Source: Sipunculus nudus (taxonomy: Eukaryota > Annelida > Sipuncula > Golfingiida > Sipunculidae). Taken from it: a DNA stretch of 64,000 nucleotides. The notes under the pieces were generated by a model. That model worked only from the letters and a program-made list of their open reading frames with translations, searched no databases and had not been told where the DNA came from. Shown one piece after another: positions 1 through 64,000 of this stretch. The stretch covers positions 67,109,917-67,173,916 of the forward strand of contig CM049319.1 in the NCBI GenBank assembly GCA_026874595.1, written 5' to 3'. The translations under genes and the position numbers were made by a program. Positions within the stretch are counted from its first letter, which is position 1, and each line of letters begins with the position of its first letter.

Positions 1-97
1 AAATTACTAAGTAATGAAAGGCCTCTGTAGCTCTTAGGATTGTCTGTTTGACCCATTTTATGTTTCGGATAAATAATAGCTCCTCTCCATTTTCTTG

Positions 98-114
98 GGT
101 ATTTATGGTCTCTT
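98..114. repeat. Target-site duplication, copy 1
   Basis: Identical 17 bp to 348-364, flanking the poly-A-tailed insertion. Confidence 0.85.
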
Positions 115-347
115 TTTTTTTAATAAATTTTATTGCTGAAAATCATACAATACACATGTCACACATAATTGTACAAATCACATCAAATACAATATAAACA
201 AATATATACAAAGCACATTGCCTGGATATTATTCCATCTATGTTAAAAATGCTTCCTTACTTTTCCCCATTTTTCTAAAAATTGAATATATAATAGCAAA
301 ACAGAAAAATAAGATTACTGCACATTTAGAAAAATGGGGAAAAGTAA
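115..347 (-). mobile_element. Retroposed 233-bp insertion (poly-A tail, 17-bp target-site duplication, 5' inversion)
   Basis: The RT frame of the host relic is interrupted here. The 17-bp sequence GGTATTTATGGTCTCTT occurs on both sides (98-114 and 348-364), and removing the insert plus one copy restores the RT reading frame. On the minus strand the insert ends with AATAAA (plus 129-134 as TTTATT) followed by a run of A, as expected of a reverse-transcribed polyadenylated RNA. The 5' end carries a 25-bp perfect inverted repeat (255-279 with 325-349), the pattern left by twin priming or template switching. The source RNA is not recognised; it could be a SINE, a LINE 3' end or an mRNA 3' end. 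Confidence 0.8.
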
Positions 348-364
348 GGTATTTATGGTCTCTT
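348..364. repeat. Target-site duplication, copy 2
   Basis: Identical 17 bp to 98-114, flanking the poly-A-tailed insertion. Confidence 0.85.
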
Positions 365-2003
365 GGTATTTTGTTATACAGTAAAGTTAAATATGGAACC
401 AGTACATTGCGAGCTGTTTTAAAATATTCTATTGGAATGCTATCATAGCCTGAGGATTCTCCAGCGGGCATTTCATTGATTGCATTGTGCACTTCTTGAT
501 CAGTTATCTCATAATTTAGATCTATAGGTTGGTTTCCTATACACTTAAAACAAAATGCATCGTGATCGAGAATAGCCTTTTCTATTATATTATCGTTTTT
601 TTCTGTGTTGTTTTTAGGTTTATGAAGCAGTCCTTCAAATAGTCTGAATAAGTCAGCTGCATTAATATCACACTGTCTTGTCTTATTTAAAACCTCTGAT
701 CATGTGCCAGAATTATTTAGGATTATTTTTAGACTTAAGAAGTTTAACTTTATTTAAATCTTTTTGTAACATTTTCTTTTGACTAATTATATATTTAAAT
801 TATTTATTAGCATCTAAAATTCCAGTCGATAAATTTTAAGAATTCCGCGCCTGTATTTATTCACCATACAATGCTTGTGGCTTTTAGTAATAACACTCTT
901 TTTCCCCCCACCGTACCGGTTGTATCTTGTTTGTCCGTTTGTTTCCCCTTTATTCATAATAAAGGCTGAATCAATTAGTATTTTTTTTCAAACGTTCCAT
1001 TGCTGTTTCTACGTTTAAATCCAATATTTAACAAAATGTTCGAAAGAGAATGCATTAGTAACACTTTGTAAATTACTAACATATTGCTGTTGGTGCTCTG
1101 CTTGATAAACTTAATGAATTGGTGCGTGTTGTGGTGCATGAAGGGCTCCAGGCAGGAGGAGTGATCTCCTTCGTTGTGTTGTATATACCACATGTCAACG
1201 GATAATGGCCAGAGTAACCTAGCGCCACAATCTCAAATGAGGTGACAAGTGAATATAGTACACTTGATACCATTGTATAATCCATACATTAGCCCCATTA
1301 TACGATATACAAGTTTATTCTCCGTTTTTATCCTTTTCGAAACGCCCATTTAAAAAATGTGCATCCAAGGTACAATATAAATTAATTGAAGTTCGACCAA
1401 ACCTATTTGGCTCACTCATCTGGTCTTTTGAGTTTAAGGGTATACAAAAAAACATCATATACGTGATTCGTATCTTCTGTATAATCATTATTTCCAACAA
1501 TGTAATCATTCAAATTGCCTGTCCTTGAATTAAAATCTCCAGCTAATATTAAAGAGAACTGGCCGTATACTGCAATTATATCTAATAAATAACTTTCCAA
1601 TATTGTTTTGCCCTTCGTCAAATCCCTATTAAAATACACAGAGGAACCATCTGGCGGTATATTAACAAAGGCTATCAGTTCCGAATACCTGTATTAAATA
1701 TATATTCATCTATTAATACAAATATTACATCTTCACTGTGTTCATAGATACTTTTGACATATTTTGTCATGTGATTTCCTATGTAAACATCCATGCCCCC
1801 TGAATATCGTCCATGTTTGATTTTTTAATGCGCATATTCTCATCAGCAGTATATACTCATTAAGCAGAGTAAAAAAATGATCACTTTTGTTAATCAAAGT
1901 TTACAAAGACCAATAATATCAAATTTGCCATGAACTCTAAGATTTTTCTTTCTCCCATCAAGCCTTCTAGTCCCTGTACATTCCAACTCACTAATGTGAT
2001 CAT

Positions 2004-2152
2004 TTCATTTAACTCATTTTTCATATTAATCCTTACATCAAAGATCTTTTCTTATGCCATTTCCCTCCAATGAGTGCGCAAGGGCAAGACTACTGCAAAT
2101 TGGGCTGCGGCCTCTCCCCTAGCTGTCAGAGGTAACTCGCCTGTTTCTGGCA
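2004..2152. other. Junction between the two oppositely oriented retroelement relics
   Basis: Between the minus-strand endonuclease start and the first plus-strand ORF1 ATG I see no motif. It probably holds the 5' untranslated parts of one or both elements. Confidence 0.4.
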
Positions 2153-3129
2153 ATGCGGTTTTCTGCGACACGCTTCGTCTTCGTCCAACCTGTAAATTTC
2201 AAATTGTAGTTTGATGTAACGCAGCATCGCGTAATTTCCGTCTTTTCTAGCTTGCTTAACGTAACAACAAACTGCCTTTCGTCATCACCAGTAAATGATC
2301 CACCCTCAACTCCAAAAATCAAGACCACTGCAACACAGACTACGCTGAATACCAGTACACCCATTACTCTTCTAAACTCCACACTATCAAATCCAACGAG
2401 TGAAGATTCGTCTGTAACAGCCTCAACTATCAGCTTCCGAGACGTAAACACGTATCCTAGCACAGACGCTTCCACAGAAGTACACAACGACTCCAATGTA
2501 AACCCAGCAACATGCCATGTAAACAGACCTCAGAAGAAATCAGGGAACTCTACGCCGAAGCCTTCACACGAACACAACACAAAACAAGGCCCTGCCAATC
2601 CTCTTACGTAACTGTCCTGGGGGACTCAATGACAAAGAACTTGAACTCTTCTGACCTCTCCGAGGAAACCAAAGTCAATGTGCATGTGGACTCAAGTGTG
2701 TTTACTTTTGATCATGCTATTGATAGGATCAAGCAAGTCAAATCTGACCATCTTCTCATACACATCGGTACAAATCATGTAAGCAAAGAAAATGCAGACA
2801 CTAGCATTCGTAAGTTCCGTAAGATTGTGCCAATTATAAAACAGAATCCTAGTATTAAGCACGTCACAATTAGCACAGTGATTAGCAGACCCTCTAAGAT
2901 ATACTCTAAAAGAATAAGACTTCTGAATGCCGCACTAGAAATCTACGCTGAAAAAAACGGATGGACTCTGCTAATGAATGATAACCTTGGTCCATTTACA
3001 CTAAAATCTGACAACCTCCATCTAAACAAGAAAGGCTCAAAGGCATTCCGTTCGAATATATGTGATGTAATCAAAATCGCAACCTCTCTTAAAAATTTTC
3101 ACAAGCAAGCAGTAATAGAATTAACATGA
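2153..3129 (+). pseudogene. Non-LTR retrotransposon ORF1 with SGNH/GDSL esterase domain (frameshifted)
   Basis: A likely start is the ATG at 2153, in the same frame as a Ser/Thr/Pro-rich stretch (2210-2611), but an in-frame TAG lies at 2207-2209. The frame changes between about 2540 and 2605, and the second half is open from 2512 to 3129. That half is an SGNH hydrolase: block I VTVLGDSM with the nucleophile Ser at 2626, block III HIGTNH near 2765, and block V DNLHLNKKG with Asp at 3010 and His at 3019. Esterase-type ORF1 proteins are known from CR1-group non-LTR elements, where they may help RNP or membrane interactions. All catalytic residues are present, but the N-terminal half is out of frame with them. 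The stop codon TGA overlaps the ORF2 ATG as ATGA (3126-3129). Confidence 0.85.
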
Positions 3130-4653
3130 ACAGTACCCCTTACAACGAGAGTTACTTACCTGGTCACAACAATGACGGGTTCATTCCCGATTATCAAAAC
3201 GCATGATGATGGTACCTCAATTGAAACACTCCTACAGTGTATCCGAAAGAAGAATGGCCTAACTATAATCCACTTAAATGTAAGAAGTCTTCCTCCCAAG
3301 TTCGACGAATTAGTGCTCCTCTTAAAGGTTGGTTAGGTCCATGTAGTATGTCTCACTGAGACTTGGTTGGACGATAGTATCGCAACCCGTGAAATCGAAA
3401 TCCCGGGGTATACTCTCTACCGAAAAGACCGAAATAGGCATGGTGGAGGTGTTGCCATTTATGTACAAAGTTCCTTGCAATCTACCGTATGTCCTTTTAT
3501 TTCTAATGATCATCTAGAAGTAATCTGGGTCCGAATTCAATGGAACAGACGTAACTCTCTGATCGGGTGTATATATAGACCGCCTCACTCTGACAAAAGT
3601 TATTTACAACTTCTCTTCGATAACATTAGCCTTGCTATGGCTAAACATGTTCATACAGTGATCATAGGCGATTTTAATATTGATTTTAATAACCCCAAAC
3701 CGTCTATAAATGTTGAGTTGGTGAATATGGCCACATCATACAACCTTCATCAACTTATAACCTCCCCAACTCGAGTCACCGCAACCTCATCCAGTACGAT
3801 AGATTTGATTTTTACAAATACACCCGGTATTCACTCATCATCCGGCGTTATTCCGTGGTCACTTAGCGATCATCATATTATTTTTACCCGGCTCTCAGGA
3901 GGCTGTTGCCAAAAAGGAACCAAATTTGTGAGAGTTAGGTCCTTTAAGAAATTTGATCCCCTTGCCTTCAAGCGGTCCATTCAGTCATCATTAACATTTC
4001 ACTGTCTTCCCGATGTAAATGATGTCATCTCAGCCTGGAATCTATGGCATGATGAATTTCTGACCATATGTAATAAACACGCATCTTTTAGAACGTTTAG
4101 AGTTAGAAATAATAGACACAATCCCTGGATGTCACCTGATATCCAGCGTCTAATATATAACCGAGAACGCATTCGTAAATCTGCTGTGTCAAATAATGAT
4201 CCACAGCTGTGGGCACAGTTCAGGCGGTTACGTAATCGGGTCACTTGCATGATCCGTCAACTGAAACGTTCCTATTATAGACACAAGGCACAGTCATCAA
4301 AATCTCCCAAGGAGATTTGGCAGTCTTTAAAACACGTGATCAATCCAGTTAGACGGGGTCAAGATAGTCCAGATCTAACTGCGGATGACCTGAATGACTT
4401 CTTTGCCTCAGTTGGAAAAACTTTAACTAAAGCATTTACCAAAGATGTTGTGCAGGACCAACCTGATTTTACTGATTCTCGGTTTTCAATCCCTCAAATG
4501 AGCCAACAGGATGTCGTGAAACTTCTAGTCGCATTTAAGAATAAACACGGAATCGATGTCCTCAATATGCCGGGGTTCTTACTTGGAGAGGCCGCGGTCA
4601 TCTTAGCGCCATCGCTGACACATATTCTTAACTTATCACTCAGTACAGGAATA
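3126..4653 (+). pseudogene. Non-LTR retrotransposon ORF2, 5' part: APE endonuclease and start of RT, cut by giant insertion
   Basis: ORF2 starts at the ATG overlapping the ORF1 stop. A frameshift near 3200 and a TAG at 3334-3336 interrupt its first 70 codons; downstream it is open to 4668. Endonuclease motifs appear in order: HLNVRSL (Asn at 3277), LTETWLDDS (Glu at 3358), GDFNID (3667-3684), STIDLIFTN and SLSDHH (3862-3876). A basic linker follows, then the RT N-terminus with FASVGK, FKNKHGID and APSLTHILNLSLSTGI. Translation runs five codons into foreign sequence after 4653 and stops (TAA at 4666-4668). The Ile codon ATA at 4651-4653 is the last retroelement codon, and the next expected codon (GTT, Val) is at 63743. 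The endonuclease, RT architecture and esterase ORF1 together suggest a CR1/L2-like element. Confidence 0.93.
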
Positions 4654-4664
4654 CCCTGCAAACA
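4652..4664 (+). repeat. Left TA duplication and terminal inverted repeat of giant element
   Basis: TA followed by CCCTGCAAACA; exact reverse complement of the right end. Confidence 0.88.
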
Positions 4665-4679
4665 ATAATGCGTTCTAAA

Positions 4680-6935
4680 AACGTCCTTACAACGTTTAAG
4701 TTAGGTTCGGATAACATTATTTTGAAACGTTCTGTGCACGCAAAAATGTATGGTTTTATGTACGGACTGTGAACGTAAAATGAGACGTTCGTTGCCGTTG
4801 TTTTTATTACGTGTTTGCAACGTTTTATCAAGTCGTTGTAGTTATGTTAAGAATACGTCTAATAAACGTTTGCTCCTAGTACAATGCTAACGTGTAAGCA
4901 ACATTTCTGTTAAAACGTTCTGTGCACGCAAAAATGTATGGTTTTATGTACGGTTTGTGAACGTAAAATCAAACGTTCGTTGTCGTAGTTTTTATAACGT
5001 GTTTGCAACGGTCATCAAGTCGTTGTAGTAATGTTAGGAAAACGTCTGATAAACGTTCGCTATTAGTATAATGCCAACGTGTAAGCAACATTTCTGTTAA
5101 AACGTTCTGTGCACGCAAAAATGTATGGTTTTATGTACGGACTTTGAACATAAAATCAAACGTTCGTTGTCGTAGTTTTTATAACGTGTTTGCAACGGTC
5201 ATCAAGTCGTTGTAATTATGTTAAGAATACGCCTTATAAACGTTTGCTATAAGTATAATGCTAATGTCTAAGCAATATTTCTGTTAAAACGTTCTGTGCA
5301 CGCAAAAATGTATGGTTTTATGTACGGACTGTGAACGTAAAATCAAACGTTCGTTGTCGTTGTTTTTATTACGTGTTTACAACGGTCATCAAGTCGTTGT
5401 AGTAATGTTAGGAAAACGTCTCAAAAACGTTTGCTCCTAGTACAATGCTAATGTGTAAGCAACATTTCTGTTAAAACGTTTTGTGCACGCAAAAATGTAT
5501 GGTTTTATGTACGGTCTGTGAACGTAAAATCAAACGTTCGTTGTCGTAGTTTTTATAACGTGTTTGCAACGGTCATCAAGTCGTTGTAGTAATGTTAGGA
5601 AAACGTCTGATAAACGTTCGCTATTAGTATAATGCTAACGTGTAAGCAACATTTCTGTTAAAACGTTCTGTGCACGCAAAAATGTATGGTTTTGTGTACG
5701 GACTTTGAACATAAAATCAAACGTTCGTTTTCGTGGTTTTCAGTACGTGTTTGCAACGGTCATCAAGTCGTTGTAATTATGTTAAGAATACGCCTTAGAA
5801 AAATTTGCTATAAGTATAATGCTAATGTGTAAGCAACATTTATGTTAAAACGTTCTGTGCACGCAAAAATGTATGGTTTTATGTACGGACTGTGAACGTA
5901 AAATCAAACGTTCGTTGTCGTTTTTATTACGTGTTTGCGACGTTCATCAAGTCGTTGTAGTAATGTTAGGAAAACGTCTCATAAACGTTTGCTGTTAGTA
6001 TAATGCTAACGTGTAAGCAACATTTCTGTTAAAACGTTCTGTGCACGCAAAAATGTATGGTTTTGTGTACGGACTTTGAACATAAAATAAAACGTTTGTT
6101 GTCGTTGTCTTTATTACGTTTTTGCAACGTTTCATCAAGTCGTTGTAGTTACGTTAAGAATACGTGTCATAAACGTTTGGTCTTTGTATAATGCTAACGT
6201 GTAGGAAACATTTCCCTTAAAACGTTCTGTGCACGCAAAAATGTATGGTTTTATGTACCGACTTTGAACGCGAAGCCAAACGTTCTTTGTTGCGTTTTTA
6301 TAACGTGTCCGCAATGTTTCATATAATCGTTGCAGTAATGTTGGGAATACGTCTAACCAACGTTTGCTCTTATTTATAATGATAACATGTAAGCAACGTT
6401 TCTGTTAAAACGTTCTTAGCACATACAAATGTATGTTTTTTTTGTACGGACTTTGAATGTAAAACCAAACGTCCTTTGTCATCGTTTTTATTACGTGCCT
6501 GCAATGTTTCATTAAATCATTGTAGTTATGTTTGGAATACGTCTCACCGACGTTTGTTCTTAGGTATAATGATAACATGTTAGAAACGTTTCTGTTAGAA
6601 CGTTCTTAGCACATACTAATGTATGGTTTTATGTACGGACTTTGATCGTAAACCCTAACGTTCTTCATAGTTTTTATTTCTTGTATGAAAAGTTTCACTT
6701 TATCTTTGTAGATACGCTGGGAATGTCTCATACATATTTGCTCTTAGTTTAATAAAGTGTGAGCAACATTTTTGATAACGTTCTTTGGTCACATAAATGT
6801 GGTTTTATCTACGGTATATTTAACGTAAGATAACACCTTCTTTGTCGACGATTTTCTCATGAATCTACAACGTTTCACCATGTTGTTGCAGTTACGTTGG
6901 GAATACATCTCATCAATGTTTGCTCCTAAGTATAA
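4680..6935 (+). repeat. Left subterminal satellite, about 12 units of 187 bp, ACGTT-rich
   Basis: The marker ACGTTCTGTGCACG recurs at 4727, 4915, 5102, 5289, 5476, 5663, 5850, 6034 and 6222, and in degenerate form at 6410, 6600 and 6778, giving a period of 184-190 bp (178 for the last). Each unit holds several AACGTT/ACGTTY words and a CAAAAATGTATGGTTTTATG core. Units near the terminus are almost identical; units from about 6200 inward are increasingly divergent and the array fades out near 6935. Confidence 0.92.
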
Positions 6936-7696
6936 TGATAACATATTAACGATATTCTTAAAACATAAAAAATGTATTGCTAAGGTACAAAAATACCGGA
7001 AATGGGGAAAGTGCTCAATGCCTGTATACTCGATTTATCCTAATATTTGTTCACTGGAGAAAGTCCATTGAAAAATTGTCTATATCAAGTTAACATTAAT
7101 TCTGTTAAACGGTTTCGAGTATTTTAACCAATATCTTGATGATTCAACAAGTTATCAACATGTTGACAATTCTTATGATCTGTCACCGACCGTGTGAACC
7201 GGCATGATTAATCCACATACATTAATACATTTTAAAAGAAAGTACATTGTACTTTATTTATACAGCACAGAGTAGGCTTTCATATAACTGGCAATACTTC
7301 AGTTTCTGGTTAGACCGCAGGTGTATTTTCCATTTCAGTCTGTGGAAGACATTTTCAATGAAGTGTTAAAATTGATGAGTGCATGTGCATAGCTTTAATC
7401 ATAAATCTGACCATGACACTGGTTTCCAGTCATATCTATTGTTTTCCGGCAAAAAATAGGAGATCATCCATTTGTCAAATCCATTTACCAACAGAAAGGT
7501 ACCAACCAAACGTTCTCTTCATGTATTCAACAAAATACTAAAAGACATTAAAATTATTTATTTATTTTACAACAGAGTCAGAGTACTTGTAGTACTCTCA
7601 GAGTTCAAGTATTTCTGTGTGATACCACTCTTGGTCCCTCTCAGCCTTTCTTCTTTCAGGTTTTACACGGCCTGTAAAAGAAAAGTAAGTTAATTG

Positions 7697-7758
<62 letters not shown>

Positions 7759-9364
7759 ATATATATATAAATGTTCAATTACTTTAAATCGACTTCATCT
7801 ATTTTGTATTCAGTAATTTCATAAGAGCATTGTTAAAGTTGCTCGTACTCTTCAAGTACTGGGAACAATACAAATCCTATTTTTATATATATTTATAGTC
7901 CAATACTTATTTAATGGCAGGAAAACATAGCATTCCTGCAAACTGTCTTACAGGACCCCCTTCCCCTTTATTCATGCATAACGACATACAGCGAACAACT
8001 ATAGGTGTTTCTACACTGCAAAAGTCACCCAGGCATCATTCCAGCTGACTGATATATTGGTACTGGCTACAATATTTGTTGTACTGGTTGTCTTGAGGAA
8101 CTCTACAAATTCTGTAAAATAAGCCAAAAAGGCCATAGTGACCTTATCACCCATGTGGTGATCCAATGATTACAATTAGTGCCCTGCAATACATCCAAAT
8201 TCCACAGGTTGAGTGAATGAAAATTTGTAACAGAAATTTAAACACATGGATCTCAACTTGTAATTAATGGATTAGTAATTTCAATAAATGAGTTAATACT
8301 ATTCTGTCCAAAAAGTGTGAAATGGGCAAAATGATAATTTAAAAAAAATTGATATGGTCAATCTCTACCCAGGTCTGAAAAAAGAATGTCCGAGGTTAAA
8401 ACCCATTGATTAACCATTAAGTACTATATAATATATGCTGAAACTTCAATTGCTTTTTCCGTTTGTGTTTTTTACAAAACAAATGACGCTCATGGTTCAT
8501 GACACTCAGCATGATGACATGCTGACAATATGTCCATGCACAGGCAACAAATTAAGATAATATAGGTGGTATCATCATTCATGCATATTAGCATAAGTTC
8601 ATCAAGACTCATTAGCACACCAAATTTGATAAAAATCCATCCAGCCATTTATGAGGAATCCGGCAATTTGTGTGTAATTTGTATTATTTCTGGGTGCTCA
8701 AACATGCTCCGCAACTCTTCACAGTGACCTGATATTAGCATGACGCTACATCCCCATTAAAAATCTTGGACAAAATTCTGGGTTCCTCCCACCCTACTGC
8801 TACTTAATAGGCCATCATTGAAGTAATCAGTTGATACAGACCTGATCAGCAGTGTGATAATGATCCCAGTGGGGAGCCATTAATCACTGCCGAACTACTT
8901 TTTTTGGTTTGGGGTGGGGGGTTGAAAGGGACAGGGAGAAAAGCTTGTCAATTTTGCTTCATAAAGTTTTATGGAATACAAATGGGGGAAAATATTTTTG
9001 ATCAAGACATGCTCAGGAGTCACAGAGTTTATTGTTTAGAGCAAGGGAAATAGAATGTGTTCCTAAAAGAAACAGTGTGGGTATCTAGATAGTGTAGAAA
9101 AACATGACTACATGGGACAATTATGATTGCACAAACTGGTCCCACAAATCATGCCAAACAGTGACAACTTTTGGAAAGAGGAAATACTGTGCACAATGCT
9201 TGAAATGACTTGGATCATGTTTACGACACGTGGTTGCATTTTTAAATCAATGTCAACCCAATATGCATGGTATAGGTAGACTACAATGAGACCTAAATTA
9301 TTTAGGTATGTTCGGTATAGAGACTTAATTTGGATCTATAATGTCCTCAGTCAGCTTTATTTCC
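6936..9364. other. AT-rich sequence without recognised genes
   Basis: Apart from the (AT)n tract I find no supported gene or repeat. Short open frames (for example 7472-7693) show no family motif and are judged accidental. Confidence 0.5.
7699..7769. repeat. (AT)n microsatellite
   Basis: About 70 bp of nearly pure AT dinucleotide. Confidence 0.95.
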
Positions 9365-9571
9365 CAGGAGCGGATCAATGGGGAGGGTCCAGGGGGGCCC
9401 GGGGACCCCCCCCCCCCTTTTTCAGCCATCGCAACCTTTTTTTAAGGGTTTCTGACCTATTTTTGCGGCCTGGACCCCCCTTTTTCGAACCTGGGGACCT
9501 TTTTTTTAGCTTTTGTCATTTGTCCTCTTGTGTTGGACCCCTCCTTTTCCTAAATCCTGGATCCGCCCCTG
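9365..9571. mobile_element. hAT-like MITE with CAGGRGCGGATC ends
   Basis: The left end CAGGAGCGGATC and the right end GATCCGCCCCTG are imperfect inverted repeats. The interior is G/C- and C/T-tract rich (GGGGGGCCCGGGGACCC). Elements starting CAGGGGCGGATCC are common hAT-type MITEs in marine invertebrates (from memory). I do not see a clean 8-bp target duplication, so boundaries may be off by a few bases. The 97-codon open frame across it is low-complexity and not a gene. Confidence 0.55.
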
Positions 9572-10585
9572 TTTCTTAGGTAAGAAGGAGGAGATTATGA
9601 TACAGGCAGGACCATAATGGATTATAGGGAGTTTATGTTGATATGGCATCAGATGAAGTATTAATAGTAAAACTATAGTGTTTTGTAGTTGTATTTTTGT
9701 ATGTTTGTGTCTGAATTATGAGAATGAAAGCGAGGTAGTTAATGTTTAAGTTAGTACTTTGCAATGATGCAACAAATATATTCTAATTATGAGTTGTCTC
9801 AATGATATTAACTGATTATGTGTGTAAGCTGACACTTTATAAATGAATTTATAATAATAGTCAACGCAAAGTGCTGTGTTAATTCAAACAACAATGTTGT
9901 TCTTTATTTCTTTTAAACTATATTTATCGCAATTTTAGAAGTTTTCATCCTATATCCCTGATTTCAAAAGTGCTAGAATATAGTACATAGTGTTTTACTG
10001 TATAATAATTTTAGGTTTACACTTTACAAATGTACTTAGCTTATCAATTTCATATAGTATTGATTTTTTACGAGCCAATGTTTATCAGCTGAATAATTAT
10101 ATGCACAAGATACATACTTATTTATTAAAGGGTGTGCTATCATGATTCTTTAGGTCTTTAGTGAAAAGTGATGCTCTTATGTATTAAAATATTTTAAAGT
10201 AAATTTATAACAATTCTGTAAGTTCTAGATCTTTGCAAGTGCTTGAATATAATATCTGTGACAGTGCTTCAATGTAGTTATAACTATTTTTCTGTGAGAT
10301 TTATGTATATTTATGTATTAATGTGTGTCTGCCTCATGATTGTGAATTATGACTATTAAAATGGTTTCGTTCAGTGTTAAGGGTGCCCAATCCCCTATAA
10401 AGCATGTTGAATTTACATGAAAAATAGCTTCCTCCCTTTAAAATAATTGTATTACATGTTCCCCCTGCCCTGAGACCATTTGCCTAAAAACAGTGGACTG
10501 GGCGCGATCGAAGGTATCAACAAGAACATAGTGCGTTGAACTCTGTGCATAGCTGAGCCACGGCTTTCTCAGGAGAACTTTTGAG
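9572..10585. other. AT-rich sequence, nothing recognised
   Basis: No open frame with family motifs and no clear repeat structure. Confidence 0.5.
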
Positions 10586-11330
10586 AAACCCTCAGAATGT
10601 CAAGTAAGAAGATTCTATGTCCAATGGTTATGAATTGTGCCCTGCTTTGGTATCAAATTTTCAATTATTCTGGGGTGAGCTTATAAGCCCCAAAGCAAGG
10701 AGAATATATGTAACTGAGACCTAATTTCTAGTTTGCAAGAAGAGTTTTTCATCAACCTCCCTGGATTTCAAGTAAGAAGATTCTAGGACCAACGGTTACG
10801 ATTTGTGCCCTGTTAACGGATGACCACATGTTTAAAGGTGTCAAAATAGAGAAAAAATGTGTTAAATTTGAAAAAAAAATACAAGTGGCGCCACCAGTCT
10901 GCAGGAAATGATGAAACACTCCATGTTCAATATGCATGCAAAGAATCATGGTGATCAATGCAATAGTTGTTCAGATACTGGTGCTTTTGTATCAAATTTT
11001 TAATATTCTGGGGGTGCTTCTGACCTGGGCATAGCTCATAGGATATGGACAACAGTGACCTAGTTTCAGGTTTCAAAGGAGACTTTTCATGGACTTCCCA
11101 GGATGTCAAGTAAAATATTCTAGTTCAAGTAGTTATGATTTGTGCCCTGTTGACAGATGACTGCATCTTTAAATAAACAGTTGAAACACTCCATGATGAA
11201 GATGCATGCACAGAATCATGGTGATCAATGCATTAGTGTTCAGATACTGGAGCTTTTGTATCACATTTTTTTATTATTCGGGGGGGGGGGGGGGTTATTA
11301 TTCCTCATGACCTCAGATTCAATAAAGTTC
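10586..11330 (+). repeat. Diverged tandem repeat, roughly 200-350-bp units
   Basis: The phrases TCAAGTAAGAAGATTCTA and GGTTAYGATTTGTGCCCTG recur near 10599, 10768 and 11106, with a shared tail (GAATCATGGTGATCAATGCA) near 10944 and 11213. A related fragment occurs at about 24590-24640, so this is also a dispersed family. A G-run follows at 11280-11294. Confidence 0.6.
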
Positions 11331-11887
11331 TTACATAAGTAAGTAAAGTATAAAATCCATGTCAACCCAAACTGGAGTTACCATCCAGAAACAAATTTTT
11401 GGAAGGACAAACATGGTGATTACTGTAGGGCAGCCAGATGAAACCAAAGTTACTGTAATTATTGACCTGATTGTGTCAATACATTTTTTATTTTCAAAAT
11501 AAAAGAAATGCATTAAAAACAAAAAAAAATACAGGCGGCAACACCTGTCCTCAGTAGAGGAAGAAACAGTCAAGATAAACATCTCTCAGCTGAGTTTTGG
11601 AAAATTATTTCTTTGGGGTTTTTTTCATATATATTAGCATTTGTAAAACTAAGAGGAAAAGGCCCTGCTAAGATGAAACCTTATAAATTATAGAATATGG
11701 ACATGAGCAAAGCATAATAATAAACATTAATTTTTCAACTGAGATAAAATGCTGTAAAAATTTGGTATAAATTGCATATGCACTGTTTAATAAATGAAAC
11801 TTGAGGCTTGAAACCATTAAATGATGCAACAAGGAATAAATAGGCCTAAGTGTTATATGAAAGGATACAGTTCATAGACAAACAATT

Positions 11888-13059
11888 AAGGGACCCATGG
11901 GTCACATCACTCAGCTGAATTTTGGAAAATATTACCAAATGCAAAATAAATTTTGGTTTTTGATAAATATATTAGCAGTTGATAAGCTATGAGTAAATGG
12001 CCCTGCTAAAATGAAACTTTTTTTTTTAAAAAAATTACAGAATAACTGACTTGAGCCAAAGTTTAATAATAAACATTAAAATATCAACTGAGATAAATTG
12101 CTGGAAAAATTTAAATGAGCATGAACAAAATTTAATAAGTATGTTTAAACAAGCCAATTAGGTATATATAAATTGCATTTGCACTGTGTTATAAACAAAA
12201 CTGTTTAATGATGCAATAAGGCAAACATGGGCCTAAATGTTATATGAAAGGATACATTTCATAAACGAAAGATGTGTGAATTTTATTAAATTTTATTTAT
12301 CTTATTAAGGTTTCAATAGTTAAATAAATGGCAATATGAGCTAAAAATTAATACCACGAATATTTGCCCAATATTTCTGATTTACAGTGTTATTCATATC
12401 AAAGCCCTGCCAACTTAATATATTAGAGCTATGAATGAAGAACTACAAAGTATTTATATCTAATTTAATCTTAAATGTCAATGATCACTCACACTAGATC
12501 CAAATATTTTATCAAATATTTTATTAGCTGAGCTAAAAAAACATTTCATGGCCAAGGTTGATTTTTATATTTATGCAAATAAATTAAAAATATTGCAAAA
12601 TTCAGTTTTAATAAAGTCATTTTCATTTTTCATGGTTAGTGAGTAAATATATTTCCTGATTTTTTTTACAAAGTGCATTATGTGTGGGCCCATGACTTAA
12701 AAAATATAAAGCAATACTGACATAATATCTGGTATGATTAGAGGAAATATATAGAGGAACATGAAATATGATCAAAAACAGATCAGTGGTTTTTATATCA
12801 GGCAGCCTTGAATTTAGTGCAACAATGGGTTTTTAATGGAAAAATGAGGTTTTTCCTTAATATCTCAAAGGAATGAATGTCATAGTGACTCGATATTGGA
12901 TATGGTAGGAGATTTTTTAGACATCTAACTGTATGCCAAATTTTGGATTCATAGGTCCAAGAGTTTTAAATTATGCCGTGTTCATGGCCAGATGGCCAGA
13001 GAGATGGACAAGGGACCATGACTATAGCTCAGATGACTAACAGTCAGCTGAGCTAAAAA
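11888..13059 (+). mobile_element. Copy A of the GACCCATGGGTC / terminal-hairpin repeat family
   Basis: The 5' end is AAGGGACCCATGGGTCAC, then CTCAGCTGA. The 3' end is the hairpin AGCTCAGATGACT / AGTCAGCTGAGCT followed by AAAAA. It contains only decayed AT-rich sequence and no coding motif. A short related stretch immediately upstream (11585-11880) and one downstream (13062-13400) look like truncated copies. Confidence 0.7.
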
Positions 13060-13061
13060 TG

Positions 13062-13400
13062 TGTGTATGTAATCAAGTTTTCAATATTTAAATATAAGGC
13101 CATATGAGCGAAAAAATAATCCCATATTCCTGATTAACTAAGTAAATAATAGTTTTATTCATATCAAGGGCCAGTCGACCTTAAGAGAAATGAATGAAAT
13201 GTTAATAATGAATTATCTCTCACTAAATCTTAAAATATGTCGGTGAGCACTTACATAAGTTTCTAATATTTTATCACATTTGAATATTAGGATTCAAATC
13301 CTGCAAATTTTTCAAGTCTCAACAAAAAAATTAATACAGAAATTATAAGAATATTCATCTTGTTTATTAGTCCTGTGTATTGAACGGGTGTGTTGGGGGA
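13062..13400 (+). mobile_element. Truncated internal fragment of the hairpin-end repeat family
   Basis: Phrases such as TTATTAGTCCTGTGTATTGA and AATAATCCCA...ATATTCCTGA match internal parts of the copies at 18527 (near 20226) and 41379 (near 43070). Confidence 0.5.
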
Positions 13401-15136
13401 GGAGAAGTACCAAGCATGTGCGAAAATGTTCAGTTTTAACCCGGCACATTGGTAAAACCCTTGGCATGTTTGTTGAATTTATGACGGCATGAATACAAGC
13501 ATGGCTCGTACAGGTTACAATAGGCAGGCAGCTTGCATACAATACAGGAAATGACCCGTGTCCATGGAGACAGTGTTTCAGTTTGGGTTGTGAGCTCACA
13601 TGTATACTACTGTTTTAATTCATCATTCTTAGCATGATATTGAGATTATGGGCAGAACGTTTACCACAATATGAATGCAACCTGATGCAAGACCACTGCG
13701 ATGCATTCCTTGATATTACTTGTATCACAACTCGAGTAGGCTTACCAGCCCAATTATCCAATTGCCTACTGAGGCTGGTTGTCACGGCTAGGAAAATGAT
13801 GGCAACCACTAATTTGCATCTTAGAGAATTTTATGCAATAAAAGTGTCAATGTACACGATCTCTGATATAATACTGCTGAGTAAGATATTCTTCCTTAGG
13901 TCCTGAAACTGCAAAAATATTTTATCCAGACATGAATGTATGGTTCCCCTGTCATACTGCTGGACAAAAACATTGTACCCTAGAAGGTATCAATTTTTTT
14001 TTTTGGGGGGGGGGGGACCTGATCTATTCTGTTGCACTGATATTGTAGTAATTAGATATTCAACCATGATACAGAGGGATTGACCAATACTCTCGGTTAG
14101 TAGATGTTGTTAGAAAGTATACTAAAACAGCTAATGATCGGTCTGGTTTATGTTAAGTGGTGAGGTATTTGCTTCTTCAAAAGCACATGCAAAAAGAATC
14201 ACATATCATGCACCCTGGCTTGTGGAAACTGTGGGGGCTCTAGCTGCATATAAGGTTGCCAGTGGTCAGGGAAAGGAAAGGGAAAATATTATGTTTTCAA
14301 GGGCAGGGAAATGTCATGGAATTTCAAAAAAAGTAATTGGATTTTCTGATGATTGTATGCAAGGGAGAAGTCGGAATTTTAATGGCTTATATGGCAACTG
14401 CAGTTGATTATCCAACAGGAAGACCTTTTCATCTCATGAGCCAGGATTCAATAATTTCATACTACATTTTTATTTTCCTTTCAAATATTGTTGTGTTATG
14501 TAAGTAGATTAAATCTTAAATCCCTTTGATTTTTGAACATACATATTGACTGATGATGCAGAGCATGGATACACAAAATGTATGCATATAGCACCAACCA
14601 TCAATGAAAGGTCACCTGTTTCTTAGCAGTAATACAGAACTAATATTTAGTACTAGTAAAACATTTTATGCAAGGACATGAATCTGACCAGGTAACAAAC
14701 TAGAAAGGCAGAACACAGTGCAGTTACACTGATCCATAGAAGTCATTCGTTGTTATTGTATGATAAATTTATAAACATGATTTATGCTAGATAACAAAGT
14801 GAATCTTTTTTTAAATGATACATTGTCATTCCAAATTTCTAGTTTCAGATTGCTTTGCTTTACAGTTACAATTTTTCAAATAAACATTTGGTTTGTGTTA
14901 GCAGTAGAATGACATTTCCTAGAGGGAATTTAAATTTTGTGGGTTAGTTTATCCCTGAAAATCAACTAAAAGTCCAGGAACAGTCAGGTAAAAGTCCAAG
15001 ATTTTTTTCAGAGTTGACTGCTGGCAACCCTGTGAATAACTCACACAGACACTTTGTGATAAGAATCGAAAGAGGATGTCTAATTTAAATTGTAATCATT
15101 ACACATCTGCATGATTTTACTGATATGGTGATTAAA
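13401..15136. other. No recognised gene
   Basis: Open frames on both strands (13312-13599 minus, 13634-13906 plus, 14150-14407 plus) have no recognisable motif and overlap each other. There is a short G-run near 14005. Confidence 0.45.
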
Positions 15137-16105
15137 ACAAGGGACCTGTTGGTCATTGTGCTATGCTAAAAATGACCTTAAAGGAAAAAACTAAAATAAA
15201 AACTAATGGAGATAAAGTCTGAGAGGAAAAGGTAGTATAAGGTGGGTATTGGTTAATATGATAGATTTGTACTGACAAGTAAGAAAATTGTTGCAAATAA
15301 TACTATGTGATCTGACCATGTGTCTTCTAATGATGAAACTGAAACATTGTAAGCAGTTTTAAACATAAGATACATACCAACACCATGATCAGTGGTTGAC
15401 TCCTTGATAAGTTGTTGACAGCTCAGCAGGTGACACGTGTGTTCAATTAAATTCTAATTTTTTTCTACACCTTTTTTTCAGTTTTATATATATTTTTTCA
15501 AATAACTAACAGCCCCAGTCCCCTGGAGATGCAAGGTAGGGGTTTTCAATGGCGCTAAATGGTGGGAGTTACATCATCTCTGAATATACTTATGGGATAT
15601 AAAATTTAATTCAACAGTTAGTACAGGAAAAACAGTTGATCCATGATTACTGAATATAAAAATGGGTAGACTGACAGGGGAGACAAACAAGGCTGATCAC
15701 TTTATTTCAAATTTGTCTGAGGCAGGAAAATAATGAATGTGCATTAGATCCTCACTTATTACTTTATCAATTTTCTTTGTTTCATCATTTTGATTTTCGT
15801 ACATTTGCAATATAACATATATATCTGGATCTATAAGTCAATTCAAATTTCTCAATATCATCATCATTTATCCTTAATTTTGGTAATATAACATCATATT
15901 ATGCACACAGGTGGATTTAATTTTATTTTGAATGTTAACTTGGTTAAATTATTCAAGTGGAAATTAGTTTCTTTAAAGTGCCACAATAGCACAACATGGC
16001 ATCTTGTGGATTACATTTGCGATGAAATAACTTTAGTTTTGGAAATACAGTTCAAACAATAACAACTAGAAAACACACACTCACAGTCACAAAATTCTTC
16101 AAAAA
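15137..16105 (+). mobile_element. Copy B of the hairpin-end family, 5' part only
   Basis: Starts ACAAGGGACCTGTTGGTCA, a degenerate palindrome, and runs parallel to copies C and F through GGAGATAAAGT, the CTGACCATGTGT segment and the GAGGCAGGAAAATAATGAA segment. Similarity is lost near 16105, so the 3' hairpin is missing. Confidence 0.65.
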
Positions 16106-16740
16106 CACTTTGTGCAGGCTTAATCAGAGAACCTAATCTGCTGAACTCTGACCTCATGAAATATGCTTGAATTTTTATGAGAATGAAATTCAAGTGGGAA
16201 GCTCTATTAGTGTTTATGTTTATAGTGTTTCATGAAAATCCATAAGAATTTTGGTAAGTCACAATGGTGCCACCAAAGTTTGGTGTCCTAATTAAATATG
16301 CGGGGATTTGGCTGGGAATAAAAATTAGGTGAGATATTTAATTAATAATATTTTTGCTGAGATTGACAAAAATCCATCATATTCCTACTAAGTTATCACG
16401 GCAACCCTTCAAAATAGCTCTGTGACCTCTGACCTCATTAAATATGTGGCCGGGGATTCGCCTTTAATCAAACTCGGGTGAGATAATCTATTGGTAAATA
16501 GTTATGGTTAGTTTCTTGAAAATCCATCAAAGCCCTTGTCAGTTTTCGTGCTATTCCAATAATCGCAGGAAAACTTTTTAGTGTCACATATGAAATGTAA
16601 AAATTTTGTATAAAAAGATTTTAAAAATCAAAAAATCATTCAAGTATGACCAAAACCTTATCAGCTCTAGAAACCCATACGATGCACCTGCTACAACAAT
16701 TAGGAGTAGATCTGAGTAAAAATTGAGATATCTTAGGCAT
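16106..16740. other. Unassigned sequence with a weak internal duplication
   Basis: CTCTGACCTCAT followed by AAATATG recurs near 16147 and 16426, suggesting two old units. No gene is seen. Confidence 0.4.
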
Positions 16741-17249
16741 AAAAAAATAAAAGGTAAGGTTCTCAAGCACCGCCCGCGTCAATTTTAATACCTGGCATCA
16801 AACATTTTTATTGCTTGCCGGAAATCTTCGATTTTGGCAATCATGTTCGTCAGTTGCGTATGTCTGTTTGTCTCTTTGGATGTTTGTTTGTCACGACTCT
16901 CCAGGCCACACTTTTGCATCAAACAACTTGAAACTTGCAGGCTTGATTGACAAACCGATTTCTAGGTGCCCTATTGTTTTTGGTCAACATTGCTACTAGG
17001 TCAAGGGTCAAGGTCACGACAGGTATGGTTAACGGTTTTTGCACTATAACTTCGCCATAAATAGGCTTATCCACTTCTGCAATAGCTCATTTTTTTCGTC
17101 ATCACCTGGCCTTTCTTTTGACATGTAGCTTACTTAAATTTGCCGTTACCATGGTTACATTTTTTGGGCAAAAATCATGGAAATTGGAAATAACACAACC
17201 ATTTTTTGTAACTTTGTCAATTTTTAAGCTACAGACGTCTGGTTTTGGT

Positions 17250-18526
17250 CATTATGTACCTTATAGGCAGCTTGACATGATAAAACTGAAAGTCTCGCCA
17301 AATCTCGCACCATTTCTCGTCAAACGAGAGTCTTTGAGATTTCATTAAATATGACCTACAGGTTGCATTTTTTTAACAATGGCTTTGAAATTGATATATT
17401 TTGTGTTATTTATAAATATCTCGAAATCAGTTTTTCATTTTTTGGAAATAGCCACCAGGGGGCGTGGTACCTGAAACACTGTAACATATAATTTTTCTGC
17501 AATATCTAAAATAATTTTAAACATGGCACAATTTTTATCATTGTATCTTAAACTAGGAACATTGGCTTATTCCTCCGCACATGTAGCTTTGTGCTGCCGT
17601 TACCATGGTTACCAAATTTGTGGGTTAAACTTGACGATCTGAAAATATGCAGTTTTTGGCTTCTATCTCGGTTAATATTTATGTTTCAAGGGTCTAGTTT
17701 TTTGCATAAGGCTGCTTCCCCTTGGTTCTAAGTCATTCAATTGCAGGTCTCGTCAAATTTCGCTCGGTTTATCGTCAAACGAGAAAAAATGAGATTTCAC
17801 GGAAATGCTTATAACTCGGCTACTTTTACAGCAACACAGGTCTAGTTTTCGGCATTTCATAACATATGACCAGCTTGACACACCAGAAAAGAAATCAGGC
17901 CAAATCTCGCACCATATCTCGTCAAGCGAGAAAAAAACGAGATATCATGGAAATGCTTATAACTAGGCGACTTTTACAGCTACTCAGGTCTAGTTTTTGG
18001 CATTTGGTAACATTTAGCCAACTTGACATAGTAAAACTGCGATACTTGGCGAAATCTCGCACTATGTCTGGTCAAATGTGGAAAAACGAGATTTCACAGA
18101 AATGCATATAAGTCGGCGACTTTCACGGCTAGACAGGTCTAGTTTTTGGCATTCATTAACATTTGGACGGCTTGACATGAGAAACCTGCAAGACTGGCCA
18201 AATCTCGCACCATATCTCGTCAAACGATAAAAAAGGAGATTTCACAGAAATGCTAATAACTCGGCGACTTTTACAGTTAGATAGATGTAGTTTTCGCCAT
18301 TTCATAACATTTAGAGAGTTTGATATGACAAATCTACAAGACTGGCCAAATCCTGCACCATATCTCGTCAAACGAGAAAACACGAGAGTACACAGAAATG
18401 CTTATAACTCAGCAACTTTTACAGCTAGACTGATCTAGTTTTCGCCGTTTCGTAACGTTGGCCGTCTTGACATAATAAAACTGCTGGTCTTGCCAAATCT
18501 CGTACTATATCTCGTCAAGCGAGAAA
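17250..18526 (+). repeat. Tandem array with CTCGTCAAACGAG hairpins, about 148-bp units (left part)
   Basis: Each unit has TCGCACCATATCTCGTCAAA followed by CGAGA, a GAGATTTCAC block, ATGCTTATAACTCGGCGACT, ACAGCTAGACAGGTCTAGTT and a TTGACATGA block. CTCGTcaaACGAG is a 5-bp inverted repeat with a 3-nt loop. Clear units sit near 17322, 17771, 17918, 18217, 18365 and 18512. Confidence 0.8.
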
Positions 18527-21500
18527 ACAAGGAACCTATGGGTCACTGTGCTCAGCTGACGTTAACCTTGAAGGTAAAAATCTAAAATAATATCAAATGG
18601 AGATAAAGTGTAAGAGGAAGAGGTAATAAAGGCCATGGTTAGTTTATATGGTTGGTTTGTATTGATGAGCAAGAAATTGTTGCAAAAAATATTTTGTGAC
18701 CTGACCATGTGTTTCCTAATGTTGAAACTAAAGCATGTGAGCAGTTTGTAAAAAAATGACCTGTACTATTACCATGATCATTAGTTGGTTTTTCGATTAA
18801 CTGTTGACATTTCAGTAGTTTACACATTTGTTCAACTAAATCCAATTTTTTGTATAATATATATTATTAAATATGTATGTATTTTTTTATGAAATGTGTA
18901 CAGTTGAAATATAGCTTATTAACAACATAAAACAGGGCAAACAAAGCCTGATCTCAAATTCTGCTGAGGCAGGAAAATAATGAACAAATCTTTGTATTAA
19001 ATCCTCATTTTTTTATCACATCAATTATTTTCTAGTTTAAGTTTATATTTCTATACATTTCCAATTTAACATATATATCTGAATATAAAAGTTGATTCAT
19101 TATTCTAAATTGCATCATCATAAATCTCAATCTTGTCAGATAACACCACATCATGCATACAAATGTTTATTTATTTTTTACCACAAAAATATATCTTTTA
19201 AATCTGCAAAACAATAAATATCTAAAAATAATACTTGATTTAGATTTCACAATTTTTAATTGTGTCTTTATTTATCCATAATGTGCTTCATATTTTATAA
19301 TAATTTGAGCATACTGATGGGTTCAATTATATTTGTTAAAATCATTTAAAAGAAAATTGATTTCTTTAAAAATGCTACATTACACAACATTGCATCTTCT
19401 GGATTACATCTTGAATTATTTTTTCAAGGAAAGTTTTTGCATATCGGAGTGGAAACAGCATTACAATTAAGGAGATACAGTGAAAACAATAACAATTACT
19501 GCATAACACTTGGTGGGTTGGGTTTGCCGGGGGGGGGGGGGGGGAGATGATTGGGGTGGTGATATGAGAATAACTGTACACCTGTCACAGCAGGGGATCT
19601 CCCCCAGTGACTGTAACAAATCAGAAACCCTGGCATAGCTGACTTCCAGTGACCTGGAGTGGGTCCCTGCATCTGTAATCAAAGCAAGTGACTACAGAAA
19701 CCATTTGAAAAGCTAAGAGAAAATGGCACAGCTTAAATGAACCTCTGTAAATTATAGAATAATGGACATGAGCTAAAGCATATGGACTGTGTAATAAATG
19801 AAACCTTTGGCCTGAAACCATTTAGTGATGCACCAAGGGAAAAAATGGGCCTACGGTAAGTGTCATATAAAAGTTCCATTTCATAAACAAATAAATTAAG
19901 TTTTCAAAAGTTAAATATATGGCAATATGAGTTAAAAATTAATCCCACAAAGTTTGACCAATATTCCTAATTTTAAAAACTAGGTTTAACAGTGTTATTC
20001 ACACCTAGGCCCCGCCAATTTTAAGAGATATGAATGAAATGCTACCAAGTATTTATATCTTCTTAAATCTTGTCAGTTAGCACTTACATTAGGTCCTTAT
20101 ATTTTACCATATTTGAATATTAGGATTAAATTCAAGAAAATTTTGTTCTTTAAAAAAATCAAAATTGTCCAAGTCTCGACAAAAAGAATTTTTTTAACAT
20201 AAAAATTATAAGCTTTTTCTTTTATATTAGTCCTGTGTATCGAAGCGGTGGGTCAGGGAGGGGTCTCTGTTGTTACTGTTCATCGCTGAAAAAATGTGAA
20301 ATTATGATTCATCTTGTTTAGAGTACACGTCTGTCAACAGAATGGGGGGGGGGGGGGGGAGAGAAAGGCTCCCTGTGGTATTTATGCTGGCAGCCTGATC
20401 AAGCTCAACAAGAGAGAGGGCTTGCCTGAGTGATGGGATTACATAATAGCCTGGGGAGCATTGAGAGTTGCACTGAATGACCTACAGTGACCTCAGTGGA
20501 CTGCTTGACAATGTAAGGGAATACAACAAGAGCCTCCAAACAAATTAAATCACCAGCCTAATTTTGCAGCTTTTATTTTCAAATTTCAGATTTTAACAGA
20601 TTAAATCCTTATGTGTACATGCTGTGAAAATAACATCCACAGTACTTACAGGAAAAAATCGTGCCGTGGCCAAAGTTGGGCAAAATTTAAGGTACTGATT
20701 TTATATTTATGCTAATAACTTAAAAAAAATGCATTTTTCAGATCTAATTTTCGGTATACAATTGAATCTTGATTAAATGATGTTATATTCCTGAAAAAAA
20801 GTCTCAGCCATTCTTATTTTAAGTGAGTAAATATAAATCCTGATTTTTTACAAGGTGCATTATGTTTGGGCCTGTAACTTCAACAAATTATGCAATACTG
20901 ACCGAAATTTTGGTATGTACATAGGAAATGTATGGAAGAATATGAATATTTACAATTACATCTACCAGGTAAACAAAAGTAGGGTCATGATGCTAGAAAA
21001 TACAAATACATTAAGGCTTCTAAAAAACTTCAATAGCTAGACTAATTTTTAAGCTTATACTTTCAAATTCAAAATTCATCAGATTAAATCCACATGTAAA
21101 CTGGCTGTGAAAATTAAATCAAATGTACTTATAAGAAAAAAACGTGACATGGTCAATTTAGGCAATTTTAAGGTACCTATTTTTTATTTTTGCTAATATT
21201 TTAAAAAATTTAACAGATTTTGATCTAATTTTGGGTATACAATTTAATTTTGATTAATTAAAGATATATTACTGGAAAAAAAGTCCATAGCTTTAAAATG
21301 TTTTGTTTTAAGTGATCAAATATCTTTCCTGATTTTTTACAAAATGCATTATGTTTGAGCCCATAACTTTTTTTAAATCATATAATACAGACCTAATTTC
21401 TGACATGTACATAGGAACTATATAGAGGAATATTTATGGTAAATATGAGGAAAAACAGGTGAGTGGTTTCGTTGGTAGGCTGTCCTGAAATGTGAAAATA

Positions 21501-22416
21501 GGTTTTTGATAAAAAATTGAGGTTTTTCCTTAATTTCTCAAAGGAACAAAGTTGCAAAGACCCCGTTTTCAGCTTGGTAGGAGATCTTGGGGACATCTAA
21601 CATTATGCCAACAACCTTGGGAGCATAGAGAGCTGCACTGAATGACCAACAGTGACCACAGTGGACTGCTTGACGATGTAAGGGAATACAACAAGAGCCT
21701 CCAAAAAAATTCAATAACTAGCCTAATTTTGCAGCTTTTATTTTCAAATTTCATATTTTAACAGATTAAATCCTAATTTGTACATGCTGTGAAAATTAGA
21801 TCCACAGAACTTACAGGAAAAAAATGTGCCATGGTCAAAGTTGGGCAAAATTTAAGGTACCAATTTTTTATTTTTGTTAATATTTAAAAAAAAATAAAAG
21901 ATTTTGATCTTATTTTGGGTATACAATTTAATTTTGATAAAATAAAGTTATATTACTGGAAAAAAAGTCCATAGCTTTAACATGATTTGTGTTAAGTGAT
22001 CAAATATCTTTCCTGATTTTTTCCAAAATGCATTATGTTTGGGTCCATAACTTTTTTTAATTATATATTACAGACCTAATTTCTGGCATGTACATAGGAA
22101 CTATATAGAGGAATATTTATGGTAAATATGAGGAAAAACAGATGAGTGGTTTCAATATTAGGCAGTCCTGAAGTGTGAAAATAGGTTTTTAATAAAAAAT
22201 TGAGGTTTTTCCTTAATTTCTCAAAGGAACGAAGTCGCAAAGACCCAGTTTTCGGCTTGGTAGGAGATCTTGGGGACATCTAACATTATGCTGAATTTTG
22301 GATTCCTAGGTCTTACGGTTTCAAAACGTGCCACATCGATGGACGGACGGACGGACAGACGACGGACAATGGACCACGACTATAGCTCAGATGACTTATA
22401 GTCAGCTGAGCTAAAA
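18527..22416 (+). mobile_element. Copy C (3.9 kb) of the GACCCATGGGTC / hairpin family, inserted in the tandem array
   Basis: Starts ACAAGGAACCTATGGGTCAC with GCTCAGCTGA just inside, and ends with the hairpin AGCTCAGATGACT / AGTCAGCTGAGCT plus AAAAA at 22416. The flanks are the two halves of one unit of the CTCGTCAAACGAG array (GCGAGAAAA before, CATGATTTCACG after), so the boundaries are well defined. It contains an internal duplication of about 683 bp (21393-21596 against 22076-22279). A GGAC-repeat tract lies just before the terminal hairpin. No coding motif. Confidence 0.8.
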
Positions 22417-22725
22417 ACATGATTTCACGTAAATGCTTATAACACGGCGACTTTTGCAGCTAGACAGGTCTAGTTTCCGGCATTTTGTAATATTTGACAA
22501 ACCTGACATGACAAAACTGGAAATCTCGCCAAAGCTCGCACCATTTCCCGTCAAACGAGAAAACACGAGATTTCATGCAAATGCTTATAACTCAGAGGCT
22601 TTTATAGCTAGACAGGTCTAGTTTTCGGCATTTCATATCATTTGGCCAGCTTGACATGACAAACCTGAAAACGTCTCACTGCTTCTTGTCAAACGAGATT
22701 AACGGGATTTCATGAAAAAATTTTG
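22417..22725 (+). repeat. Right part of the CTCGTCAAACGAG array
   Basis: Two more units continue after copy C, with CGTCAAACGAGA near 22550 and 22690. Confidence 0.75.
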
Positions 22726-23339
22726 AACTTGGTCCCTTTTACACTAGAAAGATATGCAGCTGTTAAAGGTCAGCATGCATAAATAAACATATTATCCGTT
22801 TCTGCTGCCCCCACAATGTTGCTCATTCATATGACTGTTTCTACATGCACTCTCTGTCTATCTGTCTGTATCATTTCCATTTCCGGCAAGCGCGTGACCT
22901 CTGGTCATCTTGTTTTGATTTTCATCTTTCAAGAAATTAAAATAATACAATTTTGATACAATTTCCTTTGTTATGTAGTGCTTTTACCTGTTTAGCAAAA
23001 ACACCCTGTTATTTTCATACTTTTCCATGGTCATATGACATTTTCACTGAAACATACAATAAATGGTAAAAGAAAAGAACGCTCACCTGCAGTGATTTCT
23101 AAAAAAAAAGAGCCTGAGAACCATACCTTTTTATTTTATTGGCCTTATTTAGATATTTTATGTCGAATAAAATCGTTCACGGATGGACAGAGCTGAACAC
23201 TATACCTGATATGAAATGCATCACTCAGAAGCACCCTACTGTTGCAGTTAATCTCAAATCATATCTCATCCCACCCCCACAGCAATATTTCGGCCATATA
23301 CATCAAGTGTAATGGAATAATTATCCCCTGGAAGTGGGG

Positions 23340-23818
23340 TATGCAGGCAATGCTGTATTAAATGAGTTCCAGTGACCAACGGTGGGCTGCTTAGAACTAA
23401 GTTAACAATGCAAGTGAATACAATAGAGCCCCACAAAAAAAATCAAGAAAGAGCCATGTTTCTGAGCTTATATTTTCAAATTTCATATTTTAACAGATAA
23501 AACCCTTATGTGTACCTTCTGTCAAAAGCAAACCAGCAGTGTGTTTACAGGAATAAAATGTGCCATGGTCAAAGTTGTGCAAAATGGAAGGTGCTGATCG
23601 CACACTTATATATGCTATAAACTTGAAGAATTTACAATATTTTGATCTAATTTCTTTCATACAATTAAATCTTGATTAAATAAAGTGTCTCAAATTTTGG
23701 ATTCGTAAGTCTAATTTCAAAATGTGCCAGTCTAATGAACAGACAGACAGACGCACAGATGACATACAATTCATCATAACTATAGCTCAGATGACATTAA
23801 GTCATCTGAATTAAAAAT
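23340..23818 (+). mobile_element. 3' fragment of hairpin-end family (copy D)
   Basis: Ends with a degenerate hairpin, AGCTCAGATGACATTAAGTC then ATCTGAATTAAAAA. The preceding sequence matches the 3' part of copy C. Confidence 0.6.
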
Positions 23819-24589
23819 TGTAATGTATATCAACAGTTTTTACAATGTTAATGTTTTATAGAGATCTTTGGTTATTTTTATCATTTTCAACTTGAATAGT
23901 GTTGCACATGATGTCCCTTGAATTCACTGATTTTTTAGATCTATACTATTGTATATTGTAGTTCATGAAATACACTATTTCAAAACATCTTGAACAGGAA
24001 TAAGCATGATGATAACAAAGATCGAGATGAGATCATTCATACAACTCCATTTGAATGCTGATGTATAGTGAAATAAAGGTATTTTCTGCCTGGACAAGTG
24101 TGATGATTTTTAAACTTTCCCAACACACTATTGCATAAAACTTTTTTTTTACATTAAGGCCATAACCAGGAATCAAAATGAGGTGATTTTGCTTTTGTTG
24201 CATTTTGCGTGAGGTTTACCACACATTTCAGGTATTTGCCTGTTACTAAAATGTTTATCCCATTTGAGAAAACAATATGCAATACTTCAGAATTCACAAG
24301 AAATCCTATAAAGCCACATATTTGACATGACGTTCAAGGTCATCAGTTTTAAAACTCCTGCCAAAACTTAGAGAAAAAAAATTGTATCAAACATGATTTA
24401 AAATTAAACTATACTTCAAACGACATGGTGTTAATAAGGTAATCAACAGATAATCAAAGTGCTTCAAGGCATATTTTTGCTGTGAAGCTCACAGAATATT
24501 GATCATGTAAAACAGTTTTGACCTAGGTTCTTGGGAGATTTTCCAAGGTCCTCCCACAACGTTTTCTATTTTGAGAAGTTCCTAGGTAG

Positions 24590-24735
24590 TGAGAAGTTTC
24601 TAGGTTGAATGGTTACAATCTGTGCCCTGCTATGAACTATAAACTGTTGTGCCCCAGATGAACACACAAAAGGAGAAATAGTGCTAAATAGTGATAGATA
24701 TAGCTCAGATGACTTACAGTCAGCTGAGCTAAAAA
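24590..24735 (+). mobile_element. 3' end of another hairpin-family copy (copy E), joined to a dispersed repeat
   Basis: 24697-24735 is an intact terminal hairpin (AGCTCAGATGACT, AGTCAGCTGAGCT, AAAAA). It is preceded by the GGTTACAATCTGTGCCCTG phrase of the 10.6-11.3 kb repeat. Confidence 0.6.
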
Positions 24736-24744
24736 TAATGTCAC

Positions 24745-27270
24745 TTGAGTATACCTTCAAGGTGTATCCAGGTATTGTCATTTCACCTCGGTTGCTTTTA
24801 AGGAACCATAAATTTTCTGTAACTCCACCAGTAGAGCACTTCTGTAACCCCATCAGCGGAGAAAAACTGCAACAGGGTCCTGTGAAAGGAATTAAAACAA
24901 TATAAGTGACTCATATAAATTTAAAAATCACAAAAAAGAATATTCCAATAAATATAGTTAATGTAACAATGACTGTTCCAAACAATTTGAAATGCTGATC
25001 CTGTAAGAACTCACTCCAATAGGAGTTGATGTCAGACAAACCCATGATCTTTGTTTATGCTAGTAGGATTGAAATTTGACCACTGGGACAAAATCCAATT
25101 AGAATATCCTAAATTAATTCTGATCTTACTTAAAGTAATTTACCAAAAAAGATACAAAATAAAAAAAAAAATTAATAATTCAAAATATCTTTAATTTAGT
25201 GAAGGGTGTATTTCAGTGCCATTTGTCAGAAACTATAAGAGTTTCCATTTGGTGATCTCAGTTCATGCAAACCTGGAAAAAAGTCATGAACTCAAGAATT
25301 GGCTATACACATATACTAGCATGATCATTGTGTACAACATGTATAATGACAAATGGGAGCTGTTTCTCTTTAAAAACAAATATATTTATATGAAAGAATG
25401 TCTGAAGAATTAACAGGAGAACTGTAAATATATTAATTATGAAAGGCTGTTCACACATACTTGCTGGTACGGTAAATTCGTCCCATGATTTTACATCTGG
25501 GATAATCCCACCATCCATTTGAACATACCCTTACAGAAATTTTGGGACATGAAGTGTGCTTAAAGTGTGCTTCATTTGTGCTTATTTTGTGCTTTCAGTG
25601 AAATGTTTCACTTGAAATGCTGTACAGAAATACTTTGAAAATGCTGAAACTGCATGTGCTTCTTTAGTGCTCCAAGTGTACTGATTCTGTGCTTCAGAAA
25701 TACAATGTGCTGAAATTGCTGCTTTGGTGCTCCAAATAAACTGATTAACTGCTTTTATTGTGCTCCTAGGTCTGCTCAAATATTTTCAAAGTACCATTCA
25801 ATTGTGATAACATTTATGCACACTGAAAAATACCTCAAAGGTGTTTTTTACATGCCTAAGTAGTGCTTAAACCATGCTCCATCTGTTCTCATGCTCATTT
25901 CTGCAAGGGTATGTTCTGAGAACATCTGTATTAAAATAATTCCAACTATACCTTCAGGAATTGTCCAGGGTTGTCACTTCGAACATCTTTGTTGTTGAGT
26001 GTACATCACAGGCCTTTTTTGCATCCCAATCAAAGTATAATGTCTGCTGAGGAGTTCTGTGATAGGAATTAAAACAATGGTGGAAATTTCTTATATCAAC
26101 TGAAGAATCACAAAAAAAATATTAACATAAATAAACTATATGTAGCAATTCCTACTCTGATCTGTTGGAGCAGAATCATTGATCCTACAAGGCCAAACTC
26201 AGAGGGGTTGTCACAAGACAAACTCTGATCCTTTTTTATTTTGCTATTAGGACTGCTGTTTCTACTAAGACTAATCCAATTAGAGTGTCCTTAGACAAAT
26301 TCTGACCTCATTGTAAATAACTTATTTTGAAGCAAATTACAGGTACAAAATCACAAAAGAAATTAGTCAATTATGAAACTAGAGGTTGAAGGTCCTCAAT
26401 TAGCTCCAGCTCCTAAAATGGCAGCCCATTGGGGACAGGGATCCATATTGAAAGTCAGATTGGTCTGAAATTTTTTACCATAAATAATCTAAAAGGGAAA
26501 AAAATTAATAAAACAATCACAGGATTGTCTAAAATGTTATTGTAAAAAGATTTAAAGTATTTGATTGGCAGCCATATATTTATGGATTCAACAGCAGTCT
26601 GAAATCTTAAAGCACACAAACCCTCAAGGGTGTCAATGTTCTGTCAAAATTTTGCATGAAAATCACTTACTGAGGTCCAGTCTCCATAATAGGTATTAAG
26701 CAGGTCTGTAATTGGATAACAGGCACCATTTTGAACCATGAATTCTAGAAAGATCTCATTGAAATACTGCACTCAAAAGAAAGCATCCCTGATGGACAGA
26801 AAAGATAAGATGAAAGGGTGGACAGATGGACAAGTCAATCACTATAATACACCCCTTTTCAAGCGGGGTTCTAACAACAAAAAAAGTAAATTCTGTGAAG
26901 GGTTTATTGCGGTGCAATTTACTAGAAACTATATATCAGTGTATCCAGCAGGTGAACTCGGCCCATGGAAACCTGGCTGAAGTCTTGAACTCAAGAACAG
27001 GTAATATTCTACCAAGGTCATTGTGAGCAACATGTATGATTGGAAGCTTAACAATGGGGAGCTCTTACTAGTTTATTTGTAAGGAGCAATCTTGGAAGAA
27101 CTAAAAGGAGTAAATACATTACAAAAATTTCATCTATACCTTTGGGAATGATCCTGGACAGTCACTTATTATCTCTGTTGCTTGAGTTCATCAAATTCCT
27201 TTTTCTGCATCTGAATTAAAGGATAGACTGTACTCAAAGTGTTCTGTGGTCGGTGCTAAAGAAATGTCTG
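24745..27270. repeat. Old direct duplications, about 1.2-kb spacing
   Basis: A block with CAGGAATTGTCCAGGGTTGT and its relatives recurs near 24760, 25950 and 27135, each followed about 100 bp on by GGAATTAAAACAAT or a variant. A second block (GTGAAGGGTKTATT...CAGAAACTAT...CCTGG...TGAACTCAAGAA) recurs near 25200 and 26893. No reading frame is conserved between copies that I can see, so these look like non-coding repeats. Confidence 0.5.
25528..25909. mobile_element. 382-bp MITE with CCCTTRCAGAAAT ends and TA duplication
   Basis: The left end CCCTTACAGAAAT and the right end ATTTCTGCAAGGG are inverted repeats flanked by TA on both sides (25526-25527 and 25910-25911). The outer flanks GAACA and TGTTC join, after removal of the element, to the perfect palindrome GAACATATGTTC. 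The interior is a low-complexity run of GTGCTT words and encodes nothing. Confidence 0.8.
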
Positions 27271-28469
27271 CTACAAATATAAATTCAAAACGTCACATAG
27301 AAATATGAAAACTGAGCATTTCTTGCAGAGCATAAAAATGTATATATAATTACATACACACCTCGACAATTATTATATATCCAACTTCAAGGGAAATAAG
27401 CAATTCTTCAAAAGCTAAGGGGTTCAGAATATTAATGTATTTCTGCATGAAGAATGCACTGCAATAACCACTATAGAAGCTACTAATAAAATGTATGGTA
27501 ATACCAGACCATTACCATATGAAAAACTAGCCAAGAAAAATAAAAATTAAAAAAAAAGCACCGTATTATATTATTCTTGCACATGATATTCACCCTAATA
27601 TTTTTCAGATACAACATCAAACAAATTGCATGGTCAGGATTTCTCTGCTACACACACTTGCTTATACACCCACACACAAAATACACTTATTCCTTTTTCA
27701 AAAATAATATATAAAATATGCAGGGGATAACAACATGCTATGATGGGGGTTCTCTGGAGGATACTGGAAGGGCAGTACTATATTTTGAGGACAGACTATC
27801 CCTACCAGCATATGTTGTATTCTCATCATTGCTTACAGTATATAACACAATACAAACTTATCACGCACACCTGCAAGAGGCAACAAACAACACAACAAAT
27901 ACACATAAACAAACACCTCATATCACTAAAAACAAATACATACACCTTTATTGAGTAAAATGGAAAACATAACAGTACTCCAGGCTGCAGGCTTATGATG
28001 AAAATGTTAATCACTCTCCAATCATTCAAGATCCAGTTCTGCTCTCTGGATTGGCTGGGTCTCTGCTGCTGGTGTTGGTATAGGTTTGTATTCTGCCTGG
28101 TCTTTTTGGCTTTGGGTGCTGTGCCTCTCCTCAGGTCACCAGTATGGGTAAAACGCTGGTGGTCACGCGGCTCCCTGCAATGCTTGCATATATATATGGC
28201 ATCACGTCTATACACTCCATCAAATGTCAATTATGCTTTAGGAGCACAAAGGGCTGGAGCCTTGACTACAGCCACCTGTAGCTGCTCAATAAAACATGTT
28301 CAGTCAGTCAGTGTACGTATATCTGCATATTTGCATGACCTTGACAAAAAAGGGCCAGGTCACTAGTTTTTTTATATTCTCAAAGAATTAGTTGACATGA
28401 TTCATATAACAAAGATGAGTGGAAAATAGGTAATATACTTTAAAAGTTGTGGGTTTCACAATAATGTTT

Positions 28470-28526
<57 letters not shown>

Positions 28527-29590
28527 TATTTAGTCAAGGGTGGGCTTTTGTCCTATTCTGCAAGTTCAGGGATGGGCTTTTGTATGGATGGGTTTTTGTC
28601 TGTCACACTAACTCAGTAACCACTGGATGGTTCATGGTCAAAATCTTCATACACCTACACCGAAACAACCATTGGGTGGATTATTTTGATAAAATGTTGG
28701 TAAATCTATCTAAAAATATATGTCAAATATAAAATTTGTATTATTTTATATCATTTATATATTTTTTATATTTCAAAGATATTTTGGTGGGATGTTTTAA
28801 ATAGACATGGAGTCTATTAGAGTTATTGTATTATTATAACAATATCTTTCTGTTTGTGATATATCACGTACTATTACTATTACCACATTTTACCATCTGT
28901 TATTATTACTGGGGTATCAATTACTCTTACTATTACCTATATACATGTGGGATGCTTCTACACCTCGCACAGCCAACAGTGCTAAACCAGCACTATCATC
29001 ACTTGTGTAAACTAAAATTAAAATATATTGTAGGTGATATATGACCTAGTTTTATTAACATTTTCTTATACAAAGTCTGTCATCGACAGAAGGCTTATTA
29101 TAATGCTTGACACCTTAATTATTTAAACATATTTAATGCTGTTCATTTTCATTTTGTAACCTTAACGATCAATATTTTCATTACAAATGTTACTTTATAT
29201 TCTAATTAACAATGTATAAAGAACAAGACAATGCAATTTCCTTGCAAGGGATTAATTCAATTTTAACCTTATAAATCAGTCTTATCATGCATTTTAAAAG
29301 TGAAGCATTTATTTTACCATACCAATACTACATAAAATATAGCACAGACACATCCTTCCTCACATATTCATAAGCATAACTTATTGTAATGTTACAGAAT
29401 GAAATTTCAGGTTCTATGGTTATCTTGTCATCTTCACAGTATTTCCACTGGATTTTCCAACAAAGTTTTACAAATTATGAAATTACTGAGAGGAATGCAG
29501 GTTAATATTCAACCAATTGAAACTATTCTATTTGGAAACATACCAAACATTGATAACTATAACTATGTTCTTAGAGGCCTCCGAGAGTCA
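27271..29590. other. No recognised gene; overlapping unrecognised open frames at 27718-28366
   Basis: A 134-codon minus frame (28230-27826) and a 123-codon plus frame (27995-28366) overlap around a GC-richer patch at 28060-28300. The minus frame includes CKHCREPRDHQRFTH and a basic Gln-rich stretch. I cannot place either in a family, and one must be a shadow of the other. The patch could be a repeat fragment. The rest is AT-rich. Confidence 0.4.
28467..28530. repeat. (AT)n microsatellite
   Basis: Near-pure AT dinucleotide tract. Confidence 0.93.
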
Positions 29591-29619
29591 GTGGTTGCGA
29601 GCTAGAGAACATATAAAGT

Positions 29620-30065
29620 AATATTATGAAGGTCTTACTGTTTTGAGAGGCCTCTGACAGTTCCAACAGTCACCAACAGTAAGCATATCATCTGGTAGTA
29701 TGAAGGTGTTACTGTCCTGAGAAGCCTCAAACAGTTCTGACAGTCACTGACAGTGAGCATATAATGTAGCAATATGAAGGTGTTACTGTTCTGTGAGATC
29801 TCCTACAGCTCTGACAGTCACCAACAGTGATCATATAAACTAGCAATATGAAGGTCTTACTGCTCTGATAGGCCGCCGACAGTTCCTGCAGGAAGCATAT
29901 CCTCTGGTAGTATAAAGGTCTAAATGTTCTAAGAAACCCCCCCCCCCGACAGCTTTGACATTCAATGACAGTACAGACATAACAGTGTGTATGAAGGTCC
30001 TACTTTTCTGACAGGCATCAATAGTTCCAACAGTCACCAAAAATAAGCATATGGCCTAGTAGTAC
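29620..30065 (+). repeat. Minisatellite, about six diverged units of about 75 bp
   Basis: TATGAAGGTSTTACTGTTCTG-type starts recur near 29625, 29699, 29774, 29848, 29912 and 29991, each followed by GACAGTTCYRACAGTCACYA and AGCATAT. Confidence 0.85.
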
Positions 30066-30245
30066 ACTTCATTTTGTCAATAAATGCATATTTTAGCTTT
30101 ATGAGTATGTTTACCTGTAACCAAGCATCAGTCAGTGTATTTCAATTAAAAGACCTAACCATGAGTATCAGTATCAACAGATTAGGAAAAAGAAACTAGC
30201 ATTACTGTATTTACTTTTGTATAAGACACCCCATGTATCAGACGA

Positions 30246-30267
30246 CCCCCCCCCCCCCCCCCCCCCC
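30246..30267. repeat. 22-nt poly-C run
   Basis: Uninterrupted C homopolymer; similar G/C runs occur near 11280, 14005, 19530, 20345, 43190 and 45706. Exact lengths are prone to sequencing error. Confidence 0.9.
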
Positions 30268-31384
30268 ATTTTGAACCTCAAGTTTTGATACAAATTATTT
30301 TTCAGCATCTTGGCTTTGCAAGCTACTAAGGATCACTATGTCAGCATAATGATCACTTTAAAACCGATAACTGAGATGGGATTTTATAATATTTGATTCT
30401 TAAAATGGTCAGTGGTATATATTTTTTAAAGATTCTACAAGTGAAAACAGGAAAGTTATATAGAAATTTTAAGGTATGGAACAGACCAAAACAGAATTTA
30501 TCAACATATAAAAAAATGTGTATTTACAACAATTCAAATGAATATCATAAGAGACAGCAGAGGGTCAATTTTAGGGCCCAAATTTGGGTAATAAATTATT
30601 TTTGGCAAATGTCCATGAGGTGGCACCCACTAAAAATTAGCATGGAAGTTTCATCATACCATGCAGGTAGGATAACAGGACCCTTTTAATAACCATTTTC
30701 CTCTTAGAACAGTCGTAGAATGGAATAACTTGGGATAAAATGTGGTTGAAGCCCTATCTTAACCACTCTCAAATTATCATGTAATCAATATTAATATTAG
30801 TATGATACTTATTAAATGAGTGGTGCACCCTCATCAAACTCTTAATTCTGTATACTTGGGACTGCTTGTATTCCTACCAGTCTTTAATTCAACTAAGCTG
30901 AATGACTTGTTCTGCAGCACAGCGAAACTTGAGCCTCTACTTTAATTGCAGTATTTTACCCACACCATGCTGACATACTAACATGGTTTGTGAATCAGTT
31001 CATGGTCCACATTACTTCATTACCAGGTTGTTTTCTAAATGGTAGCTTCAAAGCCTTCATATATCACCCAGTCAAAATTACTCGCCTGAGGCTATATGCA
31101 TGGCATCAGGCATGCACACTATGGTTTGCATGATATCCTGCATAGTTTGTACTATTTACCTGATACTGTGCGTATTATTACCTATGTACACAAAATATTG
31201 TGTATATTGCTCCTTTTACACATATACTTTCGTTCAGACAGAAGGCTACATGCATGATTTTGATCAGAACTGTGCAAAAAACATGGTGGTCAGAAGTGAG
31301 AACACATATATTCTTTTTCAATAAAGTTATAAATCAACAGCAAAATCAACATAGTTATCTCATAATTCTACATAGCCTCTGAGC
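30268..31384. other. No recognised gene
   Basis: AT-rich spacer between the minisatellite and the large satellite; open frames here lack motifs. Confidence 0.45.
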
Positions 31385-34300
31385 AACAGTGTTTCAGTGA
31401 GAGGCATATTTTACTCTGACAGTGTGCTCATCTTGTATTTCAAGGGTTAGGGTTTCACCAATATCTATTTAACAGCCACATTTTACTGTGATACAGTACG
31501 ATCATCTTGTAATTCAAAGGATAGGGTATCAACTATATCTATGTGACAGGCACAGTTTACTGTGACACAGTGTGATCATGTTGTATTTCAAGAGCTAGGG
31601 GTTTACCCATGTGTGATAATCACACATCACTGTCACACTGTATGTTCATCTTGTATTTCAAGGATAAGGGTTTTACCAATATCTATGTAACAGGCACATT
31701 GTACAGTGACACAGTTTGCTCATCTTGTATTTTAAGGGTTAGGGTTTCACCCATATCTATGTGAAAGGCACATTTCAAAGTGATACTCATTCACTTTGAT
31801 TCAGCCTTTTGAAATCAGTTCGGCAAAAGCCAAACAAAAGGCCTATTGGCCAGCAAACATACTATTGTGACTAGTGTGTTCATCATGTATTTCAAGGGTT
31901 AGGCTTTTATCCATATCTATATGACAGCCACATTGTATTGTGAAACGGTAAGCTCATCTTGTATTTCAAGGGTTAGGGTTTCACCCATATCTATTTGACA
32001 GCCATATTTTAATATTGTGACACAGTATGCTCATTTTGTATTTCAAGGGTTACAATTTCAGCCATATCTATGTGACAGGCACATTGTACAGTGACACAGT
32101 GTGCTCATCTTGTATTTGAAGGGTTAGGGTTTCACCTATATCTATATGACAGCCATATTTTTAATATTGTGATACAGTATGCTCATCTTGTATTTCAAAG
32201 GTTAAGGTTACACCCATATCTATGTGACAGGCACATTGTACAGTGACTAAGTGTTCGCATCTTGTATTTTAAGGGTTAGGGTTTCACTCATATCTATATG
32301 ACAGGCACATTGTACAGTGACAGTGTGCTCATCTTGTATTTCAAGGGTTAGGGTTTCACCTATATCTATATGACAGCCATTATTTTAATATTGTGACACA
32401 GTATGCACATCTTGTATTTCAAAGGTTACAATTCTAGCCATATCTATGTGACAGGCACATTGTACAGTGACACAGTGTGCTCATCTTGTATTTCAAGGGT
32501 TAGGGTTTACCCATATCTATGTGACAGGCACATGGTACAGTGACACAGTGTGCTCATCTTGTATTTCAAGAGTTAGGGTTTACCCATATCTATGTGACAG
32601 GCACATTGTACAGTGACACAGTATGCACATCTTGTATTTCAAGGGTTACAATTTCAGCCATATCTATGTGACAGGCACATTGTACAGTGACACAGTGTGC
32701 TCATCTTGTATTTCAAGGGTTAGGGTTTACCCATATCTATGTGACAGGCACATGGTACAGTGACACGGTGTGCTCATTTTGTATTTCAAGGGTTAGGGTT
32801 TCACCCATATCTATATGACAGCCATATTTTTAATATTGTGACACAGTGTACTCATCTTGTATTTCAAGGGTTAAGGTTTTACCTATATCTTTATAACAGC
32901 TGTATTTTTAATATTGTGACACAGCATGCTCATCTTGTATTTCAAGGGTTACAATTTCAGCCATATCTATGTAACAGGCACATTGTACAGTGACACTGTG
33001 TTCATCTTGTATTTTAGGGTTAGTGTTTTATCCATATCTATGTGACAGCCACATTGTATTGTGAAACGGTAAGCTCATCTTGTATTTCAAGGGTTAGGGT
33101 TTCACCCATATCACCCATATCTATATGACAGCCATATTTTTAATATTGTGACACAGTGTACTCATCTTGAATTTCAAGGGTTACAATTTCAGCCACATCT
33201 ATGTAACAGGCACATTGTACAGTGACACTGTGCTCATCTTGTATCTTAGGGTTAGGGTTTTATCCATATCTATGTGACAGCCACATTGTATTGTGAAACG
33301 GTAAGCTCATCTTGTATTTCAAGGGTTAGGGTTTCACCTGTATCTATTTGACAGCCATATTTTAATATTGTGACACAGTATGCCGATCTTGTATTTCAAG
33401 GGTTAGGGTTTCACTCATATCTATGTGACAGTCACATTGTACAGTGACACAGTGTGCTCATCTTGTATTTCAAGGGTTAGGGTTTCACCTATATCTATAT
33501 GACAGCCATATTTTTAATATTGTGATACAGTATGCTCATCTTGTATTTCAAGGGTTAAGGTTTACACCGATATCTATGTGACAGGCACATGGTACAGTGA
33601 CACAGTGTGCTCATCTTGTATTTCATGGGTAGGGTTTCACTCATATCTATGTAACAGGCACATTCTACAGTGAAACAGTGTGCTCATCTTGTATTTCAAG
33701 GGTTAGGGTTTCACTAATATCTATGTGACAGGCACATTGTACAGTGAAACAGTGTGCTCATCTTGCATTTCAAGGGTTAGGGTTTCACTCATATCTATGT
33801 GACAGGCACACTGTACAGTGACACAGGGTGCTCATCTTGTATTTCAAGGGTAGGGTTTCACTCATATCTATGTGACAGGCACATTGTACAGTGACACAGT
33901 GTGCTCATCTTGTATTTCAAGGGTTAGGGTTTCCCCATATCTATGTGACAGGCACATGGTACAGTGACACAGTGTGCTCATTTTGTATTTCAAGGGTTAG
34001 GGTTTTACCCATATCTATATGACAGCCATATTTTTAATATTGTGACACAGTGTGCTCATCTTGTATTAAAGGGTTAATGTTTTACCTATATCTTAATGAC
34101 AGCTGTATTTTTAATATTGTGACACAGCATGCTCATCTTGTATTTCAAGGGTTACAATTTCAGCCATATCTATGTAACAGGCACATTGTACAGTGACACA
34201 GTGTGCTCATCTTGTATTTTAGGGGTTAGGGTTTCACCCATATCTATGTGAAAGACACATTTCACAGTGATACTCATTCACTTTGATTCAGCCTTTTGAA

Positions 34301-37300
34301 ATCAGTTCAGCAAAAGCTAAAGGCCTATTGGCCAGCAATATACTATTGTGACTAGTGTATTCATCTTGTATTTTAAGGGTTAGGGTTTTATCCATATCTA
34401 TATGACAGCCACATTGTATTGTGAAACGGTAAGTTCATCTTGTATTTCAAGGGTTAGGGTTTCACCTATATCTATATGACAGCCATATTTTTAATATTGT
34501 GACACAGTGTACTCATCTTGTATTTCAAGGGTTAAGGTTTTACCTATATCTTTATGACAGCTGTATTTTTAATATTGTGACACAGCATGCTCATCTTGTA
34601 TTTCAAGGGTTAGGGTTTCCCCCTTATCTATGTGACAGGCACATGGTACAATGACACAGTGTGCTCATCTTGTATTTCAAGGGTTAGGGTTTCACACATA
34701 TCTGTGTGACAGGAACATTGTACAGTGACACAGTGTGCTCATCTTGTATTTCAAGGGTTAGGGTTTACCCATATCTATGTGACAGGCACATGGTACAGTG
34801 ACAGTGTGCTCATTTTATATTTTAAGTGTTAGGGTTTCACTCATATCTATGTGACAGGCACACTGTACAGTGACACAGTGTGCTCATCTTGTATTTCAAG
34901 GGTAGGGTTTCACTCATATCTATGTGACAGGCACATTGTACAGTGACACAGTGTGCTCATCTTGTATTTCAAGGGTTAGGGTTTACCCGTATTATGTGAC
35001 AGGCACATAGTACAGTGACACAGTGTGCTTATTTTGTATTTCAAGGTTTAGGCTTTCACCCATATGTATATGACAGCCATATTTTTAATATTGTGACACA
35101 GTGTACTCATCTTGTATTTCAAGGGTTAAGGTTATACCTATATCTGTATGACACCTGTATTTTTAATATTGTGACACAGCATGCTCATCTTGTATTTCAA
35201 GAGTTACAATTTCAGCCATATCTATGTAACAGGCACATTGTACAGTGACACAGTGTGCTCATCTTGTATTTTACTGGTTAGGGTTTCACCAATATCTATG
35301 TGAAAGGCACATGTCATAGTGATACTCATTCACTTTGATTCAGCCTTTTGAAATCAGTTCGGAAAAAAGCTAAACAAACGGCCTATTGGCCAGCAATATA
35401 CTATTGTGACTAGTGTGTTCATCTTGTATTTCAAGGGTTAGGGTTTTATCCATATCTATATGACAGCCACATTGTATTGTGAAACGGTAAGCTCATCTTG
35501 TATTTCAAGGGTTAGGGTTTAACCTATATCTATATGACAGCCATATTTTTAATATTGTGACACAGTGTGCTCATATTGTATTTCAAGGGTTAGGGTTTCA
35601 CCTATATCTATGTGACAGGCACACTGTACATTGACACAGTGTGCTCATCTAGTATTTGAAGGGTTAGGGTTTCACCTATATCTATATGACAGGCATATTT
35701 TTAATATTGTGACACAGTATGCACATCTTGTTTTTCAAGGATTACAATTTCAGCCATATCTATGTGACAGTCACATTGTACAGTGACACAGTGTGCTCAT
35801 CTTGTATTTTAAGGGTTAGGGTTTTATCCATATCTATATGACAGCCATATTGTACAGTGACACAGTGTGCTCATCTTGTATTTCAAGGGTTAGGGTTTAC
35901 CCATATCTATGTGACAGGCACATGGTACAGTGACAGTGTGCTCATTTTATATTTTAAGGGTTGGGGTTTCACTCATATCTATGTGACAGGCACACTGTAC
36001 AGTGACACAGTGTGCTCATCTTGTATTTCAAGGGTAGGGTTTCACTCATATCTATGTGACAGGCACATTCTACAGTGACACAGTGTGCTCATCTTGTATT
36101 TCAAGGGTTAGGGTTTACCCGTATCTATGTGACAGGCACATGGTACAGTGACACAGTGTGCTTATTTTGTATTTCAAGGGTTAGGCTTTCACCCATATGT
36201 ATATGACAGCCATATTTTTAATATTGTGACACAGTGTACTCATCTTGTATTTCAAGGGTTAAGGTTATACCTATATCTGTATGACACCTGTATTTTTAAT
36301 ATTGTGACACAGCATGCTCATCTTGTATTTCAAGGGTTACAATTTCAGCCATATCTATGTAACAGGCACATTGTACAGTGACACAGTGTGCTCATCTTGT
36401 ATTTTAAGGGTTAGGGTTTTATCCATATCTATATGACAGCCACATTGTACAGTGACACAGTGTGCTCATCTTGTATTTTAGGGTTAGGGTTTACCCATAT
36501 CAATGTGACAGGCACATGGTACAGTGACAGTGTGCTCATTTTATATTTTAAGTGTTAGGGTTTCACTCATATCTATGTGACAGGCACACTGTACAGTGAC
36601 ACAGTGTGCTCATCTTGTATTTCAAGGGTAGGGTTTCACTCATATCTATGTGACAGGCACATTGTACAGTGACACAGTGTGCTCATCTTGTATTTCAAGG
36701 GTTAGGGTTTACCCGTATTATGTGACAGGCACATAGTACAGTGACACAGTGTGCTTATTTTGTATTTCAAGGTTGAGGCTTTCACCCATATGTATATGAC
36801 AGCCATATTTTTAATATTGTGACACAGTGTACTCATCTTGTATTTCAAGGGTTAAGGTTATACCTATATCTTTATGACAGCTGTATTTTTAATATTGTGA
36901 CACAGCATGCTCATCTTGTATTTCAAGGGTTACAATTTCAGCCATATCTATGTAACAGGCACATTGTACAGTGACACAGTGTGCTCATCTTGTATTTTAC
37001 TGGTTAGGGTTTCACCCATATCTATGTGAAAGGCCAATTTCACAGTGATACTCATTCACTTTGATTCAGCCTTTTGAAATCAGTTCGGAAAAAAGCTTAA
37101 CAAACGGCCTATTGGCCAGCAATATACTATTGTGACTAGTGTGTTCATTTTGTATTTCAAGGGTTAGGGTTTTATCCATATCTATATGACAGCCACATTG
37201 TATTGTGAAACGGTAAGCTCATCTTGTATTTCAAGGGTTAGGGTTTCACCTATATCTATATGACAGCCATATTTTTAATATTGTGACACAGTGTGCTCAT

Positions 37301-39592
37301 ATTGTATTTCAAGGGTTAGGGTTTCACCTATATCTATGTGACAGGCACACTGTACATTGACACAGTGTGCTCATCTAGTATTTGAAGGGTTAGGGTTTCA
37401 CCTATATCTATATGACAGGCATATTTTTAATATTGTGACACAGTATGCACATCTTGTTTTTCAAGGATTACAATTTCAGCCATTTCTATGTGACAGTCAC
37501 ATTGTACAGTGACACAGTGTGCTCATCTTGTATTTCAAGGGTTAGGGTTTACCAATATCTATGTTACAGGCACATGGTACAGTGACACAGTGTGCTCATT
37601 TTGTATTCAAGGGTTAGGGTTTCACCCATATCTATATGACAGCCACATTTATAATATTGTGACACAGTGTACTCATCTTGTATATCACGGGTTAAGGTTT
37701 TATCTATATCTTTATGACAGCTGTATTTTTAATATTGTGACACAGCATGCTCATCTTGTATTTCAAGGGTAAGGGTTTCACCCTTATCTATGTGACAGGC
37801 ACATGGTACAGTGACACAGTGTGCTCATCTTGTATTTCAAGGGTTAGGGTTTCACTCATATCTATGTGACAGGAACATTGTACAGTGACACAGTGTGCTC
37901 ATCTTGTATTTCAAGGGTTAGGGTTTCACCTATATCTATATGTCAGCCATATTTTTAATATTGTGACACAGTGTACTCATCTTGTATTTCAAGGGTTAAG
38001 GTTTTACCTATATCTTTATGACAGCTGTATTTTTAATATTGTGACACAGCATGCTCATCTTGTATTTCAAGGGTTAGGGTTTCACCTATATTTATGTGAC
38101 AGGCACATTGTACAGTGACACAGTGTGCTCATTGTGTAGTAAAAGGGTTAGGGTTTCACCTATACCTATATTACTGGCACATTGTACAGTGACACAGTGT
38201 GCTCATCTTGTATTTCAAGGGTTAGGGTTTCACCCATATATATGGGACAGGCACATTGTACAGTGACACACTGTGCTCATAATGTATTTCAAGGGTTAGG
38301 GTTTCACCCATACCTATGAGACAGGCACATTTAACAGTGACCAATTTGCTCATCTTGTATTTCAAGGGTTAGGGTTTCACCCATATCTATGGGACAGGCA
38401 CATTGTACAGTGACACAGTATGCTCATCTTGTATTTCAAGGGTTAGGGTTTCACTCATATCTATGTGACAGGAACATTGTACAGTGACACAGTGTGCTCA
38501 TCTTGTATTTCAAGGGTTAGGGTTTCACCTATATCTATATGTCAGCCATATTTTTAATATTGTGACACAGTGTACTCATCTTGTATTTCAAGGGTTAAGG
38601 TTTTACCTATATCTTTATGACAGCTGTATTTTTAATACTGTGACACAGCATGCTCATCTTGTATTTCAAGGGTTAGGGTTTCACCTATATTTATGTGAAA
38701 GGCACATTGTACAGTGACACAGTGTGCTCATTGTGTAGTAAAAGGGTTAGGGTTTCACCTATACCTATATTACAGGCACATTGTACAGTGACACAGTGTG
38801 CTCATCTTGTATTTCAAGGGTTAGGGTTTCACCCATATATATGGGACAGGCACATTGTACAGTGACACACTGTGCTCATAATGTATTTCAAGGGTTAGGG
38901 TTTCACCCATACCTATGAGACAGGCACATTTAACAGTGACCAATTTGCTCATCTTGTATTTCAAGGGTTAGGGTTTCACCCATATCTATGGGACAGGCAC
39001 ATTGTACAGTGACACAGTATGCTCATCTTGTATTTCAAGGGTTAGGGTTTCACCCATATCTATGGGACAGGCACATTGTACAGTGACACAGTATGCTCAT
39101 CTTGTATTTCAAGGGTTAGGGTTTCACCCATATCTATGGGACAGGCACATTGTACAGTGACACACTGTGCTCATAATGTATTTCAAGGGTAAGGGTTTCA
39201 CCCATATCTATGTGACAGGCACATTGTACAGTGACACAGTATGCTCATCTTGTATTTCAAGGGTTAGGGTTTCAATTATATCTATGGGACAGGCACATTG
39301 TAGAGTGACACAGTGTGCTCATAATGGATTTCAAGGGTTAGGCTTTCACCCATACCTATGAGACAGGTACATTTAACAGTGACCAATTTGCTCATCTTGT
39401 ATTTCAAGGGTTAGGGTTCCACCTTTATCTATATGACAGCCACATTGTATTGTGACACACCATGTTCATCTTGTATTTCACGAGTTAGGGTTTCACTCTT
39501 ATCTCTGTGACAAGCACATTTTACTTTGACAATGTGTGCACAGGTTGTAATTCAAGGGTTAGGCTTTCATCTGTATATACGTGACAGGCTAG
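31385..39592 (+). repeat. 8.2-kb satellite of about 75-bp units containing GGGTTAGGGTTT
   Basis: The unit runs through GTGCTCATCTTGTATTTCAA, GGGTTAGGGTTTCACYCATA, TCTATGTGACAGGCACATTG and TACAGTGACACA, roughly 110 copies. Variants include an AGCCATATTTTTAATATTGTG type and a TTACAATTTCAGCCATATC type. A non-unit block (GATACTCATTCACTTTGATT...GGCCTATTGGCCAGC) recurs near 31781, 34268, 35320 and 37048. Longer duplications are visible, such as 35015 against 36148 (1133 bp) and 37885 against 38484 (599 bp). Open frames of about 77 codons recur because of the repeats, not because of coding. Confidence 0.95.
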
Positions 39593-41378
39593 AGGACAAA
39601 AATGGCGGGGTAAGGGTGGATGAGGGGGCTTTCTGGCATGACATCTCACCTTTATGGGTTCTGAAAGGGAGCTTTTTTCAAGCAAGGTACTTATTCTGTG
39701 ACCCAGCAAAGATGTTTCAGACAAGTTCAAGTAATTGCCCAAAAGGGTTATATAGGCATTGGTAACATAGCACAGTATTTCCATAGATCCTGTTATGATC
39801 ATGAGAAATTACCATTTTGACCATTTTCTAATGTTATAACCTAAGAAACACTGAACTAACTATCAATTAGGCTACAAATAATGAATTCACACAAAGAATA
39901 CATGATGTGAACTCATGAACCCAAACTGAAACTCTATCTCTATGGTAAAGATTCATTTGGTAACCTTTGTGAGCAAGGTTTTGTATTAATAAGGTCAAAA
40001 TTAAACAAATATGTTGAGGGGGTTTATCAGTGCTAAGTTAAAACAGAATTTTACTTGCTCATGTCAGGTGCTGTTAAAAGTATACTGAAAAGCTGACAAT
40101 CGGTAAGGTGTATATCATGTGACAGCATACTTGTAGGCCGATGAGGTGTTGTCAGAACTGATGAAAATATTTGCATCTGACTGCAAGCACACTGGTTGTA
40201 GACTCTCTAATGTCAGAGGGTGCTACATGGTGACTATTGGTTTTGATTACCTAGGGCACTTTACTGACCAGAACAAGCAACAGCCATGAGATAGCAAAGT
40301 ACTTGTATATATTCTATAGATTACTGGTCTTTGATGACTAAAAGCGGTAAAATTATATTGCACATGATTGTGCTCATTCAAGCATCAAGTTTGTTGACCT
40401 TGCTGTTGTTAGGGGATATAACAGAGATCAGCCAGCCCCCCCCCCCAACCCAATAGGATGTAGGGCAACATCATCTTTCATCTTTGCATATGAACTTACT
40501 ATCTCAGTTTCAAATTTTATACATTATTATGGTTCTGTGTGTAAATAAACAGTATGTATGTCCAGGTGTGTATGTTAACTATAGTAAGAAAGCATGAGCA
40601 AACAAACGTCTAGTACTGTGCTGTGGCAACAATTCACAAACAAGAAGCTCATTCCCCCTCCTGTATTGGCACATACCATACTACGATAAGAAAACACTTT
40701 ATTTCATGTATATTTAACATGCCTGCAATGCCTGGTATGTAAATAGGCCCCTTTAATGCCTTACATACATTTAACACACATATCAACAGATAAAATGTAC
40801 AGAATTTTAAGTGTAGACAGACATTTTCTTTTAATATGATAAGGTGGAGGGAAGGGCTTTTGTCCTCTTTGTGTTTGGGGCCTTTGTTTGTACATCCCTC
40901 CACCACCCCATAATCAAAAGAACTTTAATGTTTTTCACCACCCAAAAAGATTATTTGCATATTTATTCATTGCACTAGGTAATAATGGCCACTCATTTGA
41001 AATCCAAATAAACCTTTCACTGACTTTGGGTGGTTGACATGATCTTAAGGAATAATTGCCCAACAGAACAAGTAAACCCTATCTGGCTGCTATTCCTTAC
41101 CACATGAAATGGCAAAACTTGTAATTAATGATATTTCAACTAGCTTTTGAGTAAATTAAACCAATTCTGAACAAAACTAATTAGTGTAAAAATAAAAAAA
41201 AACACACCTGTGATAACACTGGCATCACACAAATGAAATGTATTCAAATTAAAGCAACTTTTTGAAATTGGGAATTTGAATTGAATAAAAATTATTTGAA
41301 TTGAACTGATATTTTTCTCCAGCACATTAAACTAAATCTGAACTGAAGTTTCATAAAATTTCTTGAATTGTAATTGAA
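39593..41378. other. No recognised gene
   Basis: Mostly AT-rich single-copy-looking sequence. A segment at about 40645-40710 (AGCTCATTCCCCCTCC...GATAAGAAAACACTTTAT) resembles 49950-50035, suggesting a dispersed repeat. Confidence 0.45.
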
Positions 41379-44118
41379 ACAAGGGACCCATGGGTCACTG
41401 TGCTCAGCTGAAGATGGCCTTGAAGGTAAAAATCTAAAATAATATCAAATGGAGATAAAATGAAAAGAGGAAGAGGTAATATAGGCCAAGGTTGGTTTAT
41501 ATGATTGGTTGGTATTGATGACCAAGAAACTGTTGCAAATAATATTTTGTTACCTGACCATGTGTTTCCTTATGTTGAAACTGAAGCATGTGAGAATTTT
41601 GTGAACAAAAGATCTGTACTGTTACCATGATCTGACGCACATTAGTTGGCTTTTTGATAAACTGTTGATATTTCAGTAGTCTACACATTTGTTCCATTGA
41701 ATCTATTTTTTTAAATATATATTATAAAATAAATATGTATTTTTTATTTTATGAAATGTATACAGTTGAAATATAACTAATTAACAACATACATATAGGG
41801 CAAACAAAGCCTGATCTCCAATTCTGCTGAGGCAGGAAAATAATGAACAAATGTTTGTATTAGATCCTCATTTTTTTATCACAACAATTATTTTTTATTA
41901 TAAGTTTATATTTCTATACATTTCCAAAATAACATATATCTGAATATAAAAGTTGATTCATAATTCTCAATTGCATCATCATAAATCACAATCTTGTCAG
42001 ATAACACCACATCATGAATATAAGTGTTTATTTATTTTTTACCACAAAAATATATCTTTTAAATCTGCAAAACAATAAATATATAAAAATAATACTTGAT
42101 TTATATTTCACAATTATAAACTGTGTCTTTATTTATCCATAATGTGCTTCATATTTTATAAATTGAAGCATGCTGGTAGGTTTAATTATATTTGTTAAAA
42201 TCATTTAAAAGAAAATTGATTGAAATGCTGCATTAACACAACATGGCATCTTCTGGATTACACCTTGAATTACTTTTTCAAGGAAAGTTTCTGTATATTG
42301 GAGTGGAAACAGCATTATAATTAAGGAGATACAGTGAAAACAATAACAATTACTGCACAACACTTAATTCATGGGTTGGTTTTTTTTTTGGGGGGGGGGG
42401 ATTGGGGTGGTGATATGAGAATAACTGTGCACCTATCACAGCAGGGGATCTCCCCAAGTGACTGTAACAAATTAGAAACCCTGGCATGGCTGGCTTCCAG
42501 TGACTTGGAGTGGGACCCTGCATGTGTAATCTATAATCAAAGCAAATGACTACAATAGAGCCTCAAGGAACAAGGGACCCATTGGTCACATCGCTCAGCT
42601 GAAATTGATAAATATTAGTAACTGCAAAATATTTTTATTTCTTTTGGTTTTTCATGTATATTATCATTAGAAAAGCTATGAGAAAATGGCCCTGCTAAAA
42701 TGAACCTCTGTAAATTATAGAATAATGGACATGAGCTAAACCATTTAGTGATGCACCAAGGGAACAAATAGGCCTACAGTAAGTGTTATATAAAAGTAAC
42801 ATTTCATAAACAAATAATGTGTGAAGGTAATTAAGTTTTCAAAAGTTAAATATATTGCCAACTTTAAGAGATATGAATGCAAGACTACAAAGTATTTATA
42901 TTTCTTAAATCTTGTCAATAAGCACTTACATTAGATCCTAATATTTGATCACATTTGAATATTAGGATTAAATTCCTTAAATTTTTTTCTTTAAAAAAAA
43001 CAACAAAATTGTCCAAGTCTCATAAAAAAGAATATATTTAATATTAAAATTATAAGATTCATCTTTTTTATTAGTCCTGTGTATTGAAGGGGTGGGTGGG
43101 GGGAGGGGTCTCAGTTGTTACTGCTCGTTGCTGAAAAATGTTAATTTTAAGATTCATCTAGTTCATAGTACAGGTCTGTTAACAGAATGGGGGGGGGGGG
43201 GGGGTTGCCAGAGAAAAAGGCTCCCTGTGGTATGGTCTTAACTGCGGACAGCCTGATCAAGCTCAACTCAGTGGAGAGACGGCTTGCCCTGGTGATGGGA
43301 TTGCATAACATTATGCCAACAGCCTGGGGAGCATAGAGATGTGCACTGAATGACCTACAGTCACCTAAGTGGACTGCTTGACAATGTAAGGGAATACAGT
43401 AAGAGCCTCCAAAAAAATTCAATAACTAGCCTAATTTTGCAGTTTTTATTTTAAAATTTCAGATTTTAACAGATTAAATCCTTATGTGTACATGCTGTGA
43501 AAATTAAATCCACAGTACTTACAGGAAAAAAACGTGCTGTGGCCAAAGTTGGGCAAAATTTATGGTACCAATTTTATATTTTTGCCAATATTTAAACAAA
43601 TTTAACAGATTTTGATCTAATTTTTGTTATACAATTAAATTTTGATTAATTAAAGTTGTATTACTGGAAAAAAGTCCCTACCTTTAACACTTTTGGTCTT
43701 AAGTGACCGAATATCTTCCCTGATTTTTTTACAAAGTCCATTATGTTTCGGCCCATAACTTTTTTAAATGAAACAATACTGACTTAATTTCTGGCATGTA
43801 CATAGGAACTATACAGAGGAACATTTATGGTAAATATGAAGAAAACCAGATGAGTTGTTTTGATATTAGCCAGTCCTGAAGTGTGAAAATAGATTTCTAA
43901 TAAAAAATTGAGGTTTTTCCTCAATATCTCGAAGGAACAAAGTCCTATTGACCCAATTTTTGGCATGGTAGGAGATTTTGAGGACAGCTAACTGTATGCC
44001 AAATTTCAGATTCGTAGGTCCAATGGTGTCGAAACGTGCCAGTCTTACAGACGGACGGACGGACGGACAATGGACCACAACTATAGCTCAGATGACTTAT
44101 AGTCAGCTGAGCTAAAAA
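41379..44118 (+). mobile_element. Copy F of the GACCCATGGGTC / hairpin family, with a second 5' end nested at 42570
   Basis: Starts ACAAGGGACCCATGGGTCAC followed by GCTCAGCTGA and ends with the hairpin AGCTCAGATGACT / AGTCAGCTGAGCT plus AAAAA. It is parallel to copy C over most of its length, including a GGTGATATGAGAATAACTGT segment (42411; 19557 in C) and the GGAC tract before the 3' end (44051). A second family 5' end (ACAAGGGACCCATTGGTCAC) lies at 42570, meaning a tandem or nested copy shares the same 3' end. Confidence 0.8.
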
Positions 44119-44673
44119 TTCGATAACTAGCCTAATTTTCAAGCTTTTATTTTCAAATTTCAAATTAAAACAAATTTAATACTTATGTTTACATACTGTG
44201 AAAATTAAATCAATGGTGTACTTACAGGAAAAAAAAACGTGCCATGGTCAAAGTTGGGCAAAACTTTATTTTTATGCTAATAACTTAAAAAATTTACAAA
44301 ATTCAGATCTTATTCTGGGTAAACAATTGAATCTTAATTAAACATAGTTATATACTTGGGGAAAATAGACAATTTTCTGGCATACATGTACATAGGAACT
44401 ATATAGAGGTATATTTATGGTAAATATGAGGAAAAACAGAAAAGTGGTTTTGTTATTAGATAGTCCTGAAGTGTGAAAATAGCTTTTTAATTAAAAGTTG
44501 TGGTTTTTCCTTAATTTCTCAAAGGAACAAAGTCAAAAAGACCTAGTTTTTGGCTTGGTAGATTTTTGTATTCCTAGGTCTTACGGTTTCAAAACTTGCC
44601 ACATCTACAGAGGGACGGATGGACAGATTGACTAACAACAGACAATGGATCACGACTATAGCTCAGATGACTT

Positions 44674-47600
44674 CCCTTACGAAAATGAAAAGTACTCACA
44701 TATATGTGCCTTATATGTCCCTTATAAGGGCCTTATATGTCCCTTATAAGGGACATTTATTCCCATATAAATGCTGTGTATGTGAGTTATATTTATTTTG
44801 CAGCTACATGTTTAGTCAGGCATTGTTATATGTGAGTTATAAGGGAGTTGTATGTTTGTTATTTGCCAGTTAAAAAAAAAAAGTTATAAGGGAGTTGCGC
44901 ATGAGGCCATTCTGTATATTTCATTTATATGTAACTTGTATAGGAGATATAAGGGAAGTGCACATGAAGGAGTTCTGTATATGTCAGTTATATGTCAGTT
45001 ATAAGTTTATATACTTTGAGGCTTACTGTTCTACAAGATAGGACTTACACATGTTCCAAGGGAACACAAATGCTGCAGAAACTTCTAAGTCTCAGCTCCA
45101 TTATTGTTCTGAGAAAATGAATTTTAATTGAATAATCAATACTGAAGAAGTATGTTAAAATGGGTATCAAAATAACCAGATTCCTCAGAACTTTATGTTT
45201 ATTAGAAAAATAATACTATAAATAAAGATTTTTTTTCATCTGATTTATACTTTAAGAGGTGTAAACTATAGTAATCATGCATCCAGAAAAACATAATTTT
45301 TTCCAAAATACAATACATAAAAATAATTTAACTATATTTCACGTTGTTTATAATAACCGCCATTGATTATTATAAGAAACAGTAATTCTTTTGGAATGTT
45401 GTGTATATACAAGTACTTCAGCATCCAAATGCAATTGATAACTACTTCATAAATACAGAACAAAGGGTACTGATGTAGTGTGCCACTGACCAATTATGGT
45501 CACATAAGCATTAACCTAATATCATATTGGTTTTAGAAACAGCTAGAACAACCACGCTTTCCAGCTGTAAAATATATTGCCAAAACTCAACAGCATTGAT
45601 CAAAGCATATGTACTTAAAAAAAATATGTGTCTGCATTCTCATTGCGACAATAACCAGCATTCTTCAGGTGCACTAATCAGTAATTTTCACGAGTATATG
45701 TTACACCCCCCCCCCCCCCCCAGCAGACAAGCTTGCTGTACAGGCACTCTCTACAATCGACCTTTGACCTTACTGTACCCTGCCCTGGAATTGTGCATGG
45801 TGATGTCACATGAATGCTGTACAGGCTGTGCACATCAGCAGGACAAAGGCATGCAGATTCAGTTACATCTGAATCAGTGATAACATCCGGTAATAGTTAA
45901 GGAGTACCAATACACACTTTGAGTGACAAGTTCTTTGTCAAGCAGAAGGGGAATGTATCGCTGAAAATGTCTCATTGGTGAGTAATCTTGCATTACTTCA
46001 GTTATTTTTGCATGTTAAACCAGTGATTGCATAAAGATGACTTAACCCATCTTGGTTTGCCCTGCAAAAACACAATCTGTGCGTTTCAAGATAACATTTC
46101 CTAATTGGTGGCCCATTTTACAAAATACAACATTTTTGGACAAAAAGCTGATGCTGTTGCCCCTGTAAAGTGACAATTTGCATGTTCTATACTACAACAG
46201 GAACTGAGCTAAGAACAAATCCTTTTCACTGGTGCTATTTGCAATTGGGTGAGTAAACAGCAGGCCCCAAATTTACATATTGATGTACTTTCTGAATGTC
46301 CCCAACCTGTGAAGAGATTATGAATCAACCTACATAAAGCTTCATCAGATCAGCATACAAATGTTATGAGTACCACATACTACCATTTAATTTGTTGGAC
46401 CTTTGGCTATTGACCATGTTCTTATTTAGCTGAACTCTGGGTCATGAAAAGAAAAAGCTTCTACACATAAAGCCCTTCAAGGTAATGATGTCCTCTTCAT
46501 TTTCGAAATTGACTTGAATTTTTCTGTCTTGCTAGAGTGCATAAAAGTTATAATATGGTAAAAAATTATTATTTATATAATGCTCATAAGTTTTTCTTTC
46601 AGCCAAAGTAAACATTAAACACTGTTGATCATTGCTGATTTTACAGCCACTGTCTCAATTTTGGTGAATGCTTTTTACAAAATTGAAGAGGGGTTTAATG
46701 TACTCAACCAAAACATTACAGCTAATCAAATATTTCTAACTATTGGGGTCTATCACACAAAAGCTCCTAAATTAAGCTTTAATTTGGTAATATGCCTTTC
46801 TACTTGTCATTTCCATATACTGTAAACACCTATTAATTTACAATTTTAAACATAAACACACTATGTTTGATAACAATCCATAAGCCATTCATATGTAGAA
46901 TTTAATCTGAATGTGACATCAGAAGGTCAAGAACACTCTTACATAGGTTATGAGCACTTTAACTTTAATGGGCTTGGTCCTGTGACTTTTTTTTCATTTG
47001 AGGTTTCTTCTGAAATGTTCACTTTCATTACAAAAGGAAAAGGCATAATGATTTGGGAATTCGTTTCACTAAGGATCAGATGATTGCATCATATACTATT
47101 TTGATTCCCAAAGAGAAATCAAATTCAATTTACAGGGCAATCAAAAGTGGATTTTTTGCCCACCTTGAATAATTTCTTTTTAAGTAGTAGTGCCATTTCA
47201 CCTTGAAAGGTCAAGACATCATTTCGAACATTACTGACCACCAAGATATCACTGATGTACTGTTTTAGTTAAATGATATGATGTGAGGTCCTGTTTTATG
47301 TTTATTTGTCTACTTAAATTTCAAAATACCAGTAGGCATGGCTCAATGTTCGTAATTATTTAATTCCAACAACCTTTGTTTCTATGATTTGTAATGGTTT
47401 CTTTACTTTTCATACAACCAGTATGAAGAAATGGTGCTGAAAGTATAAGGAAAACCTAAATATGTCCAGCCCTTGCAAGAATTTTCTGGTAAGCATATTC
47501 AGTTTATCATATAAAGTAACATTTAAATCTTTAAGCAAATGGGCAATATTATGATTTGTAGGGTTTTTTTATCTAATAGCTGGAGCATACAATATTTGAA

Positions 47601-48894
47601 GTGCAAATTTAGTGTTTAACATTTATGGTGATAGGGATATTCATATGACTGCTTACATGTTAAAATTGTTTCAACTGAGTAACCTACTTTCTGAGCCTAT
47701 GAGCATCTTTAGGCCACAATGTCTATCCTGTGACCAGTATATTTGATAATCTTTAATGTTTGTATATACTCTGTATAACTAGAAAACTCTTCCTGTGTTA
47801 GTAATTGAGAAGTCCAACTGTATGTTCTTATAATCCTTAATTTTAAACAGGCATATTTCCAGAACACTTAAAACCCCTTTATAGAGAGTAGATTTACTTT
47901 CAGTGAAATCTTTTCTTTTTTTTACTTGTGTTGCCTCCAGAAAATTTAAATGTTAAAAAGCACTACTAAGCATCGATGTCAAAAGTTTATCTTTAAACTT
48001 ATTTGATTAAATATTTTATGTGAGCAATAATGACTATATGCGTATACTTAGACTGGTAACATTTGTTTTTGCAGGTCAAACAGGAGGGGACTGAAAAGGA
48101 TTTAGTGTGTGGCAAGGGTGTATATTACCTTTCAGCCTTAATTCCCTAAAATGACAACTATCTCATATCTGACAGAACCAGGGAGTTTTAAAAATCTTAT
48201 GAAAATATTATTTTCAGTTAATAAATGTGTAAATAAACATTTATTTTGGATATTTTGTTTTCATACTTTTTTGTTTCATGTGTTTACATCAATATGACTG
48301 AATGAAGTTGATGGACCCCCAGTGTGATCGAGGCCAGCTTTAATTTCAAGGAACTGCACAGTGAAGGAAGCTCACCACACACACACAGACCTTAATTACT
48401 ATTGTCTACCATAATTTCTTGTGGAATAAAGAAAAGAGTAAACACCGTTCAAAACAGAACAACAGACATAATTGAGCTACTGACAAACAGCACAGAAGGT
48501 GCATACACTGGACTTATATGTGAGTTATATGTCACTTATAAGGGACATATATGGCACTTATAAGGCACATATATGGCACATATATGGGAGTTATAAGGCA
48601 CATATATGGGAGTTATAAGACATATATGGGACATATATGGGAGTTATAGGGGACATATATGGGAGTTATAGGGGACCTATATGTGGAAGCCTTATAAGTG
48701 ACATATAAGGCCCATATATGTTACATATAAGGCTCCTATCCAATTTGCATATCAAATCCATATACCAGACATATATGTGACGTATATTGGTGCTATAAGG
48801 TTGGACATAAGGGACATATATGGCACATATATGTACCTTATATGTGCCATATAACTTTCACATATATGGCACTTATAAAAATTTTCGGTAAGGG
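44674..48894. mobile_element. 4.2-kb TIR element inserted in the hairpin of copy H
   Basis: The left end CCCTTACGAAAAT and the right end ATTTTCGGTAAGGG are inverted repeats with one extra base in the right copy. The interrupted hairpin gives the empty site: left flank GATGACTT and right flank TTATAGTC collapse to GATGACTTATAGTC if TT is duplicated. Subterminal zones (44695-45010 and 48510-48880) are packed with TTATAAGGG, CTTATATGTCCC and ACATATATGG words in both orientations. No transposase motif. Open frames (45527-45880, 46625-46825) are unrecognised. Confidence 0.75.
45950..48240 (+). other. Candidate spliced non-coding transcript inside the 4.2-kb element
   Basis: Splice-like sites line up on the plus strand: donor TTG|GTGAGT at 45978; exon 46201-46248 between CTACAACAG and GG|GTGAGT; exon 47422-47488 between CATACAACCAG and CTG|GTAAGC; a last exon from 48075 after TTTTTGCAG, with AATAAA at 48220 and 48232. 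No long frame spans these exons. This is motif reading only, with no expression evidence. Confidence 0.3.
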
Positions 48895-49785
48895 TTATAG
48901 TCAGCTAAAAATTGAATTGACCCCAAGTCCGTTATCAAAGATGACAAAGCAGTGTTTTAAACGTATGTCTCAGGAGAGGCATTATACATGGCTATGCCCT
49001 GTTTCCCAATCCTAATTGATACATTCAATAAAAATACTGTTTCAAGAAACATTATGGAGAGAACCAAACTTGAGACAACAGATGAAGAGTACCCTAGCTT
49101 CTGTGGCATGTATGTACATTTGAATGTGATGACATTTTTTATTCCACTGCATTGGACATCTTGAGGGTGGAAAAAGAAGTGGTTAACTTTACAATACCGG
49201 TATTAAAAAGATGCACGGCCTATGTTCCTCAGGCATGTCCATAACTGATAATACCATGTCCTTGTCCCTGTACTCTCTTCTGGTTACTGATATGCTAAGG
49301 CCCCATATATGAAGTAACTTTGAGAAAAGGAAGACCATGCAAATATTTAAAAAATACTAAAAAAGATGTAGCTTATCTTACTATTTTCTTTCATGAATAT
49401 GGATTGTAACCACAAGGAATCAAGAAGCTATGTGTTACCGTCAATGCTGCTGCACCTCATAACTGAATCATACTGGTCTTCTCTAGCATTCCCCAACAGT
49501 GATCTGACATTCTGGCAACATTAGAATCTGAAATGGGAGAGACAACTAAGTAATCAAGTAAAGATTATAACTCAAATTATATTAAAAGTCAGAGGAACTA
49601 CTTTCAACAATTTGATTATTATTTTATTGTTTTGATTATAATAATAATTCATTCTGAAGCTTCATTAGAGGTGAAAAAAGGTAACATTTTATATTTATGT
49701 TTATATATGGTTATAGATATAAAGTTGCGGATCCAGTTATTCAAAATCAGGGGGTGAGGGGGCGTTTTGTTTAATATATACACAT

Positions 49786-49872
49786 AATATATATATATAT
49801 ATATATATACTGTATATACATATATATATATATATATATACATATGTAAACGTATATGTATATATATATATT
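49786..49872. repeat. AT-rich microsatellite
   Basis: Imperfect (AT)n interrupted by TGTATATACAT-type words. Confidence 0.9.
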
Positions 49873-50533
49873 TTCAGGCTATGAAAATTATAAATATTTG
49901 TTTTTATTAAAAGTCTGATTCTGCACTTAGGCAACCATTAAAAAACGAGAAGCTTATTCCCAATCATGGACAGGATTATACAAACTGAAGCATACTATTA
50001 TAAGATGAAAACACTATATTACAGGTATATTTAAAAAGATTTGTTTGCATTACAGCCCTGTAGCTAGATGTTATGATACTGGCAAAGAGCAGACTGTTCA
50101 CTGAATTCAACCAAACTTGACTGAAAATTGACTAGAATTAACTAAAACTGACTGAAATTGACCGAAAGTGATCATTGACCTTAATTTCATCAAATGCACT
50201 GTTGCATAGTTTATCACTACTAATTTTGATTTGTTCTGACGAATATTGATACGTACAAGTATCAATATTCTTCAAAAGACCAATTTATGAGAGCATAAAA
50301 TTCAGGCGAGAAACTGAAAGGGTAGGCGTTTTAGATTTTCTTTCACATAGAGACTATTTTAAAAAATCAATCATTTTTATTCTTGTTTCTTCAGACAGAT
50401 AATGTCAATTTTATTTTAAATTTAATATTGTAAAATAAATTATAAGTGTTTGTGGAGTCTATAAATGTGTTCAGATAATGGCTTAATGTCCAATGTATAG
50501 ATTATTTGCATTTGACAGGTTTCTCTCAAATTA

Positions 50534-50540
<7 letters not shown>

Positions 50541-50564
<24 letters not shown>
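50541..50564. repeat. (TG)n microsatellite
   Basis: Twelve TG dinucleotides following a short ATATAT tract. Confidence 0.95.
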
Positions 50565-51091
50565 AAGAGAAGTCAGCATGAAATGAAAATCATAAATCAA
50601 AAGGAATATTATCATTTTTAACAAATGGTATGTCAGTGTGCACAAAATATATTTAAAATAAATGGCCATGCAGTACATGTTGCAAACTGCATGTTACACT
50701 GTTGGATTTCATAACCAAACTAATATGTTGGAGAGGAATTATTAAATATAATGAGTCTAATGGTACATTTGGTTATTTGGCAGAAAGACAGTTAGTATTA
50801 AGTTAAGAGTCCTTTTTTATTAAAAAAAAAAATAAATATTGAAGTATTATAGTAAAATATCATAAGTTGACAGCATATTGCTGTTCAGATGAAATGCCTA
50901 GCATATATAAAAGCAGGTGTATCAGACTGCTTAAAACACATGAGCAGCAGTACATGACCTGGGGTGGTTTCTCTGTTTATCCTGACCTGAGCAGGGAATC
51001 ATGATTATCACCAGATATATCTTAGTTCTATAAATGCTAAAAAATAGAAAAAAGAAATGTTTATTTTGCATTTTCTAAAATTTTACAAAAT

Positions 51092-51122
51092 GCGCTGAGT
51101 GCTGTGACCAATGGGTCCCTTG
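51092..51122 (-). mobile_element. Isolated 5' end of the hairpin family, minus orientation
   Basis: GTGACCAATGGGTCCCTTGT with the inner CTGAG motif is the reverse complement of the family start. I did not find the matching 3' hairpin at lower coordinates, so the copy is truncated or rearranged. Confidence 0.55.
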
Positions 51123-51439
51123 TTTTTAATGTATTTTTCAGGGTTTGCAGGTTTTACCCACTACTTAGGGTTGGCACAATCTTCCTGGAGGGAAGGGAAG
51201 GGATGGAAAGAAATATTTTCTTTCGGAAGGGAAGAAATACTTTCTTCCCACAATTTCTTCCCAGGGAAGAAATAAGATTCACAACATACCTGTATTTCAC
51301 GTAGTTCAAATGTCATTTTGGCTTGTTATATCAGTGCAAATCAGAATGATTGATTTCACACCCTTTGGTAAATAAAGGACATGCAAACAAACCATGTGGA
51401 TGTGACTGGTGTGTCATTTTATTATGGGGCTGGATGATG

Positions 51440-51695
51440 TAGTCTTCAGCTGAGTAATCAAGATGAATTCAACATGAGTCCACTCAGTCCATTTGTGTTG
51501 TTGTTGCTGAAGGCTTGTCTTGAGCTGTGTGATTAGGATGAACTCAAAATGAGTACATAACCTTCAGGGGTGGAGGTCGGCTTGTACAGTTGAGCTGGTT
51601 TTTAGTTAAGTAATTTGGATGAACTCAACATTAGTTTATACCCTTCAGGGATGGAGGTCGGCTTGTACAGTTGAGCTGGTCTTTAGCTTAGTAAC
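51440..51695 (+). repeat. Short tandem repeat, about 100-bp units
   Basis: GATGAACTCAA and TGGAGGTCGGCTTGTACAGT with TGAGCTGGT recur two to three times (for example 51570 and 51652). Confidence 0.7.
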
Positions 51696-51776
51696 TGGCA
51701 GTCCAGCTATGTCTTCTGGTAGCTCACCTACTCCATCCAACTTATCAAGGTCATCAACTCGACACAGGCCTACCAG

Positions 51777-52125
51777 CTTCTGTGGCTCAGGGGTAGAGTT
51801 CAGGACTCGAAGCCAGGAGATCATGAGTTTGAATCTAAGCCAGGTGGTGAGATTTTATCACGGTTGGCTCCCACCCAGGGTTAGCGCTGTGAAAGCTAAA
51901 TGGGGAGACTTTGCCTAACAGTCATGTTTCACTGAAAAATGAGTGCACCTTTCGGGGGTTCCTTGGTGTTGTGACCAAGCAATGGGGATGACAAACACCA
52001 AGGGCCCGCAGGAGTGTTACACCGAGCCCTGTTGACACCAGGATAACTGGGTATAAGCCCCTGTCATGTAGTCCAGAATAGAACTCTGCAGATGTACTTA
52101 GTAATAGTTAAGCAAGCATAAGATT
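51777..52125 (+). mobile_element. tRNA-derived SINE
   Basis: The head looks like a decayed tRNA with an A box, TGGCTCAGGGGTAGAG (near 51782), and a B box, GTTTGAATC (near 51829), at normal spacing. A tRNA-unrelated body of about 280 bp follows. The intact pol III promoter boxes, weak cloverleaf and long body favour a SINE over a tRNA gene. The 3' boundary is approximate. Confidence 0.65.
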
Positions 52126-52795
52126 ACCTCCACCAAATAAAAAATGTAAAAAAAACTCCACTGGACAGCAGCAGCGAGTTATAGATTTGTTGGCAAAGCG
52201 TAACCATGAGTACATCACAGCTGCCATACAGCCTTCAGACAAAGTCTGCACCATATCCAGCTTTCTACTTCTCAGCTATGTCTTTGCCTGCTGTATCCTG
52301 GTGAATGGGAATAAAGAATGGGAGCCCTACTCTACCTGCAGGGTTTGCGGAGTTAGTATTGAACCTCCACACAGCATATGCATCCTCCGTATCCATACAA
52401 TGGGCTGTCTCAACCATGGGTGTGGTTCAGTCAAAACTTCGAAAAGGTTCATTGTGGAACATACAAACAAGCTTGTATCTACTTACAGGATGCTGCGTAG
52501 AAACCATGTTTTGGACTATTGGATTCACTGTGTTCTATGAAATATGTCTAAACTATCTGAGTGTGTAAATATTGAACAACAATGTGTGCTTAATGAACAA
52601 CTGATATATATTATTCAGTGGTTCTCTGTATATATGCTTATTTACTATGTTATATATTATTAATAAAAGGTTGTGGGAACCTGTGGGAAAAAGAGTTTCT
52701 TCCCTGACTTTTTTTTCTTCCCCGAAATTTCCTTTTCTTCCCTGAGAAGGGGAAAATACCTATCTTCCCAACAGGTTTGCCAACCCTGTACTTAG

Positions 52796-54525
52796 TACAA
52801 CGGTAAAAACCTGGGTTTAACCCAGGTTGGGGTAAAATAAGTTTTACCGGGGTTTTACCAAAGTTTTCATAAAAAATTTCATCAAAGTTTAAATAAAATG
52901 CTCTTATTTTTTCATACTCGATGAAAATTGACACAGGTAACATGTAAACAGGTAAACAACCAATTCATTTAATGTTTTTATCATGGTCAATTTTACTCCA
53001 TTTCAGTCTGTCCCAGCCAAGGACAGACTATTCTGTTCTACCTAGCCCTAGCACCTGTGCTCTCTTACTACGCTAAGCTGTGCAAGAGCCCTAGAAGATG
53101 ATTTGAGGAAACTGGTGCCATTCCACATGACAATTAAATTCTGATATTTCGTCTAAAAATGTCGTATTCGTTAGGAAATAAAGATATTCTAATCAAATAC
53201 GCATATAACATACCACTTAGACAGTGTTTGTCCACTTCAAATGTTGATTAGAAGAATATGTATTATCCTATATAAACGGTGATACACAGGTAATGATGTG
53301 TGCTCTGGGTTTTCCCCCAGCCACAGCTGGCCGGCAGCCGCCTGTGTAACCAGTGGTAACGGGCCGTGTTGGCTCAGCGAGCAAAGGTCAGGCAGTTCAT
53401 TGTTTCAGATTCTGAGACAGTTTCAAGCGCAAGGGTTGCAAAGTTTTAAAAGTGAGTCTTGTTTACATACTAAAACATAATATTTATCTGAATTTCTTGG
53501 TCATTGGAATAAAGTACTATATCTCCCTCAGATTACTTACAGTTTCCTTGTCATAAACGCAATATTTGATTTTACACGATTTTTTTCCGACAAGGGTTTG
53601 AAGTTCTCCAGTTTACTCTGAAGCTTTTTATGCGGTATCCAGAGTCCTGGATACGCCGCATTTAATGCAGTTATGTTCTACCCTGCACTTCTAGGGATAT
53701 GGTCTTTGACTATGTCCGGGTTGGCTGTAATTGCCCTAAACCTTTGTGGTGGAATCAACAACTAGGATTCTCCTTTCATGCGTAATTGTTTATGCAGACA
53801 GCTAGCAGCGCGAATTGGAATATTGTGTCTTTGGACGAGGCAATCTAAACCAAAGACATACTTTCATAAAACTTGACCTGAGCGATAATAAAAGATCGAA
53901 GAAACTTTCTTATCATATGGTCATTATTACTCAATTTGAAGAGAATATTTTTATGGGTTTTCGCATACCTAAGAAAACAGTGATGTGCCTGAAGACATTA
54001 GCTGGTTACATTGGCCTAGATGGGCCTGTTGTCATACTATATACTTACCGAAGGAGCCAACGACCACGTCCTGCCTGCCCGCAGATTCATATTTCCCGCC
54101 AGCACAAAGTAAATGCCGAAATCGTAACCTCCTATCATATCCAAATATTTTCTTTTAAACTTGGACGATAGGTGCTTTGAAACTTTTTACCCGCCAAATT
54201 CACAAGTTTGTTACGCCTGTAGACATGGGTAGGAAAATATATATGAAAAAGTGTCAGGTTCATTTTATTTATCGTCTATTTATAAGCCACCTTCCCCAGA
54301 TGGAACCACTCTCCACATCATGAATAATGACTTAGAATGGCACACACACACTGAACTATGGAACAAACATTATAACCATAGTTATTAATAGGATATATAT
54401 ATATATGTTTTGTGTGATTTGTACAATAGATTAAATGACATCCATTGGGGATTTTTTTTTTAAATTGCATGTAAAATTATAAAAAATAGGAATGTTTACA
54501 TATAACATGCATATTACAAAAATCA
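52796..54525. other. No recognised gene; unplaced 118-codon frame at 53815-54171
   Basis: 52800-52870 is rich in inverted GGTTTTACC / GGTAAAACC words. A frame at 53815-54171 has mixed composition but no family motif I recognise, and nothing upstream supports a promoter. GC is locally higher near 53310-53390. Confidence 0.4.
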
Positions 54526-54529
54526 TCCA

Positions 54530-57500
54530 TACAGACTCAACATTGGCTGTATAAATTTGGAGTTTTGGTCTAAATTCTGTGTTATTACACTGATTGGTCT
54601 GAAATGTTTGGGCTGAAGTAAACCCTTGGGGAAATTACATACAAAAATGGGAGAGGTGGCTGAGTTTGTGTGCCAATAAGGTGCGAAAAATGGATTTTTA
54701 GCATTTGACAGGGCTTTTGTGCACATGATCAGGTTAAAATTCAGCTAGGGTGTTCAAAATGCAGGATTTTACTGATACTTTGGTGAACATACATGGTTGC
54801 AATTTGCATATGGCTCCTGTTAATACCTACCATTTTGAGGTATCCTTTAAAGTGTTTTCATCTGTACCGACTCAACTTGGCTTTAATACATGTGGTGTCT
54901 TGAGCTAAATTCTGTGTTATTTGGCTGATTAGTCTGAAATGTTTTGGGCTGCAGATGACCCCTTGGAGAAATATGTATACAAAAATTGGGAGACCTGGCT
55001 GTGTTTTTGTACCAATGAGGAGCAAAAATGGATTTTTAGCACTTTACATGACTTTTTGTGCATATGATCAGGTTTAAATTCAGCTAGGGTGTTCAAAATG
55101 CAGGATTTTACTGATACTTTGGTGAACATACATGGTTGCAATTTGCATATGGCTCCTGTTTATACCTACCATTTTGAGGTATCCTTTAAAGTGTTTTCAT
55201 CTGTACCGACTCAACTTGGCTTTAATACATGTGGTGTCTTGAGCTAAATTTTGTTATTTGGCTGATTAGTCTGAAAAAGTTTTGGGCTGCACATGACCCC
55301 TTGGAGAAATATGTATACAAAAATTGGGACACCTTGCTGTGTTTTTGTACCAATGAGGAGCAAAAAATGGATTTTTAGCAATTTACATGGCTTTTTGTGC
55401 ATATGATCAGGTTAAAATTCAGCTAGGGTGTTCAAAATGCAGGATTTTACTGATACTTTGGTGAACATGCATGGTTGCAATTTGCATATGGCTCCTGTTA
55501 ATACCTACCATTTTGAGGTATCCTTTAAAGTGTTTTCATCTGTACCGACTCAACTTGGCTTTAATACATGTGGTGTCTTGAGCTAAATTCTGTGTTATTT
55601 GGCTGATTAGTCTGAAAAGTTTTGGGCTGCAGATGATCCCTTGGAGAAATATGTATACAAAAACTGGGAGACCTGGCTGTGTTTTTGTACCAATGAGGAG
55701 CAAAAATGGATTTTTAGCACATTACAAGGCTTTTTGTGCATATGATCAGGTTAAAATTCAGCTAGGGTGTTCAAAATGCAGTATTTTACTGATACTTTGG
55801 TGAACATACATGGTTGCAATTAGCATATGGCTACTGTTAATACCTACCTTTTTGGGGTATCCTTTAAAGTGTTTTCATCTGTACTGACTCACCTTGGCTT
55901 TAATACATGTGGTGTCTTGAGCTTAAATCTGTGTCATTTGGCTGATTAGTCTGAAAAGTTTTGGGCTGCAGATGACCCCTTGGAGGAATATGTATACAAA
56001 AATTGGGACACCTGGCTGTGTTTTTGTACCAATGAGGAGAAAAAATGGATTTTTAGCACTTTCAAGGCTTTTTGTGCGTATGATCAGGTTAAAATTCAGC
56101 TAGGGTGTTCAAAATGCAGGATTTTACTGTTTTTTTTTGTGAACATACATGGTTGCAATTTGCATATGGCTACTGTTAATACCTACCATTTTGAGGTATC
56201 CTTAAAAGTGTTTTCATCTGTACCGACTCAACTTGGCTTTAATACATGTGGTGTCTTGAGCTAAATTCTGTGTTATTTGGCTGATTAGTCTGAAAAGTTT
56301 TGGGCTGCAGATGACCCCTTGGAGAAATATGTATACAAAAATTGGGACACCTGGCTGTGTTTTTGTACCAATGTGGAGCAAAAAATGGATTTTTAGCACT
56401 TTACATGGCTTTTTGTGCATATGATCAGGTTAAAATTCAGCTAGGGTGTTCAAAATGCAGGATTTTACTGGGTTTTTTTTTTGTGAACATACATGGTTGC
56501 AATTTGCATATGGCTCCTGTTAATACCTACCATTTTGGGGTATCCTTTAAAGTGTTTTCATCTGTACTGACTCACCTTGGCTTTAATACATGTGGTGTCT
56601 TGAGCTTAAATCTGTGTCATTTGGCTGATTAGTCTGAAAAGTTTTGGGCTGCAGATGATCCCATGGAGGAATATGTATACAAAAATTGGGGGAGCTGGCT
56701 GTGTTTTTGTACCAATGAGGAGCAAAAAATAGATTTTTAGCACTTTACATGGATTTTTGTGCATATGATCAGGTTAAAATTCAGCTAGGGTGTTCAAAAT
56801 GCAGGATTTTACTGTTTTTTTTTGTGAACATACATGGTTGCAATTTGCATATGGCTCCTGTTAATACCTACCATTTTGGGGTATCCTTTAAAGTGTTTTC
56901 ATCTGTACTGACTCACCTTGGCTTTAATACATGTGGTGTCTTGAGCTTAAATCTGTGTCATTTGGCTGATTAGTCTGAAAAGTTTTGGGCTGCAGATGAT
57001 CCCATGGAGGAATATGTATACAAAAATTGGGGGAGCTGGCTGTGTTTTTGTACCAATGAGGAGCAAAAAATAGATTTTTAGCACTTTACATGGCTTTTTG
57101 TGCATATTATCAGGTTAAAATTCTGCTAGGGTGTTCAAAATGCAGGATTTTACTGATACTTTGTTGAACATACATGGTTGGAATTTGCGTATGGCTCCTG
57201 TTAATACCTACCATTTTGAGGTATCCTTTAAAGTGTTTTCATCCGTACCAATTCAAATTGGCTTTAATACATGTGGTGACTTGAGCTAAATTCTGTGTTA
57301 TTTGGCTGATTAGTCTGAAATGTTTTGGGCTGCACATGACCCCTTGGAGAAATATGTATACAAAAATTGGGAGACCTGGCTGTGTTTTTGTACCAATGAG
57401 GAGCAAAAATGGATTTTTAGCACTTTACATGACTTTTTGTGCATATGATCAGGTTAAAATTCAGCTAGGGTGTTCAAAATGCAGGATTTTACTGATACTT

Positions 57501-58300
57501 TGGTGAACATACATGGTTGCAATTTGTATATGGCTCCTGTTAATACCTACCATTTTGAGGTATCCTTTAAAGTGTTTTCATCTGTACCGACTCAACTTGG
57601 CTTTAATACATGTGGTGTCTTGAGCTAAATTTTGTGTTATTTAGCTGATTAGTCTGAAAAGTTTTGGGCTGCACATGACCCCTTGGAGAAATATGTATAC
57701 AAAAATTGGGACACCTGGCTGTGTTTTTGTACCAATGAGGAGCAAAAAATGGATTTTTAGCACTTTACAAGGCTTTTTGTGCATATGATCAGGTTAAAAT
57801 TCAGCTAGGGTGTTCAAAATGCAGGATTTTACTGATACTTTGGTGAACATGCATGGTTGGAATTTGCATATGGCTCTTGTTAATACCTACCATTTTGAGG
57901 TATCCTTTAAAGTGTTTTCATCTGTACCGACTCAACTTGGCTTTAATACATGTGGTGTCTTGAGCTAAATTCTGTGTTATTTTGCTGATTAGTCTGAAAA
58001 GTTTTGGGCTGCAGATGACCCCTTGGAGAAATATGTATACAAAAACTGGGAGACCTGGCTGTGTTTTTGTACCAATGAGGAGCAAAAATGGATTTTTAGC
58101 ACTTTACAAGGCTTTTTGTGTATATGATCAGGTTAAAATTCAGCTAGGGTGTTGAAAATGCATGATTTAACTTATCTTTTGGTGAACATATACAGGATTG
58201 CAGATTGCAGATGGCCACTGTTAATACTTGCCGTTAGGGGGCGTCTTTAAAAAAGGGAATTTTAGCATTTAACAGGGCTTTTTGTGCATATGATTAGGTT
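54530..58300 (+). repeat. Tandem array of about 11 units of about 340 bp
   Basis: GATCAGGTTAAAATTCAGCT recurs at 54727, 55066, 55405, 55744, 56082, 56423, 56766, 57107 (GATC changed to TATC), 57447, 57787 and 58126, spaced 338-343 bp. Other landmarks are GAACATACATGGTTGCAATT, TTTAATACATGTGGTGTCTT and TTTTGTACCAATGAGGAGCA. Terminal units are shortened and diverged. Frames of up to about 96 codons recur in several units but the period is not a multiple of three throughout. Confidence 0.95.
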
Positions 58301-58699
58301 AAAATTCACCTAGGGTGTTGAACATGCAGAATAATACTGATATTTTGGTGATTATACATGGTTGCAATTTACATGTGGCCGCTGCTAATAAATCCTGCTG
58401 CTCACAAGTGGCTGTGATAAATGTATTTTGGATAACCTTTGATCTATATACTTGTAATTACAATTGTGTAGCGTGCTTTTTAACAACATTCACCGCTTTT
58501 CAATGTGTCTGATACTTTGCGTTTATCTGCCGGAAAACGTCGGTAATATATCCATATACACAACATGTTGGGTGCAACATACTGCAAATGTTTCAGTGAC
58601 GTTTAACGTTATATTACTGAGTATGGGAGACAACAGATATTTCACGTCCTTTACACGTTTAATGTATGTTGCATGCCGTATAATATAAAACCACATTGT

Positions 58700-61600
58700 G
58701 ATTGGTGGCTAATTTGCAACGTTAAGGATACATACATAAAAATCTGTATTTTCATCAGCTTTACATTGTGCACCGTATTGTATATAAAACCGTATATTAA
58801 TGTTTGAAATAACGTTGTGTATATTTGTAATTTAAACATATTGAACCGACTAATTTGCAATGTTTAACATACGTTAATTTTACGTGCCAAAACAACGTCG
58901 CAAATGTAATCACACGCACGAAATGTATAACGTTATGTGTTACATATAGCAAACGTCTCTATAACATTTCCTAATATGTTATACTTTCCGACTTTTAGGA
59001 CGTCCAATAAAACGTTCTCAGCATGTGTCAAATACGTTGTATACAGCGCAGTAGAAATCTGTATTTTCACCTGTTTTAGATTGTGCACCATAACGTATAT
59101 ATAACAGTATATCTATATTTTAAATAACTTTGTGTACATCGAAAATTACATTCACAGACCCGACTAATTTGCAATGTTTAGAATACGTACATTTTACGTG
59201 CAAAACAACGTCGCAAATGTAACCATATGCACAACATGTGAAACGTTGTGTGTAACATTTTGCAGACGTCTCTTCGACATTGCCTAAAATGTTATACTTC
59301 CGGGTATTGCAGACGTTCACCATAACGTTCCCAACATGTTTCTTGACCGTTGTATACAGCGTCGTAAAAATCCGTATTTTCATCAGCTTTACATCGTGCA
59401 CCGTATCGTATATAAAACCGTATATTAATGTTTGAAATAACTTTGTGTATATTTGTAATTTAAACATATTGAACCGACTAATTTGCAACGTTTATGATAC
59501 GTCCATTTTACATACCAAAATATCGCAAACGTAACTACATACACAACATGTGAAACGTTATGTGTAACATTTCGCAGACGTCTCTTCGACATTGCCTTAA
59601 ATGTTATACTTCCGAGTATTGCAGAAATTCAAAGTAACGTTCTCAGCATGTGTTAAATACGTTGCATACAGAACAGTAAAAATCTGTATTTTCAACAGTT
59701 TTAGATTGTGCACCATAACGTATAGATAACAGTAATCTATATTTCAAATAACTTTGTGTATATTTGAAAATTACAATCACAGACCCGACTAATTTGCAAC
59801 GTTTAGGATACGTACATTTTACGTGCAAAACAACGTCGCAAATGTATCCACATGCACAACATGTGAAACATTATGTGTAACATTTTGCAGACGTCTCTTC
59901 GACATTGCCTAAAATGTCATACTTCCAGGTATTGCAGACGTTCACCGTAACGTTCCGAACATGTTTCTTGACCGTTGTATACAGCGTCGTAAAAAATCTG
60001 TATTTTCATCAGCTTTACATTGTGCACCGTATCGTATATAAAACCGTATATTAATGTTTGAAATAACGTTGAGTATATTTGTAATTTAAACATATTGAAC
60101 CGACTAATTTGCAATGTTTAGGATACGTTAATTTTACGTGCAAAAACAACGTCGCAAATGTAACCACACGCACAACATGTATAACGTTATGTGTTACATT
60201 TTGCAGACGTCTCTATAACATTTCCTTGTATGTTATACTTTCCGACTTTTAGGACGTCCAATAAAACGTTCTCAGCACGTGTCAAATACGTTGTATACAG
60301 CGCAGTAAAAATCTGTATTTTCACCTGTTATAGATTGTGCACCATAACGTATATATAACAGTATATCTATATTTTAAATAACTTTGTGTATATTTGAAAA
60401 TTACATTCACAGACCCGACTAATTTGCAATGTTTAGGATACGTACATTTTACGTGCAAAACAACGTCGCAAATGTAAGCCATATGCACAACATGTGAAAC
60501 GTTATGTGTAACATTTTGCAGACGTCTCTTCGACATTGCCTAAAATGTTATACTTCCGGGTATTGCAGACGTTCATCATAACGTTCCCAACATGTTTCTT
60601 GACCGTTGTATACAGCGTCGTAAAAATCTGTATTTTAGCAGCTTTACATTGTGCACCGTATCGTATATAAAACCGTATATTAATGTTTGAAATAACGTTG
60701 AGTATATTTGTAATTTAAACATATTGAACCGACTAATTTGCAATGTTTAACATACGTTAATTTTACGTGCCAAAACAACGTCGCAAATGTAACCACACGC
60801 ACAAAATGTATAACGTTATGTGTTACATATAGCAAACGTCTCTATAACATTTCCTAGTATGTTATACTTTCCGACTTTTAGGACGTCCAATAAAACGTTC
60901 TCAGCATGTGTCAAATACGTTTTATACAGCGCAGTAGAAATCTGTATTTTCACCTGTTTTAGATTGTGCACCATAACGTATATATAACAGTATATCTATA
61001 TTTTAAATAACTGTGTATATTTGAAAATAACATTCACAGACCCGACTAATTTGCAATGTTGAGAATACGTACATTTTACGTGCAAAACAACGTCGCAAAT
61101 GTAACCATATGCACAACATGTGAAACGTTGTGTGTAACATATTGCAGACGTCTCTTCGACATTGCCTAAAATGTTATACCTCCGGGTATCGAAGACGTTC
61201 ACCGTAACGTTCCCAACATGTTTCTTGACCGTTGTATACAGCGTCGTAAAATCTATATTTTCATCAGCTTTACATTGTGCACCGTATCGTATATAAAACC
61301 GAATATTAATGGTTGAAATAACGTTGTGTATATTTGTAATTTAAACATACTGAACCGACTAATTTGCAATGTTTAGGATACGTTAATTTTACGTGCAAAA
61401 ACAACGTCGCAAATGTAACCACACGCACAACATGTATAACGTTATGTGTTACATTTTGCAAACGTCTCTATAACATTTCCTAGTATGTTATACTTTCCGA
61501 CTTTTAGGACGTCCAAAAAAAGTTCTCAGCATGTGTCAAATACGTTGTATACAGCGCAGTAAAAAATCTGTATTTTCACCTGTTTTAGATTGTGCACCAT

Positions 61601-63420
61601 AACTTATATATAACAGTATATCTATATTTTAAATATCTTTGTGTATATTTGAAAATTACATTCACAGACCCGACTAATTTGCAATGTTTAGGATACGTAC
61701 ATTTTACGTGCAAAATAACGTCGCAAATGTAACCATATGCACAACATGTGAAACGTTATGTGTAACATTTTGCAGACGTCTCTTCGACATTGCCTAAAAT
61801 GTTATACTTCCGGGTTTTGCAAACGTTCATCATAACGTTCCCAACATGTTTCTTGACCGTTGTATACAGCGTCGTAAAAATCTGTATTTTCATCAGCTTT
61901 ACATTGTCCACCGTATCGTATATAAAACCGTATATTAATGTTTGAAATAACGTTGAGTATATTTGTAATTTAAACATATTGAACCGACTAATTTGCAATG
62001 TTTAGGATACGTTAATTTTACGCGCCAAAACAACGTCGCAAATGTAACCACACGCACAACATGTATAACGTTATGTGTTACATATAGCAAACGTCTCTAT
62101 AACATTTCCTAATATGTTATACTTTCCGACTTTTAGGACGTCCAATAAAACGTTCTCAGCATGTGTCAAATACGTTGTATACAGCGCAGTAAAAATCTGT
62201 ATTTTCACCTGTTTTAGATTGTGCACCATAACGTATATATAACAGTATATCTATATTTTAAATAACTTTGTGTATATTTGAAAATTACATTCACAGGCCC
62301 GACTAATTTGCAATGTTTAGGATACGTACATTTTACGTGCAAAACAACGTCGCAAATGTAACCATATGCACAACATGTGAAACGTTATGTGTAACATTTT
62401 GCAGACGTCTCTTCGACATTGCCTAAAATGTTATACTTCCGGGTATTGCAGACGTTCACCATAACGTTCCCAACATGTTTCTTGACCGTTGTATACAGCG
62501 TCGTAAAAATCCGTATTTTCATCAGCTTTACATTGTCCACCGTATCGTATATAAAACCGTATATTAATGTTTGAAGTAATGTTGAGTATATTTGTAATTT
62601 AAACATATTGATCCGACTAATTTGCAATGTTTAGGATACGTTAATTTTACGCGCCAAAACAACGTCGCAAATGTAACCACACGCACAACATGTATAACGT
62701 TATGTGTTACATTTTGCAAACGTCTCTATAACATTTCCTAATATGTTATACTTTCCGACTTTTAGGACGTCCAATAAAACGTTCTCAGCATGTGTCAAAT
62801 ACGTTGTATACAGCGCAGTAAAAATCTGTATTTTCACCTGTTTTAGATTGTGCACCATAACGTTTATATAACAGTATGTCTATATTTTAAATAACTTTGT
62901 GTATATTTGAAAATTACATTCACAGACGCGACTAATTTGCAATGTTTAGGATACGTACATTTTACGTGCAAAACAACGTCGCAAATGTATCCATATGCAC
63001 AACATGTGAAACGTTATGTGCAACAATTTGCAGACGTCTCTTCGACATTGCCTAAAATGTTATACTTCCGGGTATTGCAGACGTTCACCATAACGTTCCC
63101 AACATGTTTCTTGACCGTTGTATACAGCGTCGTAAAAATCTGTATTTTCATCAGCTTTACATTGTCCACCGTATCGTATATAAAACCATATATTAATGTT
63201 TGAAATAACGTTGCGTATATTTGTAACTTAAACATATTGGACCGAAACTTTGCAATGTTTACGATACGTCCATATAACGTGCCGAAAAACGTCGCAAACC
63301 TAACCGCATGCGCAACATAAAAAACTTTTAATGCAACGTTTCTTAAACGTCCGTTTGCCGTTTCCAATAATATTTTACTTTAGAGTAGTTAGGACGTTAA
63401 GTATAACGTTCGCACCATGT
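58700..63420 (+). repeat. Right subterminal satellite, about 15 units of about 314 bp in A/B dimers
   Basis: ACGTCGCAAATGTAA-type markers occur at 58894, 59208, about 59519, 59833, 60149, 60463, 60778, 61090, 61404, 61718, 62033, 62347, 62661 and 62976, and in degenerate form near 63288. From 60149 onward units alternate between an A type (CCACACGCAC, then ATAACGTTATGTGTTACA) and a B type (CCATATGCAC, then GTGAAACGTTATGTG). This gives a higher-order period of about 628 bp. ACGTT words are frequent throughout, as in the left array. Confidence 0.92.
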
Positions 63421-63729
63421 TTTACAAATGTTTTTAAACAATATTGCAGAATAAGGAACCTGATCGAAATTCAGAACGTGCCCATTAACGTGTACATAAC
63501 GTTTGATGTACGTTACATAATAACAATACAATGCGTTTTAACCAAAGGCGTTTTGGAAGTACAGGACAACGTTCTTTTAATGTAAATACAAGGTTATATT
63601 AAAACGTTACATAAAGTACCTTGGACGGACGTTCCTGTATTTCAATATGACGTAAACTTGACGTTGCCTGCACGTTTCTAAATAATGTTATGACCTGTAA
63701 CTTTCCACGAACGTTAGGTTTACGTACTG
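63421..63729. other. Right subterminal unique region of the giant element
   Basis: Diverged ACGTT-rich sequence between the last array unit and the right terminal repeat; includes ATAATGTTAT (63682-63691), which pairs with ATAACATTAT at 4711-4720. Confidence 0.6.
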
Positions 63730-63742
63730 TGTTTGCAGGGTA
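63730..63742 (-). repeat. Right terminal inverted repeat and TA duplication of giant element
   Basis: TGTTTGCAGGG followed by TA; exact reverse complement of the left end. Confidence 0.88.
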
Positions 63743-64000
63743 GTTCCTCCTGACTGGAAGTGTGCAAGGGTGGTACCCATTTATAAGGGTAAAGGGAAAC
63801 TTTCTGATACTAACAATTACCGGCCAATTTCGATCACCAGCCATGTGATTAAAATCTTAGAGAAGCACATTAAACGTCATCTCCTTAATTACTTAAACCA
63901 CAAACGCTTGATATCTCCTGAACAAACTGCCTTTCTTGCAAACAACTCTACCCAAACTGCATTACATAGAATAGTTGATAATTGGCTGACAGTTATGAAC
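63743..64000 (+). pseudogene. Non-LTR retrotransposon ORF2, RT continued, open at window edge
   Basis: 86 codons without a stop, beginning VPPDWKCARVVPIYKGKGK and containing the RT fingers motif NNYRPISI and SPEQTAFLANNSTQTAL. These follow directly on the segment ending LSLSTGI at 4653. It has no start codon of its own and begins exactly after the TA duplication. The catalytic FADD-type box would lie beyond 64000. The part seen has no lesion. Confidence 0.93.

Follow-up and report, generated by a model that had tools for sequence, protein, structure and literature searches.

The 64,000-nucleotide stretch of Sipunculus nudus DNA considered here (the window) contains a non-LTR retrotransposon whose endonuclease and reverse transcriptase parts are separated by some 59 kb. 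This raises the question of whether the intervening DNA is one mobile element and, if so, by what means a unit of this size is moved.

The interrupted retrotransposon

The endonuclease side of the retrotransposon (positions 3337–4651, forward strand) is marked by PF03372 in the left flank. The reverse transcriptase side (63743–64000, forward strand), where the gene runs off the window, matches RVT_1 (PF00078) with E=6.7e-6 and 26.4 bits, the cut-off being 29.6. A GDSL-like open reading frame (ORF) upstream of the endonuclease side (2461–3129) is under the Pfam cut-off. Joining of both flanks via one TA yields an open frame containing LSLSTGIVPPDWKCARVVPIYKG, and the 191-bp joined site is matched at 99–100% in all 40 genomic copies scored (best 40 of 81 candidates), 39 matches extending across all 191 bases and one across 189, two of them at 100%, with target span equal to query span throughout. 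The first-pass annotation had described a precise interruption of the retrotransposon, with codons that rejoin in frame. The open joined frame and these 40 empty retrotransposon copies bear out that description.

Borders and ends of the element

The whole giant transposon occupies positions 4654–63740 (forward strand, 59,087 bp), with a near-identical sister on C6 and a collinear copy on C9. It begins with the 11-bp terminal inverted repeat (TIR) CCCTGCAAACA (4654–4664, forward strand), present at the left ends of 35 paired copies, and stops with the exact inverse (63730–63740, reverse strand). The target-site duplication of the window copy is TA (4652–4653 and 63741–63742). Subterminal arrays, both AACGTT-rich and on the forward strand, consist of 11.9 units of 187 bp on the left (4725–6942) and 14.6 units of 314 bp on the right (58737–63318). 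Apart from the identical first 11 bp the two ends are unlike each other, and the arrays have only short stretches in common. AACGTT occurs 35 times in 4654–6943 and 42 times in 58737–63740, a total of 77 in the 7.3 kb of the termini, versus 4 in 39.4 kb of core.

Within the window, the 11-mer alone is weak evidence (3 matches with at most one mismatch versus 1.22 expected). Since the ends are not decisive there, proof of the element rests on the rest of the genome, namely on 45 right ends, 35 pairs and the sister.

Copies across the genome

The 45 right ends were found genome-wide at up to 3 mismatches, while a reversed-pattern control gave 0. Among the ends listed, 35 have a left-end partner at a distance of 47.5–96.5 kb and 10 have none; each end or probe search scored 40 matches, for left ends the best 40 of 51 candidates. 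Paired copies share the same start and stop base and the flanks read differ between copies; inverted terminal repeats at constant borders are the hallmark of TIR (class II) elements. A single large TIR-bounded element with satellite-bearing ends had been proposed from the window, and the 35 linked pairs together with the C6 sister confirm it. The same two-ended copies contradict the alternative that left and right ends always belong to two separate short elements.

The first genome search used TACCCTGCAAACA and hence addressed TA-flanked copies, 100 of 102 places being among the matches listed. Among the single TA matches read, C6:75.18 Mb is a family left end, and the others show no family end. 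The cluster at C3:43.68 Mb and the matches at C4:27.64, C6:22.99 and C7:23.59 Mb were rejected as members, as they look like units of an unrelated satellite of about 191 bp. On C3, a related left-type end is joined to a different interior, and Pfam searches on ORFs from related ends (L093, L094) remained without result. The order of ends or interior is unexpected at three places. On C1, the interior matches at 89.49 and 89.82 Mb resemble a local duplication.

Target-site duplications

Identical 2-bp flanks are found in 34 of the 35 pairs (among the ends listed), which is the duplication of fixed length known from TIR transposons; the sole unequal pair lies at C12:37.09 Mb (CC versus TC). TA makes up nine of the 34 exact duplications; the remaining 25 are spread over eight other sequences, AT accounting for 7, giving nine dinucleotides in total, mostly composed of A and T. 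The nine TA pairs were found via the TA pattern and the other 26 were chosen from ends without TA, and are non-TA by construction, so that a TA rule can be judged only from the 35 pairs taken together. TA may be somewhat over-represented among the 35 pairs. Of the 26 non-TA pairs, 25 match exactly, and the chance of at least 25 such matches is about 1e-27 at 35% GC. The earlier designation of the element as TA-duplicating thus holds for the window copy and fails as a rule for the family, the end searches having given many copies without TA.

Recent movement as one block

The sister (C6:16739470–16798037; 58,568 bp) differs from the window copy by 68 mismatches in 58,453 aligned bases (99.88% identity, MAFFT). 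Two collinear megablast rows for the same pair give 98.7% and 99.1%, and the difference is attributed to loss of satellite register. The flanks of the sister are unrelated to those of the window copy, and its duplication is AA instead of TA. It follows that the unit of about 59 kb has recently moved in its entirety as a single block, carrying its nested elements and satellites with it. A false assembly join in the window copy is unlikely because a near-identical sister exists elsewhere.

Interior and length variation

The interior (6943–58736) is without recognised genes, and probes recover the same sequence in other copies: probe 23700–25100 finds at least 40 loci, 32 of them within 32 of the 35 paired copies, and probe 26200–26700 at least 40 loci genome-wide. 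The interior holds a 74/152-bp satellite array (31419–39589, forward strand) and a 339-bp tandem array (54523–58227, forward strand); in the C1 copy, four samples spanning about 23 kb consist of the 74/152-bp satellite. Copies were compared with the window in pieces of at least 200 bp with satellite rows thinned (C9) and, in one comparison, in forward collinear pieces of at least 100 bp. The stretch 16813–22909 is absent at the same place in the C9 and C12 copies. A nested 4,221-bp element (44674–48894, forward strand) has the ends CCCTTAC...GTAAGGG and a 2-bp duplication TT; its site is empty in the C12 copy, a further copy with duplication AA is present in C9, and an end of this 4.2-kb element lies inside 24 of the 35 paired giants. 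Copy length varies by satellite growth and nested insertions, which are transported along in later jumps. The proposal that nested insertions and growing arrays had enlarged the unit agrees with this comparison.

Coding capacity

No ORF of at least 150 amino acids lies inside the unit. Outside the arrays, a Pfam scan of the 150 longest ORFs (at least 55 amino acids) gave a best E of 0.007 and no match to the tyrosine recombinase captain of Starships; a virus-like element was also considered, and the scan found no viral domain. There is no tRNA or Rfam match in the unit. The statement that the element is without visible transposase is upheld by these ORF and Pfam scans.

In the comparison with a diverged copy, 65 of the 92 ORFs that can be aligned contain indels, and the pooled pN/pS is 0.72. 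For 19 short ORFs still open in the C12 copy the pooled value is 0.57, and five of these range from 0.12 to 0.23 on 3 to 13 changes each. Identity along the core is fairly even. Judged from these substitution patterns, the short ORFs would appear to be under weak constraint at most. The two longest copies (C1, C14) were considered as autonomous members, which is not borne out by their 20 samples. Most C1 samples consist of the 74-bp satellite or of interior sequence already known. Among the ten from C14, L096 and L099 resemble no sequence read, and another two correspond to repeats or C9-only sequence.

With regard to a transposase elsewhere in the genome, the 11-bp end is absent within 10 kb of the four EnSpm-type (PF02992) loci read out of seven, and a search for Plavaka PF18759 gave 0 matches with controls equally silent.

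Comparison with known systems

Tc1/mariner, ISL2EU, piggyBac, Polinton and EnSpm-type ends each fail a defining feature in the giant family. The first-pass annotation had noted TA duplication as typical of Tc1/mariner and as reported for ISL2EU, and kinship with either is not supported. The family resembles Tc1/mariner in its 2-bp duplication, which is TA in the window copy and eight others, but 25 of the 34 exact duplications are non-TA. piggyBac elements duplicate the 4-bp TTAA. Their ends are given as 5'-CC..GG-3' in the cited excerpt (PMC10045372), and the giant family is alike in these ends but its duplications are 2 bp long and differ widely in sequence. For ISL2EU, the part of the source drawn on describes an AT duplication in the context A|AT|T (PMC4482050); the 2-bp length is shared with ISL2EU/PHIS, whereas the giant family uses nine dinucleotides, with AT in 7 of the 34 exact cases. 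For Polinton/Maverick, the excerpted text gives a 6-bp duplication (PMC10045372). The giant family duplicates 2 bp.

CACTA/EnSpm elements have short TIRs with subterminal repeats. The giant family is alike in both features and in its 2-bp duplication. In the section cited, the CACTA/EnSpm and CMCT clade shows duplications of 2–5 bp (2 bp in PlavakaA) and ends that are mostly CA..TG, with TGT..ACA in PlavakaA (PMC12730594). The giant family has CCC..GGG ends instead of CA..TG (CAC), and no such transposase is linked to it at the four of seven PF02992 loci read. Kyakuja (KDZ) families are described in the same excerpt with 7-bp duplications and CA..TG ends (PMC12730594), versus 2 bp and CCC..GGG here. 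Giant KDZ, EnSpm and Sola-1 transposons of the brown alga Ectocarpus reach maxima of 15.2–30.3 kb and carry genes, as reported in the portion cited (PMC12477816). They are likewise large DNA transposons with nested insertions fixed among copies, and some of these families are described there as being without a transposase gene (PMC12477816). The Sipunculus nudus family differs by its length of 47–96 kb, the lack of recognised genes, CCC..GGG ends and 2-bp duplications.

Miniature inverted-repeat elements (MITEs) are below about 1 kb in length. The giant family is like them in its TIRs, constant duplication length, lack of recognised coding capacity and presumable mobilisation in trans, but at 47.5–96.5 kb it is one to two orders of magnitude longer and is not a MITE by length. 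Teratorn, Starships and Polintons, which are giant mobile units as well, carry numerous genes and code for their own enzymes, whereas no genes are recognised in the Sipunculus nudus unit.

Alternative explanations

We consider it highly probable that the element is a giant, apparently non-coding, non-autonomous TIR-type DNA transposon moved in trans. A macrotransposon, in which two short elements trapped ordinary host DNA and the enlarged unit then spread, has a modest chance of being correct. It would account for left and right arrays that share so little and for the left-type end with another interior on C3, but all 35 pairs are at least 47 kb long, no short left-right element occurs among the matches listed, and no source locus of the interior is found among the probe matches listed (40 per probe). 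Rather unlikely is an autonomous giant whose own transposase is encoded in short, spliced or unrecognisable exons, or in some unread copy. The reading covered extended sequence of four copies (those of the window, C9 and C12 and the C6 sister) together with the 20 samples of the two longest, and the ORF scan covered frames of at least 55 amino acids; this leaves room for such exons, as do the two unmatched C14 samples and the five open ORFs with low pN/pS on few changes. Against it stand the lack of a 150-amino-acid ORF and of a convincing Pfam domain in 150 ORFs, the frequent indels, the pooled pN/pS of 0.72, and the even core identity.

The 2-bp identity at the borders could also represent the crossover dinucleotide of a site-specific serine or tyrosine recombinase by which a circular form would be integrated where the dinucleotides match, and a tyrosine recombinase is reported for the giant Starships of fungi. 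A conservative crossover would keep one dinucleotide, however, and the family uses nine, with near-identical sisters at TA and AA, which makes this reading very improbable. Segmental duplication or ectopic exchange of a 60-kb chromosomal block, with short inverted repeats at its borders by chance, might be suspected from the two C1 loci and the three places that look rearranged. The exact start and stop base shared by paired copies in varying flanks argues against it, and for two-ended copies it is refuted by the 2-bp duplications of 34 of the 35 pairs and, in the window, by the 40 scored retrotransposon copies whose site is empty; the probability left to it is close to nil.

Proposed mechanism and significance

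For the preferred reading, a transposon moved in trans, we hypothesize that a DDE-type transposase encoded elsewhere would bind each end at its TIR and AACGTT-rich array, excise the unit and insert it at a target cut with a 2-bp stagger, and that donor-site repair or replication would raise copy number. Sequence between the ends would be little constrained, and the unit could swell by passenger insertions and array expansion while still mobile. The AACGTT-rich terminal arrays are probable candidates for transposase binding platforms, on the basis of correlation only. More tentatively, and with the balance somewhat against it, the 4.2-kb family (44674–48894) and the giant family may be members of an undescribed superfamily with CCC..GGG ends and sequence-tolerant 2-bp duplications; in the giants, kilobase-long AACGTT arrays would act as transposase-loading platforms that pair ends 50–100 kb apart, so that nearly any intervening DNA could be mobilised.

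DNA transposons that lack genes are expected to be small, and the giant family far exceeds the usual size expectation for elements of its kind. DNA transposition is thought to become less efficient as size rises, as stated in the passage cited (PMC6431247). A young family that moves 50–100 kb of apparently non-coding DNA via ordinary-looking ends indicates that the size barrier is crossable without cargo genes, and which feature of the ends permits long-range pairing becomes a testable question. Annotation pipelines would probably report the pieces of such a unit as separate satellites and fragments, and thereby overlook the unit itself. Movement as a block also offers satellites and other transposons a way to spread as passengers.

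Insertion into a retrotransposon and family of copies

The window lies at C14:67109917-67173916 (C1, C2 and so forth denote contigs of the assembly, which comprises 1.43 Gb in 153 contigs) and contains, at 4654-63740, a giant element of 59,087 bp whose 11-bp inverted ends match exactly and which has TA at both borders. It resides in a non-LTR retrotransposon, with the endonuclease domain in the left flank and RVT_1 in the right flank. Joining these flanks with a single TA regains the open frame, and the resulting 191-bp joined site occurs at 99–100% identity in every one of the 40 places scored (the best 40 of 81 candidates), over the full 191 bases in 39 of them and over 189 in one, with two at 100%. 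Hence the insertion is precise, which confirms the proposal in the first-pass annotation that an element bounded by inverted repeats interrupts a reverse transcriptase gene. The high identity of these copies also indicates that the target retrotransposon family is itself young. Its pieces in the window (2461-4651 and 63743-64000) include the endonuclease, the reverse transcriptase and, upstream of the endonuclease side, a GDSL-like ORF just below the Pfam cut-off.

Further copies were gathered by pattern searches and by BLAST using the element ends. Genome-wide, 45 right ends were found at up to 3 mismatches (control with reversed pattern: 0), and for 35 of these a left end in correct orientation is present at a spacing of 47,488–96,456 bp (median 64,185 bp). 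As the best 40 of 51 left-end candidates were scored, the number of pairs is at least 35, and the remaining ten right ends may hold more. The 35 paired copies total 2.30 Mb, or 0.16% of the assembly. Two interior probes, one of them 1.4 kb long, each detect at least 40 loci (40 scored) at 92–100% identity; for the 1.4-kb probe, 32 of the 40 scored loci fall inside paired copies (32 of the 35), and the eight that remain lie at unpaired or rearranged places. Family ends or interior occur in unexpected order or orientation at C17:10.52-10.57 Mb, C2:56.30-56.35 Mb and C3:63.86-63.89 Mb, perhaps reflecting inversions or assembly errors. Two interior matches at C1:89.49 and C1:89.82 Mb, about 323 kb apart, each 92% identical to the window and without ends among the matches listed, may stem from an old copy that was duplicated locally.

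Target-site duplication

The same annotation described the element as TA-duplicating. The first genome search included TA in its pattern, so that nine copies carry TA by selection; the remaining 26 pairs (20, the sister copy on C6, and five others) were chosen from ends without TA. Identical 2-bp flanks are present in 25 of these 26 pairs, the exception being C12:37.09 Mb with CC versus TC, and at least 25 matches would arise by chance with a probability of about 1e-27. The 34 exact duplications are TA (9), TT (7), AT (7), AA (4), TC (2), CA (2), AC, GT and GC (1 each). This mix, together with the flank matches, corrects the rule to a sequence-tolerant duplication of 2 bp, mostly A/T.

Movement as a block and passenger sequences

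In a MAFFT alignment with the window element, the C6 sister (C6:16739470-16798037; 58,568 bp) has 68 mismatches among 58,453 aligned bases, together with 22 gaps. Its flanks are unlike those of the window, and its duplication is AA. Thus, the whole giant moved as a single block. The two biggest gaps (593 and 72 bp) both lie within the internal satellite, a 74/152-bp tandem array, and we think that the lower identities given by megablast (98.7 and 99.1%) reflect slippage within it. The C9 copy is collinear with the window at about 93–98% outside satellites, each lacking some stretches of the other, while the C12 copy (47,488 bp) has about 34.6 kb in common with the window at 84–96%.

Nested at window 44674-48894 is an element of 4,221 bp with ends CCCTTAC..GTAAGGG and a TT duplication, the empty site of which is present in the C12 copy. 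A second copy, with an AA duplication, lies in the C9 element at positions 45697-49940, numbered from C9:65725704. The end of this nested element has 419 candidates genome-wide, and 24 of the 40 scored lie within paired giants (24 of 35), which makes an ancestral entry probable; the same relative position was checked in the window, the C6 sister and the C9 copy. The 4.2-kb element probably inserted into an ancestral giant and was then amplified by the giant's later jumps. In these two cases it bears the giant's own signature (CCC..GGG, 2-bp duplication) at ordinary size; its longest frame is 121 aa. The C9 copy additionally contains a nested reverse transcriptase ORF of 419 aa (element positions 39465-40721; stretches L004-L005) in a stretch without window counterpart. 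In the C1 copy (93 kb), the 74-bp satellite accounts for four samples across about 23 kb, and its edge is at a fifth. Samples of the C14 copy (96 kb) comprise two of satellite, two unmatched by any sequence read, and two of repeats or C9-only sequence.

Structure of the ends

No palindromic hexamer is denser at the giant's ends than AACGTT: the terminal sequence (7,295 bp) has 77 of them, 35 on the left and 42 on the right, versus 4 in the 39,358-bp core. The left (187-bp unit) and right (314-bp unit) arrays have only short stretches of 20 and 39 bp in common; hence AACGTT is common to both ends, and the repeat units are not. This fits candidate binding sites for a transposase or a cofactor. 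Searching for the 11-bp end together with two AACGT motifs gave 60 matches (control: 1), consisting of family ends and of left-type ends that are related but diverged (C3, C6 and C10). At the C3 end (L093, C3:57204100-57210300), an AACGTT array of 2.3 kb shares about 76% identity with the giant's left array. The interior next to this end displays no notable match to the window interior among the alignments listed; the C3 end probably represents a second family. On C6, a left-type end of this kind and its flank form a palindromic duplication (L092, C6:105844-111000) with arms of 2.1 kb at 96.7% identity, and a giant-family right end lies 7 kb away at C6:117152-117182.

Coding content

No ORF of at least 150 aa is present inside the window element, and among the ORFs outside the arrays, the 150 longest gave no convincing match in Pfam (best E 0.007). 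Rfam at gathering threshold and a tRNA search yielded no match in the unit. The window and C12 copies show rather uniform identity, averaging 92.7 per 100 bases. Of 148 ORFs tested between them, 92 could be aligned over at least 90% of their length, 65 of these with indels and 19 free of gaps and still open. Across the 92, pooled pN/pS equals 0.72; across the 19 it is 0.57, and five of these 19 display values of 0.12–0.23, from 3–13 changes each. This comparison gives no clear coding signal, and short exons may be present.

Possible mechanism and relation to known elements

The ends are constant, 2 bp are duplicated, and the giant moves as a block carrying passengers. It is probably moved by a DDE transposase supplied in trans; the arrays may aid synapsis of the ends, and copies would be gained via repair or replication. 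Movement by a conservative recombinase appears unlikely, because sister copies occupy different dinucleotides. A search for an autonomous partner of the giant found none among the candidates scored; it returned seven EnSpm-type transposase matches, and the four read over 10 kb are without a family end. Stretches L118-L121 (C5, C8, C12 and C2) are EnSpm/CACTA-type transposase loci whose open frames measure 549–973 aa.

Transposition efficacy is reported to drop beyond 6 kb of cargo, although artificial cargoes of 100–200 kb were moved nonetheless (PMC6431247), and a KDZ transposition of 31.7 kb is described in Chlamydomonas (PMC12477816). In Ectocarpus, the largest of the giant KDZ, EnSpm and Sola-1 elements measure 15.2 to 30.3 kb; their copies share nested insertions that have become fixed, and some families lack transposase genes (PMC12477816). 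The family described here behaves like these elements; however, it is larger, its ends and duplications are different, and no genes are recognised in it. Judged by title and beginning of abstract, none of the open-licence PMC papers listed on giant or non-autonomous giant DNA transposons, or on 2-bp duplications, deals with a comparable family. There is a real chance that the giant family of Sipunculus nudus constitutes a new superfamily.
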